From Paenibacillus phyllosphaerae (GTDB taxonomy: Bacteria > Bacillota > Bacilli > Paenibacillales > Paenibacillaceae): a DNA stretch of 64,000 nucleotides. The notes under the pieces are model-generated. The model saw nothing but the letters and a program-made list of their open reading frames with translations. It was not told the origin of the DNA and searched no databases. The translations under genes were made by a program, and so were the position numbers. Where the stretch lies: the NCBI RefSeq assembly GCF_014192105.1, contig NZ_JACHXK010000025.1:1-64000 (forward strand), written 5' to 3'. Numbering within the stretch: position 1 is the first letter of the stretch; each line of letters opens with the position of its first letter. Positions 1 through 64,000 of this stretch are shown piece by piece.

Positions 1-55
1 TAAGGATGGATAGGAATATTATAGCACATACGTTCGTATTATGAACAAAAAAGAA

Positions 56-110
56 TGCGATTCATCCCCCGCTTAGCAAGTGCTTGAAGTGGGGGGTATT
101 CTCGCTAGGG
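56..110 (+). mobile_element. IS200/IS605-type element end (hairpin remnant)
   Basis: A hairpin with nine-pair arms (66-74 with 87-95, one G-U pair) sits between GCGATTCAT on the left and TATTCTCGCTAGG on the right. This arrangement, a C-rich then G-rich imperfect palindrome followed by TTCTCGC, resembles the right end of IS200/IS605 elements that carry tnpB in Firmicutes, where it is the transposase recognition hairpin and the 3' part of the TnpB guide RNA. Any tnpB would lie to the left, outside the window. Assignment rests on motif resemblance only. Confidence 0.45.
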
Positions 111-482
111 CTAGATAAAGACGTACCCATTGCCTGTTACCTCAAGGTTTCTTTCACTACCATCCCTTGACTGAATCACGATTGTATTGTTCCAATCAGC
201 GGGGGCTTCTCCCGAAAAAGCAGGGGCACCCTGAAGAATGGTCGATAATTCATCCAATTTTTCAGACTCCTTAATGTCAGCAACAACTTCATCCGTGCCG
301 CCAAGGTAAATCGTCACTCTGACAACTTGCTCCCTTTGGAAATTAAACGGTTCCTGTTTCTCAGAAGTATTTTCGGACTTATGCGAGTCATCATTAACTT
401 CACGGGAACTCGTATCAGCATCAGTGTCACATGCCGTCAAAATAAAAATAGACAAGAACAATAAAACTAGAGCCCGGCTCAT
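111..482 (-). CDS. Small hypothetical lipoprotein
   Basis: The protein begins with a short hydrophobic signal followed by the lipobox LTAC, so the mature protein should be lipid-anchored to the outer face of the membrane through that Cys. A Ser/Asp/Glu-rich linker of about 30 residues follows, then a soluble domain of about 75 residues. ATG at 482 is preferred over an in-frame TTG two codons upstream because it gives a normal signal peptide, although no strong ribosome binding site is visible for either. The stop lies directly beside the IS605-like end at 56-110, so the C-terminus may have been set by that insertion. I do not recognise a family for the soluble part. Confidence 0.6.
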   Translation of the reverse strand: MSRALVLLFLSIFILTACDTDADTSSREVNDDSHKSENTSEKQEPFNFQREQVVRVTIYLGGTDEVVADIKESEKLDELSTILQGAPAFSGEAPADWNNTIVIQSRDGSERNLEVTGNGYVFI

Positions 483-532
483 GATCAACTGGATGTGGTC
501 ACTCGAGAGTGACCCGGAGCGTCAATATGATG

Positions 533-1303
533 TTAGCCGAAGGAAGTTCTGGAAGCAGCCATTGCATTTAAGGCGTTCTCAAAATAGCTATATACTTCAT
601 CTGCAACTCCCAGAAACTCTTCAACAAGTACATTACTATCCAAGTAACAAGCATACAGATAATCAACTAAAGCGGAGTCAATCTCACAATAGTTTAATAT
701 GGCATTCTTCATCATAATAATGTCATCTTGCCATACACCTGTATCTTCTAAAACCAAAGAGTATAATGCACGAATTAATCTCTTAGAGTAACCTTTAATA
801 TATCTAGTTTTCAATGAGTTATCACTAGCATTAGAAAGTAAACCTCTACGTACACGATCTACTTCCTCCTTGGTCTCTGTATTTAAGTCTAAAATGAACT
901 CTGGAGAAATAATTATCGGTGGTACTTTTTCACCAACGTCATGACCATATATGCAAACACAAATTATCTTTATCCAAAACCCCCACTCATTTGGTTTACT
1001 TAATACATCGTCAATCGAGCAAATTATCGTATCAATCTTAGTTACTACTGGATATTCTTCTAAAAGCCTGTCTTTAATATTTGACAATCTTTCGTAATCA
1101 ATATCTTTGGAATTTACACATACAATAGTAAAGTCTGCATCTGACTTAAAAGGTTTAGCAGTTCCTTTTGGAATCGAGCCACACATATAAATGCTATGAA
1201 TCTTACCTTTAAATTCCGTAAGTATATTATCTCTATACTTATCAACAAAATCCTTATATTCACTTTGTAATACAATTCTATTTATAACTTTTTCTAATAT
1301 CAT
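533..1303 (-). CDS. Nucleotidyltransferase-fold protein
   Basis: The N-terminal part carries the polymerase-beta nucleotidyltransferase signature: a GS motif near residue 42 (MCGSIPKG) followed by SDAD, giving the Gly-Ser and paired Asp residues that bind the nucleotide and metal. A third acidic position may lie near the KIDTI segment. This is the layout of aminoglycoside and small-molecule nucleotidyltransferases and of MNT-type toxin/antitoxin proteins. The remainder looks helical and matches nothing I can name. The start is well supported, with AGGAGGTG about seven bases upstream of the ATG. The gene is AT-rich compared with the GC-rich SLH gene downstream and sits among mobile-element debris, which suggests acquisition. 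The substrate cannot be told from sequence. Confidence 0.7.
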   Translation of the reverse strand: MILEKVINRIVLQSEYKDFVDKYRDNILTEFKGKIHSIYMCGSIPKGTAKPFKSDADFTIVCVNSKDIDYERLSNIKDRLLEEYPVVTKIDTIICSIDDVLSKPNEWGFWIKIICVCIYGHDVGEKVPPIIISPEFILDLNTETKEEVDRVRRGLLSNASDNSLKTRYIKGYSKRLIRALYSLVLEDTGVWQDDIIMMKNAILNYCEIDSALVDYLYACYLDSNVLVEEFLGVADEVYSYFENALNAMAASRTSFG

Positions 1304-1345
1304 ATAGACACCTCCTATGAGAGTGTCGGGTTTTTAAGCCCTTTA

Positions 1346-1645
1346 CTATATCTCTGACATCGTCTCGCTCTTCGACTTGGCGAGGTTCAGCTTATCTCGC
1401 TCCCTCTTAGCCAACCATTTCCCGTACAACAGCGCCACAATCATTGACAGGTCATACAAAATATTCAAACCGAACGGGTCTGCCAGCGGATCACCGATTA
1501 ACAAGAACGATTCAACAATGCTGAACCCTCCAATTATACTGGCCAAGATCAAAGACTGGTTCCATCGCACACCTTTTAAATAAGCGTATCTGCCGGTGTA
1601 AAAACCCGCGCACACAGCATGCTCAAAATAGGGCCGCGGCGGCAA
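1346..1645 (-). pseudogene. Small membrane protein, probably 5'-truncated
   Basis: The reading frame contains two hydrophobic stretches (LILASIIGGFSIVESFLLI and LNILYDLSMIVALLYGKWLA) and ends in a charged tail, as expected for a small integral membrane protein. The only start in frame is a TTG that lies inside the dispersed 52-bp repeat (1637-1689), and there is no ribosome binding site before it. The first residues therefore derive from the repeat, and the original 5' end appears to have been lost at that junction. No family was recognised. Confidence 0.4.
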
Positions 1646-1689
1646 ACTGCTCCCAGGATTGCTGAACTAATGTTCCTTGATAGCTTAAT
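1637..1689. repeat. Dispersed 52-bp repeat, copy 1
   Basis: The segment containing GGCAAACTGCTCCC, then TGAACTAA, then GATAGCTTAAT recurs in diverged form at 58962-59013 with the same order and spacing. It supplies the apparent start of the gene at 1346-1645 and the stop of the gene at 1685-2146, so it sits exactly on a junction between two damaged-looking genes. An old insertion-sequence end is the simplest reading, but the family is not identified. Confidence 0.5.
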
Positions 1690-2146
1690 TACCGTATTTA
1701 ACCGTCCAATTTTCAGACCATTCTTTAAAACTCATTTGAGTAACTTCCTCTAAAGTTTTTCCATCAAGTGAATAAGGGGCCCCCATTATTACATCTTCGT
1801 CTTTTCCTTGAACAGGGAATGAAGTTCCACCTATCACTTGGCCTTCACATATCATGATAGATACATTAGTTTCAACTTTATATCGTTTTTCTAACGGATG
1901 ATTTTTCACTGTGAATCGATAAACCTTTATGTCTTTTCCAAAATACATATCAGGCTCTACGGATTGAACCCCCCAGGTTAGATGGTATGGTAAGGTTTCT
2001 GTGCTACCTTTAAGTTTGCTCTTACCGCCCCCTCCATGTGCTAGACGTCTGCCTTCTTTCGATTGTTGCGCTAAACTGCCCATTATAGCTTCATGACTTA
2101 CTATATGATGGTCATGGTCATGCCAATGAACCCTGCCAATTCTCAA
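1685..2146 (-). CDS. Hypothetical protein, 5' end uncertain
   Basis: The body of the protein, from about residue 45, looks like a soluble beta-rich domain. It is preceded by an LAHGGGGKSK stretch that resembles a degraded lipobox (LA.C followed by Gly-rich residues), but no Cys is present and the first 40 residues do not form a signal peptide. I suspect the gene once encoded a lipoprotein and lost its 5' end. The stop codon falls in the dispersed repeat at 1637-1689, so the 3' end may be altered too. No family was recognised, and whether it is expressed is doubtful. Confidence 0.4.
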   Translation of the reverse strand: MRIGRVHWHDHDHHIVSHEAIMGSLAQQSKEGRRLAHGGGGKSKLKGSTETLPYHLTWGVQSVEPDMYFGKDIKVYRFTVKNHPLEKRYKVETNVSIMICEGQVIGGTSFPVQGKDEDVIMGAPYSLDGKTLEEVTQMSFKEWSENWTVKYGN

Positions 2147-2246
2147 GAGTTCATTGTGCTCTCTAAATCATCATATAATTCTGACTGAAGCTATACCATT
2201 CATTTATTAGGGATCAAAAATCGGCGGTAAAAAAAACCAGCGGCAT

Positions 2247-2546
2247 GTGCATGAATTCGAAGGAAGCACCAAATTGGCGGAGGAAGGCGAGGATCGTCAT
2301 AACCACCGCTTCGCCGGGGTAACCGGGCAGGCCATTCGGTCAGGCAACAGCCATGTACATGAAATTGTATTTACGCATACCGATTTCTTGGATCATTTTC
2401 ATAATTTGAAGAGGATCCTGACAGGGCCGGCCATCTCGGTCGGGAATGGCAAACACGTTCACTTCGTGACAGGCCGAACAACCTTGAATGACGGCCATGT
2501 GCACCAATTCAATTTTGCAACCGCCATCCAATCGCCGCTTACTTAG
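2247..2546 (+). CDS. YmaF-family protein
   Basis: The sequence has the regularly spaced His motifs of the YmaF family: HEFEGSTKLAEEG, then DRHNHRFAGVTG, HVHEI, HFHNL, KHVHFVTG and HVHQFNFAT near the C-terminus. The His pattern suggests metal binding, but the family has no settled function. The GTG at 2247 is the only standard start, but family-like sequence (NQRHV) continues upstream in frame as far as a stop at 2208-2210, with no start codon and no clear ribosome binding site. The true 5' end may therefore be lost. The C-terminus is intact. Confidence 0.6.
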   Translation: MHEFEGSTKLAEEGEDRHNHRFAGVTGQAIRSGNSHVHEIVFTHTDFLDHFHNLKRILTGPAISVGNGKHVHFVTGRTTLNDGHVHQFNFATAIQSPLT

Positions 2547-2594
2547 ACGACTGTTAAATGATATGTTAAGACTAACTGATCTCCGTCCTATACG

Positions 2595-2631
2595 AAAAAC
2601 AATCCCTTCCGGTCGCCCGAAAGGGATTGTT
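2595..2631 (-). terminator. Rho-independent terminator of the SLH gene
   Basis: Read on the minus strand, an 11-bp perfect inverted repeat (2621-2631 with 2598-2608) with a 12-base spacer is followed by a run of T residues. It lies about 20 bases beyond the stop codon of the SLH surface protein. Confidence 0.85.
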
Positions 2632-2651
2632 CCACTTACTGCTTCGTTGAC

Positions 2652-5600
2652 TTAGACAGTGGACTGCACGAGACGCTTCATGATGACGGCCGCTTCGGCT
2701 CTGGTTGCTAGACCCGAAGGATTAAACAAGCCGGCATCGCTGCCCTGCATGAGCCCATTGGCGAGGGAGCCTGCAATACCTTCGGCGGCCCATCCGCTAA
2801 TGTCTCCATAATCTTGGAACGCTCGCAATTCGCCGATTTGAATCGCATGTTCATCCAATCCCGCATGTTTCGCATACGCCCGCCAAATAATGACGGCTGC
2901 CTGCTCTCTGGTGATCGGCGCATTCGGCTCAAAAGTATCGCCGTCGATTCCCTTCATCAGCCCTGCCGCGACGGAGGCTTGAACCGCGTCATAGTACCAG
3001 GCATTTTTGCTGATGTCGCTGAATTCCTCTGCTGGAGATGTTCCTTCAACCCGCACATCAAGCGCCCTTACGAGCATGGCTGCGAATTCGGCCCGAGTAA
3101 TCGTCTTGTTCGGCTCGAAAGCCTGAGAAGAGGTTCCGTTAACGAGCATCCGCTGCGCCATCCAGTCAATATCCGCGACCGCCCAATGGCTGCTCAGATC
3201 GACGAATGGTCTTGTGTAACGAAGCACCGCGTATATGTCCGATGAACGAATGGCGATCGTCGCCGTGCCGCCTCCTGCCGGAAGCTGCTGGCCAGGGACA
3301 TAAGTCCATTCGGACCGCTCTGCATCATAACGGTAGATGGCTTCAAGCGATGAAGTGTCTAGCGTAAATTCCAGTTTCAGCGCCAAACTCGCCGTTAGTT
3401 CGAGCGCCGCGGCAACGCCGGCTTGCACAGCTTCCGCTTTCACGGATACCAATGGTCCCGCAAGCGAGAGCGCATGACCGCTTTGACCCGCGGCTGCTTC
3501 CGAAGCGGATTCGTCGCCTTGTTGCGTCAACGTCAGCTGGAGCGATTGACCTGGCTGCAGCAGCGAGGATTGGAACAGTGCCGCCGGTACGGTAACCTGC
3601 AGCCCCCCGATCGTCAGCACAACGTCTGCATGCTGATTGCGCAGCACTTCATAGGCCTGCTCGGGAATAACCAGCACATGCTGGGCAGCGGTTGGATCGG
3701 ACGACGGGATGACCAGCTCTTTCAGGCCGTTCGGGCCATTGTGCAATGACTTCGCGATAGAATCGCTAACCAAAGTCACGCGCAGAAGCTTCGTGCCGTC
3801 GGTATTCGTTGTCGTCTCGGTCTTGGCAGCCCCCGTCACATTCTCCACGGGAACAGGCTGGGTTGGGATATACACGCCACCGCCGCCTCCACCATTGCCG
3901 CCGCTATTCTTCTGCTTCACTTTAATCGTGTACGTCCGTTTCGTCTTGCCGTCTTCTGCCGTTACGACGATATCGATCTTGTTGTTCGTCGGAATCGTCA
4001 CGGTCTTCGCTGTGCCGCTTACGGCATCGCTGCCGGCGATCGTAAGGCTCTTCGATTTGGCATTTCTGGCTGTAGCCGTAAGTTGTACGGTCGTCACCGA
4101 CTTCTCTACTTCGATCGCATACGATGTCTTCGCCGGATCAAAAGCCGGATCCAGCGTGCCTGGCGTTACCGCTAGGCCCGACAGCGCCGCGTCAGTCGAA
4201 GCCGGCGCTTGCTCGCGCGTTACTTGGATCGTGTACGCACGCTTCGTCGTTCCGTCTTCAGCCGTCACTTCGATGTCGATCTTGCCGTCGGCCGGGATCG
4301 TCACGGTCTTGGCCGTGCCGCTTGTCGCCGCGGCGCCTTCGATCGTGAGGCTCTTCGCCTTCGGATCTCTGGCAGTCGCCGTTACGGCTACCGTTGTTGC
4401 CTCTGCGCTTACTTTGATCGCATACGATGTCTTCGCCGGATCAAAAGCCGGATCCAGCGTGCCCGGCGTTACCGCGAGGCCCGACAGCGCGGCGTCGGTC
4501 GAAGCCGGCGCTTGCTCGCGCGTGACTTGAATCGTGTACGCACGCTTCGTCGTTCCGTCTTCTGCCGTCACTTGGATGTCGATCTTACCGTCGACCGGGA
4601 TCGTCACGGTCTTGGCCGTGCCGCTTGTCGCCGCGGCGCCTTCGATCGTGAGGCTCTTCGCCTTCGGATCTCTGGCTGTCGCCGTAACGGCTACCGTTGT
4701 TGCCTCTGCGCTTACTTTAATCGCATACGCTGTCTTCGCCGGATCAAAAGCCGGATCCAGCGTGCCCGGCGTTACCGCGAGGCCTGACAGCGCCGCGTCA
4801 GTCGAAGCCGGCGCTTGCTCGCGCGTTACTTGGATTATATAATCCCGTACGGTCTTGCCGTCCGCTGCCGTGACGCGAATCGGAATTTCGAGCGCGCTCG
4901 GGATTGGCACCACATAAGCGTTGCCACTTACCGCTTCGGCTCCGTCCACGAACAGTCTAGCTTGCGCATCCGCCGTTGCGGCGGTAATGCGCAGCGAAGC
5001 GATCGAGCTCGGCACCATTATTTTATACGTCGTCGTCTGCGGGTCGAAGACCGGCGTAATCGAGCCTTCCGCCACCGTCAGCGACGCGAGCGCCGCATCG
5101 TTGGAAGCAGCCGGGCCGCTTGTTGCCGTCAGCGTCTTGTCTGTCGACGGGTTGCCTAATCCGTCCGTCACCGCTCCCGCGAGTACGGTCAACTCTCCTG
5201 AAGAGCCCGCCGTTATCGGATCGGTCAACGTGATCAGAACCACCTTGCCTTCTCCTTCTTTGGCGGATTTCACGGCGGAGGAGATCCGATCTTCACTGCC
5301 GTTCAGCTTGAATTTGGAAGCATCCACCGTATCCGCGACGTTCTCATCGAACGTGACGCGGAGAATCATGCCGTCTGCTTCGACTTGCGCGCTGGAAGCT
5401 TCCGGTCCGCGCTCATCGCGTTCGGTTACGTCGAATGCGCCGCTGTAACCTTCCGTCATCCAGACGCCGGCGTAGCTTTGGAAGAAGCTCGCCTTGACGT
5501 TCACATTGTAATCTGCCCCGGCGGTAATCGCGGTCGTCGGCGTGAAACGTACGATGCGTGACAAATCGGCTCCGCTCGGATCTGCCGGGTTGTCAGCCGG

Positions 5601-8600
5601 CTCCGCGAAAGCGAGCGTACCTTGGATCGCCGTACCGCCTTCTCCGGTTACCGTCACCGCCTGTGCCGGCAGTTCCGTGATTCTCACATACTTGGTCAAT
5701 TCGATATCGACATAGCTGCCAGTTGCCGTGACGACGCCGCTGACGGTCTTCACCTTCGGCGCTTCATACGACACTAGACCCGCATTCACTTCCGTATGCG
5801 GCGGCGGAACGTCGAGCTCCGCGCTCTGCTTCGTCTCATAGCCATCCTTCTCCCAGACGACTTTCCACTTGCCGGCCGGCACATCCCAGCCGTATTTGCC
5901 CTGATCGTCCGTGTTGTGCGGGTTCACTTGCTCGTAAGGCCCCGCATCCCAAACGGTCCATTCTTTCGTAACCGGATCTTGGTACAGCACGGTCGCTTGG
6001 ACGCCGCTTATCCGGTTCGTCGGTACGGCTTCATAGATATAGCCGCTCGGATCGTAAATCCATTTCAGCTTGGCGATCCGTTTGCGCTTCAGCTTGTAGA
6101 TGTCGGAATCCTCGTCAAGCTCTTCCTCATTATTGTTGCATACGTTAAAGCCGGTGCCGACCTTGGAAATTTGCTGATCGACGTAATCGTTAATCTTCGA
6201 CTTGGCAACGGCAGTCGCTCCGGCCGCGGCGAGTGCGCCCGGTCCCGTAAGCCCCATCGCGCCAGTCCATGCGCCGAGCGCGAATTTGCTTACTTCGCCC
6301 ACAACGAGCGATTTCAGCGCGTGCCCGGCCTGATTGACCGTGCGCGGTAATTCGGCGATGCAGTCCAGGCCGCTGGCCTGAACGCGGTACATGATGTTAT
6401 TCACTTTGCCGGCAAAACCCATCATGCCATCGTAATTGCCTTTAATCGATGCGACCGTACCGACTTCCTTACCGTACGGTCCGTTGGCGACATAAGCTTT
6501 CATGCCGACGGCGACAACAGCTCCCCCGACGGCGCTGGCGCTGGAACGCGATACGGCTTGGAACCCTTCCAGCCCGCTCGGTACGCCATTCGGGAAAATA
6601 TGCTCGACCGGTACATAACCTTTGGTCTCCGTATAGAAACCGTCATCGGTCTCCGTCAGCGTCGTCGATCCGTTATAGATCGGCAACTGCAGTTTCTCGG
6701 CCAAGTCGACTTCGGCCTGAGTCGGCGTATAATCCGCATCCGGCTCCAGCGTCAGCGTGACCGTCATCGTCATGTCTTCCAGCTGCGGGAATGTCAGCTT
6801 GACGACGCCGCTGTATAGACCGTCTTTCAATTCGAACGGCGACACGACCTCGATCGTGAAATCGCGCATCTTAAGCGGTACCGTCTCCCGCACCTCATCG
6901 AGCGTTGGCAAATTTTCATTGACCTTGAAAGGCTGCGGCAGCGTATCGAAGTCGACATAAATATCGCCGAGCGCTCCTTTATCCGTCGGAACCAGTACGC
7001 GGTAGACGCCGCCGTCCCGTACGGCTTTCACCGGTTCGCCCGTCTGTCCGTCCAAATAGACGCGGACATTCCTCACTTCATCCGGTTTATCGAACAGCAG
7101 CTCGAATTGGAATGGGTTGCCCGGAACGACCGTATACGGCATCGACGGCATCCCTTCGCGCACGTTGAGCGTGACCCATTTGCCTTTTGGCGCTTGTGCC
7201 ATCGCGATCTCGAGCAGTTTCGGCTTCACCGGATCATAGCTGACATAAGCCGTTTCAGATGAGAGCTTCACGCCGCCGGATTCAACATCGGCACGCAGCG
7301 CGAACGTATTCGGTTCATCCGTCACGTCCGGCAATTGAACGCGGAGCTTCCAGTAGCCCGAATCGCCCGCGGTAACGGCGCCAATCAGCTCGCCGCCTTC
7401 GTACACTTTCACGGCATGGCCTGCCGGCGCTACTCCGCTAATATCGAACGCGGCATTCGCGATTTCACCCGGGGCCATCAGCGTTACGACCGGTACATCG
7501 AGCAGAACGTCGCCGATGGTCTCTTCCACCTGCTGCGATCCGACCTTCGCTTGAATAAGGGCCGTCGACTTCGCCGAGGTTTTGTTGAAAGCCGGATCGA
7601 CCTTCACCTGGAAACTGACCGTGCCGGACTTCTTCGCTTCGATCGTCCCGATCGGGATGATCAGCGTTCTGCCGTCCTGCGTAACTTCCCCGGCCGGCGT
7701 CAAACCGCTGACGACGATCTTGCCGGATCCGTCTTTCACCGGCGTTGTGCCTTCCGGCAGTTCCGCGAGAAGCTTCGCCTCGGTCGCGTCCGCCGTGGCG
7801 TTGTTCTTGAAGGCCGCCCGGAACGTAACCGTCCCGCCTGGCGCAATGCGGCTGTTCAAGGCGTCGTACACATTCCCGTTATAGCGGGAAAAATAATTGG
7901 TCGCGCTGAATGCCACATCGCCGACCTGTAAAATCTGATGATCTGCAACCGTAAATCGGACGGCCGCATATTCGTACGTCACCGGGCTGCTATTCAGCTG
8001 TCTGGACAGCTCCATCACATATGAGCCGGGTTCCGGAACATGGATGCTGAATTGCCCGCTGGCATTGAAATCCTCTTCTCTCGCATACGTCGAATACGTC
8101 CGATATCCGTCTTCGCTAACCTTATAGAGCGATCCGCTTACCCGCTTATGATCGGTCTTGGTCAGCTTGCCTTCGATCCGCGCTCCCTTCTCTTCCAGGT
8201 ACAGCTTGGCGGTACCGTTCGAGTTGGCATCGAGCGTGACGTCCGTGCAAACGTTCATGTAGCTTGGCACCGTTGCCGATACGCATACATTCACCTTCTG
8301 GCCCGGTCTGCCCGTAATCTGGTATGCGTTGCTGAAGTAGCCGGAATACAAACCGCGGTCATCCATGCTAATCTGAGTCAGGAAACCCATCTGGCTCATA
8401 TCGATCGGCTCGCCGAACTCCGTATCTTCGATATATTTCATCCGGACTTCCAGATTGACGACGCCTTGATTCGGCTGCCGGACCGTCACGTTGAGCGCGG
8501 TCGACTCACCTTCTTTGACCTGTGCTGTCAGCACGCCTTCAGAGCTGTATTGGTAGGAGTTCTCATACACTTCCACCTTCGCCTCGCCGGCAAGCACGGA

Positions 8601-11525
8601 CAGTTTGTATTTGCCTTCGAGGTTCGTCGTCATGCTGCGGACGACCTGCTGGCCGTTATAGGTCTGCGTCGACGTCACGACCGCATTGCGCACGACCTTG
8701 CCGGCCGAATCGCGGACGATCCCTTCCAGAATGCCCTCGCCCGGCGCTTTCAGGCGAATAACTTGCTCATTCCCGCCCGGCACAAGGACAATCTCCTGAT
8801 TCGGAACGGGCTCCATCATCAAGTCGCCGATATTGAACTTGGCTGTCAGCTTATCGCCCGCCTTCAGATTCTCTTCCCATTCGGTCCAGCCATCCCAGCC
8901 GGACTGTTCGCTGTCGATAAAGACCTGCTGCGCCCCGAACAACTCGACCTTGACTCCATTCACCGGCTGCCCCGTCGGATCCACGAACTGGAAGCGGACA
9001 CTTGCCGGCGGTTCGATCGTCATATTGACCTTTTTCGTCCGGCCTGGTTCCACCAGGACTTGCCCGATTGTCCCCCAAGTGTGACGCAGATCCGGCGAAC
9101 GCAGCATCAGCGTGTGCGTATCCCCTGGGTAGAGTCCCTGGAGCGTGTACGTGTTCGAGTTCGCGAGTACGGAGAGCTGTTCGCCGTAACGGCTGGATCC
9201 AACCGACAGCACGCTTCCCGTCAGATTCGAACCGCTCGGATTCGTGAAGTCGATGGCGATCGTGCCGGAAACTTTGACCGGCAGCCCGAACGCCGTTTGT
9301 TCGGTTCCGCCGCCCGGATTAGCCGGATCGGCCAGCTTCACCTTAATCGAGGTCACTTCCGTTACCCCGTCCGCCATCGGCCATTTCGCGGAGTAGGAAC
9401 CCGCTTTGCCTTCGGTCAAGGTCAGCTGCGCGGTCTTCGTCTCCTGCGTTGTCTCACCTGTCCATACCTTGTACGTCACTTCGGCCGTCGCCTGCTTCTG
9501 CGCTTCCCCTTGGGCGAGAACGGTAATGTCGCTGTTCGGATAGATCATGCCGTAACGTATGTTATCCGTGTCCCATTGAACTCGCAGCTCTCCGGTTGGA
9601 TCGCCTCCGCCGCCTGTTCCGAACTTATGCGTCGGACCGCCGAAGCTCTCGTGATAATCGGCGTTAACGGCTTCGACCTGGAAAACGTTCGCGGCCGCCG
9701 GCACCAGCCCCGTTGCGGTAAACGTGTTGCTCCCGGAAGCGTCTGCCGGTACGTAAGCGATAATCTGGTTATCCCGGTAGACATGGTAACCAAGCACCGG
9801 AAGCGATCCGCCCGCATTGCCCCACGTTAACGTAACGCTATCCTCGGTTGGATTGGTCCCCGTCAGCACGCTGCCTTCCGGCCATGCCGGCGCTTCGCCC
9901 TTGGCGGCGATGAACACGCCCGGCACTTCGTAAATATCGGGGTAACCTTCAATCGTAAACGAATAATTCGATTGGTACACGACGAGCTGACCGCCTTGGC
10001 TGACGACAGGCATCGTGCTTGGCTGAACCAGCTCATAAGGGCCGCCCTCCACCGTCACCGGATACGCCGTTTGTGCCGCAACGTCCGCTACGTAAGCCTC
10101 CTCCGGCAGATCGTTCTCATCGTCATTGTCCGGATCTTCATCGGTATCGTCGCCCCATTCGTAGTCCAGATGGAAGCCGACGTACCGTCCGTCATCGCTT
10201 AGCGAAGGATACAGGCTGTCTCTTGTAAAAGGGATGCCTCCTGCCCGGACCGATACGCGCGTCAACGTATTCGCCGCGCGGTCGCTGACGAAAATATCTT
10301 GAACCTCATTCGTGTCGTCCGGCACCAGATTCGCGGATTCGGATTCGAATGCAACCACGTTCCCGTCCGCGCTGATGGACGGCAGTCTGCTGTCGCCATC
10401 GGCGAGGGTATTGTCCGTGCCTTTGCTAATCAACTGGTAGGCGTTGTCCTGTGCCTTGCTATCGTACACGTAAATATCCCGCATGCTGTCCATATCTTCC
10501 GTCGTGAACGGGGTCCGGGATTGAAAAGCGATATAGCGTCCGTCGCCGCTAATCGCCGGCGATTCGCTGTCGGCGTAATCGTACTCGCCAAGACCTTCCG
10601 GCGCGCTGATTCGAACGATCGACTTCTCGGCGCGGTCGTAGACGAACACGTCGCGGCGGAAGTCGGTGTCCTCCGGAACCAATCCTTGCGCTTCCGAATC
10701 GAACGCGATATACCGGCCGTTGCCGCTGATCGATACCCGGTTCGTCTCCTTGTTCCCGTAGTTGCCATCGCTTGCGGTCGGCGTAATGACATTGAGTTTC
10801 TTCGCCTCTCTATCGTACACATACACGTTAACGGTCTGATCCATGGTGCCGCTCATGAAGGAGAAGGTTACGTATTTGGCATCCCCGCTCATGTCGAAAT
10901 GAAGAATTTCGTCGGTAAACACGGCGCCAGGCACCATAATGTCTTCCGTCTGTCCGGTCAGCCGGTCATAGACGGCCAGCGCCCGCTTCATCTTCATCGG
11001 ATCCTCGTCATAGATGAGCCTTCTAAGCGCCACATATCGCCCGTCGTCGCTCAGCTTGATCTCTTGTTCATCCGTATAGAAGAGTGCGCCCACCGGGGTG
11101 CGGTCGAGCTTGGATAACAAGTTCCATGACAACGGTTCGGAGGGCACGGCAACAGCGGGGAATGGACCCGTCGCTTCCTCCGTTACCGGTTCCTCCGCTC
11201 CATCGTCAGGCGCCTGCGTATCCGGCTGCTCCGCCTCTTCTCCATTGCCAGACGAACCGCCGTCCGAAGCTTCCCCATCTTCAGGCGCTTCTCCTTCGGC
11301 AGGCGTCTCTTCACCGCTTGATCCGTTTCCTTCATCCGGCGGGATCGGATCCGTCTCGCTTAATGCCTCATACACCGCCTTCATGAACGGATCGGCGGAT
11401 TGACTTGCCATATCGCCCCCCTGTATGCCCGCGGCAGAAGCGGCCCCCACATCCGTTAATGCCAAGACGGCGGCCAGCAGTAACCCCGTCCTTTGCTTCC
11501 ATCTTGCTTTCGCTCTCCGATTCAT
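2652..11525 (-). CDS. Giant secreted multidomain protein with SLH cell-wall anchor
   Basis: This 2957-aa protein begins with a classical signal peptide (Lys/Arg-rich start, hydrophobic core, ASAA cleavage region) and a Glu/Pro/Gly-rich linker. Residues of about 150-540 contain repeats of the DGRYVAF type (TolB/PD40-like beta-propeller blades). A fibronectin-III-like segment follows near 560-640, then several carboxypeptidase-regulatory-like and Ig-like beta domains and a DUF11-like segment. Near 2130-2560 are four cadherin-like beta-sandwich repeats of the DAALSGLAV type. After a Gly-rich linker the protein ends in three SLH domains (from FVDLSSHWAV onward), which bind pyruvylated secondary cell-wall polymer. 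It is thus an outer-surface protein, probably adhesive or structural; no catalytic domain was seen. GAGGAG precedes the ATG, and the gene appears monocistronic. Confidence 0.9.
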   Translation of the reverse strand: MNRRAKARWKQRTGLLLAAVLALTDVGAASAAGIQGGDMASQSADPFMKAVYEALSETDPIPPDEGNGSSGEETPAEGEAPEDGEASDGGSSGNGEEAEQPDTQAPDDGAEEPVTEEATGPFPAVAVPSEPLSWNLLSKLDRTPVGALFYTDEQEIKLSDDGRYVALRRLIYDEDPMKMKRALAVYDRLTGQTEDIMVPGAVFTDEILHFDMSGDAKYVTFSFMSGTMDQTVNVYVYDREAKKLNVITPTASDGNYGNKETNRVSISGNGRYIAFDSEAQGLVPEDTDFRRDVFVYDRAEKSIVRISAPEGLGEYDYADSESPAISGDGRYIAFQSRTPFTTEDMDSMRDIYVYDSKAQDNAYQLISKGTDNTLADGDSRLPSISADGNVVAFESESANLVPDDTNEVQDIFVSDRAANTLTRVSVRAGGIPFTRDSLYPSLSDDGRYVGFHLDYEWGDDTDEDPDNDDENDLPEEAYVADVAAQTAYPVTVEGGPYELVQPSTMPVVSQGGQLVVYQSNYSFTIEGYPDIYEVPGVFIAAKGEAPAWPEGSVLTGTNPTEDSVTLTWGNAGGSLPVLGYHVYRDNQIIAYVPADASGSNTFTATGLVPAAANVFQVEAVNADYHESFGGPTHKFGTGGGGDPTGELRVQWDTDNIRYGMIYPNSDITVLAQGEAQKQATAEVTYKVWTGETTQETKTAQLTLTEGKAGSYSAKWPMADGVTEVTSIKVKLADPANPGGGTEQTAFGLPVKVSGTIAIDFTNPSGSNLTGSVLSVGSSRYGEQLSVLANSNTYTLQGLYPGDTHTLMLRSPDLRHTWGTIGQVLVEPGRTKKVNMTIEPPASVRFQFVDPTGQPVNGVKVELFGAQQVFIDSEQSGWDGWTEWEENLKAGDKLTAKFNIGDLMMEPVPNQEIVLVPGGNEQVIRLKAPGEGILEGIVRDSAGKVVRNAVVTSTQTYNGQQVVRSMTTNLEGKYKLSVLAGEAKVEVYENSYQYSSEGVLTAQVKEGESTALNVTVRQPNQGVVNLEVRMKYIEDTEFGEPIDMSQMGFLTQISMDDRGLYSGYFSNAYQITGRPGQKVNVCVSATVPSYMNVCTDVTLDANSNGTAKLYLEEKGARIEGKLTKTDHKRVSGSLYKVSEDGYRTYSTYAREEDFNASGQFSIHVPEPGSYVMELSRQLNSSPVTYEYAAVRFTVADHQILQVGDVAFSATNYFSRYNGNVYDALNSRIAPGGTVTFRAAFKNNATADATEAKLLAELPEGTTPVKDGSGKIVVSGLTPAGEVTQDGRTLIIPIGTIEAKKSGTVSFQVKVDPAFNKTSAKSTALIQAKVGSQQVEETIGDVLLDVPVVTLMAPGEIANAAFDISGVAPAGHAVKVYEGGELIGAVTAGDSGYWKLRVQLPDVTDEPNTFALRADVESGGVKLSSETAYVSYDPVKPKLLEIAMAQAPKGKWVTLNVREGMPSMPYTVVPGNPFQFELLFDKPDEVRNVRVYLDGQTGEPVKAVRDGGVYRVLVPTDKGALGDIYVDFDTLPQPFKVNENLPTLDEVRETVPLKMRDFTIEVVSPFELKDGLYSGVVKLTFPQLEDMTMTVTLTLEPDADYTPTQAEVDLAEKLQLPIYNGSTTLTETDDGFYTETKGYVPVEHIFPNGVPSGLEGFQAVSRSSASAVGGAVVAVGMKAYVANGPYGKEVGTVASIKGNYDGMMGFAGKVNNIMYRVQASGLDCIAELPRTVNQAGHALKSLVVGEVSKFALGAWTGAMGLTGPGALAAAGATAVAKSKINDYVDQQISKVGTGFNVCNNNEEELDEDSDIYKLKRKRIAKLKWIYDPSGYIYEAVPTNRISGVQATVLYQDPVTKEWTVWDAGPYEQVNPHNTDDQGKYGWDVPAGKWKVVWEKDGYETKQSAELDVPPPHTEVNAGLVSYEAPKVKTVSGVVTATGSYVDIELTKYVRITELPAQAVTVTGEGGTAIQGTLAFAEPADNPADPSGADLSRIVRFTPTTAITAGADYNVNVKASFFQSYAGVWMTEGYSGAFDVTERDERGPEASSAQVEADGMILRVTFDENVADTVDASKFKLNGSEDRISSAVKSAKEGEGKVVLITLTDPITAGSSGELTVLAGAVTDGLGNPSTDKTLTATSGPAASNDAALASLTVAEGSITPVFDPQTTTYKIMVPSSIASLRITAATADAQARLFVDGAEAVSGNAYVVPIPSALEIPIRVTAADGKTVRDYIIQVTREQAPASTDAALSGLAVTPGTLDPAFDPAKTAYAIKVSAEATTVAVTATARDPKAKSLTIEGAAATSGTAKTVTIPVDGKIDIQVTAEDGTTKRAYTIQVTREQAPASTDAALSGLAVTPGTLDPAFDPAKTSYAIKVSAEATTVAVTATARDPKAKSLTIEGAAATSGTAKTVTIPADGKIDIEVTAEDGTTKRAYTIQVTREQAPASTDAALSGLAVTPGTLDPAFDPAKTSYAIEVEKSVTTVQLTATARNAKSKSLTIAGSDAVSGTAKTVTIPTNNKIDIVVTAEDGKTKRTYTIKVKQKNSGGNGGGGGGVYIPTQPVPVENVTGAAKTETTTNTDGTKLLRVTLVSDSIAKSLHNGPNGLKELVIPSSDPTAAQHVLVIPEQAYEVLRNQHADVVLTIGGLQVTVPAALFQSSLLQPGQSLQLTLTQQGDESASEAAAGQSGHALSLAGPLVSVKAEAVQAGVAAALELTASLALKLEFTLDTSSLEAIYRYDAERSEWTYVPGQQLPAGGGTATIAIRSSDIYAVLRYTRPFVDLSSHWAVADIDWMAQRMLVNGTSSQAFEPNKTITRAEFAAMLVRALDVRVEGTSPAEEFSDISKNAWYYDAVQASVAAGLMKGIDGDTFEPNAPITREQAAVIIWRAYAKHAGLDEHAIQIGELRAFQDYGDISGWAAEGIAGSLANGLMQGSDAGLFNPSGLATRAEAAVIMKRLVQSTV
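4201..4806 (-). repeat. Tandem 303-bp repeats inside the SLH gene
   Basis: Two adjacent 303-bp units (about 4201-4503 and 4504-4806) are nearly identical at the nucleotide level and encode 101-residue cadherin-like domains. A third, more diverged unit lies at about 3900-4200 and a fourth beyond 4806. The high identity of the middle units implies recent duplication or gene conversion, and copy number may vary between strains. Confidence 0.85.
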
Positions 11526-11677
11526 TCCTGTCTCCTCTCCCGTGACTAATCAACCTCAGCAACGACTATACGTTTTGTATCATTGTACCGGGAGATGACG
11601 TAAGCGGAGTAGTGACAGCAGTAACAACATTGGTCATATATGTCCGGGGTATGACTAAGCCGGTAATGGAATCTAAC

Positions 11678-11709
11678 AAAAAAAACCGTAACAGTTTCGG
11701 CTGTTACGG
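11678..11709 (-). terminator. Rho-independent terminator
   Basis: Read on the minus strand, nine-base perfect arms (11701-11709 with 11686-11694) and a six-base loop are followed by eight T residues. It lies downstream of the SDR gene at 11821-12384 and isolates that gene from the SLH gene. I see no gene in the roughly 295 bases from 11526 to 11820. Confidence 0.8.
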
Positions 11710-11820
11710 GTATAGACAGAAGGAGCGGCTACCGTGATGAACAATGAGACAGTTAAATGGTATCCCTTTAATATTTGTTTCGAAGGCATTTACGTCCTTG
11801 GCAGTCATTAACGTCCCATA

Positions 11821-12384
11821 TTATCCAACGACACCTTTCATCGCTTGATACATTTTTTCTACGTATATGTCGATTTCGTCACGCGACATGCGCAGGCGAT
11901 TCATGGACGAGCCATAGCCAATCTCCTGTTTACCTTCGTTAAGTCCCTGGAAAATTCCATCCACGAATGCATCTAAAGGCTCTCCACTATTACGGGTGAA
12001 GGCAGTTTGGACTGCCGGCGGAGCCACTTCAATGACTTCTACAGATGCATCGGAAAGTTGGTGTCTTAGACTTATTGTAAAGGAATGTAGTGCCGCCTTT
12101 GTTGCCGAATAAATTGGGCTAATTGCTAGGGGGGTGAAGGCCAACCCAGACGTAACATTCACAATAGCCGTATCTTGCTTTGTTGACGTGCGCTCAGATT
12201 CAAACCCAAGATCACTAACTCGAGTAATGAGACTTGGGAACTTCTCCTTAGCGTCCTGCAGAACACTTTCACGTCGTCCGCAGACAATGACCGTATTGCC
12301 AGCTTTGATAAACCGCTCTGCAAAAGCTAGACCAATTCCAGAACCTCCACCAGTGATCAGTATCGTGTTCCCTGAAAGTTTCAT
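11821..12384 (-). pseudogene. Short-chain dehydrogenase with an internal deletion
   Basis: The N-terminus has the Rossmann cofactor motif GGGSGIG, and the second half has NVTSG with the catalytic Ser and YSATK with the catalytic Tyr and Lys, as in DltE-type short-chain oxidoreductases. About 50 residues normally present between these parts are missing: after LITRVSD the sequence runs through 13 unrelated residues straight to AIVNVTSG. The conserved NNAG strand and its surroundings are therefore absent. The frame stays open, but the protein is about 187 residues instead of roughly 240 and is unlikely to fold normally. The start chosen is ATG 12384 with GGAGG upstream; an earlier ATG-like start at 12429 would overlap the ribosome binding site. 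Confidence 0.6.
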
Positions 12385-12479
12385 CAGCGTTGCCTCCTTG
12401 TTTAATTTAATGTGTCTAGTCAAAGTCACCCATTAAATTTTAAAGTTTGGGGAGTCCAAGAATGATGCCAAACCCCTTA

Positions 12480-13112
12480 TTAGAAACGTGTGGCAACTTC
12501 CTTAGCATGAGCAATTGCCTCTTCTTTAATGGCTGGAGCTCGCTCTGATGATGCCGTTCCTTCAACAAAAATGGACTCCATAGATTGAATCCCATAGAAC
12601 TGCAAAATCTTTTTCAGATAGCTGTATCCCATTTCAACTTCAGCAAGAGGACCTTTCGAATAAACGGAACCGCTAGCTTGAATGTGCAAGGCTTTCTTAC
12701 CGGACAACAGACCTTCAGGACCATTCTTGGTATATCTGAACGTTTTGCCCGGAATTGAAGTCGCATCCGTGTATGCTTTCAAAACCGGCGGGATCGAGAA
12801 ATTCCACATGGGGGAAACATACACGTACTTATCGGCAGCCACGTATTGATTGACAATCTCGTCAAGACGAGCTACTTTTGATTGCTCGGCTTTGGACAAT
12901 TGATCGAAAGACGAACCCGACCGAAGCTTTTCCCAGCCACGCAAAACATCCGCATCGAACTGCGGAATATTCTCTTTATACAGATCCAAATGAACAACGT
13001 CATCTGTTGGGTTAGCTTCACGGTACGCCTCAATAAATTCTTTACCTACCGCGAGGCTAAAAGATTCCTGAGGATCAAGGGGATGTGCGGTGATGTACAG
13101 TATAGTTGCCAT
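12480..13112 (-). CDS. azoR: FMN-dependent NADH-azoreductase
   Basis: At 210 residues the protein matches the AzoR family throughout. It has the N-terminal ILYITAHPLDPQESFS flavin-phosphate loop, PMWNFSIPPVLKAYTD lining the FMN and substrate pocket, and a KALHIQASGSVYS segment. Members are homodimeric cytoplasmic flavoproteins that reduce quinones and azo compounds by two electrons, protecting against electrophiles. The ATG has GGAAG at good spacing. It is divergent from an HxlR regulator at 13247, the same arrangement as the yodB/azoR1 logic of Bacillus subtilis, so quinone-responsive repression is likely. A paralogue lies at 34330-34965. Confidence 0.92.
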   Translation of the reverse strand: MATILYITAHPLDPQESFSLAVGKEFIEAYREANPTDDVVHLDLYKENIPQFDADVLRGWEKLRSGSSFDQLSKAEQSKVARLDEIVNQYVAADKYVYVSPMWNFSIPPVLKAYTDATSIPGKTFRYTKNGPEGLLSGKKALHIQASGSVYSKGPLAEVEMGYSYLKKILQFYGIQSMESIFVEGTASSERAPAIKEEAIAHAKEVATRF

Positions 13113-13142
13113 GAATCAAAACTTCCTTTCTGTAATTAAATT

Positions 13143-13214
13143 AAGTACACTTTCTAGACTGATCATATAATATTTACTTACTTATTTAAAGTACACACAA
13201 TTATGTGGTATAGT
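13143..13214. promoter_or_regulatory. Divergent azoR/hxlR control region
   Basis: The octamer AAGTACAC occurs twice in the same orientation (13143-13150 and 13189-13196). The second copy overlaps a candidate -35 box TTAAAG (13186-13191) spaced 17 bases from TATAGT (13209-13214), a plausible promoter for the HxlR gene. The repeats are candidate operators for that regulator. Confidence 0.45.
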
Positions 13215-13246
13215 ATTAAAAAAGGTACTGTTACGGAGGTCAACAA

Positions 13247-13606
13247 ATGCAAAAGAACCCTGTCCAATGTCAATTCGTTACGGCGCTGAATTCGATCGTC
13301 GGCAAGTGGAAGCCGATTATCCTTTATCATTTGCTTCAAGGCAAACCTCTACGGTTCAATGAGCTAAGAAGATTGCTGCCCGATATCACGCAAAGGATGC
13401 TTACGCTCCATCTGCGCGAAATGGAGGAGGAAGAGCTCGTTAAACGAGTCATTTATCCGCAAATCCCGCCGAAAGTGGAATACTCCATCACGGAATACGG
13501 CATGAGCCTGTCTCCAATTCTGGAAGTCTTACATCAATGGGGAGCGGCCCATGTCGAGCGAAAGCAGTTCAATAAGGAGAATAATGAACAAACAGAAACG
13601 GACTAG
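13247..13606 (+). CDS. HxlR-family transcriptional regulator
   Basis: The 119-aa protein is a winged-helix regulator of the HxlR type: the signature VGKWKPIILYHLL begins the DNA-binding domain, followed by FNELRRLLPDITQRML as the recognition region and PPKVEYSITEYG in the wing. A single Cys near the N-terminus (residue 8) sits where YodB and HypR carry their redox-sensing Cys, which suggests sensing of quinones or other electrophiles by thiol modification. It is divergent from azoR and probably represses it and itself. The start is supported by GGAGGT seven bases upstream. Confidence 0.9.
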   Translation: MQKNPVQCQFVTALNSIVGKWKPIILYHLLQGKPLRFNELRRLLPDITQRMLTLHLREMEEEELVKRVIYPQIPPKVEYSITEYGMSLSPILEVLHQWGAAHVERKQFNKENNEQTETD

Positions 13607-13631
13607 CGTTCGAAATTATGCTAGTCCGTTT
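13596..13631 (+). terminator. Rho-independent terminator overlapping the hxlR stop
   Basis: Twelve-base perfect arms (13596-13607 with 13620-13631) enclose a 12-base loop and are followed by TCATTCTG. The left arm contains the stop codon of the HxlR gene. The following stretch to 13924 shows no further gene. Confidence 0.7.
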
Positions 13632-13924
13632 CATTCTGTATCTCCCTTCCCCGACCATGCCAGTCAACGCGTTATAGGAGGCTTTTCGAGATTTCCCCCT
13701 AAAACTTGCCGTTACTTGTGATACGGGTTACCGCGAATGATCTTAAATTACCCTGCCAGATAGCCAGATTTTAGCCTCACTTACTCATCCCCTCTTCTTT
13801 AAGTGCACACCTATGTGAGCTATGCGGAATATACAGGAGCATAGGTATTTATCCCATGCATGCTTATTCCGCTCCAATTCCCTGTAATCGCTGCGAATCG
13901 GAATAGGCACAAAGGAGTGTTCAG

Positions 13925-15031
13925 TTGGTGGAACAATCATCTCACTACTTTGCACGCGGCAACACTGCGCGCGGAGCCCATTTCTTGTATAACTCAGCCT
14001 TTGATGGACTTGACCGGATATACGTCCTTAACGGTCCGCAAGGTACCGGAAAGTCTACGGTGATTAGAAGCTTGGCGGATAACTTGCTGGATAAAGGCCA
14101 GCACGTGCAATTCTTCCACTCCCCTCTCCGTCCCGACGAACTGGATGGCATCATTCTAACGGGCTTGAAGATTGGGCTGGTCGATGGGCGAGTCTGCGAG
14201 GGGATTACGGAGAGCCAGGCCGATAATATCGTCTATTACGATTTTGGGGATGCCATTGATTATGACCGCCATCTCCTGGAACATACCAAGACGATAGAAG
14301 ACCTTGGGAATAAGCTTGAGCGTGCGTATTCGCAAGCATACGATACTTTCTTAACCGCATTGCGGATTCATGACGAGTGGGAAAAATATTATATCGAAAG
14401 CATGGATTTCAAGAAAGCCGACCAGATTGCGCAGGATTTAATTCAAGCCTTATATACCGGTCGTGAAAGCGATACACCAACGGTCGGGCGTCACTTGTTC
14501 TTCGGGGCTGCGACTCCGAAAGGGGCATTCGATCATATTCAAAGCTTAACCTCGCAGTTGGATAGACGGATTTTCATCAAAGGAAGGCCGGGATCCGGAA
14601 AATCGACGCTGCTCAAAAAGCTAGCCGCCGCTGCCGAAGTGAAAGGAATTGACGTTCACGTGTTTCATTGCGGCTTCGATCCCAACAGTCTGGATATGTT
14701 GATATTCCCGCAGCTCGGGACAGCGATCTTCGACAGTACCGCTCCCCATGAATACTTCCCGGATCGGGACGGGGATGAAATCCTAGATATGTATACGCTT
14801 ACGATGTCTCCGGGCACGGATGAAGCCTACGCCTCCGAATTAGCCGCAATCAAAGAACGTTATTCGGCAAAAATGAAAGAGGCCACCTCCCTGTTAGCGG
14901 AAGCCGAGGCCATCGATTCGCAAATGAAAGCTTATTATGTTGCCGCTACCGATTATTCGATCGTGGATAAACTCCAACAGCAGTTACAGTCTGAATGGAA
15001 CGAACTGATCTCGAATCCGCTCTCCGAATAA
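13925..15031 (+). CDS. Twin P-loop ATPase (PRK06851-type)
   Basis: The 368-aa protein has two Walker A motifs about 180 residues apart, GPQGTGKST near residue 39 and GRPGSGKST near 222. Each is followed by a strand of the FFHSPLRPDELDGI / VFHCGFDPNSLDMLIFP type. This duplicated P-loop arrangement matches a conserved but uncharacterised Firmicute ATPase family (PRK06851). The C-terminus is rich in Glu, Lys and Ala and probably helical. Its role is unknown; the family has been noted as a nucleotide kinase-like or sporulation-era ATPase without proof. The start is TTG at 13925 with AAAGGAGTG at ideal spacing. It stands alone between two terminators. Confidence 0.75.
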   Translation: MVEQSSHYFARGNTARGAHFLYNSAFDGLDRIYVLNGPQGTGKSTVIRSLADNLLDKGQHVQFFHSPLRPDELDGIILTGLKIGLVDGRVCEGITESQADNIVYYDFGDAIDYDRHLLEHTKTIEDLGNKLERAYSQAYDTFLTALRIHDEWEKYYIESMDFKKADQIAQDLIQALYTGRESDTPTVGRHLFFGAATPKGAFDHIQSLTSQLDRRIFIKGRPGSGKSTLLKKLAAAAEVKGIDVHVFHCGFDPNSLDMLIFPQLGTAIFDSTAPHEYFPDRDGDEILDMYTLTMSPGTDEAYASELAAIKERYSAKMKEATSLLAEAEAIDSQMKAYYVAATDYSIVDKLQQQLQSEWNELISNPLSE

Positions 15032-15066
15032 GCTCGGTACTTCCGAATAGTCCGCGAAAAAAATAA

Positions 15067-15106
15067 AGCACTTCAAGGCATGGGAACCCCCCTGCCTTGA
15101 AGTGCT
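15067..15106. terminator. Bidirectional terminator
   Basis: Fourteen-base perfect arms (15067-15080 with 15093-15106) surround a 12-base loop. On the minus strand the stem is followed by a T-rich tract, and on the plus strand by GTTTCAGTT. It separates the convergent ATPase and mannanase genes. Confidence 0.9.
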
Positions 15107-15127
15107 GTTTCAGTTAGCAACAACCTT

Positions 15128-18100
15128 TTACTTGCTCAAATCCGCAATCAACGCATTCGCATCCGCATGTAAGATTTGTTTAGCCGCTTCTTTGACGTCA
15201 TTGTTCGCTTTATTCAGATGCTTCACAAAATCTTGCAGATGCTTAACGGCTTGATCCTGATGATTTTTATCCAGCTGATGCTGAACCTGGTCTAACGCGT
15301 TATTGAGCTTCGTAATAATCGGTCCCGCTAGTTCGCCGGATTCCGCAAAACGCGTAATCAGCTGCCGCATGGAGTTAACGCTCGTCGTAATTTCGAATTG
15401 CAGCGATTGTTCGATTCGATTGCCCTGACTATCTTCTACGATGATGGTTGCATCTTTGGTGCCTAATTGGCCGGCAAAATCGATATCCAGTTGTTGCTCG
15501 GCGGCTTGTGGGTCGAGCTCGTAGCGTTCACCGTTAATCGTGATTTGAGCGGCTTTAATCGAATGTCCATTTGCCGCAACTCGGAACGTAAAGATTTGAT
15601 AATCATCATAAATGCTTCCATTCTGAACCTTCTCGGTGCCGTCAACCGTGAATGTGTATGATGACTGGTTCGCAGCTTCAATCCGGATCCCATTCGAAGC
15701 AACGCCCCATCTGTCCACGGTACGAATGACGATGGTATCGCTTTGAGCAGCAGCTGCGCCATCGATTGCGGCCGTTTGCACGCCCCGCTTCACTTCTACG
15801 GTGGTCCCCACCTGCTGACCATCCTTATACAGCAAGACCTGAACCTTGTCGCCATCGATATCGTACGGCCCATCCCAATTCAGGGAGATCCCTTCATCGT
15901 CGCGATTCACCTGGACATTCTCCACTTCGCTAGGCGGAATACCGTCATTAACCGGCTCGCGCGGAGGTGTCGGCGCACTCAAGACGGATGCATCCCCGAA
16001 CGTAAACTTATCGAAATTGTACAGCCAGTCGTTCCCTTTGAACAACAGGAACACGATATGTTTGCCGGTCACCGGCGTCGTAACATCCGCAGAGAAGACC
16101 TGGAAGTTCTGCCACCCGCCGGTACCGGTGACCGTAGCGGTTGCGATAACCGGACCATTCATGCCGTCGATTCGGACTTCAACCGTTCCCCCGCTCGTAT
16201 CGCTGGCTGCTTGAAGATGAAGTTTGGTAGGGCTGTTTGTTCCAAAATCAATATAGTTGTACATGGCGTACGGTTTATTCGGACCATAAATACCGGCGAG
16301 GTAGGTTTGCCCTCCGCCATTCTCGCGGCCTACCCCGACAGCGCTGGTGTAATTCTCGGCTTCCAGCTTGCCAGCGGCATCCAGTCGATTTCCTTTAACC
16401 GTCGAGAATGTGAACTGGTCCAGATTAAGCGGATAATCGGAGCCGTCCTTCCCATGGAAAATCAGATAGACGTCATGTACGCCGACAGCTAATTTATCGT
16501 CGATCGTCGCCATAATATCGACCCAGTTATCCCAGCTTCCGAGTGCCGGAACATCGATGACACCTGCAGTCGGCCCCTGGAGGCTATCCAGCTTGACCTC
16601 GATTTGACCGCCTTGATTACCGCTGGCTACGCGAACCGACACACCGGCTGCGCCGGTTCCGAAATCGATTCCCTTGTATGAAGCATAAGCGCCGTTATGA
16701 ATGGCATCCAAATAACCGCCGGCTTCGTTTTTACTCAGTCCTTCGCTGGTATTGAAATTTTCTGCTTTCAAGTTGGCGTATGCATCCGTTGCTGTCGGAT
16801 CCGTCGTCGTGAATTTGAACCAGTTCAAGTTAAAGAGATAATCGTCCTTCGTTTTCGAAAAAACAAGATAGACATCATGCGTGCCGGTAATGGTGCTCTG
16901 GTTGCCTTGATCATCCTTCAGCAACGTGACCGCGTCGATATAGTTGTTCCAGCCGCCGGTTCCTTCTACTCGGAGCGTCCCGACTTTCGGGCCGTCTAGC
17001 GCGTCCAGCCTAATCTCGATATTCCCTCCGCCGGTACCGCTAGCCGCGCGGGCAATAAAGCCGATCGCGCCATTAGAGCCGAAGTTCACGTTCTTGTACG
17101 CTGCAAAATAACCCGGCTGAATGCCGCCTAACTGAAGCGAGCCTTCCAAAGCCCCTTCCAATACGAACCCTGTACCGCTGTTATAACGTTCGGCTTCGAT
17201 TTTATTGAAGGGATCCTTCGCCGCGTACCGAAGCGGGGCTTCTTGGGGCGCGATCGCGGTTAACGCTTGAACGGCGCTTGCCGATGACCACGATTCGTAT
17301 GTACCGGCGAGCAGTTGCCCAGCCCAGTTGCCGTCGACGATGGACTCCCCGTTCTTATGGCTCCATGCCATCTCCGTATTGAATGCTGCCCAGTCGTTAA
17401 AGCTGCTGCGGAATGACGCGTATTTGCTGTCCGTTTGCGAAGCCAATACATCTTGAAGATAGCCCAGGTTGCGCATCAAGATGGTTTTGCCGCCCTTCAG
17501 ATCGCCGTTCGGACCTTCGTAATTCAATAGTCCGTTCGCGTCGACCAGACGCGTCATCGTAAATTGAGCCGCTTCTACCGCATCATCGAGATAGACCGCG
17601 TTGCCCGTGGCCTGATACAACCCGACAGCCGCGCCGATGAACGTGGCCTGATTGTAATGCGTAGCGTCTGGAATAGGTCCATTCTCGACTTCGATCCGGT
17701 CGAAAATCTTCCCGTTGCCGTCGGTCAGCATCGTTTTGCCCCACTTGAAAATCCGGGTCGCCGCATCGAGATAACGTTGCTCGCCCGTAATGTTGTAGAG
17801 ATAGACCGCCGCTTGGGCTGCCGGAAAATTGATGCAGGCATTCTTGGTCGAATGATCGCTGTTCAGCCACCAGATCCCGCCGCTAGCAAAGCTGTCGTCC
17901 CACTGCGTATCGTAGACAAAGTCAAAATGATATTGGGCTTGTTCCAAATACTTGGTATCGCCGGTGATTTGATAGGCTCGGGCTGCGCCCATGGCCCACC
18001 ACATAATATCGTCATTGAACGGATTATTGGTCCAATCCTCGCCGTATTGGGCGACGGTGCCCTCGTAGAGATCATCGATCTGGGCGCGAAGCTGCGCTTT

Positions 18101-18382
18101 CAGCGCCGGGTCGTTCGTGTGCTGGTAAGCATCCATAACCAGTTCCCACAGTTCGGCCTCTACCCAGAAATCCTGATGATTGCTGTGTTTCGAGTCTTTC
18201 CAGAACATCTTGGCGCCCGGATCCCAGAACTTTGCATTGAATGCCTGGATCGCCGTTTCGGCATCGGATGAAGTAAAGGCGTGAGCGGTTGAATGGCCGA
18301 ACGCCGGCGTCGCCGTGAGCGACAGAGCCGCGATCAGCGGAACGGTGACCAGTCTTAGCAGCTTCTTCTTCATAGCGGACAT
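15128..18382 (-). CDS. Secreted GH76 alpha-1,6-mannanase with CBM repeats
   Basis: After a signal peptide (MKKKLLRLVTVPLIAALSL to about residue 30) comes a GH76 catalytic domain to about residue 390, an (alpha/alpha)6 barrel that cleaves alpha-1,6-mannan such as the backbone of yeast cell walls. The NPFNDDIMWW motif carries the paired Asp residues (124 and 125) that are the family's catalytic acid/base and nucleophile. Three carbohydrate-binding modules of the CBM6/35 type follow (about 395-535, 540-670 and 680-815), each starting with a KIEAERYNS-like segment. Then come an Ig/FN3-like region and a C-terminal helical domain of the FIMAH type (about 1000-1084). GGAGG precedes the ATG at 18382; MKKK three codons on is an alternative start. 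The gene is probably monocistronic and carbon-regulated. Confidence 0.9.
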   Translation of the reverse strand: MSAMKKKLLRLVTVPLIAALSLTATPAFGHSTAHAFTSSDAETAIQAFNAKFWDPGAKMFWKDSKHSNHQDFWVEAELWELVMDAYQHTNDPALKAQLRAQIDDLYEGTVAQYGEDWTNNPFNDDIMWWAMGAARAYQITGDTKYLEQAQYHFDFVYDTQWDDSFASGGIWWLNSDHSTKNACINFPAAQAAVYLYNITGEQRYLDAATRIFKWGKTMLTDGNGKIFDRIEVENGPIPDATHYNQATFIGAAVGLYQATGNAVYLDDAVEAAQFTMTRLVDANGLLNYEGPNGDLKGGKTILMRNLGYLQDVLASQTDSKYASFRSSFNDWAAFNTEMAWSHKNGESIVDGNWAGQLLAGTYESWSSASAVQALTAIAPQEAPLRYAAKDPFNKIEAERYNSGTGFVLEGALEGSLQLGGIQPGYFAAYKNVNFGSNGAIGFIARAASGTGGGNIEIRLDALDGPKVGTLRVEGTGGWNNYIDAVTLLKDDQGNQSTITGTHDVYLVFSKTKDDYLFNLNWFKFTTTDPTATDAYANLKAENFNTSEGLSKNEAGGYLDAIHNGAYASYKGIDFGTGAAGVSVRVASGNQGGQIEVKLDSLQGPTAGVIDVPALGSWDNWVDIMATIDDKLAVGVHDVYLIFHGKDGSDYPLNLDQFTFSTVKGNRLDAAGKLEAENYTSAVGVGRENGGGQTYLAGIYGPNKPYAMYNYIDFGTNSPTKLHLQAASDTSGGTVEVRIDGMNGPVIATATVTGTGGWQNFQVFSADVTTPVTGKHIVFLLFKGNDWLYNFDKFTFGDASVLSAPTPPREPVNDGIPPSEVENVQVNRDDEGISLNWDGPYDIDGDKVQVLLYKDGQQVGTTVEVKRGVQTAAIDGAAAAQSDTIVIRTVDRWGVASNGIRIEAANQSSYTFTVDGTEKVQNGSIYDDYQIFTFRVAANGHSIKAAQITINGERYELDPQAAEQQLDIDFAGQLGTKDATIIVEDSQGNRIEQSLQFEITTSVNSMRQLITRFAESGELAGPIITKLNNALDQVQHQLDKNHQDQAVKHLQDFVKHLNKANNDVKEAAKQILHADANALIADLSK

Positions 18383-18547
18383 CAGATAACCTCCATTGTC
18401 GATATTTTAAGGGAGAAGCCCGCGGGTCTTCAGAGATCCCGACGGATACGGTAAAAGTAATTCAGATGAAGCCAAATTCCTGTCTATCGTGCTCCAACTG
18501 TCACCTCACTTCCATTCATCCTTCATATGTCAGCCTCACCATCATGT

Positions 18548-18561
18548 CTTAAGCGCTTACA
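18548..18561 (-). promoter_or_regulatory. cre-like site upstream of the GH76 gene
   Basis: Read on the minus strand, TGTAAGCGCTTAAG matches the CcpA consensus TGNAARCGNTTNCA at all but the final two bases. It lies about 170 bases before the mannanase start, so catabolite control is plausible; LacI-type operators can look alike. The rest of 18383-18875 is AT-rich with no gene seen. Confidence 0.45.
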
Positions 18562-18875
18562 TTTTCAATTTAATATTATATCGAGATTATGTCAATATAC
18601 TATATGGTTTAAAATGTTATGTCATTTGTTCCGTTGACTAACCCAACGGAATTTGGGACAAACATTCCGGACGACCACTCGAGATCGCGAATTTAGGGAC
18701 CTAAGCCGACTCTAACAAGCATGTATTAACCTAGAGTTGATATATCATTTCGGTTATCATGAAGCTCTCCCTAGGCAGCTTCCCGCTTGATTGAGCTTAA
18801 TGATTTATCTTCTGGGCATGCCAAAGAACCCCCGCGAATTCTCAGGAGTTCCATGGGTAATTTGCGAGAATGCGG

Positions 18876-19616
18876 TTAACAAATGCAGGTCTTTTTCTTG
18901 CTGCCGATTCGGCCCATCGCCTCGATCTTACCGATATATTCCGTTGCAAGCGGCACTTTGCATGCCGTATTGCCGACGTCCACATGCACTTTGCCGACCG
19001 CTTCGGCGACTGCCTTCGCTTCCTCCGTTAATGCCTCAACGTATGCGCCGACCGAGATAACGAACGTATTCATCACATAGCGGACCCAGTTGCGCTCGCC
19101 GTGAATGGAGTCGCGCACTCTGATCAAATAACCGCGTATCGTCTCCATGTCGAGCGCTTCGTCTGGCGCAACCGATACATAATTAGCATACGTGCTCCAT
19201 CCGCTTACGGCGACCAGTTCCTCCGGCGATTCAATCCACTCCACCGCCAGTTCAACCGCATACGGACTTTCCGCGGCTACCCTCGCTACCGTATACTCGG
19301 CGAGCGAATGCCAATTGGCTCCCGTTACCCAATGCTGCAACTGTTCTTTGGTAATCGTCTTCGGATTGACGCTAAGCCCTGCCAGGTACATCGCATCGTA
19401 ATTGCCGGATTCATACAGCCGCAGAGCGAGAGCTTGGTCTTTCTTGACATGCTTAACGAGCTTCTTCATGTCCCCGATTTTGACGCCAAAGAACGGCTCT
19501 TTCGCGCCATGGCGAATATACGTGCTTTTCGTCTGTTCGCTGCCCATGCCAGCCAATGCCTGCATGGTTTCTTCATAGGTCATCTCTTGTTCACGCTCCT
19601 GAACATATTCGGCCAT
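18876..19616 (-). CDS. AlkD-like DNA alkylation repair protein
   Basis: The 246-aa sequence matches the DNA alkylation repair (HEAT-like ALK repeat) family. It begins with YEETMQALAGMGSEQTKSTY, has the GVKIGDMKKLVKHV helix, and repeats of the LALRLYESGNYDAMYLAGL and VAVSGWSTYANYV kind. AlkD-type enzymes excise bulky cationic alkyl-purines without base flipping. This member belongs to the broader, mostly untested branch, so glycosylase activity is inference. Starts are possible at ATG 19616 or at the MTYEE ATG eleven codons later; neither has a perfect ribosome binding site. The C-terminus ends KKKTCIC, giving a small Cys cluster. Confidence 0.8.
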   Translation of the reverse strand: MAEYVQEREQEMTYEETMQALAGMGSEQTKSTYIRHGAKEPFFGVKIGDMKKLVKHVKKDQALALRLYESGNYDAMYLAGLSVNPKTITKEQLQHWVTGANWHSLAEYTVARVAAESPYAVELAVEWIESPEELVAVSGWSTYANYVSVAPDEALDMETIRGYLIRVRDSIHGERNWVRYVMNTFVISVGAYVEALTEEAKAVAEAVGKVHVDVGNTACKVPLATEYIGKIEAMGRIGSKKKTCIC

Positions 19617-19638
19617 AATCTCAATAACTTAAGCTCGT

Positions 19639-20253
19639 TCACATGCTACCGAATGACGGTTTTCCCACAAGTTGGTAGCGCAATAGAACCGCCCCTTTGG
19701 AGAACGTTCTGGATTCAATCAATTGCAGGGCCGTCGGTAGCGTACCCTCACCGAAGAATCGTTTTCCCTTCCCGAGCAATACAGGAAACTGCCAGATGTT
19801 CATTCGGTCAATAAGCTCATGTCGTAACAATGTCTGGACCAGGTCGCTGCTGCCGGCAACGTGCACCTCCGCGTACCGTTCCTTCAACAAAGGCACGCTT
19901 GCGGTTAGATCATCGTCGATCAGCTTTGTATTATTCCAATCAACTTTGGTCAATGTCCGGGATGCGACGTATTTGGGTCTCTCGTTCATCAGCTTGGTGA
20001 ACGGGTTTGTATCTGGCGCCTGCGGCCAGTAAGACGCAAAGTTTTCGTACGTCTTACGACCGATCAACAGAGCGTCGAGGCTCGCATAATCAGCCGCGAT
20101 TATTTGTCCGGACTCCGGATCTGTATACGGTTCCTGCCACCCGCCATAGCCGAATCCCCCATCACGGTCTTCATCAGGCGACCCGGGAGATTGAATGACG
20201 CCATCCAAGGTCATGAACATATGCACAACGAGTTCTCCCATTTTGCTGTTCAT
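19639..20253 (-). CDS. Dihydrofolate reductase-family (RibD C-terminal-like) protein
   Basis: The 204-aa protein matches the YyaP/YwjB-like group of the DHFR superfamily. It starts with VVHMFMTLDGVIQSPG, has ALLIGRKTYENFASYWP around residue 65, and LLGKGKRFF near the C-terminus, features of the NADPH-binding fold. It is not a housekeeping DHFR, since the typical substrate loop is absent. Members reduce small substrates that are mostly unknown. The ATG is preceded by GGAAAGG. It lies 22 bases upstream of the AlkD-like gene on the same strand, so the two may be co-transcribed. Confidence 0.85.
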   Translation of the reverse strand: MNSKMGELVVHMFMTLDGVIQSPGSPDEDRDGGFGYGGWQEPYTDPESGQIIAADYASLDALLIGRKTYENFASYWPQAPDTNPFTKLMNERPKYVASRTLTKVDWNNTKLIDDDLTASVPLLKERYAEVHVAGSSDLVQTLLRHELIDRMNIWQFPVLLGKGKRFFGEGTLPTALQLIESRTFSKGAVLLRYQLVGKPSFGSM

Positions 20254-20334
20254 CCTTTCCTATTAAAGCTGTTTATGGAGTATCTATATCCTGCATTTTA
20301 GGACATTTCAGGTCGGATTGTTTCTTACAAATTG

Positions 20335-20575
20335 CTAATCTAATCTGCCCTTTCGTTGAATAGCGGCGGATTTATGATGAATAGCAGGCGAGTAAAATAC
20401 GTCGCTATGCATATGCTTGATTTTGTCCCAGTTGCCAGGGGTCATCGTATCTGGTGAGCGGTGCTCCAAAATGGCCTGATAGAAGTACGCTTGGCACCAG
20501 ACCTTTATCCGTGTAAAAGCGCACTGCGTGCTCGGTGAGTCCCGTTATTCGAGCAGCTTCTTTGACTGTATGCAT
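20335..20575 (-). pseudogene. MerR-family regulator remnant
   Basis: From ATG 20575 (AGGGGGAT upstream) the frame reads MHTVKEAARITGLTEHAVRFY and TDKGLVPS, a clean MerR DNA-binding N-terminus. Immediately after VPS the family-like sequence continues in another frame (AYFYQAILEHRSPDTM, then NWDKIKHMHSDVFYSP) to a stop at 20335. The central helices, roughly 60 or more residues, are missing and the junction is out of frame. The gene is divergent from a broken aldo/keto reductase, a common MerR-target pairing, and both have decayed together. Confidence 0.75.
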
Positions 20576-20728
20576 GTGAAATCCCCCTAGAAAAACAAGT
20601 TTTATAACAACTTGACTTCGTGTAACACGAAGGTTCTAAGCTGAGTGTAACGCAAACGGGTCGTAACTGGAATCCCCGTGATAGCGCCTGATTCTGGGGG
20701 TTAGCGCCGCTTGCTGTTATACATTTGA

Positions 20729-21563
<835 letters not shown>

Positions 21564-21591
21564 ATACGGCCGTTTATACATGATTATGTTA

Positions 21592-22299
21592 CTAAAACAA
21601 ATCCTGGAGATCCCGATTCGGCGTTCCGGTATTCCCCTTCAAAAAATACTCATAGTTGCCGAACCTCTTCAGCGCCTCTTGGTCGGGCAGCCATACCCAC
21701 TCGTCAATTTCCGTCTGGCAACGATGGGCACGAAACGCAGCCAGCTTCGCTTCCAAAAAGGCATGAACGTCGATTCTAATCACATCCTTACGGGTATACC
21801 CGAACCGCTCCGGATGGTTCATCATATCGCCGAACGTAATGAAATATAAATGGCTGCGATGTCCTGTCCGCTTATGAGCGGCGGTCGTTGCTTTTCCGAT
21901 TGCGCAATGATCCGGATGCCCGCCCAGCCGTTCGTGAAAAGTAAGCACGACATCAGGATCAATATCACGGATGAGAGCGGATACTCGTGCAATCAGGCTC
22001 TCCTCATCGGCAAACTCCACCATCTTGTCGCGGATATCAAAAAAATGAAGCTGCTCGATGCCCAAGCACGTACAAGCTTGCCGCAGCTCCAATTCGCGGG
22101 CAGCGGGCAGCGATTCCCGGTTGAGATAAGGCGGATTCCCCATGCGTCGTCCCATCTCCCCTCGAGTGGCGCTGACCAGCGTAATCTCAACGCCCTGGCT
22201 AGCGTATTTTGCGAGCGTTCCCCCGCAGATAAACGACTCGTCGTCAGGATGGGCAAAAACCGCCAGGATCTTTCGCGTGTTTTGATCAGGGATAGTCAT
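21592..22299 (-). CDS. bshB2: BshB2-type bacillithiol deacetylase
   Basis: The 235-aa protein is a LmbE-like zinc deacetylase: AHPDDE near residue 17 supplies the His and Asp zinc ligands and the catalytic Asp, and GGHPDH around residue 130 supplies the other conserved His residues. BshB removes the acetyl group from N-acetylglucosaminyl-malate during bacillithiol synthesis and can hydrolyse bacillithiol conjugates. It overlaps yojF by four bases (ATGA), the arrangement found in Bacillus species, which favours BshB2 over other LmbE proteins. The two genes are thus an operon making or using the main low-molecular-weight thiol of the cell. Confidence 0.92.
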   Translation of the reverse strand: MTIPDQNTRKILAVFAHPDDESFICGGTLAKYASQGVEITLVSATRGEMGRRMGNPPYLNRESLPAARELELRQACTCLGIEQLHFFDIRDKMVEFADEESLIARVSALIRDIDPDVVLTFHERLGGHPDHCAIGKATTAAHKRTGHRSHLYFITFGDMMNHPERFGYTRKDVIRIDVHAFLEAKLAAFRAHRCQTEIDEWVWLPDQEALKRFGNYEYFLKGNTGTPNRDLQDLF

Positions 22300-22604
22300 T
22301 CCGGAAACGGCTCCTTTCCTAAGTGAAGCGCAACGTTCAACCGACCTCTATCGTCATACCCGGCCAGCAAAAGCTTGTTCTCATCTGCCTCATAATGCGT
22401 GAGCGCTTCCATTCGCAGCCAGCCATGCCCATCGAAACGAAGAGCCACACGGAAAGGGCCTTCCCCCGCTATAAACGATTGGGTAACATGCACCTTAAAA
22501 TTGCGTACGAATACGAATGCAGTGGCCTCGCTATGGATATACGCATCCGACCCGATGAAGCCCTGCAATACTGCTTCGACCTTTGATTTGCTTATTTGGA
22601 TCAT
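22296..22604 (-). CDS. yojF: YojF-family protein (DUF1806)
   Basis: This 102-aa protein (opening MIQISKSKVEAVLQGFI, with a conserved VHVTQSFIAGEGPFRVALRF core) is the YojF partner usually encoded next to bshB2. Its function is unproven; a chaperone or accessory role in bacillithiol metabolism has been suggested from its constant neighbourhood. It is the first gene of a two-gene operon and its stop overlaps the bshB2 start by four bases. A purine-rich GAGGGAGC lies a little far upstream of the ATG. Confidence 0.88.
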   Translation of the reverse strand: MIQISKSKVEAVLQGFIGSDAYIHSEATAFVFVRNFKVHVTQSFIAGEGPFRVALRFDGHGWLRMEALTHYEADENKLLLAGYDDRGRLNVALHLGKEPFPE

Positions 22605-22667
22605 CTACTTCTGTGCTCCCTCGTGACTAGAATACGAAATGACAGGCTTCTTCGTATATTATACAAG

Positions 22668-22708
22668 AAAGAGCTTAAACGTTTGCAGCCCGCAAAGTTA
22701 AGCTCTTC
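22668..22708 (-). terminator. Rho-independent terminator
   Basis: Nine-base arms (22698-22706 with 22670-22678) enclose an inner TTTGC/GCAAA stem, followed on the minus strand by TTTCTTG. It ends the C1q-like gene at 22762-23334. Confidence 0.7.
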
Positions 22709-22761
22709 AAAACATAAATATCAATATTAGGTTATATAGTAAATACGGACTTGACCTCACA

Positions 22762-23334
22762 TTAAATTCTTGCCCCTTGGAAGGCTGTGAATACTTGGTT
22801 GCCGAAGTCCGAAAGGAATATTTGTCCTTCCCTATTCGCGGTAAATATGATTTCAACTCGATCTCCAGCACCCAGCCTGAGAATAGGGCTTATTTGTACG
22901 GAGAAAGCAGCAGTAGGAACGAAATTTTTTAAAGTCGTAGCTACCACGGCATTGTTTACTAGCACATTCATTGAGATCGAAGTGAGTTGGTTCGTAACAG
23001 CTGGGCCAAATACCACACTGGAATTAATCGTATATATACCCGTTTGTTTGGGAACAAACGTACTTGAAGTTGAACCATATTCATTGTTTAAATCAAATTG
23101 TTCGTTCGTAAATTGAATTTTAGTTCTAGCAAACGGTAATATCGCTTGATTGTTACTAGCTAACGCTCTAAAGGCTGACCCCGTAACTAAGGCTGAAACT
23201 GGTTTTTTAGAAGTTTTTTTAGCCGTTCTTTTGTTTACGCTATTCCTGCTAGTTAAAGCCCCAGAAGTTGGCTTCGTTCTAGAAGATTTTTGGGTTACCT
23301 TATTCCTAGTAACCAATTTCCCCTTATTATTCAT
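22762..23334 (-). CDS. C1q/TNF-like jelly-roll protein with basic N-terminus
   Basis: The first 50 residues are extremely rich in Lys, Arg, Ser and Thr (for example KRTAKKTSKKP). From about residue 55 follows a beta-sandwich of the C1q/TNF type: FRALASNNQAILPFARTKI, then FVPKQTGIYTINSSVVF, and VQISPILRLGAGDRVEIIFTAN near the C-terminus. In Bacilli such domains form trimeric spore-surface (BclA-like) or secreted structural proteins. No signal peptide or collagen repeat is present, so a spore-coat or exosporium role is only a guess. The MNNKG start is chosen because AGTGAGTGG lies at normal spacing; a GTG three codons upstream is possible. No neighbour shares its function. Confidence 0.6.
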   Translation of the reverse strand: MNNKGKLVTRNKVTQKSSRTKPTSGALTSRNSVNKRTAKKTSKKPVSALVTGSAFRALASNNQAILPFARTKIQFTNEQFDLNNEYGSTSSTFVPKQTGIYTINSSVVFGPAVTNQLTSISMNVLVNNAVVATTLKNFVPTAAFSVQISPILRLGAGDRVEIIFTANREGQIFLSDFGNQVFTAFQGARI

Positions 23335-23469
23335 AAGAACCACTCACTTTTCATCGTATTTAACCCTTACGATATAAATACTATGAATCTATGAAAAAAT
23401 AGAAACGGACAAGAGTGGATTATGTACATATTCGGTGGAAATGAAGGATTAGACTGGAATCGTATAAGC

Positions 23470-24264
23470 TTATAGTATGGACTGAATGATGCCGCCTTCG
23501 ACGCGCTGAGCGTGGCCATTGATGGCACCGGCATTGACCGAACTCAGGAAGACAATGGTATCGGCTACTTCTTCTACGGTTGCAAAACGCTGAATTAGGG
23601 ATGTAGGTGTGCTATCTTGGAAGTATTCTCGAATGAAAGGTTCCAGCTCCTGGCCTTTCTCTTGAGCCAAGTCGGTAATAAACTTTGCGAATCCTTCCGT
23701 CCACGTCGGACCCGGAAGTACGGAATTGACCGTTACGCCAGTACCTTTGGCCAATTCGGCCAATCCTCGGGAGAGCGTAATTAGGGACGTTTTCGAAACG
23801 CCATAGGGTATCAATTCCGGGTATGGCTTGATCCCTGCCTCGCTGGCAAGATTAATGATTCGACCCCAATTTCGCTCTATCATGCCGGGGAGGAAAGCAC
23901 GGGAAAGTCTTACGGCACTCAGCACATTCGTCTGATAATAGTCGATCCACTCCTCATCGGTAACGTCTGCGAACGGTTTGACTTCGAATATCCCCGTATT
24001 GTTCACTAGCACGTCCAGCGAACCGATTTCGTTTACTTTCTCCACCAGCAACTGGCTTTCTTCCGCCTTGGACACATCAGCCGCAATACCGTACACCGTG
24101 CCGAATGCCGCCAACTCCTGGACGGCTGCGTTTACGCCCTTCTCCGTTCTGCCGTTGATAATGACGCGGGCACCTTCCTGCAGAAAGCTTATCGCGGTCC
24201 CCTTTCCGATGCCTCCGGTTGAACCTGTAACAAGAACCAACTTATCTTTCAATCCTAATTCCAT
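23470..24264 (-). CDS. Short-chain dehydrogenase/reductase
   Basis: A complete classical SDR of 264 residues, with TGSTGGIG at the dinucleotide loop, NNTG in place of the usual NNAG, and Ser and YGVSK as catalytic residues (LASEAGI and PYGVSKTSL). The C-terminal INGHAQRVEGG segment is typical of 3-oxoacyl-ACP-reductase-like SDRs. The physiological substrate is unknown. GGAGGT precedes the ATG. It is divergent from an HxlR regulator at 24421, which likely controls it, a parallel of the azoR/HxlR pair at 12480-13606. Confidence 0.9.
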   Translation of the reverse strand: MELGLKDKLVLVTGSTGGIGKGTAISFLQEGARVIINGRTEKGVNAAVQELAAFGTVYGIAADVSKAEESQLLVEKVNEIGSLDVLVNNTGIFEVKPFADVTDEEWIDYYQTNVLSAVRLSRAFLPGMIERNWGRIINLASEAGIKPYPELIPYGVSKTSLITLSRGLAELAKGTGVTVNSVLPGPTWTEGFAKFITDLAQEKGQELEPFIREYFQDSTPTSLIQRFATVEEVADTIVFLSSVNAGAINGHAQRVEGGIIQSIL

Positions 24265-24346
24265 ACGATTACCTCCAAATGTTTGTTATGGTTATTACGC
24301 TTGCCTTAAGCTCGAGTTCATTGTAGATCGTTCGAGTAGAATAAAA

Positions 24347-24376
24347 AAGTACGCACTATTTAGTGCTATAAGTACT
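24347..24376. promoter_or_regulatory. Candidate HxlR operator
   Basis: A perfect 14-bp palindrome, GCACTATTTAGTGC (24353-24366), is flanked by GTAC on the left (24349-24352) and AGTAC on the right (24371-24375). It lies between the SDR and the HxlR gene it faces, the expected place for a repressor site. Confidence 0.5.
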
Positions 24377-24420
24377 TTGTGGTACCATAGGTACAGAAAA
24401 GTACCCAAGGATGTGAACGT

Positions 24421-24777
24421 ATGAAGAAGTATAATATTCCGGTTGAAGCAGCTTTAGAGGTCATTGGCGGTAAATGGAAAGTCGTCATTCTATGCCATTT
24501 AATTCTCGGTACAAGGCGAACCAATCAATTGAAGAGACTCATGCCAGGTATCACGCAAAAAATGCTGACACAGCAATTGCGAGAGCTCGAGAGCGACGGC
24601 GTGATCGAACGAAAAGTGTACAGCCAAGTCCCGCCGATGGTCGAATATACATTGACGGAGTACGGCTGGTCGCTCAAAGATATACTGGATTCGTTGTGCA
24701 AGTGGGGCGAGAATCATATCGTCAAGGTTTACGGAAACAAATACGACGTACTTGAAGAAAGCATTCTGAACGAGTAG
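24421..24777 (+). CDS. HxlR-family transcriptional regulator
   Basis: A 118-aa winged-helix protein with the HxlR signature IGGKWKVVILCHLIL and LKRLMPGITQKMLTQQLREL, then PPMVEYTLTEYG in the wing. Unlike the HxlR at 13247 it lacks a Cys near residue 8, but has Cys at about residue 25 in the first helix and another near the C-terminus, so any thiol sensing would differ. AAGGATG lies just upstream of the start. It probably regulates the divergent SDR at 23470-24264. Its stop is only four bases from the converging multicopper oxidase gene, and no terminator separates them. Confidence 0.9.
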   Translation: MKKYNIPVEAALEVIGGKWKVVILCHLILGTRRTNQLKRLMPGITQKMLTQQLRELESDGVIERKVYSQVPPMVEYTLTEYGWSLKDILDSLCKWGENHIVKVYGNKYDVLEESILNE

Positions 24778-24783
24778 CCACCA

Positions 24784-26250
24784 TTACAGATCCGGTAGAT
24801 TACCCGTCTTGGTTCCCACCCTGTAAGGCGTTGAAACGCCTTCGTAATTGAACATCATGCTCATCCCCATGGAAGCATGCATCAGATTGTGGCAATGCAT
24901 CATCCACAAACCCGGGTTATCCGCCTTCACATAGACCTCGTAGGTTTCTCCTTCTTGCGTCGCCAGCGTATCGAGAAAGACGGGGCTGCCGCTCAGCGGT
25001 TGGCCGTTGCGGCTGAGCACTTGAAAGATGTGCCCATGGAGATGAAAAGGATGATCCCCTCCCCCTTCATTAATGATCGTGAGCTTCACTCGTTGACCTT
25101 CTTTCACCACGATCGGAGGGATTTCGTGGAAGCTCTTGCCGTTAATCGATTTGACGAATAAATTTTGACCGAGCTCGAGCGTATGGCTTTGATCGAAGGT
25201 CAAGTTTTCGACGGGAGCAAGGGGGTCCGGAGTTCCATAATCCGTCCAGGAGAACAAGGTATAATCGGAACGGGGCTCGGGATCGTTGCCTGATCCTAAT
25301 GCCGCCTTCAAACCTGATTCACTCTCGACAATCACCTTGCCTTGCCGTGGCATCTGAAGGAGAAGATCATAGCGCTGCCCCGCCGCTACTTGGAATTGAT
25401 GATGTTCCAGCATCTCCGGCTCGTGCAGATCGTGGCCATCCATCGCGATAATGCGGAAAGTTGCTCCGTTCACGCGAATCATTTCCGTTTCGTTAGCGGC
25501 ATTAATCATCCGCAGTCGTAGCGTCTGGCCGGGACTGGCCTGGATATCCACGCCTTGGGTCGAACCGTTCATGAGCATCGTTCCGTTCAATTCCTGAATG
25601 AGAACAGTCTCCTCTTGGTCGTATTCAAAGCGGTTCGTCAAGGGCTCGATAATGAGCTTCCCCAGCAAGCCCTTTTCGACTTGCACCGAGCTGGCCTGAT
25701 GGGAGTGGTACCAGTAAGTACCCGGATGGTCGGCGATGAATTCATATGTAAACTGCTCCCCCGGCTTTACCGCTTCTTGCGTTACGCCGGCTACGCCGTC
25801 CTGCGAACATGGAAGGACGATCCCGTGCCAATGGACGGTGACACCTTCCTGTATGTCCGTATTCTTCAACACGACACGCACTCTTTCGCCTTCCGTCACT
25901 CGAATTTCCGGCCCAGGCGTGAGGCTATTGAATGCCCATACCTCCTCGATTTGCCCATTATCCAATTTCGTTACCTGTTGCGCAGCGGTAAGTTGAATCT
26001 CATGCACGGGCTCCTCTCCCGCTTTTGCAATGATCGCTTCGCATGACAGGGACGGTTGTAGTCCCGTCGACGTGGCACCATGCACGGTGCCATGTTCATG
26101 CCCGTTCATGCCGCCCGTGTGATGCATAGCAGCCATGTTAACGTCAAACGGTTTTTGCAGCCGCATTTGCCAAAAGTACGTTCCAATGACTGTACCTAGC
26201 AGGATAGTTAATGCCAATCCCGCGATGCCGGCTTTTCCTTTCCATGTCAT
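24784..26250 (-). CDS. Membrane-anchored multicopper oxidase
   Basis: The 488-aa protein starts with a transmembrane or signal segment (IAGLALTILLGTVIGTYFW) and a His/Met-rich stretch that could bind copper. Three cupredoxin domains carry all four copper-ligand motifs: HWHG near 144, HSHQ near 184, HPFHLHGH near 400 and HCHNLMHASMGM near 454. The Met after the last His is the axial type-1 ligand. These enzymes oxidise Cu(I), Mn(II) or phenolics at the cell surface. Its start overlaps the upstream MFS gene by four bases, so oxidase and efflux pump are made together, suggesting protection from a metal or phenolic compound. Confidence 0.92.
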   Translation of the reverse strand: MTWKGKAGIAGLALTILLGTVIGTYFWQMRLQKPFDVNMAAMHHTGGMNGHEHGTVHGATSTGLQPSLSCEAIIAKAGEEPVHEIQLTAAQQVTKLDNGQIEEVWAFNSLTPGPEIRVTEGERVRVVLKNTDIQEGVTVHWHGIVLPCSQDGVAGVTQEAVKPGEQFTYEFIADHPGTYWYHSHQASSVQVEKGLLGKLIIEPLTNRFEYDQEETVLIQELNGTMLMNGSTQGVDIQASPGQTLRLRMINAANETEMIRVNGATFRIIAMDGHDLHEPEMLEHHQFQVAAGQRYDLLLQMPRQGKVIVESESGLKAALGSGNDPEPRSDYTLFSWTDYGTPDPLAPVENLTFDQSHTLELGQNLFVKSINGKSFHEIPPIVVKEGQRVKLTIINEGGGDHPFHLHGHIFQVLSRNGQPLSGSPVFLDTLATQEGETYEVYVKADNPGLWMMHCHNLMHASMGMSMMFNYEGVSTPYRVGTKTGNLPDL

Positions 26251-27686
26251 ACTACTTCCTCCTTCTTATGGCCTGGAACTACCGTGAGGACAACGATAGC
26301 ACCTAAGATCGCCAAAGCGGCAGCCCCTAAGAACACCGAACCAAAACCGCCGGTCAACGCTTGCGGTTGCGCTACGCCTTGCTCAAGCAGGCCGTTCGTT
26401 CGGGCGGAAGATAACGCCGTTAATACCGCCATTCCGATTGCCCCGCCGATTTGCTGGCTTGTATTGACCAAGCCGCTTGCATGACCTGTTTCGTCATCGG
26501 CCACACCGTGGACCGCGGCTTCCGTTCCGGATACGAATGCACCGCCCAGCCCGACGCCAATCAGCATGGTTGGGCCAAGCAAATGGATCATGAATGCAGC
26601 ATCGCTTGGCGCGAAGGATAGCCATACCAGACCTGCAGCCAGCAGAAGAAGAGATGCAGCCAGCGAACGTCCCGTCCCGAATGCCGTGACTATTGCCGGA
26701 ACAACTCCTGCAATCGCAACCAAAGCCGCTGCCATCGGAAGTTGGGTAAGCCCTGCCTTCATCGCGTCATAGTGCAGTACCTGCTGCATGTAAACCGAGA
26801 GCGCGAAGAATAATGCCGTTGTCGCGCCGCCAATGAGAAACATCGCCAGATTGCCGCCGGTCACCCATCGATTGCGGAAGATGGTCAGCGGCATAAGCGG
26901 ATTCGCGGCTCGCTTTTCCAAGAAGATGAACGATGAGAGCAGAATAACAGCCAAGCCCGCCAATACCAACGTTTGCGTCGAAGTCCAACCGACGCGTTCC
27001 GTTCCGGAGAGCGCGGCGACCAGTGCGGTTATACCCGCAGTCACCGCAGCTGCTCCCGACATATCCATGCCAGCGCCTTCGCTAGGTACATCTTTAGGAA
27101 TGAGGAAGGGCACCGCTGCGATAACCAGAATGCCGACGGGAACGTTCACATAGAAAACCGACGACCAGCCTAAGAAGGAGGTAAGAATCCCGCCTAATAG
27201 AACGCCTGCCGCGCTTCCTATGCCCGCGACCGCCCCCCAGATGCCGAGCGCTTTCGCTCGGTCTTGCGGATCTGCGAACAACTTAGTCAGGAGAGCAAGC
27301 GCCGCCGGTGCCAGAAGCGCGGCCGAGGTACCCTGAATCGCTCTTGCCATTAACAGCCACTCCCCTGATACGGATAATCCCGCTGCCACCGAAGCGATGG
27401 AGAAACCTGCGACGCCGGCGATGAATAATCTACGGTGCCCGAACCTGTCGGACAGCCTGCCACCTAGTAGAAGCAGTCCACCAAAAGGCAACACGTAGGC
27501 CGTAATTACCCAGCCCAACAGACTGGTGCCCATGTGGAGTTCGGAGCCGATGGCGGGAAGAGCGATATTCACGATGGAAGCGTCTAATACGACCAGGAAC
27601 TGCGCCAAAGCGAGTGCAATCAGTGCCCACCACCGATAGGATATTGCCCCGGACCTTACTTGAAACGATTGAGCCGTTACCGTCAT
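26247..27686 (-). CDS. DHA2-type MFS multidrug exporter
   Basis: A 479-aa polytopic membrane protein of the EmrB/QacA (DHA2) group. It has FLVVLDASIVNIALPAIG in the first membrane segment, GRLSDRFGHRR as motif A between helices 2 and 3, and GIWGAVAGIGSAAGVLLGG as antiporter motif C. It should export drugs or amphiphiles in exchange for protons. AAAAGGAGA precedes the ATG. It is the first gene of a two-gene operon with the multicopper oxidase. The promoter region holds a palindrome (27748-27763) like those beside the neighbouring TetR gene, so TetR control is likely. Confidence 0.92.
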   Translation of the reverse strand: MTVTAQSFQVRSGAISYRWWALIALALAQFLVVLDASIVNIALPAIGSELHMGTSLLGWVITAYVLPFGGLLLLGGRLSDRFGHRRLFIAGVAGFSIASVAAGLSVSGEWLLMARAIQGTSAALLAPAALALLTKLFADPQDRAKALGIWGAVAGIGSAAGVLLGGILTSFLGWSSVFYVNVPVGILVIAAVPFLIPKDVPSEGAGMDMSGAAAVTAGITALVAALSGTERVGWTSTQTLVLAGLAVILLSSFIFLEKRAANPLMPLTIFRNRWVTGGNLAMFLIGGATTALFFALSVYMQQVLHYDAMKAGLTQLPMAAALVAIAGVVPAIVTAFGTGRSLAASLLLLAAGLVWLSFAPSDAAFMIHLLGPTMLIGVGLGGAFVSGTEAAVHGVADDETGHASGLVNTSQQIGGAIGMAVLTALSSARTNGLLEQGVAQPQALTGGFGSVFLGAAALAILGAIVVLTVVPGHKKEEVV

Positions 27687-27747
27687 AACACGTATCTCCT
27701 TTTTATTCTTTGAGATTTGCTTGTTTAAGCATCCTCATTTTTTGATA

Positions 27748-27763
27748 TTGATTGACCAATTAC
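27748..27763. promoter_or_regulatory. Candidate TetR operator of the MFS/oxidase operon
   Basis: TTGATTGACCAATTAC agrees at 13 of 16 positions with the perfect palindrome at 28757-28772 next to the TetR gene, and lies about 60 bases before the MFS start. Confidence 0.6.
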
Positions 27764-27776
27764 TATTAGCGAAAAT

Positions 27777-28733
27777 TCACTTCTTTTTCTGCAATTCCCG
27801 AATGGTCACCGCGATACCGACTTCATGCTTGGTTGCCGGAATAGCCCCGATCTGACGCTTATACTTCTCCCCGCTTAAGCGCAGCGGCTCTTCCGTTAAG
27901 TACAACATTTCCACAACCTCCTTCATGACGGGAACGAATAATCCAAGCAGCGACAATCCAACCTTTCCTAGCGCGACAACGGGCTTATTCGTGCCGCTTG
28001 CCTGTTGAGCGATGCGGACAATCTCACGGCCGGATATGATGTCGGAACCAGGGATATTCCAATTCTGCCCATAAGCATGATCCCGACCCGCAAGTTCGAC
28101 AATCATGTTGGCCGCGTCTGGCAAATAGACATATTCGCGGGGGGTCTTCATATTACCAACGAAAAAGGCCATTTTGCCAGCAGCGATCGCATCTAGCGTT
28201 CCGCCTAAATAAGAAGCCTGATTGGCGGTCGGTCCATAATAATCCGGAAGACGCACGATCATCGGACGCGCTTTTTTCCATCTGTCGCTGAAGATCATCT
28301 GCTCAAAAGCAAGTCGTACTTTTCCCTTCTTCGTATGAGGTTGCTTGGGATGCTCCTCGGTTACGCGATCCATCTGTCTTCTCCCATAAGGGTAAATTCC
28401 GTCAATAACGACGATCTTAAGGCTCAGCCGCTCAGCCGCCTCCATTATGGATTCACCGAGAGGGATCAACTTGCTTGCCATCTCATTGTACGGAACGTTC
28501 GCGCTATGGAACAGAACATCCGTATCTTTTGCCGAGGCAGCAATATCATCCGACCGGAGTGCATCTCCCGTAGCGAGCGACAGGTGAGCAGGATTGCCTA
28601 GCCCACTGGCAAGCTCCTCCAGCTTTTGGCGAGAGCGTCCGAAGGCAATGGTCGGTATCCCCCGCTTCACAAGTTCAGACACAATAACCGCTCCAGTACC
28701 GCCTGTTGCACCGACTACAATCGCTTTTTTCAT
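27777..28733 (-). CDS. NAD(P)-binding epimerase/reductase-like protein
   Basis: The 318-aa protein begins with KKAIVVGATGGTGAVIV, the GxxGxxG dinucleotide loop of extended/atypical SDRs. A YGRRQ segment could contribute the catalytic Tyr, and REYVYLPDAANMI resembles the Val-Asp region of NAD-dependent epimerases. No sugar-specific motif was seen, so the substrate is unknown. AAGGAGA precedes the ATG. It lies between the TetR gene and the MFS/oxidase operon, and the palindromes upstream (28757-28819) indicate regulation by the same repressor. Confidence 0.85.
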   Translation of the reverse strand: MKKAIVVGATGGTGAVIVSELVKRGIPTIAFGRSRQKLEELASGLGNPAHLSLATGDALRSDDIAASAKDTDVLFHSANVPYNEMASKLIPLGESIMEAAERLSLKIVVIDGIYPYGRRQMDRVTEEHPKQPHTKKGKVRLAFEQMIFSDRWKKARPMIVRLPDYYGPTANQASYLGGTLDAIAAGKMAFFVGNMKTPREYVYLPDAANMIVELAGRDHAYGQNWNIPGSDIISGREIVRIAQQASGTNKPVVALGKVGLSLLGLFVPVMKEVVEMLYLTEEPLRLSGEKYKRQIGAIPATKHEVGIAVTIRELQKKK

Positions 28734-28756
28734 TTTAAGTCATCTCCTTTTTATTT

Positions 28757-28819
28757 GTGATTGATCAATCACTTATCTATAACCAAACTATACCATCGTA
28801 TGAGTGATTGGTCAATAAC
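28757..28819. promoter_or_regulatory. Pair of candidate TetR operators
   Basis: GTGATTGATCAATCAC (28757-28772) is a perfect 16-bp palindrome. A related copy, GTGATTGGTCAATAAC, lies at 28804-28819, 47 bases away, just beyond the end of the TetR gene. Both precede the epimerase-like gene. Upstream of the TetR start, direct TTAGCGATTA repeats (about 29400-29420) and an ATTG..CAAT element (29426-29439) may serve autoregulation. Confidence 0.7.
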
Positions 28820-28825
28820 TAATTT

Positions 28826-29377
28826 TCAACGTATTGCCTCGGCTGTATAATCCTTCCCCTCGATGAGCTCCGGAATATCAAGCGCCCACGAGATATTGCA
28901 CAGCATGCCCCTTGCCAGAAACATAACGGTCCGGTCTTCGGAATTCTGCAACCCTTTCTGGCGAAAAGCGGTCAGCACGATTCGATGCACTCCCCGAAAC
29001 CCGCCCCGCATCACTTCCCGAATCGACTCTTCGCGCATCGTCTGGGCTTGCATTTGCAAGTTCGTCTCATTCATATGGGAGGCTAGGATTTCCTTATACG
29101 CCTCGATCAGGTCACGCTCCAATTCTTCGGGAGCCCCCGCGCTTTCCACGACCTGTCGAAAAGATTGTTGTATTCTCACCCACGAAATCTCTAGTGCGCC
29201 GAGCAACAGCGCCTCCTTTGTTGCGAAAAAACGAAACACATACGGTTGGGAAATCTTAGCCCGTTCCGCAACCTGCGCAGTCGTCGCGCGATAATAACCC
29301 ATCTCGGCAAAAACCTCAATCGCTGCCGAAATGATTTCGGCTTTACGGTTCACGCTATTTTTCTCATCCTTTGCCAA
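28826..29377 (-). CDS. TetR/AcrR-family transcriptional regulator
   Basis: The 183-aa protein has a typical TetR DNA-binding domain at residues 10-57 (IISAAIEVFAEMGYYRATTAQVAERAKISQ in part, then PYVFRFFATKEALLLGAL). A helical ligand domain of the YfiR/AcrR type follows. It would release DNA when a small toxic ligand binds. TTG at 29377 is the start, with AGAGGTG eight bases upstream. Related palindromes before the epimerase-like gene and before the MFS/oxidase operon define a small local regulon. Confidence 0.9.
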   Translation of the reverse strand: MAKDEKNSVNRKAEIISAAIEVFAEMGYYRATTAQVAERAKISQPYVFRFFATKEALLLGALEISWVRIQQSFRQVVESAGAPEELERDLIEAYKEILASHMNETNLQMQAQTMREESIREVMRGGFRGVHRIVLTAFRQKGLQNSEDRTVMFLARGMLCNISWALDIPELIEGKDYTAEAIR

Positions 29378-29605
29378 ACTCCCTACACCTCTTTCTTTAT
29401 TAGCGATTAATTAGCGATTAAAATTATTGGCTAATCAATAACGGAATGCCAGTCAAGTATAGCTTACTTGTAGTATTCATGCAATTTAAGCGTCTCGGCG
29501 CGGCCGCAAGGCAATGACTATAACACCTGTGAATATTACCCTTGCCATCCAATGTAATACAGAATCGAAACTGCGGGAAACATAACAACAAAGGAGCTGA
29601 CCCCC

Positions 29606-30232
29606 ATGGATACCGAACAAAAACAAGAACTGAATCACATCATCCAAAGCTACCGCGATACGAATTTGGACTCCATCAGCTATTGGTTGAAGTTCTCAGA
29701 CTTTGAGTCGTGGCGATTCTGGCTGACAGTTATTTTACTGGCCGTCCCGCTCTTAGTCCTTTTCTTCAAGATAGACCGCAGCCGTGTGTATCAGATTGGC
29801 TTTTACGGTTTTGCCATTCATGTACTTGGCCTCTATGTAGACACCATTGGTACGAACTATGGTTTCTGGTCATATCCATTCAAAATGGTCCCCGTATTAC
29901 CCACGAGCTTTACGCTGACAAGCTCAATGATTCCCGTTGCCTTCATGCTCATGTATCAGTGGCAGTCACGCAAACGAATAAATTATTATCTATGTGCCGC
30001 CGGTGTGTCCGCCTTATTCGCCTTTATTATCCATCCGATCTTCGTGTGGTTAGATATGTTCAAGATGTATCGCGGCTTCAATTACTTCATCATTTTCGTG
30101 AATTACTTCTGCGGGTCTAGCTTGGCGAAGCTCATTCTTAATGCATTCGTCTACCTCAACAAGCAATCTAACGGGATTGAAGGTTCCAATTCCCGCGCAG
30201 CTATTCATCGCGGCCGACGCGCTCGGCACTGA
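29606..30232 (+). CDS. CBO0543-type integral membrane protein
   Basis: The 208-aa protein has five or six predicted membrane spans, starting after an amphipathic N-terminal helix: FWLTVILLAVPLLVLFF, YQIGFYGFAIHVLGLYVD, LTSSMIPVAFMLMYQW, YYLCAAGVSALFAFIIHPIF and YFIIFVNYFCGSSLAKLIL. The conserved DTIGTNYGFWSYPFK motif between spans matches a Firmicute membrane family usually labelled CBO0543, with no known function. The start is well supported by AAAGGAGC. It stands alone, with a terminator just past its stop. The last 25 residues are basic and not membrane-like. Confidence 0.75.
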   Translation: MDTEQKQELNHIIQSYRDTNLDSISYWLKFSDFESWRFWLTVILLAVPLLVLFFKIDRSRVYQIGFYGFAIHVLGLYVDTIGTNYGFWSYPFKMVPVLPTSFTLTSSMIPVAFMLMYQWQSRKRINYYLCAAGVSALFAFIIHPIFVWLDMFKMYRGFNYFIIFVNYFCGSSLAKLILNAFVYLNKQSNGIEGSNSRAAIHRGRRARH

Positions 30233-30260
30233 AGTTACGACGACACTTACTCAAAGTTAA

Positions 30261-30285
30261 AGCCCGCTTCCAATAGAAGCGGGCT
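30261..30285. terminator. Terminator between convergent genes
   Basis: Nine-base perfect arms AGCCCGCTT/AAGCGGGCT with a seven-base loop. On the minus strand the stem is followed by TTTAACTTTG, so it best serves the MFS gene at 30299-31471. Confidence 0.75.
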
Positions 30286-30298
30286 AGCAATGTACCCA

Positions 30299-31471
30299 TT
30301 ACCTCGAAAGCCGATGTTTGGGAGTCATGATATAGTTTCTGAGTAGAATGGCAACAAGGCTCAAAGATAACGAAAGAATGCCCACTAACACGACATATGG
30401 TGTACCCATCGCGGATATAATGCCTCCTCCGACAGCCGCGCCCAATGTTGTTCCCACATTACAGGCAGATATAAATAATCCATTGGCGAAATCAGGCGCT
30501 TCGGGAGCTGCGGACGCGATTAAATATTGATTAATGTTAGCCATTATTCCTCCAGCCAATATCCCCCATATGAAAGTGAGCAATGCCATAGGTACGGCAA
30601 ATTGACCTGCGAAAAAGAAAACGATATAGATCGCACCCAGTAACAAAGGAAAAGCTACGATAGACTTCATGGCAGAATGAGTAAGCAATTTACCTGCGAC
30701 AATGTTTCCAATCATATTGGCTCCGCCGAAAATGAATAACGTTCCGCTTATGGCATTCGGAGACATATTCGTTACGGTATTCAGATAGTCAGCCAGATAA
30801 CTATAAACCCCGAATACAGCCGAATTTAATAAAATAACCGTTACAATGGAAATCCAAACGATCGATTTTCTCAATATGGAAAATTGCGTACCATACGAGA
30901 GCCTCTCTCCAACAGGCATAGAGGGTACGAAAATCAATGTAGCCATGAATACCATACCGTTGACAATCGCAAAGAATACCATCGCTAACTCAAACGAAAA
31001 TGCGCTATCGATAAAACTGGCGATCGGTACGCCGGCTACGATCCCGGCAGATACGCCAATAAAAACTTTAGAAACCGCTTTTGGCGCTTCTTCTCTGCTT
31101 ACTGAGGAAGCAGCTGCAGTGAAGGCCATGGAACAATAAATGGGATGAAATAATCCCAGAATGATACGAACAATTAGTAGAGCAGTGAAGTTTGCTATAA
31201 ATATGGATACAACATTGCCCACAACAAAAACACCTAATACAAGCAGCATGACCTTCTTGCGATCAAATCCCGAAAACAATAATGGCATTGTAGGACCGGA
31301 CACCGCAATCGCAATGGCAAAAAGACTTACCGTCAGTCCCGCTGTAGCTATGCTGACATTAAAGTGTTCGGCGATGGAAGGCAATAACCCAATAACCCCC
31401 ATTTCGGTATTTAAGATACCGAAGACCCCGATCGTTAATATAAAAATCAATATCTTCTTTTGTTTCTCCAT
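30299..31471 (-). CDS. DHA1-type MFS exporter
   Basis: A 390-aa, 12-span transporter of the AraJ/PbuE/YdhP-like DHA1 group. It starts with GVFGILNTEMGVIGLLP, has the GFDRKKVML loop of motif A and LLIVRIILGLFHPIYCSMA as the fourth span. Related proteins export purines, sugars or drugs. AGAAGGTAGG precedes the ATG. It lies 50 bases downstream of the alpha/beta hydrolase on the same strand, so the two may form an operon controlled by the divergent LysR regulator at 32624. Confidence 0.88.
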   Translation of the reverse strand: MEKQKKILIFILTIGVFGILNTEMGVIGLLPSIAEHFNVSIATAGLTVSLFAIAIAVSGPTMPLLFSGFDRKKVMLLVLGVFVVGNVVSIFIANFTALLIVRIILGLFHPIYCSMAFTAAASSVSREEAPKAVSKVFIGVSAGIVAGVPIASFIDSAFSFELAMVFFAIVNGMVFMATLIFVPSMPVGERLSYGTQFSILRKSIVWISIVTVILLNSAVFGVYSYLADYLNTVTNMSPNAISGTLFIFGGANMIGNIVAGKLLTHSAMKSIVAFPLLLGAIYIVFFFAGQFAVPMALLTFIWGILAGGIMANINQYLIASAAPEAPDFANGLFISACNVGTTLGAAVGGGIISAMGTPYVVLVGILSLSLSLVAILLRNYIMTPKHRLSR

Positions 31472-31521
31472 ATTCGCCTACCTTCTCAAGGATACCCAAG
31501 CCGTTCAAAACACGTCTTACT

Positions 31522-32469
31522 TCAATTGCTTAAATGCTCGTTAAAGAATGCTTCCAGCTTGTCGAATGGAATCGCATCCGTCTTATCGTATAAATCGACG
31601 TGTCCCGCATTTGGAACGATGTAGAGCTCTTTGGGTTCTGCCGCCAATTCGTAAGCATCTTCACTGAAGTATCGTGAGTGAGCGTGCTCACCAATGATAA
31701 ACAAGATGGGTCGCGGCGAAATCGACTTCATGTTCGTAAGCAGAGGAAAGTTCATAAATGACATGCTGCTTGTCACGGTAAACGCCGTAATTGAGTTAGG
31801 ATGGTACCCGCGAGGCGTAGAGTAAAACTCGCCAAACTCGCGGCCGATGGGGTCTGTATGATCGTCAAATCCGATCGGTGCGCCTCGATCGGTCAGCGCA
31901 GGCGGATTACCCTCAAACTCCGCGTAGCGTTGCTCGGCAATCGCGTCGAGTTTACGGTTGCGATCTTCTTCGGTAAACGAGTCCTTGAAGCCATTGCGTT
32001 CCGCCCGGGCGATATCGTACATGCTGACCGTGGCGACTGCCTTGATGCGCCTGTCAACCTTGGCTGCACTAATCGCAAAACCACCGCTGCCGCACATCCC
32101 GATTGCACCGATTTGCATCCGATCAACGAATGGACGCGTGCCTACATAATCAACGGCTGCACTGAAATCTTCAACGAACAGATCAGGCGAGGAAAGATGA
32201 CGCGGTTCTCCTCCACTGTATCCGTTGAATGAGGGATCAAATGCAAGAGCCACAAATCCGCGCGCTGCCATGTTTTGAGCATAGATACCGGATCCCTGCT
32301 CTTTAACGCCGCCATAGGGCGCACCTATAATAACGGCTGCGTATTTCTTTGACTCATTAAAGTCTTTTGGCAAGTAAAGATCAGCGGCAATGTTGATTCC
32401 ATATCTGTTTATGAAAGAGACCGTTTTTCTTGATACCTTCTCGCTTAACTCAAAAATATAGTTGGGCAT
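31522..32469 (-). CDS. Alpha/beta hydrolase
   Basis: The roughly 315-aa protein is an alpha/beta-hydrolase of the dienelactone-hydrolase/YcjY-like type. AVIIGAPYGGVKEQ forms the early strand and oxyanion region, GAIGMCGSGGF the nucleophile elbow, IIGEHAHSRYF the acid loop and NAGHVDLYD the catalytic His. Either the Cys or the Ser of CGSG could be the nucleophile. The substrate is unknown. The MPNYI start at 32469 is chosen because the earlier ATG at 32481 directly abuts GAGAGG. It is divergent from a LysR gene, with a LysR-type palindrome between them. Confidence 0.82.
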   Translation of the reverse strand: MPNYIFELSEKVSRKTVSFINRYGINIAADLYLPKDFNESKKYAAVIIGAPYGGVKEQGSGIYAQNMAARGFVALAFDPSFNGYSGGEPRHLSSPDLFVEDFSAAVDYVGTRPFVDRMQIGAIGMCGSGGFAISAAKVDRRIKAVATVSMYDIARAERNGFKDSFTEEDRNRKLDAIAEQRYAEFEGNPPALTDRGAPIGFDDHTDPIGREFGEFYSTPRGYHPNSITAFTVTSSMSFMNFPLLTNMKSISPRPILFIIGEHAHSRYFSEDAYELAAEPKELYIVPNAGHVDLYDKTDAIPFDKLEAFFNEHLSN

Positions 32470-32549
32470 ATGAATGAACATCCTCTCTTACTGCTGTATT
32501 CTACCTCGTTGTTTATTCTAGCTACTGCGCAACTCCATAACAAATACTT

Positions 32550-32599
32550 ATATCTCATATTCAGATATGCTTTAAAGGCATACCATAAACGTGTATAAT
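32550..32599 (+). promoter_or_regulatory. LysR-type operator and promoter
   Basis: ATATCT-N7-AGATAT (32550-32568) is a perfect interrupted palindrome containing a T-N11-A core, as in LysR boxes. A TATAAT -10 box (32594-32599) follows with TTTAAA 17 bases upstream. It lies between the divergent hydrolase and LysR genes. Confidence 0.6.
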
Positions 32600-32623
32600 C
32601 CAATTAGAATGGAGGCGTGTTAA

Positions 32624-33544
32624 TTGGAAATACGAGTTTTGCGTTATTTTCTTACTGTTGCGAGAGAAGGAAGCATAACCGGTGCCGCTGATTTTTTGCA
32701 TGTTACACAGCCAACCCTGTCAAGACAATTGAAAGACCTCGAACAACAGTTAGGGAAAAAGCTGTTTATTCGCAGTAGTCACAGTATCGTTCTTACAGAT
32801 GAAGGAATGCTTCTGCGAAAGAGAGCAGAAGAAATCGTTAACATGGTTGATAAATTAGAGGCTGAATTCAGCTCCATGGAAGAAACAATAAGCGGTGATG
32901 TTTACATTGGCGGCGGGGAAACGGACGCCATGAAACAGATTGCTCACGTGGTAAAAGAATTACAGCACAGTTATCCAAATATACGGTATCACCTATTCAG
33001 CGGAAACGAAGATGATGTGACTGAACGGCTTGACAAAGGTCTGATTGACTTTGGCCTTTTGATTGAACCGGCTGATTTATCCAAATACAATTACATCCAT
33101 ATCCCCGCCAAAGATGTTTGGGGCGTTATTATGAGGAAAGACAGTCCCCTAGCTGTCAAAGATACCATTCAAATCGCGGATTTATTACCTCTTCCGCTGA
33201 TCTGTTCACGACAGGCTATGCAACAGACACTGTCTAAAAATGAATTCGTGGCTTGGTTTGGTGAAGATTTTGATAAATTAAATATCGTTACTACATTCAA
33301 CCTCCTGTATAATGCCGCTATCATGGTTGAAGAGGGCATTGGTTATGCAATAACGATTGATAAAATAGTGAATACGTCCAGTGACAGCAACCTTTGTTTT
33401 AGACCGCTTCAACCAAGGCTTGAAGCCGGATTAAGTATTGTGTGGAAAAAACACCAGGTCTTTTCCGCTGCCGCTGAAATGTTTCTTCAACAAATTCGAG
33501 AGAAATTTACCCCTTCTTCATCAGACTATGTCCCTATTCATTAG
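32624..33544 (+). CDS. LysR-family transcriptional regulator
   Basis: At 306 residues it is a full-length LysR protein. The winged helix at 1-60 contains LRYFLTVAREGSITGAADFL and TQPTLSRQLKDLEQQLGKKLF, followed by a linker helix and a periplasmic-binding-like effector domain from about residue 90. TTG at 32624 is the start, with GGAGGCG at good spacing. It probably activates the divergent hydrolase/MFS pair. Its effector is unknown. Confidence 0.92.
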   Translation: MEIRVLRYFLTVAREGSITGAADFLHVTQPTLSRQLKDLEQQLGKKLFIRSSHSIVLTDEGMLLRKRAEEIVNMVDKLEAEFSSMEETISGDVYIGGGETDAMKQIAHVVKELQHSYPNIRYHLFSGNEDDVTERLDKGLIDFGLLIEPADLSKYNYIHIPAKDVWGVIMRKDSPLAVKDTIQIADLLPLPLICSRQAMQQTLSKNEFVAWFGEDFDKLNIVTTFNLLYNAAIMVEEGIGYAITIDKIVNTSSDSNLCFRPLQPRLEAGLSIVWKKHQVFSAAAEMFLQQIREKFTPSSSDYVPIH

Positions 33545-33549
33545 CTTGG

Positions 33550-34046
33550 TTACTTTAATTTCCCGCCAAAGACCGGAAAGAAGCTGTGCTCACCATAATT
33601 TTGGATGTGCTCTATATGCTTCAAAATCTCCATATCTGCGTCGCTGATAACAAAATCAAGCTCGGCATTGACTCTACTGATCAGCGATGCGCTTAATCTG
33701 AACATGGTCAAGTACGGCACCGTGTGCAATCGGCGAATATGCCTCTACGAGGATGTCATTCTTCTGGAAAAATTCAATGAGCTCCAAAGGCGTATTGCTC
33801 ACGTGCGCCAATATTTGATTGACCATCGGCTTGATCTCACAGTCTGCAAGAATATTCTCCAGATCGTCTTGAAGGAAGTTAGAAAGACCGATTGCCTTTA
33901 CTTTGCCTGTCTTATAAGCCTCCTCCATTGCTTTCCAAGCTTCTTTGTTTTCCTCAAAATAACGGTTCTCCTCACGGAACTCGGTCCAAGCCTATACCCG
34001 CTTCATTCTTCACGCCATTTGATAATTTATAAGTTTCGTTAAACAT
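33550..34046 (-). pseudogene. Aldo/keto reductase remnant
   Basis: The start MFNETYKLSNGVK (ATG 34046) is followed by a junction that skips the barrel's first half, including the catalytic Asp, Tyr and Lys. After a frame change the sequence resumes at FREENRYFEENKEAWKAM and continues through GLSNFLQDDLENI and NDILVEAYSPIAHG to a stop near 33674. A further frame change is needed to read VNAELDFVISDADMEIL and the end GGKLK at 33550. It is thus a deleted and frameshifted reductase, the second broken family member here besides the one at 20747-21563. Confidence 0.8.
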
Positions 34047-34329
34047 ATCGTTTTCCTCCATCTAAAGGATTGTGTACGCCTAAACAAAACGAGTCGGTTA
34101 ATCAACGTACGTCTATTATTATAGAACTTAAAAGCCAGTGTTCAATGGTCAATAAAACGCGATCTGTTAATATATCAACAGCTTTATTCAAACTGTTCAT
34201 TATCCCAGAATGCTTGTGGACGTAGAGATCAAGCAACAGAATAACTCTCTTGTCATAATTACCAATGTTTTTTTTCAATTAAAGGGCAATATAATTTTTG
34301 GAGTTCAGAAGAGAGAGGGGGAATCAACT

Positions 34330-34965
34330 GTGGCAAAAGTGTTGTATATCACCGCGCATCCACATGACCATCAGACTTCCTATAGTATGGCCGTCGGTAA
34401 AGCGTTCATTGAAGCTTATCGCGAAGCCCAACCTAATGACGAAGTCATCACAATCGATCTCTATAACCTATACATTCCGCACATCGATGCGGACGTGTTT
34501 AGCGGATGGGGCAAATTGCGCAGCGGTTCGGAGTTTAGCGCTTTGTCGGCAGAAGAGCAAAAAAAGGTCAGCAGATTAAATGAGTTGACCGAACAATTCG
34601 TTGAAGCCGACAAATATGTTTTTGTGACGCCGATGTGGAATTTTTCCTTCCCACCGGTGATGAAAGCTTATCTCGACGCGCTCTGTGTAGCAGGCAAGAC
34701 ATTCAAATACACGGAGAACGGCCCAGTAGGCTTATTGGAAGGAAAAAAAGCATTGCATATTCAAGCACGAGGCGGCATCTATTCGGAAGGACCTGCTGCG
34801 GGGGTTGAATCCGGACACCGCTATATCGGCATTATTATGAATTTCTTCGGTATTCCGCACACGGAGGGAATATTCGTGGAAGGCCATAATCAATTTCCGG
34901 ATCGCGCAGCTGAAATTAAAGAAGCGGCAATTGCAAAAGCACGTGAGCATGCAAAAGGCTTTTAA
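34330..34965 (+). CDS. azoR: FMN-dependent NADH-azoreductase, second copy
   Basis: This 211-aa protein is a close paralogue of the azoreductase at 12480-13112, sharing [47 protein letters not shown] and [15 protein letters not shown]. It should be an FMN flavoenzyme reducing quinones. GTG at 34330 with AGAGAGGGGG upstream is the start; the open frame runs 120 bases further upstream, but that part does not resemble the family. The upstream region (34047-34329) holds an 18-bp near-palindrome (34164-34181) that could be an operator, but no regulator gene is adjacent. Confidence 0.92.
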
Positions 34966-35007
34966 ACAAAAGTTTCATGTATCCTCTACTTTAATGATGT
35001 AGAAGTC

Positions 35008-35038
35008 AACCAGCAAGCCAACATTTGGCTTGTTGGTT
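35008..35038 (+). terminator. Rho-independent terminator of azoR copy 2
   Basis: Fourteen-base arms (35008-35021 with 35025-35038, one mismatch) with a three-base loop lead into TTTGTTTC. Confidence 0.8.
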
Positions 35039-35104
35039 TTTGTTTCTGAGCAAGTCATATTTGTTCTAAATCTATCCGTTCGTTGAATGCCGCGGCAGAA
35101 ATTG

Positions 35105-35155
35105 AGAAAAATAAATAAGTGCCTCATCTTCGCAAAGTAGCAAAGTTAGGCACTT
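35105..35155 (-). terminator. Terminator of the biosynthetic operon
   Basis: Arms AAGTGCCT/AGGCACTT (35117-35124 with 35148-35155) are followed on the minus strand by TTATTTATTTTT. It lies about 140 bases beyond the last gene of the large minus-strand operon; nothing else is seen at 35160-35296. Confidence 0.6.
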
Positions 35156-35296
35156 CATTCCTTGCACAGCTTGGCTTTTCCGGTTATCCAACTCTATCTG
35201 TATCCACCGTTATGACTTCTTCTACGAGAGCGATTATAAGGAAGAAAATAGTTATTCAACCTCATTCATCCTGCCCGGGCCGATCTTGCCCCCTGC

Positions 35297-35968
35297 TTAC
35301 AACAGGTCATCTAGACCAAGTATTTCTACGCTGCCCGGCAGTTGTGGAGAAGATGAACACACGGAGAGCTTGTAATGAGTATTCAGATCATATTGTTTAA
35401 AATGGTAACGCTCTGCCGGCGGATCAAGCGTAATTTCCCCTCCGGGAAGCTTTCGGATTGTGAAGCTTTTTAACGAAAGCGTTAGCCCCACTCCCACAGC
35501 TTTAATATAAGATTCTTTTAATGTCCATAGTTCAAAAAATAGGTTGACCCTCTCATGCTCAGGCTTTTGCCGCAAATCCATTGACTCTTGTGCTGAGAAA
35601 ACTCTGTCGGCCAGTTCCGGGCTTATGGGAACGACTTTCTCAATATCAATGCCTACTGATTCACAGTCAATAATCAATACAACCCACTCACCTGAATGGG
35701 AAATGTTGAAGTGAATTCCTTTCGTATCTGCGAGACATGGTTTTCCGTATTTCGATTTCAGAATGTTTATGCAGCCCGGCGGAACTCCAATACGTTTCCC
35801 GAGCTTTACCCTCGCCAGCACTTCGCCTAACAATGTTCGATACGCGTCTTCTTTTTGCCGGAAACGTTCAACCCGTTCCCTTTGGGATGGCCCAATGCGC
35901 CCGAGTAACGACCGATATCTTTCAGGAGAGATATCTGACGGAAGTTTTAGTGCATAGATTTCTGCCAC
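35297..35968 (-). CDS. Sfp-type 4'-phosphopantetheinyl transferase
   Basis: The protein has the family signatures in order: GKPCLADTKGIHFNISHSG, VGIDIEKV with the metal-binding Asp and Glu, and FFELWTLKESYIKAVGVGL. It transfers the phosphopantetheine arm from coenzyme A to a conserved Ser of carrier proteins, here presumably the two carriers of the same operon. GTG at 35968 gives 223 residues starting VAEIYALKLP, which aligns with the start of Sfp; an ATG at 36037 would overlap the preceding gene by seven bases and add an unrelated leader. It is the last gene of the operon, making the cluster self-sufficient for carrier activation. Confidence 0.92.
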   Translation of the reverse strand: MAEIYALKLPSDISPERYRSLLGRIGPSQRERVERFRQKEDAYRTLLGEVLARVKLGKRIGVPPGCINILKSKYGKPCLADTKGIHFNISHSGEWVVLIIDCESVGIDIEKVVPISPELADRVFSAQESMDLRQKPEHERVNLFFELWTLKESYIKAVGVGLTLSLKSFTIRKLPGGEITLDPPAERYHFKQYDLNTHYKLSVCSSSPQLPGSVEILGLDDLL

Positions 35969-36030
35969 TCTACCCTCACCCTGACTAGTGTTCTGTATCG
36001 CCGTGCCGTGCCCATTCCAAGGCTGCCTTA

Positions 36031-37488
36031 CTACCAAGTGGAGGTAACTATTTTTTTTCGCGTATAAAATTCAAGGCCATCGGTACCATTCGCATGCAGG
36101 TCGCCGTAAAATGACTTCTTCCAGCCCGAAAACGGGAAAAATGCCATTGGAGCAGGCACGCCCAGATTGATGCCAAGCATGCCAGCATCAATCTGCTCAC
36201 GAAACTGCCGTACATGACCGCCATTGTTCGTAAAAAGACAAGCACCATTCGCAAACTCGGACTGGTTCGCCAACACAATCGCTTCGTCAAGCGTACCGAC
36301 ACGGACGACTGACAGAACGGGAGCGAATATCTCATCCTGCCAAATTTTCATTCCACTATTAACATGGTCGAATAGGGTCGGACCCAGAAAATACCCCGGC
36401 CCTTGTGCTGCGGCATCCCGCCTGCCATCACGAACGAGATGTGCGCCTTCCCTCACACCAGTGTCAATGTAGCGAAGTGTACGTTCTTTATGGGATTGCC
36501 GGATAAGAGGTCCCAGAAAAACATCCTTATCAAGCCCATTGCCAATGGTTAGCGCATCTGCAGCTTCCTTTAATTTCTCCACCAGCCGGTCACCGATCCC
36601 GCCTACTGCGAGAACGACAGCACAGGCCATGCAGCGTTCCCCCGCCGATCCAAAAGCGGCGTTGATAATTTGCTTCACCGCGCCGTCCAAATCACAGTCG
36701 TCCATAACAATCGAATGGTTCTTCGCACCCGCAAGTGCCTGCACCCGTTTGCCGTTAGCACTTCCTGTCCGATGCACGTATTCGGCTACCGGCTTGGAAC
36801 CTACGAAAGAGATGGCTGCAATATCCGGATGATCCAGCATCCGGTTGACAACATCCTGGGCTCCATGAACAATGCTAAACACGCCGTCCGGGAGCCCCGC
36901 TTCAGTAAGCAGCTCGGCTAGCCGGTTGGCAAGAAGCGACGCACGCTCCGACGGCTTGAGTACAAATACGTTGCCGCAGGCAATAGCGAGCGGAAACATC
37001 CAGCAGGGCACCATCATGGGAAAGTTAAAGGGCGTAATCCCCCCCACGACGCCAATTGGATACCGATACATCCCCGATTCCACATTGGTTGCAATGTCAG
37101 GCAGCTGCTTGCCCATCAGCAGGGTGGGTGCTCCTGCCGCGAACTCGACGCATTCTATCCCTCGCTGTACCTCCCCGTAAGCCTCGGTATAGCTTTTACC
37201 GTTCTCCAGTGTGATGATTCGAGCGAGCTCATCCCAATGATCGACGAGCAGCTGCTGGAATTTGAATAGAATGCGGGCTCTTCTTGGGACAGGTACCCTG
37301 CTCCATACGCGAAAGGCATCACTAGCCGCATGAACGGCAGCGTCTACATCCTCTGTCGAGGAATGCGGAACATAAGCCAATATCTCCTCACTCGCGGGAT
37401 TATAGACCGGTTCCTTCATAGAGCCTGAGGATCGGACCCAGCGGCCGCCAATATAATTTTGCAACATTTCCACTTGTAGCTTTTTCAA
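36031..37488 (-). CDS. Methylmalonate-semialdehyde dehydrogenase-type enzyme
   Basis: A complete 485-aa aldehyde dehydrogenase. [20 protein letters not shown] and [16 protein letters not shown] are diagnostic of the CoA-acylating MmsA/IolA group, and the catalytic Cys is in GSAGERCMA. MmsA converts malonate or methylmalonate semialdehyde to acetyl- or propionyl-CoA. No inositol or valine catabolic genes are nearby, so its place in this operon suggests making an acyl-CoA or oxidising an aldehyde intermediate of the product. TTG at 37488 with GGGGGTG upstream is the start. The gene follows the BtrH-discoidin gene by 32 bases. Confidence 0.88.
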
Positions 37489-37520
37489 TGTACACCCCCG
37501 GCGTATCTGCTAAATAACAA

Positions 37521-39029
37521 TTAAGCCTCCAACTCCAGGCAGGGGCTTTTTTGAAGAGCCGGATTTATTTCAGTCCGGTCATATAGTCCGATCTCCACAA
37601 TTTCAAATCTGCCCCACTTCATGTTTGCCTCGTGGATAACAAGCCGGAGTCTATTCGTATAGAGCGCATTCTCCAGCTGAATGGACATCGTCTCCATGCG
37701 GTAGGAATCAAATTCATAATCCCCCTGTTCGTATCTCCCCAGATTCCGCCAATTCTCGCCTGCATCATCGGCAGCCTGGACTTCTACAACCGTTACGCCC
37801 AAACTTTGTGAAAATCTCGACCTTATTTCAATGGTATTTATGCGCTGTTTCTCCTGCCATTCAAAGTCGATATACTCGGGCAGTTGTGGATGTTCTGCAC
37901 TTGCATAGATGAGATCCTGATCTTCGTTCACCAGATTGGCAGGACCGTTATGTAAATTCAAGCTTAGACTAGAAGCCGTAATCTCAGCTTGTACGGCACA
38001 GTTGGCCGCGGACTCCGTCTTCGCCCCTGTCACGATGTTTGGGGCAATTCCGGCTAGCAGTTCCAACTCATCAGCCTTAAGCTGCATTAATTTTCCGCAG
38101 ATGGAATCTACGTGCTTGGAGAGGCTTGGGCTCTTCGTTCGCATGATGATATAGTTTCGCAGGGACTGTGCCCGATTCTCGATATCTTTGTACTGCACAG
38201 AGAACTCCATTTCCTTCGGCAGCAGGGACCTTTCTTCTAAAAATTCAATGCGAAGCCGCATGGCAACTTTGTGGTCATAGAGAACGTGGAATGGCCGAAT
38301 ATCAAAATGAATCAGGTTCTGCGACAGCAGGCTCATATAATAGGACAATTGGCTGTAAACCCCGCTGCCGAATACCCAGCAGTGTTTATAGTGTTCAGCA
38401 GGAACATGAACAATACTTACCGGTCGAACACCTTCAATGTAGTCCATCAGCTTCTCACGGATCTGGTCCGGCTTAAATCGAAAAACCTTCTTGCGGGGAG
38501 AAATCAACTCAACGCCTTCCAGCCAGTCATCTCCAGCTCTAACACCAACGTACATCCGGCCCACATCTTCAAAGCTTAGCTCTTCGTAGGAATATTTCTG
38601 ATCCTTAAAGAAATCGGCCACGTGGAATACTCTGCGTTCCCTATCATAGCCAAATATAAAGATATCGTGCAGAAAGTAATTCGTCTGATAGGCCTCCGAG
38701 AGCGGATTATGATAATAATTCCCCAGGAAGTAGACGTAGTTTCCGTTCCCAATGGCTTGGATGATAAAGTTCTCCAACGATCCAGAGGCATCAACCATTG
38801 TCCTGCTCATTCTCTGATAGTAAATGAATGGACACGACTTCCACAGCAGGGAGGTGTTGAAATCTAGCCGGGTCCGATGCACGTTATCCGGCATCTCAAG
38901 CTGACTAAACTCGCTATAAAACCATTCCTCAGCGTCCTCATCATTCAGTACAACGGACAAGAGGTTTGCTATATATGGATACGATGTAATCGGCGGGTAC
39001 TTCATGGCAAGCGTTACCTGATTCTTCAA
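37521..39029 (-). CDS. BtrH-like papain-fold protein fused to a discoidin-like domain
   Basis: The first roughly 340 residues resemble the butirosin BtrH N-terminal family. ENFIIQAIGNGNYVYFLGNYY, then FLHDIFIFGYDRERRVFHVAD, correspond to the His- and Asp-bearing core of that papain-like acyltransferase fold. The N-terminal catalytic Cys seems absent (MKYPPITSYPYIANLLS has none). Residues of about 355-485 look like an F5/8 type C (discoidin) beta-sandwich, for example EYIDFEWQEKQRINTIEIRS and TNRLRLVIHE, a fold that often binds sugars. Two shorter paralogues lie at 45416 and 51462. TTG at 39029 with AGAAGGGGTGG avoids overlap with the MFS gene; a longer frame to 39119 overlaps it. Confidence 0.6.
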   Translation of the reverse strand: MKNQVTLAMKYPPITSYPYIANLLSVVLNDEDAEEWFYSEFSQLEMPDNVHRTRLDFNTSLLWKSCPFIYYQRMSRTMVDASGSLENFIIQAIGNGNYVYFLGNYYHNPLSEAYQTNYFLHDIFIFGYDRERRVFHVADFFKDQKYSYEELSFEDVGRMYVGVRAGDDWLEGVELISPRKKVFRFKPDQIREKLMDYIEGVRPVSIVHVPAEHYKHCWVFGSGVYSQLSYYMSLLSQNLIHFDIRPFHVLYDHKVAMRLRIEFLEERSLLPKEMEFSVQYKDIENRAQSLRNYIIMRTKSPSLSKHVDSICGKLMQLKADELELLAGIAPNIVTGAKTESAANCAVQAEITASSLSLNLHNGPANLVNEDQDLIYASAEHPQLPEYIDFEWQEKQRINTIEIRSRFSQSLGVTVVEVQAADDAGENWRNLGRYEQGDYEFDSYRMETMSIQLENALYTNRLRLVIHEANMKWGRFEIVEIGLYDRTEINPALQKSPCLELEA

Positions 39030-39048
39030 ATTCAGTCCACCCCTTCTA

Positions 39049-40329
39049 TTATCCGATAAATTCCGCACCTGGGACCGGTTCCATCGCTTTCTTCCGGGCG
39101 AGCATTCTATGGACCCCATAATAGCCGATTCCGCTCACCAAGCTTAGTGCTATGTTGACCCCAATCAGCAACTGGTAATTTTGGAACCAGTCATAATTCA
39201 ATCCTCCCGCCACCGAGGCAAACACGCCGCCCAACTGATGGAAGAACAACAGGATGCCTGCTTGAAGCCCGACTGACTTGGTCGACAGGCTCTCGCTGGC
39301 AAGAAGAATGCCTCCTGGTATAGCCCCCAGATAAGTCGCTCCGAAGATAAGCGTAAATAACACCGGAGACCAGTAGAAATGAGAAAATAGTAGAATGAAA
39401 GCAACGGTTCTAATCAGATATAGACAGCTCAATGCAACCGCCCGCGGCATTCTGTCCAACAGCGCTGCAAACACAAAGCCTCCAACAAGCTCAAGCACGC
39501 CCAATATACTTAATGAAGCAATGAACATTGCATGTGAGACGTGTGCTGTTTGCTGAATGGCCATTAAATGCATTTCGACCGTTCCCATACTGAATCCGCA
39601 AGTAAACAAAGCGAATATGACGACAATGATAACAGGGCTTCGCAGCGTGATAAGGAAATCCCGGTTCGCTGTCCATTTAGACTTGCGAATAATTGGTTGT
39701 GCTGCCTCTGCTTCTGACTCTGCCTCTGTCCCTGTCTGAACCTCCGGATCCGAATGCTGCTGCTTCTTTTCCTTGATGATAAAGTAGGTAAGCAGCGTGA
39801 AGAATACACCAACTGCTATAGAAATTCTGTACGCTACCGTCCAAGTAATGACGGAATCGTTAGAAACGAGTAAAGGGGTTAGCAACGCCAATCCAATAGA
39901 GCTTGAACTGCCGATTATCATTAACGCCTTGGCCTTGTGATGCTTGAACCATTGGTTGACCATAACATAACTCGTTGTTGTCCCAATGCCCGCCAGGCCG
40001 CCAAGGACTCCGAAACCGAACATATACCCGACAGGGCTTGGATACAGCACAATTACAGCGCCTGACAGAACACCTAGCAGACTTCCGGCAATCATTGTCG
40101 TCTTATACCCGAATCGATCGGTCAGCCATCCCCCGAAGGGAGCGCATAACGAACCGATAAATATGCTGGCAGACCAAGCATAACCGAGAAATGCACGGCT
40201 TGTTTCCAGGTCATCGGTTATGGGACCTTGATAGTATTGAACGATAATTCTGCCGAGTGATCCCAAAAATCCGAATATCCATAGAAAGCTCACGATAAAC
40301 CAAGCGTACTTCTCCTCTTTGAACCACAT
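39049..40329 (-). CDS. MFS transporter of the OFA/MCT type
   Basis: A 426-aa, 12-span major facilitator with a long charged cytoplasmic loop (KKQQHSDPEVQTGTEAESEA) between the two halves. WSASIFIGSLCAPFGGWLTDRFG forms helix 2 and motif A, as in oxalate/formate and monocarboxylate transporters. In this operon it is the obvious exporter of the product or importer of a precursor. GGGGGAAT precedes the ATG; it follows the sialidase-like gene by 25 bases. Confidence 0.85.
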   Translation of the reverse strand: MWFKEEKYAWFIVSFLWIFGFLGSLGRIIVQYYQGPITDDLETSRAFLGYAWSASIFIGSLCAPFGGWLTDRFGYKTTMIAGSLLGVLSGAVIVLYPSPVGYMFGFGVLGGLAGIGTTTSYVMVNQWFKHHKAKALMIIGSSSSIGLALLTPLLVSNDSVITWTVAYRISIAVGVFFTLLTYFIIKEKKQQHSDPEVQTGTEAESEAEAAQPIIRKSKWTANRDFLITLRSPVIIVVIFALFTCGFSMGTVEMHLMAIQQTAHVSHAMFIASLSILGVLELVGGFVFAALLDRMPRAVALSCLYLIRTVAFILLFSHFYWSPVLFTLIFGATYLGAIPGGILLASESLSTKSVGLQAGILLFFHQLGGVFASVAGGLNYDWFQNYQLLIGVNIALSLVSGIGYYGVHRMLARKKAMEPVPGAEFIG

Positions 40330-40354
40330 GTGAATTCCCCCGCAGCAATAGTAG

Positions 40355-42166
40355 TTACAATCTTAACGGCTGTATGCTAAGAGACTTCAAATAAAAATGC
40401 GACTCCTCAGCAGGAGCGCACACTTCTGGAAGGTCTCCCTCGCTTAACTCTGTATCATAGGTTGGTGTTCTTCTCGCAGCCCCTGTACGAAATAATATTT
40501 TGTCGACCGTCGGGATACTCATTACGAATCGCAACGCCGTCCATTCTTCGTTGGGCATTATTCGAATGAACACTTCATGCCGAGAGGCATCGATTCGGAT
40601 CTCGACGTTAGTCCACTTGCGGGCGCAATCCTCTGCAATTCGTGTTGTACCACTCCCATGCCGGACCATTATTGCACCATCCGGGTACAGGATCATCCGG
40701 AATGCAAGCATCGATTTCGAGTTCAGCACCTCGATTTCCATCCTTCCGGAATGGGCAAGGTCTGTCCTGCAACAGAAGGTAATTTCAACCTTATCATGCT
40801 TTGGAAAGCATCGCTCGGCCTTCGCATAGTCATACGGATCCGTATGCAGAAAAACCATGCATGGCTGCTGCTCCTCTTCTGGAGCCGCCATTGTCACGGT
40901 GGATAACAGCGTACGGTAAATTTGCCAATTCGCAATCAAATTTCCTGCACTGTAAGCATGAAAGTGTTCATCAACCCATTGAACGGTGCGGCTGGTCACC
41001 GGTATCGGTATTCGGCTGACCCATATATCCTCCTTATTCACACAATAGCTAATCCATATCGCTCCATCAGGAGATTCAATGGCGCCTCCTGTCAAGCCGG
41101 TTACATAATTCAAGCCGTAGTACTTATGTTCGCCCGCATACCTTCTTGGCGGAACCTCTCCGCTGACCAGCATCAGCCGGTCAAAGTTCAATCCATCTTC
41201 ACTCGTACTCAATGCGAGCGGCCAACGATGCGTATTATCGAGCGACGGATTATAGATCAGAACGTAATGCCCTTCCGCTATTTGCTGCCCCCATATTTTA
41301 CTTCCCGCCATAATAAGAGAGTCGGCTTCCTCAGTCGGCAGCCATGTCTCCCCGTGGTCAGGGCTTATTGAAGTAAGACTCCATTTCCAGAGCCCGACTG
41401 TATCTCCGTCCGCCAGACGGTAGCAGGACAGCGCCTTGTTCCCTTCAATCTTGTAAAACCCGTCCTGACTCCGATCCTCCTCCCACCATTTGGCTGTCTC
41501 CAGCTTATCCGACAAAAGCTCTTCACAAGCTTGAATAAAACCTCCATCAGGTGAGCTGGTGTACAGGGGATAGCTGGTATTCGTCTCGTTCCATCCTGCA
41601 TGGCTGTTATACCGGATAAAATAGATGGGGTCCAAACGACCATCGGGGTGAATCTCGCGAACCACCCTGCCTATACCCAACCCATCATTAGGCATGACAT
41701 TGTGGTTCGGGCAAATCCCATAGAAGCCCAATGCTAACATTTTATCGCAGCTGGACTTGAAAAACCCCATTCTTTGGTGCATCATTGCATAACTGTCTGG
41801 TGCTAGCGCTTCGGGCCCCTGGTAAATGCCCTCGGGCACCCTATATTCGGGGAAGAGAATAACGGCATCCTCCCAGTGCACACCATCCAGTGACGTGATG
41901 AGGAGAGTTCGGCTGGGAGGCACGTTCTCGCTTACCGGGCAGCTTACATACTGCAAATAATACTTATCTCTCCAATAGGTCAGCAACGGGGCATGATTAA
42001 ACGTCCAACCATATGCATCGCCACCGGCCGGCTGTGCTCGATTTGCTCGTACAGCCTGGAAGTGGTGAACCCCTATGATGGATGCCAGCTGGCCATGATG
42101 GTAATCGATATTGGCTGTTTCCGTCCCCGTATACCGCACCCGTTTACGTTTCGCGTTCAACAACAA
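40355..42166 (-). CDS. Sialidase-fold (beta-propeller) protein, cytoplasmic
   Basis: This 603-aa protein has no signal peptide. Residues to about 420 contain Asp-box-like motifs (SLDGVHW, SPDHGETW, SEDGLNF) typical of six-bladed sialidase-type propellers, and a YYGLNYVTGLTGGAIESPDGAIW stretch. The last 170 residues look like a concanavalin-type beta-sandwich (KVEITFCCRTDLAHSGRMEIEV, then WTNVEIRIDA). It could be a glycosidase or sugar-binding protein, but the classical sialidase Arg triad could not be verified. It sits inside the carrier-protein operon, 23 bases from the antiporter gene, suggesting a glycosylated intermediate. TTG start with GAGGGGG upstream. Confidence 0.65.
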   Translation of the reverse strand: MLLNAKRKRVRYTGTETANIDYHHGQLASIIGVHHFQAVRANRAQPAGGDAYGWTFNHAPLLTYWRDKYYLQYVSCPVSENVPPSRTLLITSLDGVHWEDAVILFPEYRVPEGIYQGPEALAPDSYAMMHQRMGFFKSSCDKMLALGFYGICPNHNVMPNDGLGIGRVVREIHPDGRLDPIYFIRYNSHAGWNETNTSYPLYTSSPDGGFIQACEELLSDKLETAKWWEEDRSQDGFYKIEGNKALSCYRLADGDTVGLWKWSLTSISPDHGETWLPTEEADSLIMAGSKIWGQQIAEGHYVLIYNPSLDNTHRWPLALSTSEDGLNFDRLMLVSGEVPPRRYAGEHKYYGLNYVTGLTGGAIESPDGAIWISYCVNKEDIWVSRIPIPVTSRTVQWVDEHFHAYSAGNLIANWQIYRTLLSTVTMAAPEEEQQPCMVFLHTDPYDYAKAERCFPKHDKVEITFCCRTDLAHSGRMEIEVLNSKSMLAFRMILYPDGAIMVRHGSGTTRIAEDCARKWTNVEIRIDASRHEVFIRIMPNEEWTALRFVMSIPTVDKILFRTGAARRTPTYDTELSEGDLPEVCAPAEESHFYLKSLSIQPLRL

Positions 42167-42189
42167 TCCCCCTCAAATGAATCCGTCAC

Positions 42190-43467
42190 TCACTGCTTCG
42201 CCAGCTCCCCCGGCGGCATCACGCTTGCAGCTCCGCGTATGCCCGGATGGGGAAGTCTCGTCGACAACTTATATACGACGATGGACAGAGCGGTCGTAGC
42301 GATTGCTGTAAGAACCAGCAGGGAATAAACGGGCTGTGACACATATCCGAGCTCCAAACCGAGCTCCGCGATTACAAGCCCCATTAATCCCTTTGCGTTC
42401 ATCAAGCCTCCTAATGCCGATGAATCGCGCCAGCTGTACCCCATTTTGCGCATGGTCAACGAACAACCCAAATATTTGCCGAAGAAAGAAACACCTAATA
42501 GGATGCCAAATGGGATGAGCAATTCGACTTGAAGAAGGGAGCGAAGGTCTGCCTTTAATCCGGCATGCACGAAGTAGACCGGAATAAACAGACTTGTAAC
42601 AAGCCCCTTGAGACGCTCATCGATCATCCGTTGGACCGGCGCCGCATCAGGCATGATCGTACCTAACAGGAAACAGCCTATGACAGAAGTGATGCCAATG
42701 AGTTCGCTCAGCCATGCTACCGACAATATGGCAAGCAGAACGATTCCGAGCATGCCTTCGTTCATCGTGTCCGTGCCTTGAGCTGTACGGACGAACCGGC
42801 GGAGCAGCGGCTTCACAACGACATACAGCATCACAATCATGCCAATCGCCATAAGGATCTGCCCGAATCTGTTCCCGATCGTGCCTGTGGACTGCGTCGC
42901 GGCAATCAGGATCGTCAGCAGAAACCAGGCGCCTAGGTCATCCAGGCTTGCCGCCAGGATGGTCAGCTGCCCGAGCGGGCTGGAATGCAGGTTCTTCTCT
43001 TCCAGGATTCGCGCCAGCATTGGGATTGATGTAATGGACACTGCAATGGCCATAAAAAACGCAAACTGCCCGATTGGAATCCCTGCAGCAAGCGTATCGT
43101 GCAGGTACAATGCGGCGAGCAGCCCAAATGCGAAGGGCACAAGGAAGCCTGCGGCTGTAACCTTGCCAACCTCGAGCAGCGAACTGCTTCTCTTGACATT
43201 CAACTCCATACCGATCAAGAACATGTACAACCCAACGCCTATCGTGCCGATAACGGATAATACGCTCTTCGTTTCAGCGGTAAAGAGGCCGGCCATCAAC
43301 TCCGGGTAGAACAACCCCAGACAAGTCGGCCCCATCATAATCCCGCCGATCATTTCGCCCAGAACACGAGGCATGCCGATGGACAGCATAATCCTTCCCA
43401 TTGCAAAGCATACGATTAGTATGACGACCAAAGATCCGATGGTATCTATAGCTTCTATGCCCTCCAT
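42190..43467 (-). CDS. CPA2-family cation:proton antiporter
   Basis: A 425-aa protein with 12-13 membrane spans of the Kef/NapA group. MPRVLGEMIGGIMMGP in the first helices and LAASLDDLGAWFLLTIL with the paired Asp residues of the ion-binding site are diagnostic. It lacks the C-terminal TrkA domain of Kef proteins. Such antiporters appear in antibiotic clusters as resistance or export aids, and that is the likely role here. It follows the halogenase-like gene by 12 bases. Confidence 0.88.
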   Translation of the reverse strand: MEGIEAIDTIGSLVVILIVCFAMGRIMLSIGMPRVLGEMIGGIMMGPTCLGLFYPELMAGLFTAETKSVLSVIGTIGVGLYMFLIGMELNVKRSSSLLEVGKVTAAGFLVPFAFGLLAALYLHDTLAAGIPIGQFAFFMAIAVSITSIPMLARILEEKNLHSSPLGQLTILAASLDDLGAWFLLTILIAATQSTGTIGNRFGQILMAIGMIVMLYVVVKPLLRRFVRTAQGTDTMNEGMLGIVLLAILSVAWLSELIGITSVIGCFLLGTIMPDAAPVQRMIDERLKGLVTSLFIPVYFVHAGLKADLRSLLQVELLIPFGILLGVSFFGKYLGCSLTMRKMGYSWRDSSALGGLMNAKGLMGLVIAELGLELGYVSQPVYSLLVLTAIATTALSIVVYKLSTRLPHPGIRGAASVMPPGELAKQ

Positions 43468-43479
43468 TTGGCGAAGTCC

Positions 43480-45129
43480 CTACTGCTGCACGAGCGAAAA
43501 CATGGATGCGCTTCCTTCGAAGTACAATTCCCTGATCCGCTGCGGAGCTTTTGTATTCCCCCACTCCACTACTTCAAGCAATGACTTTGGATCCATTTTG
43601 GAAATAAAACGCTTGTCTCTATTCAAAATTTGGTAGTGCTCAGGTATAAAATGTTCTGCCGCTTTATAATAACCGTATATCCTCTCGGCTGCCTCTTTCG
43701 GGCATAACCCATCGTCCCTAACAGCTTCCACAGTTGATGCTACTTGGTTAAACAGCACCTGATAGTCTTCCAGGTCGGTTACGATACCGCCTGGATAAGG
43801 CGCTTTCTCGACCTCCATTAGCCAATTCAAATCTCTATTCTCATAGTACTTGGAGAGCAGCTGTGTGAAACGCAGGGACGTAAATGCTTGCCCTAATGCC
43901 CAGACCCGGTACCAGGCATTCCATAGGTCGAAATCACGGAAAGCAGTATAGGAACAGGAGACCAGACGGTCATTGGTATCATAAGACTCTTGAATGATCT
44001 TAGATACGAGCGCGAAATCTTCTGCCCGGAACGACTGACTGCCGACCGCATCAATCAGTCGCTGGGCCAGCGCATTAATTGTATTTACCGTAATCGCCAA
44101 TCCTCTAGAAAACAACGGATCGATAAATGCAGCAGCATGTGCGAGTAAACAATATCGGTCCCCTATAACCTGATGGGATGAATACTGTAAGCGATCCGAA
44201 GCAGTCCAATCCCGAACTGGCTTCGCCTGTGCGAATTGTTTGGCAATATCGGGAAAGCGGTCTAAGAAGCTTTGAAACTCCTCCTCAGGCGACAAATCCG
44301 TTTTTGGATGCAGCCTGTTTTCGAGCTGGAGCCCTACACTGCAGAGCCTGTTCGTCGAATCTTTATGGTTATCGAACGGTATAACCCACAACCAACCGCC
44401 ATCAAAGATATGATGCAGCGTACCTCGATGAAATGCGCTTGGCAGGCCGTGAGTATTTTTATCCGTTAGCGCGTCAAAGGGAAGAACATTGATCATATGG
44501 GTAAACATCGATCTTGTATTGGTTCGCATACGGGTCGGCTCTTCCTTCAATTCCAACTTTCTCGAAAGCATGGAATTGGCCCCTGTTCCGTCAACAATAT
44601 AGCTTGCGCTATACGCTTCATCTGTCGATGTGATGACCTCAACGCCGGTATCCGTAATAACCACATCTTTTATCATTGTTCTCTGCTTTACAACTGCACC
44701 GTACTTGATTGCCATGGTCATCATAAATGCGTCTGTATCCTGCCGGTACATATGGGCTTCAGAGCCATACGGCAGGTTAGGAACAGAAAGCTGCGTCGTT
44801 TCAAGCGGGTTCTGACTTTCGCCTTCCCGGTGGTAGACAAAAGAGAAGTTCCGCTTAATTCCGCACGAAGAGCTAATATTCTGTCTGATGAGCGGGAACG
44901 TGCTGCAGTACATAATCTCAGGAACATCGTAACGTTCCGCCATAAGCCGCATCATGAAGGAGGTTCCCGGAATCATAGATTCGCCGATCGCAAATTTAGG
45001 GTGCGAACTAGAGTCAATAAGCAGCACCTTTACCTGGTGCCTCGCCAGGATGGTTCCCAGTATTGTTCCGGCGATCCCGGCACCGACAATAATGACGTCA
45101 TATGAACGATCGGTTTGTGAAGTTTTCAT
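43480..45129 (-). CDS. FAD-dependent halogenase-family enzyme
   Basis: The 549-aa flavoprotein has GAGIAG at residues 16-21 for FAD, PKFAIGESMIPGT as the second flavin motif, GIKRNFSFVYH with a Lys in the region of the halogenase catalytic Lys, and GGWLWVIPF, which fits the WxWxIP signature separating FADH2-dependent halogenases from monooxygenases. HAAAFIDPLFSRGLA is the C-terminal flavin-contact motif. It is closest in style to halogenases acting on carrier-bound substrates (PltA/CmlS type), and a carrier protein gene lies just 21 bases upstream. Chlorination is plausible but not certain, since non-halogenating relatives share much of this. No flavin reductase is in the cluster. AAGAGGGCG precedes the ATG. 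Confidence 0.8.
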   Translation of the reverse strand: MKTSQTDRSYDVIIVGAGIAGTILGTILARHQVKVLLIDSSSHPKFAIGESMIPGTSFMMRLMAERYDVPEIMYCSTFPLIRQNISSSCGIKRNFSFVYHREGESQNPLETTQLSVPNLPYGSEAHMYRQDTDAFMMTMAIKYGAVVKQRTMIKDVVITDTGVEVITSTDEAYSASYIVDGTGANSMLSRKLELKEEPTRMRTNTRSMFTHMINVLPFDALTDKNTHGLPSAFHRGTLHHIFDGGWLWVIPFDNHKDSTNRLCSVGLQLENRLHPKTDLSPEEEFQSFLDRFPDIAKQFAQAKPVRDWTASDRLQYSSHQVIGDRYCLLAHAAAFIDPLFSRGLAITVNTINALAQRLIDAVGSQSFRAEDFALVSKIIQESYDTNDRLVSCSYTAFRDFDLWNAWYRVWALGQAFTSLRFTQLLSKYYENRDLNWLMEVEKAPYPGGIVTDLEDYQVLFNQVASTVEAVRDDGLCPKEAAERIYGYYKAAEHFIPEHYQILNRDKRFISKMDPKSLLEVVEWGNTKAPQRIRELYFEGSASMFSLVQQ

Positions 45130-45150
45130 TTTACGCCCTCTTCCCTATTT

Positions 45151-45414
45151 CTAGTCTGCAACGCCCAGTTTCAGTTCATCGCTCACATACTTGACCATAC
45201 TCGACAGCGAATTGAGCAGCTGCATTTCTTCTATCATTTCCACATCAACTTCAATATCAAATTTCTCTTCCAGAAGCACGATAAGGCGAACCTGTACCAG
45301 AGAGCTCAGCCCCAGGCTGCCCAGATTGTCACCAACCGACTCGACCTTTTCCAGGTCCACCGCTCCGTCAGTTGCCGCGACAACTGTTTCTTTAATCGTT
45401 TGTTCGATATTCAT
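45151..45414 (-). CDS. Acyl/peptidyl carrier protein (carrier 2)
   Basis: The 87-aa acidic helical protein has the carrier signature DNLGSLGLSSLVQVRLIV; Ser38 of LGLSSL is the expected phosphopantetheine site. It is a discrete carrier, not fused to an enzyme. AGGAGG precedes the ATG, one base after the stop of the BtrH-like gene (TGATATG), so the two are translationally coupled. Its neighbours, BtrH-like protein upstream and halogenase downstream, suggest that the halogenase works on a substrate held here. Confidence 0.9.
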   Translation of the reverse strand: MNIEQTIKETVVAATDGAVDLEKVESVGDNLGSLGLSSLVQVRLIVLLEEKFDIEVDVEMIEEMQLLNSLSSMVKYVSDELKLGVAD

Positions 45415-45415
45415 A

Positions 45416-46426
45416 TCAAGTTCCTCCTAATTTAATGAATGGTAGTTCCTTCCTGAGCAGTGCCTCTTCCCTTTGCCGAATGGAAGACAAGTCAGCGACG
45501 ATTTGCCCGATCAGCCCCGGATCGCCTTTAAATTCAAACTTCATGAGTCTGCGTTTGCATAAATCAACAAGGTTGATTATCTGGCCCCACTGATCCGCTC
45601 TGCTGCTATCCGGGGGAATGATATTATTGGCGCACATATACTCAAGCCGCCGCAGCATCATCTTTTTGTGCTCCCATAGCACGTGAAGCGAAGCAATATT
45701 GGTAACAATCGGCGCTTTGTCTTCCAGCAACCTTTGAAGAGAGAACGCCAACGCTTCATAAGTGTCCATCCCAAACACCAATCCCTCGGAGCGTTCAGGA
45801 GAGCCTATACGGCTGCAGCTGTTCGACGCCTGCAAATACTCATCGAGGAGAAGGTAGACTTCATCCGGACGAAAAGGTGTATGCGCCCTCTTCTTGGCGC
45901 GCAGCAGGAAGAGAGGGGCACTCTGATTCCAGTCCACATGCCGTATTCCATTGGCGATATCGGCGTACGGCACAACGGAAGGCGCGAAGAGCCGCTGCTT
46001 ATTAAAGCCTATAATCGAGAAGGTACGGCTTTCGCGATCATACCCGTGAATAAGCGTCTCCTGCATGTAATGTCTTTTTTGAAAAAAGGGATTATCGGAG
46101 ACGTAGTACTTATCCACATAGGCATACACGTACTTCCCCGTATCGACAGCATCCTCAATAAACTTCGTTATCCCCTCTGAGAATGCTTCGAATGGATAAG
46201 CCTCAATATCTAGCACTTGTTCGTAGCAGAGCGGACTCGACACGTAAAAGAATCGATAATCGGCAACCCCTCTGGCTAATGTCTCAGTTACATCCGAGCT
46301 CTGCAGCTGAATAAATGACGAATAAAACCAGTTTTCAAACCCTTCTTCATTGGCGATGATCGACAGCGGAAAGGAGTAGTACATCCGTCCATATATTCTG
46401 GGATCATACAAAGGCAGCTGTTTCAT
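45416..46426 (-). CDS. BtrH-like papain-fold protein, apparently without catalytic residues
   Basis: This 336-aa protein aligns in outline with the BtrH-like proteins at 37521 and 51462: ITKFIEDAVDTGKYVYAYVDKYY, then HYMQETLIHGYDRESRTFSI. It has no Cys in the first 40 residues, and the His of the H.(V/I)..GYD motif is replaced (MQETLIHGYD), so neither member of the papain dyad is evident. It may be a scaffold or gatekeeper for carrier 2, whose gene follows one base later. GGAGGAAGAG precedes the ATG. The family link is by pattern and needs structural confirmation. Confidence 0.55.
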   Translation of the reverse strand: MKQLPLYDPRIYGRMYYSFPLSIIANEEGFENWFYSSFIQLQSSDVTETLARGVADYRFFYVSSPLCYEQVLDIEAYPFEAFSEGITKFIEDAVDTGKYVYAYVDKYYVSDNPFFQKRHYMQETLIHGYDRESRTFSIIGFNKQRLFAPSVVPYADIANGIRHVDWNQSAPLFLLRAKKRAHTPFRPDEVYLLLDEYLQASNSCSRIGSPERSEGLVFGMDTYEALAFSLQRLLEDKAPIVTNIASLHVLWEHKKMMLRRLEYMCANNIIPPDSSRADQWGQIINLVDLCKRRLMKFEFKGDPGLIGQIVADLSSIRQREEALLRKELPFIKLGGT

Positions 46427-46443
46427 CTGCTCTTCCTCCGCTT

Positions 46444-47694
46444 CTACCAGTAGAGCTTCATCTCCGAAAGCCGGTTCGAGATCTCGTTCATGATTCTCCG
46501 CTCATCATCCTCATCTCTTGCTTCGAACGTGACGGAAAACCTGATATAGCTGCCGGCTTCGTCCCATGGGACGGTTGATATTAATTTTTCGTGAATCAGA
46601 TACTGAGAGAAGTCCTCTGCGCTGGCAAACGCCGTCCCCCCTTTAACGCCCTTCGGACAAGCGACATATAAATAAAATGAACCTTTGGGTTTCACCACGT
46701 CGAATCCCGCGCTCTGCAGCACGGTTGTCAGCAACTCATGACGGCGTGAATACTTCTCCGCTGTCCGCAGCGTAATTTCCGGATGTTCAAGGCAATAGAC
46801 CCCCGCCTTTTGAATGGCAATGAATTGCCCTGAGTCACAATTATCCTTTACGGATGCCAAAGCCTTAACAACAAGCTCGTTGCCAGCTATAAAGCCGAGC
46901 CTCCACCCTGTCATATTGAATGCTTTCGAGAGCGACTGTACAGAGACCGCGACATCCTTCGCGCCTGGGACAGACAAAATCGATAACGGCTGCTCGCCGT
47001 CAAACATCAACCCGGCATAAGCCTCATCCGAGATAACAATGATGTGATGCTTCTTGCAAAATGCGACGACCTCTTCATAAAACGCATACGTTGCCGTAGC
47101 CCCAGTTGGATTATTGGGGTAGTTAATATACAGCAGCTTTGCACGTTCCAGTACGTCCGCAGGTACGGATTGCAAATCCGGCAAAAAGCCGTTTTCTTTT
47201 ACTAAAGGAAGCTTGACTACTTCCCCCCCAAGCCAGGCTGTGTGCGTAGCCATAACGGGGTAACCCGGGGTCGTAGTCAACAACACATCGCCCGGATTAA
47301 TAAATGCGGCCGGCAGTTGTGCGAGTGCACTCTTCGAACCGATGCAGTGATTGATCTCCGTGCTCGGATTAATCGGGCCTGTTTGAAACATACTCATCAT
47401 GTAATTTGCTGCAGCCGCCTGAAAACTTTCGATCCCGTTGTCGGAGTAGAAGCGGTTTTCCACCTTCTGAGCTTCCTCGCAAAGGACCTGTACGACGCCC
47501 GGATCTGCCATGGCGTCCGGCTCGCCGAGTCCCATATCAATCAATTCGACACCAGGGTTTGCCAGCATAGCCGCGCTGCGTGCACGTTTTATTTTCTCGA
47601 ACTTGTACAGCTCCGTACCTTTGCCAAAGGTATTGCCGCCTATCCGCTCAGCAAACATCTCCTGGATAAAGCTTGTTTCAGTTATGGATACCAT
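46444..47694 (-). CDS. PLP-dependent aminotransferase, LL-DAP aminotransferase-like
   Basis: A full 416-aa class I/II aminotransferase. YPNNPTGA, SDEAYAGLMF and VQSLSKAFNMTGWRLGF give the PLP-binding Asn and Asp/Tyr and the Schiff-base Lys, and RFSVTF holds the carboxylate-binding Arg. The IDMGLGEPD opening and overall sequence resemble LL-diaminopimelate aminotransferase. Inside this operon it most likely makes or consumes an unusual amino-acid building block. GGAGGAG precedes the ATG; spacing to the preceding gene is 24 bases. Confidence 0.9.
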   Translation of the reverse strand: MVSITETSFIQEMFAERIGGNTFGKGTELYKFEKIKRARSAAMLANPGVELIDMGLGEPDAMADPGVVQVLCEEAQKVENRFYSDNGIESFQAAAANYMMSMFQTGPINPSTEINHCIGSKSALAQLPAAFINPGDVLLTTTPGYPVMATHTAWLGGEVVKLPLVKENGFLPDLQSVPADVLERAKLLYINYPNNPTGATATYAFYEEVVAFCKKHHIIVISDEAYAGLMFDGEQPLSILSVPGAKDVAVSVQSLSKAFNMTGWRLGFIAGNELVVKALASVKDNCDSGQFIAIQKAGVYCLEHPEITLRTAEKYSRRHELLTTVLQSAGFDVVKPKGSFYLYVACPKGVKGGTAFASAEDFSQYLIHEKLISTVPWDEAGSYIRFSVTFEARDEDDERRIMNEISNRLSEMKLYW

Positions 47695-47718
47695 CTGCGC
47701 ATTCTCCTCCGGTCATGA

Positions 47719-50691
47719 TCATGATTTAGCAGCTTCTTCGTGCAGCCCTTCAATCAGCTCTTGCCTCTTGATCTTGCCTACCCCACTGCGGGGAATCTGG
47801 TCAATAAACAGGTACTTCTGAGGCAGCTTGAAAGGCGCTAACCGGCTTTGACAAAACTTCACAATGGTTTCCTCTGTTATTGGTTCGTCGACAACCAGAA
47901 AGGCAACCGGGTACTCCGACGTTAGACTGTTGTTTGGTACTCCGACCACAGCGACATCCCGCACTCCGCTCAGCTTTATTAGCACATTCTCAATTTCAAA
48001 CGGATCCACCTTTTTGCCTGCGACATTGATGAGGTCATTGGTTCTCCCCGTCACATATAAGTATCCGTCTCTAATAAAGGCGCGGTCGTTCGTATGATAG
48101 TAGCCATCAGGCGTAATTAATTCTAGAAATGCGATATCCGAGTTGTAATATCCCTTCGCCATGGAAGAGGATTTAATCTGTAAAATTCCCGGCTCATCCG
48201 TCAGAATGGTTTCCCCTTCTTCATTCACGATCCGAAGATCCACCCCAGTGATGGGTCTTCCAAGCGAGTCCGGATGCTTGCTGTCTTTGAAGGTCGCCGG
48301 TCCAGCCTCGACGATTCCGTAATAATCGCATATCGTAATGCCTGCTCTTTCCCGGAATGCATTTTTGATATGATAATGAAGCGGCGCAGAAGAAGAGAGA
48401 CAGAGCCGCAAACGGTGATTGTCCGCACAGAACTTCGATTTGCTCAGCATGTCGAATACGACCGGGAAGGCAACAAAAACCGATATATTCTCGTTCGTTA
48501 CGGTTTCCCAGATCGATTTTGGCGTTAATTGTTTATGAATGACCAATTGCGCTCCCGATAGGAATACGGACAGCATCGATGTGTTGAACGCCAGCCCATT
48601 GTGGAATAGAGCCGTACACAGCACCACGTCATTCTCCGTAATAGAAGCCGCCTTCGCCCAATTCGTTGCCGCATTCAAAACCGCCTCATGGGTGAACATT
48701 AGGCATTTGGGTTTGCCTGTCGTTCCTGAGGAAAAGCGGCAGGTTGCAACATTAACAAAGTGGTCTGCATCGAAGCTCTCGTATACATTGGAGAATACGT
48801 CAATCTGAATCTCGTTTGTTTTCTCCAGCCTGATAATAGAGCCTAGATGGTAATGATCCCGAATAAATGCCACTTCATCTTGTGTGAAGGTATGATCAAT
48901 CAGCATCGGAATATGGCCCGATAGTAACAATCCGTAATAGGTGAACAGGTAAACAGGATGGTTCCTCATATTGATCCCGACAGGATAATCGTTGGGAATC
49001 TCCTGCTTGAACCGCTCGGCATAGCGTTCAATCTGTTCCCAGAATTCTGCATATGTATATGACTCATCCCCGAACTTCAGGGCTAAGCGGTGTCCAAAAC
49101 GCGCTGCGCGCTCCTTCAAAAGCTCGATAATCATCTGGTTTTGTTCTCCTTGGAACCCGTTTCGGTCTGATACGTTAGCATTAGGCAGATTCAATTGATA
49201 CCGGTCCTTCTTTACTTTGAAAGCAGAATTGGTATCTTCTTTTCCCAGAACACCGCAGTATATCATCTCAACCTGAACGTCAAGTCCGAACAGGTCACGC
49301 GCCTCCAGATCATAATATCCGCCGATGACAGAGAACCCTAGATTTAACGTCCGGCTTTTCAGATACATCATTTGCCCCAATGCGCCTGCGTCAATCAACC
49401 GCTGTTGTGTTTTCCACAGGGCCCCTTCCGCGATATTCGTCCGATCGGCAGCGAAGAAAAATACAACGGAAGAATCATAAACAAAGTCCTGATCCAGACA
49501 TAGCCTGAGCGATTCCGAACGATAATCCCCTTGCTGAATGAGTACTGCGCCAGCTTGATCCACTCGGTACAGACCCGGCGTATAATCTTCGACCGCATGG
49601 ATCACCGTATACAATTGAATGGGGAACTCCATATCGGCGATTAGAGACAGCATTTCCGACAAGTCGCTGCTTGCAATCGGGACGGGCAGGAAGGCCGAAC
49701 ACGATCTGCGTTTGAAGACATGTGCGGATAATTCATCCAGCTTCCATGGAGCCGGCACCTTATACGAAGACTTCCATTCCAGTACAGGAGTGTATGTCTC
49801 CAGCTTAACGGCTTCCTGAATACCGGTGATTGGCGTCCAGTCGAATGTACTCGCCTCTTCCTTACTATTGAAAACGGGACGGCTTCGCGGCTCATCACGC
49901 ATGGCGGTAAATACCGCATCCCGGATAGGTCGCTCCAATGGATGTCGCTTGTTATTCCCAATGGATATAATGCCGACCGGTTCCTCCATGGCATCCAGAT
50001 TCAGCAACGTCTTTAAATACTGGGACCTGCAGTGGGTATAGGCGGAGTACGGCACATCCATTGACGACAAGACCAGCTGGAAATTGGCGAGAATATGTCC
50101 TGTATCAATGTAACCGAACCGGTATCCGCGATAAGAATACTTCCAGCAGCTCCGCCAAGGCACGACGGTGAATATAAGGTAAAAGTTGGCATCGTAATCC
50201 TCCGGCAGTACGGATTCCTTAAGAAGGAAATCATGCTCCAGGTTACTTATGCGGTGTAAAATCGCATTCACGGGCGAATAGTGATAAACACCGGGGACTA
50301 CTCCTTCTACATTGTTAATCACGACATAGACTTCAACCGGGTAGCAAGCACCCGCCGATGGATAAGACCATACCATCTCCGACTGATAGCCATAAAACTT
50401 AACCGACGTGATACTGTAGGAAATGAGCAGAAGCTGCTCGAGCAGCTGGATATTCATTTCGTGCAGCGGAATAATTTCATTGGCTTTCGACATTGTTGTC
50501 TTTAGACTGATATAAGGGCCATCGTAACGTTTGAAGCGTTCGGGACGCGGTGTTTTCATGAAATTTGTACCTACATACTCTTTGTCCTTAAGATTCCGGG
50601 TCAGCTCAAATAAATCCGTCGATCCCTTAATCTGTGTCATAACCGCCCCAGATGACACATACATTGGATTTTCAGCTACCATTTTTTCCAT
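47719..50691 (-). CDS. Twin SagB/nitroreductase - AMP-binding fusion enzyme
   Basis: The 990-aa protein combines three domains. Residues of about 75-280 are a SagB-type nitroreductase fold (SYPSAGACYPVEVYVV and a RFGYIDTGHILANFQLV helix). Residues of about 330-510 are a second one (ALWKTQQRLIDAGALGQMMYL). From about 525 to the end is an acyl/aminoacyl-AMP ligase with FSSGTTGKPK at 653-662, YGIVEAGP, TGRTNDLINVAGKKV and the catalytic Lys in GVGKIKRQEL. SagB enzymes oxidise azolines to azoles with FMN, often as dimers, so the pair could act as an intramolecular dimer. The ligase should load an acid onto a carrier. The start overlaps the aldolase stop (TAATG). Confidence 0.85.
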   Translation of the reverse strand: MEKMVAENPMYVSSGAVMTQIKGSTDLFELTRNLKDKEYVGTNFMKTPRPERFKRYDGPYISLKTTMSKANEIIPLHEMNIQLLEQLLLISYSITSVKFYGYQSEMVWSYPSAGACYPVEVYVVINNVEGVVPGVYHYSPVNAILHRISNLEHDFLLKESVLPEDYDANFYLIFTVVPWRSCWKYSYRGYRFGYIDTGHILANFQLVLSSMDVPYSAYTHCRSQYLKTLLNLDAMEEPVGIISIGNNKRHPLERPIRDAVFTAMRDEPRSRPVFNSKEEASTFDWTPITGIQEAVKLETYTPVLEWKSSYKVPAPWKLDELSAHVFKRRSCSAFLPVPIASSDLSEMLSLIADMEFPIQLYTVIHAVEDYTPGLYRVDQAGAVLIQQGDYRSESLRLCLDQDFVYDSSVVFFFAADRTNIAEGALWKTQQRLIDAGALGQMMYLKSRTLNLGFSVIGGYYDLEARDLFGLDVQVEMIYCGVLGKEDTNSAFKVKKDRYQLNLPNANVSDRNGFQGEQNQMIIELLKERAARFGHRLALKFGDESYTYAEFWEQIERYAERFKQEIPNDYPVGINMRNHPVYLFTYYGLLLSGHIPMLIDHTFTQDEVAFIRDHYHLGSIIRLEKTNEIQIDVFSNVYESFDADHFVNVATCRFSSGTTGKPKCLMFTHEAVLNAATNWAKAASITENDVVLCTALFHNGLAFNTSMLSVFLSGAQLVIHKQLTPKSIWETVTNENISVFVAFPVVFDMLSKSKFCADNHRLRLCLSSSAPLHYHIKNAFRERAGITICDYYGIVEAGPATFKDSKHPDSLGRPITGVDLRIVNEEGETILTDEPGILQIKSSSMAKGYYNSDIAFLELITPDGYYHTNDRAFIRDGYLYVTGRTNDLINVAGKKVDPFEIENVLIKLSGVRDVAVVGVPNNSLTSEYPVAFLVVDEPITEETIVKFCQSRLAPFKLPQKYLFIDQIPRSGVGKIKRQELIEGLHEEAAKS

Positions 50692-51416
50692 TACCCTACT
50701 TCCCCGCGGTTACGACTTCGGTTTACCTTTCTGCACCAATAGGCCCAATACTCTTGAATGGCGGTACGGCCGAAAATGATTTTGCTCTTTACTTTTATTT
50801 CATCGCCTTCAGTCCATTTGTAGGGAACCCCTGCCGATTCAGCAAGCAGCTGCAGACGGCAGGCATTCTCCAACGCAATCGCCCAACAGATGGTCTCGGG
50901 AATGGATTTGCCAACGGCAACAATGCCATGATTTTTTAACAGCATCGTCTTGCTATTGCTCATCGCCTGGGCGACCTCCCGAGCTACTCCAACGTTGGTG
51001 ACGGTGTTGGTCGTTAAAGTAAACCGTGCCGTATTCATAATTGGGGTTGCATCATGTGTGATCGCCCGAAGAGGCAGCTCTGTAGCGCTGAACACCATGG
51101 CATTGGGCGGATGGGAATGGATGAGGCAATTGATATCCTGCCGCATGCGGTAAAGTTCAGTATGCAGAGGCCATTCAGCAGGAACCACTCCGCTGCCTTC
51201 CAGCTTCTCGCCGTCCATACTAATGCGGATGAAATCCTCCGTCGTCGTTTCTTCCCACCCCATGAACGCTCTGCGGATCCAAATATCCCCTTCCTCTGTC
51301 CGGAATGAAATTTGGCCGTTATTAATATCGTTATGACCTTCCAAATACAAGATATGCGAGCCGTATGTTGCATCCTTCCATTTATCCGTGATAGAGACAG
51401 GGGCTTGCATCGCCAT
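50691..51416 (-). CDS. Class II aldolase/adducin-family protein
   Basis: The roughly 241-aa protein has the zinc-binding motifs LIHSHPPNA (two His) and LLKNHGIVAVG (third His) of the class II aldolase/epimerase family that includes fuculose- and rhamnulose-phosphate aldolases and related decarboxylases. It could form or cleave a C-C bond in a hydroxylated precursor. ATG 51416 (MAMQAPV) has GAGGAGG six bases upstream; the earlier GTG lies inside that site. Its stop overlaps the start of the SagB fusion gene, ensuring coupled translation. Confidence 0.88.
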   Translation of the reverse strand: MAMQAPVSITDKWKDATYGSHILYLEGHNDINNGQISFRTEEGDIWIRRAFMGWEETTTEDFIRISMDGEKLEGSGVVPAEWPLHTELYRMRQDINCLIHSHPPNAMVFSATELPLRAITHDATPIMNTARFTLTTNTVTNVGVAREVAQAMSNSKTMLLKNHGIVAVGKSIPETICWAIALENACRLQLLAESAGVPYKWTEGDEIKVKSKIIFGRTAIQEYWAYWCRKVNRSRNRGEVG

Positions 51417-51461
51417 ATCGTTCCTCCTCACATTTCTAGAGCGTTTTATCCAGCACGCCGG

Positions 51462-52463
51462 TCATCGGCTGGTGACGACTTCATTATTTTCTTTCAACAA
51501 CTTCACAAACTCCATCTCCATTTCCTTGACGGAGCTGCACTTGCTAAAGATGACTTCGGCGTTAAGCCTCCCCGTCATCTGGGACTTGAGCAGTAAGATC
51601 CGTATCGTTTCCAAACGCTTCTCACAAGCCCTCAAACGCTCGATCAGTTCCTCGTTCCCACCGGTATAAGACAAATAGCGCCCGAACAGTTGACGGGACC
51701 CCTTCAAAGCCGAAAACGTGTGAATAAGCAAATCTATCAGCTCATTCTGGGATGCAAACTCAACGTAATCGCCGTTAATTAGTTCCTTCACATGGTCATA
51801 AAGAAAGTAGTCTTCTTGCAAATTCGCCACAAACTTGCTGTGCCGGACCTCAATTTCATCCCTGAGCGCCTGTAATTTTTCTGCCGAGACCTGGTTATAC
51901 GCGTAAGTCGATATCGTTCTCTCATCAGGCAGACGTGTAAACGAGTCCCCCTGCTCTTTGTAGCTGTACGTTTGGATCGCCATTTCCAGTTCTTTATAAT
52001 CGTACTCATAAATTTTGAACTCATGGGAAACATCATCCGCAACAAACAGCTTTGTGCCTCCTTCATGCACCTCATACCTAGTCATGACGAGCGAATGAGG
52101 AAAATGGGTTTTGTTGTAGATAGGGTGATGCGGGATGTAGAAGCAATTGGCCGGTACAAACGGGTATCTTCCTTCATCGATCATTCCTCGGATGATGGGC
52201 TCAACTTCTTGAATATCACGCCAGTGCACATTGGTGAGCGTAACGCCAAAATTTTCGAGATCCTGTTCCAATACGAACTCATTGTTAACAAGCCATCTTG
52301 CTTGTTTTTTGACAAAAATGTTATCGAAGGCATAACGCGTATTAATATAAAGATTGTATAGGAGCAGGGCAGCCGGGAAGTTCTCGAGCTCCAGCATGCT
52401 GAGAATTTGATTTTGCCTGCAGTTAATACAATCATGGCTGTTGTCTATTCCGGTAATATGCAC
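51462..52463 (-). CDS. BtrH-like papain-fold protein with intact Cys and His
   Basis: This 333-aa protein begins MHITGIDNSHDCINCRQNQI, placing Cys residues (12 and 15) where BtrH-type acyltransferases carry the nucleophile. THFPHSLVMTRYEVHEGGTKLFVADD supplies the His and a downstream Asp. In butirosin synthesis BtrH moves an acyl group from a carrier protein to an amine. Of three such proteins in the operon this is the only one that keeps a plausible catalytic set, so it is the best candidate for joining the carrier-bound building block to its acceptor. The start is GTG, with AGGATG somewhat far upstream. It follows the DltA-like gene by 62 bases. Confidence 0.6.
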   Translation of the reverse strand: MHITGIDNSHDCINCRQNQILSMLELENFPAALLLYNLYINTRYAFDNIFVKKQARWLVNNEFVLEQDLENFGVTLTNVHWRDIQEVEPIIRGMIDEGRYPFVPANCFYIPHHPIYNKTHFPHSLVMTRYEVHEGGTKLFVADDVSHEFKIYEYDYKELEMAIQTYSYKEQGDSFTRLPDERTISTYAYNQVSAEKLQALRDEIEVRHSKFVANLQEDYFLYDHVKELINGDYVEFASQNELIDLLIHTFSALKGSRQLFGRYLSYTGGNEELIERLRACEKRLETIRILLLKSQMTGRLNAEVIFSKCSSVKEMEMEFVKLLKENNEVVTSR

Positions 52464-52525
52464 GTCTATTCACATCCTAACAGCAGTTTTCGTATGATCG
52501 GTTTTGAAGGCCAAGCAAACTCTGC

Positions 52526-54076
52526 TTACCGGGAGATCTCCTCAACCAATCGTTCGCGCAAGCGCTTAGCATCCAGCTTGCCATTCTGGGTAAGAGGCAG
52601 ACGATCCAGGATGATAATCTTATGGGGGATCATATAGGAGGGAAGGGTTTCGGCCAATCGCCTCTTTATCCTCCGCATAATCTGCTCTTCCTCTTCATCC
52701 TTCCGCTCTGTGACAACCATTGCGGACAGCAGCACGCACTTTCCATTGCGCACCAGCGGCACAACGGCCGCGCCTTTTACTCCTTCAATCTGTTCGACGT
52801 GGAATTGAATCTCTTCAAGCTCAATCCGGTAGCCGTTATACTTGATTTGGGAATCCGCTCTCCCGCAGCAGTACAGCAGGCCATCCTTGATATAGCCAAT
52901 ATCACCGGTGCGATAGGCTCTAACGACGCCCAGCTCCTCATCCTCGATGGAAAAAAAACTTTTTTCCGTTAATTCGTCCTGCCCCAAATATCCTTTGCTG
53001 ACGCCATGTCCCGCGATGATAATTTCTCCTTGCTCCCCTTCGTCTGTCTCCTTCCCATCCGAGTCTACAATGAGAATGCGACTCTTCGGCTTGCATTTCC
53101 CTGCGGGCAGCAGTGAGGCCGCTAGATGCTCCTGGGTGATTACAACCGAGGTCATCGCAACGGTGGCTTCTGTAGGTCCATATGTATTGATCACCTTGGC
53201 ATTAGGGAATCTCTGCATGAGTTTCTTAACGGTGCCGGCGGAGAGCTGCTCCCCGCAAAACAGGAATGTCCGCAGAGACGGGAGCAGCTTGTCGTCAAAG
53301 ATCCGATTCATCAGGCATACTTCCGCAAATGAAGGCGTGGATACCCAGCAGGTCAGTCCCGAATCCTGCAACTCACTGAACATCTCTTCGGGCTGTTCAG
53401 TGAGTTGGCTATTGAGCGCCCACAAGGCAGCCCCTCCGACTAGCGCAGGATAAAAATTCATGACAGAAAGGTCGAAAGAAAATGGCGCCTGATTCAACAC
53501 CACATCTTGTTCGGTAAATGGAAGGGAAGTGTTCATCCAACCTACAAAGCTATCTAAATTATCCGCCGATATCTGTACACCTTTAGGGTCCCCAGTGCTC
53601 CCGGAGGTGTAGATAATGTAAAAGTTATCGGCCCCCTTAACAGAAGCAGGTACTGGGCTGACCGGTGACATACCATCGACCGAATCATGTATAATTTGAC
53701 CGATGCTTGCAACATCAATGATTGGAATCCTTGATTTAAAATTCTCTTGCTTCGCTTCCGCCGCTGATATCATGAGCGCAGCACACGAAGAATCGATGAT
53801 CTTATCAATTCGTTCATAAGGCGTGGATTCATCAATCGGAATATAAGCCCTTCCTGCCAGGGCACAAGCAAGAAGACAAACAGGCAGTTCCACCTGCATA
53901 TGACCGTAAACGATAATCGGAGGTCCCGAGGAACCAAGCTTATCTATAAGCCAAGCTGAGAGAGCAGTGGATTGCCTCCAGAGCTCACCGTATGTAAGGG
54001 CTCCCCCTTGGGTGATATAGGCAATGGAATCCGGATAATTACCGCAACGCTCCTGAATTTGCTGCAATGTGTTCAC
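52526..54076 (-). CDS. DltA-like D-alanine-type adenylation enzyme
   Basis: The roughly 516-aa free-standing adenylation enzyme closely parallels DltA, the D-alanine:carrier ligase of teichoic-acid modification: IIVYGHMQ, YIIYTSGSTGDPKGVQIS, NQAPFSFDLSVMNFYP, FLFCGEQLS, INTYGPTEATVAMTSV, KYNGYRIELEEI and the catalytic Lys in TQNGKLD. The Cys of FLFCGE corresponds to the DltA Cys linked to preference for D-alanine. No DltB, DltC-like lipoteichoic machinery or DltD is nearby; the partner is the carrier encoded immediately upstream. GTG at 54076 with GGTGGGGGA gives a DltA-like length; a TTG at 54115 would overlap the carrier gene. Confidence 0.88.
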   Translation of the reverse strand: MNTLQQIQERCGNYPDSIAYITQGGALTYGELWRQSTALSAWLIDKLGSSGPPIIVYGHMQVELPVCLLACALAGRAYIPIDESTPYERIDKIIDSSCAALMISAAEAKQENFKSRIPIIDVASIGQIIHDSVDGMSPVSPVPASVKGADNFYIIYTSGSTGDPKGVQISADNLDSFVGWMNTSLPFTEQDVVLNQAPFSFDLSVMNFYPALVGGAALWALNSQLTEQPEEMFSELQDSGLTCWVSTPSFAEVCLMNRIFDDKLLPSLRTFLFCGEQLSAGTVKKLMQRFPNAKVINTYGPTEATVAMTSVVITQEHLAASLLPAGKCKPKSRILIVDSDGKETDEGEQGEIIIAGHGVSKGYLGQDELTEKSFFSIEDEELGVVRAYRTGDIGYIKDGLLYCCGRADSQIKYNGYRIELEEIQFHVEQIEGVKGAAVVPLVRNGKCVLLSAMVVTERKDEEEEQIMRRIKRRLAETLPSYMIPHKIIILDRLPLTQNGKLDAKRLRERLVEEISR

Positions 54077-54104
54077 AACTGTTCCCCCACCCACAATTTT
54101 TCCG

Positions 54105-54380
54105 TTAACTGACAACTTCCGACAATGCGGACAACTTCCCCATCACCTGGTGATAAATCTGATCGACGGTGGACAGATTCTCTAGCAGTATTTCATCCTC
54201 ATCAAAACTGATATCAAACACTACCTCTAGCATGACGAGAAGCTCCATCGTTTTCATTGAGGCCATGCCGATTTCGCGCAAATCTACATGGGGGGAAATT
54301 TCATTCTGCAAGTCCAATACTTCTTTCACTTTGGCTATAATTTTCACCTTAACCGCTGTGTTTTCCGACAAAATCATCAC
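54105..54380 (-). CDS. Acyl/peptidyl carrier protein (carrier 1)
   Basis: The 91-aa protein is an acidic four-helix carrier with VDLREIGMASMKTMELLVML; Ser41 of IGMASM is the phosphopantetheine site. It is the first gene of the operon, 28 bases before the DltA-like ligase, which presumably charges it. It is not especially DltC-like in sequence. Two adjacent ATG codons follow GGGAGTG. Confidence 0.88.
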   Translation of the reverse strand: MMILSENTAVKVKIIAKVKEVLDLQNEISPHVDLREIGMASMKTMELLVMLEVVFDISFDEDEILLENLSTVDQIYHQVMGKLSALSEVVS

Positions 54381-54750
54381 TCCCGCAAAGACGTATGAAC
54401 CCTTCCTCTTTCCCTCTTCCGTTACAAATTACACTTTATTTGCCGTTTTATGGTTATTTCTAATTTCTATATTACTGAGATATCACTCATCTATCATCAC
54501 CCCTAAAGGGTGAATTTGTCGGACTTGCAATCCCGCTGCACCCGTGCAACAGCCTTTAATTAGAACGTTGATTAGAATTAATGAAAGTTGACACTCATTG
54601 GACTGAATGATAAATTTAAAAAAATAAAACATATAAATATTATTTAATTAATATATATATTAACAATTAGCTATGAAGCTATTTTTATATTCATAAAATA
54701 TAAATCACAATAGTTTGTCCATTTACATTTCTCAGAGGGGGCTTCTAGAA
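54381..54750. promoter_or_regulatory. Divergent control region of the biosynthetic operon
   Basis: This 370-base AT-rich region separates the operon from the divergent LuxR-type gene and contains no gene. It holds TCACCC-N5-GGGTGA (54497-54513) and TGCACCCGTGCA (54537-54548), both candidate binding sites for the regulator, and a long A/T tract next to the regulator start. Confidence 0.5.
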
Positions 54751-55554
54751 ATGCTATATCCACATCTAGACGAAGAGACTCATGTACGTTCTTGGCTTAC
54801 GATAGATGATATTTTGCCAGAGCAGCTTGATAGCTGGAATCATCGGTTCCATACAGCCGCCCTATCCGAATATGGCGACAATCTGATCGGCTTCACCTCA
54901 GACCCATCTTTTGAACTTCTCGTACAAGTCGCACGGGAGAATCTTCAAGACCTTTCATGCTATATACCGGTTCCGTTTTTTCTAATTCTGGTGGACTGTA
55001 GTGGTGTCGCCCGTCATATTCAAGGACCAGACAACGTGCTTGCAACCTTGCAAGGAGAAAACATTGGAATTGGTACACGCTTTAGTATGGAGAGCTTTGG
55101 CATCAACGCTATCTCTGTTGCAATGGAGACGAAGATGTTGGTTTTATTGCGGGGACCTGAACACACGCCAAAGTTTTTCTCCCAATGGACCTGCATATGT
55201 TCACCAATACAGATTGATAATGAAGTGTGGGGTTACCTCGATTTGTCCTTTAGCGATAAGGTCGTGGAGAATTTTGCAACCGCTTTAGTTTCCACTATTA
55301 CCAGGAATATGGCGTGGAGTTTTAAGCAAAAGCACCCCAAAATCGACAAGCACACATTTTTAAATAAATGCGATGCGTATAAACTCACAAACAGGGAAAA
55401 AGAAGTCGCTTTTCTATGGTATTACAGTATGACACGATCCCAAATTGCCAAGACCCTTCATCTTTCAGAAGATACCGTAAAAACGCATATCCGAAACATT
55501 TCATGCAAAGCAAATGTGAGAGGACGCTCCTGCTTCCGTGAAAAATTCTTATAA
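54751..55554 (+). CDS. LuxR-type regulator with AcoR-like GAF domain
   Basis: From ATG 54751 (CAGAGGGGG upstream) the roughly 267-aa protein has an N-terminal GAF domain like that of sigma-54 activators such as AcoR: ARHIQGPDNVLATLQGENIG, then GTRFSMESFGINAISVAMET and FSQWTCICSPI. The C-terminus is a LuxR/GerE helix-turn-helix (KLTNREKEVAFLWYYSM, then IAKTLHLSEDTVKTHIRNI). There is no AAA+ domain, so it should act with the main sigma factor. It is divergent from the operon and likely activates it in response to a small ligand. A TTG at 54715 is a weaker start. Confidence 0.85.
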   Translation: MLYPHLDEETHVRSWLTIDDILPEQLDSWNHRFHTAALSEYGDNLIGFTSDPSFELLVQVARENLQDLSCYIPVPFFLILVDCSGVARHIQGPDNVLATLQGENIGIGTRFSMESFGINAISVAMETKMLVLLRGPEHTPKFFSQWTCICSPIQIDNEVWGYLDLSFSDKVVENFATALVSTITRNMAWSFKQKHPKIDKHTFLNKCDAYKLTNREKEVAFLWYYSMTRSQIAKTLHLSEDTVKTHIRNISCKANVRGRSCFREKFL

Positions 55555-55609
55555 TGCCGGTATATAGATGTTCTACCGGAGTATTGGGATCATCGGATAG
55601 GAGACGGCA

Positions 55610-55826
55610 TCACGTTCTCACACCCTCTACATACAGGTCCGTAAACGGCGGTTCCATACCATCTATAAGACTCTGATACCGAGCCTTTCGCTTCCCATCG
55701 GGAAGTCGGCAGGGCGTTGTTTGTGCTTCGAAACATTTCCCATTCGCTCTGCAAATTCTCTCTTTGGCCAGAATGAACTCAACATGTTCCAGTTGACATC
55801 TTAAGTTATTGCCCGTCCGTCATCAC
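55610..55826 (-). other. Unrecognised degenerate coding remnant
   Basis: On the minus strand an open stretch ending at 55610 reads CQLEHVEFILAKERICRA, then TTPCRLPDGKRKARYQSLI and MEPPFTDLYVEGVRT. One frame shift upstream, LYEIGLNSNLLGHVMTDG may be its continuation. Composition is protein-like but there is no start codon or ribosome binding site, and I do not recognise the family. The rest of 55555-55940 holds nothing else. Confidence 0.3.
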
Positions 55827-55942
55827 ATGGCCAAGTAGGTTACTATTGAGCCCAATCTCGTACAGCTCAGTGTCTACAGGACGTTGCTGACTGACGCATT
55901 AAACAACATGGCTTGGATCGTCTTCTCGGGCCCAAAAACAAC

Positions 55943-55994
55943 AAAACGAAAGTGCCCGTCTTTGCTTAATAGCAAAGACGAGCACTTTCGTTTT
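55943..55994. terminator. Long hairpin terminator
   Basis: A long stem (10-bp inner arms 55957-55966 with 55971-55980, extended by a second segment after one mismatch) ends in CGTTTTTC on the plus strand. It is placed to end transcription from the LuxR-type gene side. Confidence 0.8.
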
Positions 55995-56190
55995 TCTATA
56001 TGAGAATTAGCTCTATATTTGGCTTAGGCCATTACGAGAGTCTATAAAGTTCATCGTAGTAATTTTTTGAATCCCTGCATTATTTGAATGATCAACTCTA
56101 TTAGCCCTACCTTTCCTAGATCGTAAGAGGCAAGGTGGGCAAGCCCCCCACACCACCGGGGAATTGTGAATGCCGTCACCGAACGGCAAG

Positions 56191-56218
56191 AAAAAACGCC
56201 GGGGCATCGGCCCCGGCG
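56191..56218 (-). terminator. Rho-independent terminator of the NCS2 permease
   Basis: Nine-base G/C arms (56210-56218 with 56197-56205) and a four-base loop, followed on the minus strand by six T residues, 16 bases past the permease stop. Confidence 0.9.
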
Positions 56219-56233
56219 CTGCGGACAAACTTG

Positions 56234-57532
56234 TCAATGACTGAAAAACACAAGTTGGATAAAGAACAGCACGGCGAACAGGTAGAAGATCGGGTGGACG
56301 TCGCGCCACTTGCCGCGTACCGCCTTCAGCACTGGATACGCGATGAAGCCTACGCCGATGCCGGTTGCGATGCTGTACGTCAGCGGCATCAGGACGATGA
56401 TCAGGAACGCGGGAAAGACGACCTCGAAGTCGTTCCACTCGATTTTCTGCACCACGCTGATCATCAGAAAGCCTACGATAATGAGCGACGGCGCCGTAAT
56501 CGCCGGAATGGCGGCCAGTACGGAGACGAGCGGCGAGAAGAACAGCGTCAGACCGAGCAGCACGCTCACTGTGACGGCGGTCAGGCCCGTTCTTCCGCCT
56601 ATCGCAACGCCTGCGCTCGACTCGATGTACGCCGACGTCGGGCTGGTGCCGAGCACCGCACCCGTCGTCGTACCGACGGCATCCGCCAGCAGCGCGCCGC
56701 GAGAACGCGGGAATTTGCCGCCCTTGATCAGCCCCGCCTGCTCCGCCACGCCAAGCATCGTTCCGGTCGTGTCGAAGAGCGTGATCAACAGGAACGTAAA
56801 AATAACCGCATATAGACCGTGTGTAAATACGCCGCTCACATCCATCTGCATCGCGGTCGCGGACAGGCCAGACGGCCATGCGACAAGCGTGTTCGGAAGG
56901 TCGAGAAGGCCCATGAACCAAGCGATCACCGCCGTTACGAGCATGCCGATGAACAGGTAACCCTTCACCCGGTAGGACATCAGGATCAGCGATACCGCAA
57001 GCCCGACGATCGTAAGCATCGTCATAGGCTCGGTCAGCTTGCCCAGCGTCAGCAGTGTCGACGGCGAGCTGACGACAATCTTGGAGTTCTGCAGCCCGAT
57101 GAACGTGATGAACAGGCCGATGCCCGCCGTGATGGCGTGCTTCAGGCTTGGCGGGATCGCGTCCAGCAGCATGTAACGGAAGGACGTGAGCGACAGCAGG
57201 ATGAACAGGATGCCTGCGACAAACACCGCGCCGAGCGCCGCCTGCCACGGCACACCCCCACCGGCCACCACGGTGAAGGCAAAGTACGCGTTTAACCCCA
57301 TGCCCGGCGCAATGACGATCGGATAATTTGCTCCGAGTCCCATAATCAGCGTCGCTACGATACTGGCAAGTACGGTGGCGATGAATACACCGTGGAAATC
57401 CATGCCCGCCTGGCTCAGAATCCCGGGATTGACGATCACGATATAGACCATAGTGAAAAAGGTCGTGATGCCCGCAAGCACTTCCATCCCCGGGGTCGTG
57501 CCCCGCTCCTTCAGTTTGAACCATCGTTCCAT
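56234..57532 (-). CDS. NCS2-family purine permease (PbuG-like)
   Basis: The roughly 432-aa, 12-14-span protein belongs to the AzgA/PbuG branch of NCS2 nucleobase transporters. RGTTPGMEVLAGITTFFTMVYIVIVNP opens the family, IAPGMGLNAYFAF is the first signature, and DTTGTMLGVAEQAGL and GTSPTSAYIESSAGVAIGGRTGL form the substrate region. It should take up guanine, hypoxanthine or adenine with protons. ATG 57532 (MERWFKL) has GGAGG at acceptable spacing and gives a PbuG-like length; the frame continues upstream through the riboswitch and is not coding there. A purine riboswitch controls it. Confidence 0.93.
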   Translation of the reverse strand: MERWFKLKERGTTPGMEVLAGITTFFTMVYIVIVNPGILSQAGMDFHGVFIATVLASIVATLIMGLGANYPIVIAPGMGLNAYFAFTVVAGGGVPWQAALGAVFVAGILFILLSLTSFRYMLLDAIPPSLKHAITAGIGLFITFIGLQNSKIVVSSPSTLLTLGKLTEPMTMLTIVGLAVSLILMSYRVKGYLFIGMLVTAVIAWFMGLLDLPNTLVAWPSGLSATAMQMDVSGVFTHGLYAVIFTFLLITLFDTTGTMLGVAEQAGLIKGGKFPRSRGALLADAVGTTTGAVLGTSPTSAYIESSAGVAIGGRTGLTAVTVSVLLGLTLFFSPLVSVLAAIPAITAPSLIIVGFLMISVVQKIEWNDFEVVFPAFLIIVLMPLTYSIATGIGVGFIAYPVLKAVRGKWRDVHPIFYLFAVLFFIQLVFFSH

Positions 57533-57559
57533 TTCTCTGTCATCCTCCATGTTTAAAAT

Positions 57560-57674
57560 AAAAAAATCCTGGCTATAGGTATGGGATACACGTTTCCCGT
57601 GCATTCCATACCCGTAGTCAGGATTAAATGGCTCCTGGTAGAGACCCCCAAACCATCTTAATGGGGATATACGG
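57560..57674 (-). promoter_or_regulatory. Guanine-class purine riboswitch with overlapping terminator
   Basis: On the minus strand the aptamer spans 57674 to 57612. P1 is CCGTA/TACGG, P2 is CCCCA/TGGGG, J2/3 is TCTCTACC, P3 is CAGGA/TCCTG and J3/1 is ACTA. The C in J3/1 (position 74 in standard numbering) indicates guanine/hypoxanthine binding. A long hairpin (57625 to 57565) with a T run at 57566-57560 follows. Its 5' outer strand is the same sequence as the 3' strands of P3 and P1, so aptamer and complete terminator exclude each other. It precedes the NCS2 permease. Confidence 0.88.
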
Positions 57675-57859
57675 TCGAAAACCGACTTTCCAAGAATACG
57701 CGATTCTTTCGGGAGAGTCAATGGTTTTCATCCTTAATCGTCGTTGTTTTCCGAACTTTACTCAACTGAGGGTCTTAAATCGTTCGCCCTTTACGCTGAT
57801 GTAGCCAATCAGACCTGCAGCAAGTGAGAAAGACACCCGGTTCTTCCGATCGCTTTCGA

Positions 57860-58765
57860 TTACCGGTGGGCCGTATAGAGGTTCTGCTTCGTTATTGCCC
57901 TTAATGTCTTCACCTCATCCGCCGATAAGGAAACGTCAGCAGCGGCAAGATTGCTTCTGAGCTGCTCCAGGCTGCTCGCTCCTGGAATAACGACGCTTAC
58001 GCAAGGCTCGCTCAGCGCATATCGAATCGCGAGCTGCTCTAAGGTTCGGTTATGGCCGGCAAGCTCAAGGAGTTGTCCGCGCAGCGCGGGCAACTCCTCC
58101 TTGGCGTAATCCAAATAGTCTCGGTCGGCTTTGCGCTCTCCCTGTGCGCTCAGGATCCCTCCTGCAAGCGGTCCGCGCGCGATCACCCCAATGTGATGCT
58201 CGGTAAGCAGAGGAAGCACCTCTTCTTCCGCGCGCCGGTCCAAAAGACTATACTGGTTCATCACGCTAACGATAGTGGACCGACTGACGTACTCCCGGAT
58301 GACATTCGGGCGAATCGAAGATATGCCATAGTAGCGGATCAGCCCTTCCCGCTTCAGCTCCTCGAAGGCTTCGATCGTTTCATCCGTCGGATCGTCTAGC
58401 GTCCCTCCGTGCAGCTGATAAAGGTCGATATAATCGGTGCCCAGTCTGCGCAGGCTTTCCTTTACGGCGGCCCTAATATAGGCTTTGGATGGATCCCATA
58501 CCCACCCCTCTTGCCCAGGTATCCGGCGATTCCCGACCTTCGTGGCCACGATAACTTCCGCACGGCGATGACGGATCGCCTTGCCTACGAGCTCCTCATT
58601 ATGACCGTTATCATAAAGGTCGGCTGTGTCCAGAAAATTAATGCCGCCCGCCAGCGCCTCATCCACGATGGACAATGCCTTCCGCTCGTCCGTTCCAAGT
58701 GACATGCAGCCAAGACCGATCTCACTGACGTACAGATCGGATTGGCCTAGTTGATTTCGTCGCAT
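57860..58765 (-). CDS. Aldo/keto reductase
   Basis: An intact 301-aa AKR. IGLGCMSLG opens the barrel, and NFLDTADLYDNG has the catalytic Asp and Tyr, VATKVGN the Lys and DLYQLHGG the His. YALSEPCVSVVIPGASSLEQL gives the NADPH-binding region. It is of the general YghZ/AKR11-13 type reducing aldehydes. AAGGAGGAG precedes the ATG. It contrasts with the two broken reductases at 20747 and 33550. Upstream 58766-59099 has no gene; a GGTATACC palindrome and one copy of the dispersed repeat lie there. Confidence 0.92.
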   Translation of the reverse strand: MRRNQLGQSDLYVSEIGLGCMSLGTDERKALSIVDEALAGGINFLDTADLYDNGHNEELVGKAIRHRRAEVIVATKVGNRRIPGQEGWVWDPSKAYIRAAVKESLRRLGTDYIDLYQLHGGTLDDPTDETIEAFEELKREGLIRYYGISSIRPNVIREYVSRSTIVSVMNQYSLLDRRAEEEVLPLLTEHHIGVIARGPLAGGILSAQGERKADRDYLDYAKEELPALRGQLLELAGHNRTLEQLAIRYALSEPCVSVVIPGASSLEQLRSNLAAADVSLSADEVKTLRAITKQNLYTAHR

Positions 58766-58961
58766 AGCTCCTCCTTACGGTATATCGTTTTCTTTCGCAA
58801 AGCTGTATGCCGCCCGCGAACATCCTGCTCAGGTTCACCTCTAACTATAACAAGATGACCGCGCTTTAGCCTAGATTACCGGATACAGGTGGCAGCCTGA
58901 TGGTATACCTATTTACCACCTAAAAGTTAGCCTCTTGTTTAATGTCGAGGAGCAGCTGACA

Positions 58962-59013
58962 CGGCGTCAAACTGCTCCCTAGACTCTGAACTAAAGTTTC
59001 TGGATAGCTTAAT
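58962..59013. repeat. Dispersed 52-bp repeat, copy 2
   Basis: Diverged copy of the segment at 1637-1689, in the same orientation, with conserved CAAACTGCTCCC, TGAACTAA and GATAGCTTAAT blocks at matching spacing. It stands in a gene-free stretch; probably an insertion-sequence relic. Confidence 0.5.
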
Positions 59014-59099
59014 GCCCTTTTATAACCACCGTCTATAAAAGTTCTCTGCTGTGTCATATTTCCATTCCCAAAAATGATGGCCTTGTGCAAGAATAAACC

Positions 59100-59558
59100 T
59101 TAAGAACCAGATTTCAAAGTTCGGTTCGATTTCAGCTCTAGAGAATCATTTAAGGACCAGTAAAGATAATTTGTTGTTCTTACATCCTTTTCAACTTTTG
59201 CTGAATCAATAAGTAGCATCTCACCATCTAAATATCCAATTGGGTACCATCCTTTAGGGAAGGGAAACGTATTAGTCTTCTTTAGGAGCTCTATAATTTC
59301 TTGGGTGCTTAAAAGACGAAATCCCCCACCATACATACCAAAAAGATTAGCACCATTATGAATAGCTAGAAACTCTTTATAGTCAGGAGGCAATATAATT
59401 TTGCATGCTTCCTCAAGAAATTTTATATCCGTTTCCTCAGCTGCATTATTGAATACGAAGGATGTAGTTACAGTTAGTCCTAAATGATTCTGCGTAACTA
59501 AATCATTATTTACTAAACGTTCCTTTAAGCCATTTAGCGCATTTATAAGTATGTTCAA
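59100..59558 (-). CDS. SMI1/KNR4 (SUKH) family protein
   Basis: The 152-aa protein shows the SUKH core: IKFLEEACKIILPPDYKEFLAIHNGANLFG, then GGFRLLSTQEIIELLKK and YPIGYLDGEMLLID. SUKH proteins are frequently immunity proteins against polymorphic toxins, though here no toxin gene is adjacent. TTG at 59558 with GGAGGG upstream is the start. The gene is AT-rich like its YwqG-type neighbour, and both belong to families often met as orphan immunity genes. Confidence 0.85.
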   Translation of the reverse strand: MNILINALNGLKERLVNNDLVTQNHLGLTVTTSFVFNNAAEETDIKFLEEACKIILPPDYKEFLAIHNGANLFGMYGGGFRLLSTQEIIELLKKTNTFPFPKGWYPIGYLDGEMLLIDSAKVEKDVRTTNYLYWSLNDSLELKSNRTLKSGS

Positions 59559-59663
59559 AAGTAGTTACCCTCCGTTACTACTTACCAATAACAATCATCA
59601 AAGTTAATTTACCATAGGCTTTATTGTTTTAATAGATTTGGTAGTCATTATGCTCAACAGCCT

Positions 59664-59702
59664 GTTAACGTAATGAAGCTGCCGAACGTGTCGGCAGCTT
59701 CA
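59664..59702 (-). terminator. Hairpin with dispersed 21-bp repeat
   Basis: A perfect 12-bp inverted repeat (59674-59685 with 59691-59702) with a five-base loop lies just past the YwqG-type gene and can act as its terminator. The left side, GTTAACGTAATGAAGCTGCC plus G (59664-59684), recurs exactly at 60624-60644, before the same gene. Confidence 0.6.
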
Positions 59703-59725
59703 TCCTGGATGTTTGATTGGATTCC

Positions 59726-60479
59726 TTAAGTCCCTACCCGGTCAGTATATACTTCTTCAAAGTCCAATCTCAAAAGATCTTTTCGCTCAATATAATAATA
59801 AAGCAATCCAGACAAATCCCATTTCATCCCTATTTCTTGATATTTCTTGATTTGAATTAGCTTGAAAAAGCGGTTCAATATCTGCTTCTTGAGATCCGTA
59901 CTGTAATCCATCTATATATCCAAAAAAACGAAAACCAATATCACTATCATAATCTGAGTAGAAACTGTGATACAGTTCCATTGCTTCCTCATCGCTATCA
60001 AAAAAATTGTTTTCTGACATGTACTGCGCATCAGGAATTGTATTTTCAAACTTTATTTTTACCATACTACTTGAAAAAGAGGGGGTGGCAAGCGGAGCCT
60101 GAAATCGTACTAAATTGGATAAATCCGTTGTGAAAATGACTTTATTTTGTTCTCTTGTATCTCCACATAAGAATTCATCAGAATAAGTCACTCCTTTATC
60201 ACAAACATAAAAGAAATGAAGGACCCCTTCTTTCGGGTAATGCTCATCTATATATGACATAGGGAAATCCGAAAGGTTTATCTGTGCAATAAAACTAATT
60301 GGAGTCCCGCTCCAATCAGGCCAAGTGAAACTGCCGGGTACGTCTGGACTACCTCTTATCTTAGTTGTTCCAATAGGAATTTCATCCTCTTGAGTAATGT
60401 CCGGTTCTAGGAAGAATCCAGGTCTCACCAACCTTGCGTAATTGCCCCAATATTTCCCTATACCCCATTCACTAAACAA
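59726..60479 (-). pseudogene. YwqG-family (DUF1963) gene, frameshifted by a 10-bp duplication
   Basis: The main frame (60479 to about 59840) matches YwqG/DUF1963: LFSEWGIGKYW, RGSPDVPGSFTWPDW, ISFIAQINLSDF and GYIDGLQYG. It then runs into unrelated residues and a stop at 59787. An exact tandem duplication of a 10-base unit (59831-59840 and 59841-59850) causes this. Removing one copy restores NSNQEIGMKWDLSGLLYYYI and ERKDLLRLDFEEVY to the stop at 59726, exactly as in the family. The start is uncertain: family-like residues (TLEKLKLL) continue upstream of the TTG at 60479 without a standard start codon. Confidence 0.85.
59831..59850. repeat. 10-bp perfect tandem duplication
   Basis: TATTTCTTGA occurs twice in direct succession inside the YwqG-family gene, shifting its frame by one base. 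Such a repeat can revert by replication slippage. Confidence 0.95.
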
Positions 60480-60623
60480 TAACTTGAGCTTCTCTAATGT
60501 TGGCTCTGGTTGTAGCGTTAGGATCTCCCCCCGACTGTTAAATTTCCCTCATTGTTCGACAGAGAGCTATTCATTACCTTTATTATTCATTAAATCCACA
60601 GCTGTTCCCACGTTAATCTGACC

Positions 60624-60644
60624 GTTAACGTAATGAAGCTGCCG
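60624..60644. repeat. Dispersed 21-bp repeat, second copy
   Basis: Exact copy of the 21 bases at 59664-59684, in the same orientation, but here not followed by the matching right arm of the hairpin. The two copies flank the YwqG-type gene, about 960 bases apart. Confidence 0.8.
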
Positions 60645-60737
60645 ATTGCATGGGCTTCGGTTTTCATTCATCTTAGAGACGCAAATTCCCAGCATTGGCA
60701 TAAGATGCAGAGTAACCATAATTAAGGGGGGCCTATT

Positions 60738-61259
60738 TTGTATTATAGAGCTTATGAGGCAACTACTAATGCCGGTCAATCTGCTCCTTTCCATTTTATG
60801 AGGTGGTACTATCGCCAAAATGGCATACAATCGCCGTATCAAGCATTGCAGGTATCGTTGCATTCGATTCAAGAGGCCGTGGCTGGTGAGAGCAACGCAG
60901 ATAAGTTCTACCAGAAGTTAATTGAACTTTCGCCGTCCGAGGAAGACAGCAACGTGATTACTTCAATTCGTGAAGAAGAAAGAGAACATTTACAAATTTT
61001 ACGGGATATATATATGGCATTTACAGGAAGTCAAGTTCCTGCATCTGCCCCTACTACGGTGTATAAGGACCCGGACTCATATAGAGATGGATTGAAATCA
61101 GTAATATATAATAAATGGAAATCAAACCAGACTGCCGGACAGATCCTGGCTGCAATGCCTACTGGATACTATCAGAATTTGCTTGCAAAAATCGCAGTTG
61201 ATAATGTTACTATTGTTTCGAAATTGAACTATTTGCTTGCGAAATTGCCAAAATCGTAG
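60738..61259 (+). CDS. Ferritin-like (rubrerythrin-type) protein
   Basis: The 173-aa protein resembles small ferritin-like proteins of Bacilli: a Tyr/Ala-rich N-terminus (MYYRAYEATTNAGQ), a helix with LHSIQEAVAGESNADKFYQKL, and SIREEEREHLQILRDIY providing the EExxH-type iron ligands. Only part of a full di-iron site is evident, so metal binding is likely but unproven; such proteins are often sporulation- or stress-linked. TTG at 60738 with AAGGGGGG upstream is the start. No partner gene adjoins. Confidence 0.75.
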   Translation: MYYRAYEATTNAGQSAPFHFMRWYYRQNGIQSPYQALQVSLHSIQEAVAGESNADKFYQKLIELSPSEEDSNVITSIREEEREHLQILRDIYMAFTGSQVPASAPTTVYKDPDSYRDGLKSVIYNKWKSNQTAGQILAAMPTGYYQNLLAKIAVDNVTIVSKLNYLLAKLPKS

Positions 61260-61346
61260 ATAAACATACACAGATGACATGTTCTGCTACCTTTGTTATG
61301 CAGCTCGTCTGCTAGTAGTCGCGGTGGATTCAAGACTAAACAGAAG

Positions 61347-62198
61347 TTATTCATCTTGATTCACCGCCTCCGAGTGTCTTATGATTTCGCTTATGATCGT
61401 GTCCCAATCAGCGGGATGAAGCTCATGGCCCGTTCCTTCCAAGGTTACCAGTCTTGCTCCGGGAATGGCACCGGCAAGCGAGACTCCATGTGCATATGGA
61501 ATGATCGGATCTTCCGTGCCATGGATCACCAGTGACAGGGCGGCAATTTCTTCGTTTCGCGTCAAATAAGATTCACCGCCCGTTACCAAGCCATGATTGT
61601 TCATGGTAGCAATATTACGACTGCGTTTGACCTCTGCTGCAGCCAAATTACGAATCCGCTGCTCATCGAAAGCGTGTCTCGAACCCGCAAGGACCTTCCA
61701 TTTCCCCACATTAAAAGCAATAACTGCATCATTGTCCGTCCAATCAATCTCTGTTGCTTCGGAAAAATACGCCATGACCTTCTCTTCCATTGGCGGCAGA
61801 TCAGGCGCAAAATTCGAAGTTGCTAAAAGTGTCACGGAACGCACCCTTGCCGAATGCCGCAGCGCTAAAATTTGCGTCAGCATTCCGCCCATCGAGATGC
61901 CGACGATATGTGCCTTCCCGACTCCGAATCGGTCGAGGACGCGAATGGCGTCATCCGCCATATCTTCAAAGGTGTAACCTGGATTGCCGAGCTCGTAGGT
62001 GGCGGATTGGCCGACATCGCGGTTGTCATACCGAATGACATGACGCCCCTTAACTGCAAGTCTCTCGCAAAACTCCTCTTCCCACCATAACATGGACGAT
62101 TGCGCTCCCATGATCAGCAGGATGGTTGGGTGCTGCGGGTTACCGAAGCTTTCGGCGCATAGTTCAATTCCATCTATCGTAAACAAATGATCGTTCAT
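61347..62198 (-). CDS. Alpha/beta hydrolase (DhaA/RdmC-like)
   Basis: A complete 283-aa hydrolase. HVIRYDNRDVGQS lies in the oxyanion region, GISMGG is the nucleophile elbow with Ser, GTEDPIIPYAHG holds the Asp and GTGHELH the His. The DNRDVG motif and overall order match the aclacinomycin-methylesterase-like group of esterases. The substrate is unknown. GGGAGAG precedes the ATG. Confidence 0.92.
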   Translation of the reverse strand: MNDHLFTIDGIELCAESFGNPQHPTILLIMGAQSSMLWWEEEFCERLAVKGRHVIRYDNRDVGQSATYELGNPGYTFEDMADDAIRVLDRFGVGKAHIVGISMGGMLTQILALRHSARVRSVTLLATSNFAPDLPPMEEKVMAYFSEATEIDWTDNDAVIAFNVGKWKVLAGSRHAFDEQRIRNLAAAEVKRSRNIATMNNHGLVTGGESYLTRNEEIAALSLVIHGTEDPIIPYAHGVSLAGAIPGARLVTLEGTGHELHPADWDTIISEIIRHSEAVNQDE

Positions 62199-63561
62199 TC
62201 CAAATCTCTCCCATCATGCAATGAAATAAAAACACAGGCCGGCAGCCTGTGTTCATAGTAATTGTTTGAAAAATGGAATGGACGCATTACGATTGGATGA
62301 GTACACATGCGGAAATAAAGACACATGTGAATCGACCGAAGTCGATTAATCGTCGGATTGCCAGCATCATCATTCTGTTGGATTCCGTTAGGACATACCA
62401 TTTTTCGATTACTATGCACACGAGACAGCCGTAAATAGCAGCCCCCAAAAAACAAACTCGGTACTTACTGTGCACTGGTTAATCGAAAAATTAGTTTGCC
62501 ACACGAAACCCTCCGTCCAAAATTAGTATCTGTATATTAACACAAATATTCTTTTTTTGTAAATTGTTGTAACTGTATTATTTTTATATGCTACACATTA
62601 TCCCATGCCAATTCCCTTATCTATTCAGATTTGGTTTATGATACGGGCTAGTAAAATCCCCTTCTAGGTCGACTGCCTTTTATTGTTATTTCCTAGCTGT
62701 TATCCTGTAGTTAACTCCACGTATTCTTAATGAAGACAGAGAGCAGATGCCGCGTGTACTGCGCCCTGGATCGTTTTACCACCGTCCCTCCCTAGTACTC
62801 ACCGTCTCTCCCTAGTACTGCAATGACAGCAGCAGTGCATTCTGCCTGGCAACCATCATAAACTCGTTGAATTATAGTTTCCCGTTAGTTGAAGTTGAAT
62901 GTCAGTAAGTTATTTAACAAGTTTATCTATAATGAAATGCGAAGCCAGTAACGCTAAAAAAAAGTCTGTTACTGGTGTCGAGGTATGTAGTACATATGCG
63001 ACTACAAGAAAGAGGATAACTGCCAACAATAACACATTAATCAGATATAATTTTTTCTTTTCAGTCATTTATTACCTTCCCTTCAACAAAAAAATAGGTC
63101 CAATAGTTATCTAAAATTTAGACGTAATAAAGTTCCATTTGTTGCGTTATCCTCCCTCTATGGAGAATCACTTTTCTCTTAAATGCTCACGTTTTCTTAG
63201 ATTCTGACCTATGTTTAGATTTCAACAAATAACATTCATTGGAACGAAGTTGTAGAAGAAGAAATATTTGGGGCAGTTGAAGTGCAAAAAAGCCTCCACT
63301 TAGACCACTCGCTTTAAAAAGTGGATGTTGTGGTAAAGTATGGTTGCACCCTTGGATCTCCACATGAGCTCATGGCGGTCAACCCTCCCACATCTCGCAG
63401 AGTCTACGCTCCCACATTCCTTCATTCAACCTGTCCATGAGGTGGAGGTCAGATATGCTGCCCGGCAGGATCTTCGTCCGTATGTTAACGCCGTTCCGAC
63501 TCATCCGTGCTTCTTGTTATCTAATCGATTGACCTAGGTCATGCTCATTGGAACCGTTCAT
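62199..63561. other. Gene-poor AT-rich region with a 20-bp tandem repeat
   Basis: I see no convincing gene over 1.3 kb. The region includes a near-perfect 20-base tandem repeat (62781-62800 and 62801-62820, two differences) and short open frames at 62287-62475 and 62899-63114 without ribosome binding sites. The last 230 bases (about 63330-63561) are less AT-rich and adjoin the IS110-type transposase, so they probably belong to the element's 3' non-coding end. Confidence 0.5.
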
Positions 63562-64000
63562 TTAAGCTGCTTGCGGTAATTCTGCGCATCGAGGGATATC
63601 CTTCATCATCTTATCTTCACTGAACTCGTGTCCCCTTTTTAATATACCAAATAGGATACGAATGAGTTTGTTGCATAACGCGATGAGAGACTGCATCTTC
63701 TTCAACGGGTTTTGAGCTCGTTTGGTGTAATACTCGTGCAATGCTCTAAAGGCTGCATTCTTAGCGACCAGCGGCATCATTACTCGAAAGAGCAAGGCAC
63801 GAAGGCGCTTCCGGCCTCTCTTGGTTATCCGGGTCTGTCCGGTATGTGTGCCGGATGAATTGATCTTCAAATTCAGTCCCGCGAGCTTCGTGATCTGCTT
63901 GGGATGACGGTACTGGCTAATGTCTCCTACCTCGGCGAGAAAGCCTGCGATGGTGTCCCTCCCAATCCCTTTCATGGCCAGCAGTTGCTGCGCATGGGGA
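63562..64000 (-). CDS. IS110-family transposase, C-terminal part
   Basis: The frame stays open to the window edge (HAQQLLA before MKGIGRDTIAG), so only the C-terminal 145 residues are visible. They match the Transposase_20 domain of IS110 transposases: GFLAEVGDISQYRHPKQITKLAGL, then NSSGTHTGQTRITKRGRKRLR with the conserved Ser region, and a helical tail. These enzymes use a bridge RNA encoded in the element's flank. The DEDD RuvC-like N-terminal domain would lie beyond position 64000. Confidence 0.92.
   Translation of the reverse strand, partial: PHAQQLLAMKGIGRDTIAGFLAEVGDISQYRHPKQITKLAGLNLKINSSGTHTGQTRITKRGRKRLRALLFRVMMPLVAKNAAFRALHEYYTKRAQNPLKKMQSLIALCNKLIRILFGILKRGHEFSEDKMMKDIPRCAELPQAA

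Follow-up and report, generated by a model that had tools for sequence, protein, structure and literature searches.

How are carrier-bound building blocks joined when a gene cluster encodes carriers and the enzymes that load them, and none of the standard bond-forming domains? This question is raised by the window, a 64,000-nucleotide stretch of a Paenibacillus phyllosphaerae contig, in which a preliminary description had pointed out a carrier-protein operon without condensation (C), ketosynthase (KS) or thioesterase (TE) domains. We take it, at a probability of about 0.6, to be a thiotemplate cluster that makes a small halogenated acyl-amide or ester without condensation domains; joining the building blocks is probably the work of a cysteine acyltransferase instead.

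Layout and conservation of the operon

The operon (35297-54380) consists of fifteen open reading frames on the minus strand, found at the coordinates listed below, with intergenic gaps of −71 to 62 bases; a divergent regulator gene lies 334 bases from the ACP1 gene.

35297..36037, minus: 4'-phosphopantetheinyl transferase (PPTase), Sfp type (PF01648, 72.8 bits)
36031..37488, minus: CoA-acylating (methyl)malonate-semialdehyde dehydrogenase type (TIGR01722, 604.5 bits, cut-off 448.5)
37521..39005, minus: BtrH2-like protein that lacks the catalytic Cys and ends in an F5/8 type C domain (PF00754, 30.4 bits; alignment)
39049..40329, minus: predicted MFS exporter (PF07690, 131.8 bits)
40355..42166, minus: BT_1020-type sialidase-fold propeller with CBM (PF24067, 348.9 bits; PDB 5mqr, 471 bits)
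42190..43467, minus: CPA2-type antiporter-like membrane protein (PF00999, 160.8 bits)
43480..45129, minus: FADH2-dependent phenolic-type halogenase, catalytic Lys92 (CtcP 451 bits, PltM 392 bits)
45151..45414, minus: carrier protein ACP2 (PF00550, 33.9 bits)
45416..46426, minus: BtrH2, a conserved BtrH-type protein that lacks the Cys-His-Asp triad (profile match to the intact family)
46444..47694, minus: LL-diaminopimelate aminotransferase-type enzyme (PRK06290, 668.6 bits, cut-off 585)
47719..50691, minus: SagB-type tandem nitroreductase fused to an AMP-forming acid ligase (TIGR03605, 147.8 bits; PF00501, 182.8 bits)
50691..51431, minus: class II aldolase-family enzyme (PF00596, 130.7 bits; NovR among nearest solved relatives)
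51462..52463, minus: BtrH1, predicted CtaG/CcbD-like cysteine acyltransferase (C15-H123-D143; 13-sequence alignment; model and structural match)
52526..54115, minus: DltA-type alanine-carrier ligase (TIGR01734, 564.7 bits, cut-off 559.85)
54105..54380, minus: carrier protein ACP1 (PF00550, 36.5 bits)
54715..55554, plus: GAF/LuxR-type regulator (PF00196, 42.6 bits; LuxR/GerE in Pfam/NCBIfam)

The layout agrees with the preliminary description (gaps of about 60 bases or less, opposite a LuxR-type regulator), and Pfam and NCBIfam recover the PPTase, aldehyde dehydrogenase, transporters, halogenase family, two PP-binding carriers, aminotransferase, SagB and AMP domains, class II aldolase family, DltA-like ligase and sialidase-like propeller. 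No C, KS or TE domain is listed among the 15 operon proteins (profile search, E ≤ 0.01), so the claim of a carrier pathway lacking them holds for this operon, and membership of the nonribosomal peptide synthetases was rejected on the missing condensation domain. The Dlt teichoic-acid system was rejected as well, since DltB and DltD are not among the 15 genes (Pfam/NCBIfam).

The operon is more than a chance arrangement, because its core recurs in six other genomes in nearly the same order. This core, common to seven genomes with that of the window, comprises the carriers, halogenase, SagB-AMP-ligase fusion, class II aldolase, aminotransferase, propeller protein, semialdehyde dehydrogenase (66.7-80.5% identity in the six other clusters, one a cut copy), BtrH-type proteins and MFS protein, the propeller-CBM and MFS homologues being present in all seven full clusters; an eighth genome carries a shorter module. 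The family is syntenic, occurs in Paenibacillaceae and one related family, and includes Paenibacillus curdlanolyticus YK9 and Paenibacillus sp. MMS18-CY102. Within it, a four-gene module is conserved (Cys-less BtrH2, ACP2, aldolase-family enzyme and SagB-AMP fusion). In seven clusters the carrier-aldolase-SagB/AMP unit has an LL-diaminopimelate aminotransferase beside it; in the eighth (G071) an extra DapB takes this place. The pattern hints at a building block derived from tetrahydrodipicolinate.

Other genes vary. A metallo-beta-lactamase-fold gene is found in 6/7 full clusters, and neither the PPTase nor the DltA-type ligase has a counterpart in the regions retrieved for the other six full clusters. 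Two of the seven add a type I PKS and an alpha/beta thioesterase gene (read by eye; no NCBIfam hit at 1e-10), and the absence of KS and TE domains is thus not a family trait. Two clusters, in the P. curdlanolyticus branch, carry an additional GAPDH gene, which suggests GAPDH as the target of the product. The open-access searches that were made gave no description of the cluster or its product.

Acyltransferase candidate and enzymes around the carriers

Three BtrH-like proteins and BtrH-type acyl transfer had been proposed, a view that stands for one protein of the three. All fall below the gathering score of Pfam BtrH_N (PF14399, 29.7 bits), with 26.2 for BtrH1, 17.9 for the F5/8 protein and no hit for BtrH2; nine BtrH-like proteins of relatives score 24.4 or less, or give no hit. 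The Cys-His-Asp triad is intact in BtrH1 alone, where C15, H123 and D143 are invariant in 13/13 intact-type homologues. Its predicted model has the BtrH/CcbD/CtaG fold over most of the chain, with CcbD, AziU3 and CtaG as best structural matches; the first of these, CcbD, is 11% identical across the residues aligned. Alignments show that the other two lack the cysteine, which argues against three acyltransferases; R14, Q122, E123 and G140 of BtrH2 are invariant in 7/7 copies. For the F5/8 protein, listed as 37521-39119, a start near 39005 is probable, since the longer frame begins inside the MFS gene. Among BtrH-like proteins tested by Pfam, only this window member has an F5/8 domain.

The carrier serine is kept in 7/7 cluster copies of ACP1 and 8/8 of ACP2, and the DltA-type ligase was aligned with DltA 3e7w. 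By sequence, the halogenase is of the PltM/CtcP phenolic type with its catalytic lysine, which bears out the halogenase noted earlier: its match to CtcP spans residues 3-537, and K92 aligns with PltM K87, a lysine in 7/7 copies. The SagB-AMP fusion exceeds the cut-off of TIGR03605 (SagB family dehydrogenase domain, 78.4), as does the L040 copy (133.6), and keeps a WKYS motif in 8/8 copies; its AMP domain is similar to ligases of acyl and aryl acids and has the DhbE His-Asn pair in 8/8. The searches made brought up no characterised SagB-ligase fusion.

The nearest PDB matches of the aldolase-family enzyme are three entries named only 'aldolase' (86-87 bits), followed by NovR (74 bits). Those entered as fuculose-phosphate aldolase score 26-63.4 bits (E. 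coli-type 1fua series 39-43), a modest margin below NovR. The aminotransferase is assigned to the LL-diaminopimelate type by a curated cut-off, which the L040 copy also passes (672.4), and shares 60-66% identity with enzymes of this type from 15 genomes that lack the cluster. The propeller protein is presumably cytosolic, because no signal peptide was seen by eye, and the antiporter-like protein scores below the TIGR00932 cut-off.

Proposed pathway and rival explanations

The conserved operon thus combines two carriers, an acyltransferase-like BtrH1 with intact triad, a phenolic-type halogenase with its lysine, a SagB-acid ligase fusion and a DltA-type ligase, as read from sequence. In the pathway that we propose, the SagB-AMP fusion, aldolase-family enzyme and aminotransferase would produce an acid with a ring, oxidise it and attach it to ACP2, and the halogenase would chlorinate the electron-rich ring. 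ACP1 would be loaded by the DltA-type ligase, in the window strain, with alanine or a small amino acid like it. The BtrH1 cysteine may then accept an acyl group from a carrier and pass it to an amine or alcohol, replacing bond formation by a C domain, in the manner proposed for CtaG and CcbD. Non-catalytic partners would be BtrH2 and the F5/8 protein, and the product would leave via the MFS and antiporter-like proteins.

The origin of the ring can be read in two ways, both tentative. The LL-diaminopimelate aminotransferase, or the extra DapB in G071, would supply a cyclic imine from the lysine precursor tetrahydrodipicolinate, which SagB would aromatise in the way that related enzymes treat azolines; decarboxylation or oxidation by the aldolase-family enzyme, loading by the ligase and chlorination by the halogenase would follow, the four-gene module giving a pyridine or hydroxypicolinate-type acid bound to a carrier. 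The cysteine acyltransferase would couple this acid, and the product of the P. curdlanolyticus branch would hit GAPDH, which would explain the extra GAPDH gene; as a joint claim, we regard this as unlikely. Somewhat less doubtful, and still improbable, is a clorobiocin-like logic, in which an aromatic amino acid is converted by the aminotransferase to an arylpyruvate and by the aldolase-family enzyme to a hydroxybenzoate, loaded by the AMP domain and chlorinated as by PltM. The available text of PMC13111500 describes such a conversion of a prenylated arylpyruvate by CloR/NovR, and the NovR match, the phenolic-type halogenase and the AMP domain, similar to acyl and aryl acid ligases, all fit; however, 'aldolase' entries outscore NovR, by model score and identity the aminotransferase is of the LL-diaminopimelate type and not an aromatic aminotransferase, and it is hard to see what a SagB oxidase would do to an already aromatic ring.

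The acceptor of BtrH1 could instead be a sugar or aminosugar, as for the butirosin and lincosamide enzymes, with the F5/8 domain and sialidase-fold protein binding or trimming it. CcbD has a methylthiolincosamide complex in the PDB, BtrH is an ACP:aminoglycoside acyltransferase in the accessible part of PMC10318531, and the propeller-CBM protein is conserved; but no glycosyltransferase, aminosugar or cyclitol gene was recognised in the operon (Pfam/NCBIfam), which also tells against the glycosylated product envisaged earlier, and the F5/8 domain is confined to the window member among the BtrH-like proteins tested by Pfam. We think this quite unlikely. Nor do we expect that the operon tailors the product of a large NRPS or PKS encoded elsewhere, its carriers merely preparing a side unit. 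SagB-only relatives of the fusion adjoin long ORFs with A-domain similarity in three genomes (L015, L016 and L017), a PKS adjoins the core in two clusters, and the window's genome holds other long A-domain ORFs (e.g. 3602 residues on C16); yet the operon has its own PPTase, exporters and regulator, and no NRPS or PKS domain was found among 12 scanned flanking ORFs.

Known systems and significance

To our knowledge, C-domain-free carrier assembly is known from few pathways. In celesticetin biosynthesis, CcbD performs carrier-dependent acyl transfer similar to that proposed for CtaG. With closthioamide and celesticetin as precedents, the principle is already known, and a mode of assembly not yet described is not supported; it is the gene set that is new.

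The closthioamide cluster (cta) likewise has two free carriers and an acid ligase whose predicted substrate is an aryl acid, is NRPS-independent, and encodes the acyl/peptidyl transferase CtaG, whose structure the BtrH1 model resembles and for which the accessible text of PMC6772006 proposes chemistry similar to BtrH-type acyl transfer. In contrast, that text mentions no halogenase, SagB, class II aldolase or diaminopimelate-pathway enzyme for cta, and by Pfam none of the 15 operon genes corresponds to the thioamide synthetase CtaC, the ATP-grasp protein CtaD or the transglutaminase CtaJ. CcbD and BtrH share the carrier-dependent cysteine acyltransferase fold (PMC10318531, in part), but their acceptors are sugars or aminoglycosides, none of which is evident in the operon, and CcbD is distant in sequence. 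The clorobiocin/novobiocin acid branch (NovR/CloR) shares the general idea of a decarboxylating class II aldolase-family enzyme, acid ligase and halogenase, whereas the operon has a diaminopimelate-type aminotransferase and, in addition, the SagB fusion and free carriers; at 74 bits, NovR is related to the aldolase-family enzyme only distantly. The bacillamide oxidase BmdC and microcin McbC, SagB-type nitroreductases with a Lys-Tyr pair, oxidise azoline rings (PMC8795117, in part); unlike them, the window SagB is of tandem form and shares its polypeptide with an AMP ligase.

If the proposed pathway is true, C-domain-free carrier assembly extends to a syntenic family in Paenibacillaceae and a related family, and the cluster offers a gene-defined test of a papain-fold enzyme replacing a condensation domain and of the role of its conserved degenerate partner. 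The extra GAPDH gene in two clusters is a directly testable target prediction, and the diaminopimelate link, if true, would connect lysine biosynthesis with a halogenated aromatic acid by a new route.

Operon layout in the window

The genes were assigned to families with Pfam and NCBIfam, and the layout is as follows:

35297 to 54380, minus strand: 15 consecutive ORFs
54715 (start), plus strand: LuxR/GAF gene, divergent from the 15-ORF run

Adjacent ORFs overlap by at most 71 bases or are separated by at most 62 bases. For the F5/8 protein (ORF 37521-39119) we infer a start near 39005, at an ATG read from the translation, with which the 71-base overlap would vanish. Scanned genes on either side, among them MFS, hydrolase, LysR, flavodoxin-like, xanthine/uracil permease and aldo-keto reductase genes, look unrelated to the operon. 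The ORFs and their Pfam and NCBIfam assignments bear out the layout and gene families of the preliminary description, but its BtrH-like genes needed correcting. Elsewhere in the window, at 2652-11525 on the minus strand, a 2957-residue ORF with a signal-like N-terminus lies in a stretch with 54-61% GC.

A conserved cluster

The cluster is real and conserved. Compared over 34 to 40 kb in each relative, the seven full clusters all share MMSDH, a BT_1020-type propeller, BtrH2 (a conserved relative of BtrH1 without the catalytic triad), an aminotransferase, SagB-AMP (a fusion of a SagB-type tandem nitroreductase and an AMP-forming acid ligase), an aldolase-family enzyme, the free carriers ACP1 and ACP2, a halogenase, a protein of the type of BtrH1 (the intact Cys-His-Asp acyltransferase-like protein) and an MFS gene. 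Their proteins match those of the window at 59-65% identity (halogenase), 48-53% (SagB-AMP), 65-68% (aldolase-family enzyme) and about 67% (aminotransferase).

Around this core the gene content varies. An antiporter-like gene lies within five of the seven clusters (window, G269, G431, G434 and G448); the stretch of P. curdlanolyticus YK9 (G023) stops short of the corresponding edge, and that of Paenibacillus sp. MMS18-CY102 (G346) ends in a cut antiporter homologue adjoining a LuxR gene with 26% identity to that of the window. The MBL gene occurs in six of the seven, the window being the exception, and in the stretches compared DltA and PPTase adjoin the core in the window only. Two clusters, those of G023 and G346, also include a type I PKS together with a gene judged by eye to encode an alpha/beta thioesterase.

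The halogenase (E<=1e-60) is found in 4/394 family genomes (own, G269, G023 and G346) and is absent from the other 21 same-genus genomes (1/22, the own). SagB-AMP (E<=1e-90) matches 12/392 genomes sampled from the order, full-length in seven (own, G431, G448, G434, G269, G071 and G023) and over the SagB or AMP half only in five; in the phylum-level sample, the own genome was the sole scorer among 398. The aldolase-family enzyme (E<=1e-30) occurs in 2/59 relatives, the own and G023. Scanning named bacterial genomes for the halogenase gave 23 loci, and the rest of the core accompanies it at only two, L039 (MMS18-CY102) and L040 (YK9). The known places thus number eight, with the full core at seven and a partial core at G071. 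Five actinobacterial loci (L018, L019, L020, L021 and L023) each hold 3-5 ORFs resembling the window halogenase.

Enzymes of the core

The nearest PDB relatives of the halogenase are the tetracycline 7-halogenase CtcP (451 bits) and PltM (392 bits), with only 83 bits for PltA. Its K92, kept in 7/7 clusters, aligns to PltM K87, and the PltM K87A mutant is reported to be inactive (PMC6424973).

The SagB half of the fusion exceeds the TIGR03605 cut-off (147.8 vs 78.4), resembles the tandem nitroreductase 3eo7, BmdC and McbC, and keeps a WKYS motif in 8/8; in azoline oxidases Lys-Tyr is catalytic. Acyl and aryl acid ligases are the nearest relatives of the AMP half, in which alignment with four DhbE-type proteins places the DhbE His-Asn pair, which has a role in 2-hydroxyl binding, in 8/8. 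The DltA-like ligase passes TIGR01734, and its substrate region aligns closely, by eye, to B. subtilis-type DltA. Stand-alone SagB-type oxidases with 38-41% identity to the SagB half lie beside long A-domain-like ORFs at L015, L016 and L017.

The propeller protein matches BT_1020 (5mqr, 471 bits). For the aldolase-family enzyme, three PDB entries titled only 'aldolase' score 86-87 bits, NovR 74, Mlr6791 65 and those titled fuculose-phosphate aldolase 26-63, and the metal-binding residues typical of class II aldolases are kept in 8/8. A NovR-like role is thus possible for this enzyme.

Possible building block, target and assembly principle

In G071, the genome with the shorter module, BtrH2-like, ACP2-like, aldolase and SagB-AMP genes form one group, with genes of FabG, FabA, ketosynthase, acyltransferase and carrier type next to it; neither a halogenase nor an aminotransferase of the cluster type was seen in this stretch. 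At L060:4785-16906 these neighbouring genes, a set that we liken to aryl-polyene-type clusters, and a stand-alone DHBP synthase (RibB) lie next to the SagB-AMP module. The gene after SagB-AMP (L061:663-1499) encodes a divergent DapB (160 bits vs a cut-off of 122) and, with the ORFs as listed, overlaps the SagB-AMP end by 29 bases. A second, stronger DapB (267 bits) is found elsewhere in the G071 genome; nine other genomes examined for DapB carry a single one apiece. In both cluster copies examined, the aminotransferase scores above the cut-off of PRK06290, the model for LL-DAP aminotransferases. Since two distinct enzymes around tetrahydrodipicolinate adjoin the same module, we raise the less probable reading that BtrH2, ACP2, the aldolase-family enzyme and SagB-AMP may make an acid from this intermediate, the gene context hinting at a building block so derived. 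Against this, the DapB comes from one genome only and is divergent, and the aminotransferase tree gives no resolution. This aminotransferase type (E<=1e-150) occurs in 17/59 related genomes, 15 of them without full-length SagB-AMP, and the single match in the own genome and in G023 is the cluster copy. In the alignment, 187 positions are identical in all 11 copies and eight distinguish the seven cluster copies from the four of cluster-free genomes.

In G023 (L013:7368-8393) and G346 (L047:9634-10659) a GAPDH gene sits between the PKS and the core; the window cluster holds no such gene. The two copies are 96.7% identical and, at E<=1e-160, are confined to exactly these two of 394 family genomes. 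Identity to housekeeping-type GapA is 67.7-69.5% in four cluster-bearing genomes and 52% against that of G269. Extra GAPDH copies are known as self-resistance to pentalenolactone, and by this precedent the cluster GAPDH is a possible self-resistance gene, which suggests that the product of the G023/G346 branch may act on GAPDH.

No description of the cluster was found in the open-access literature searched. It most likely relies on a papain-fold acyltransferase for thiotemplate assembly without C domains, a principle that is already known. No earlier example is known to us of its gene set, its SagB-ligase fusion module or its degenerate BtrH2 partner, and it is in these three features, and not in the principle, that the novelty of the cluster lies.
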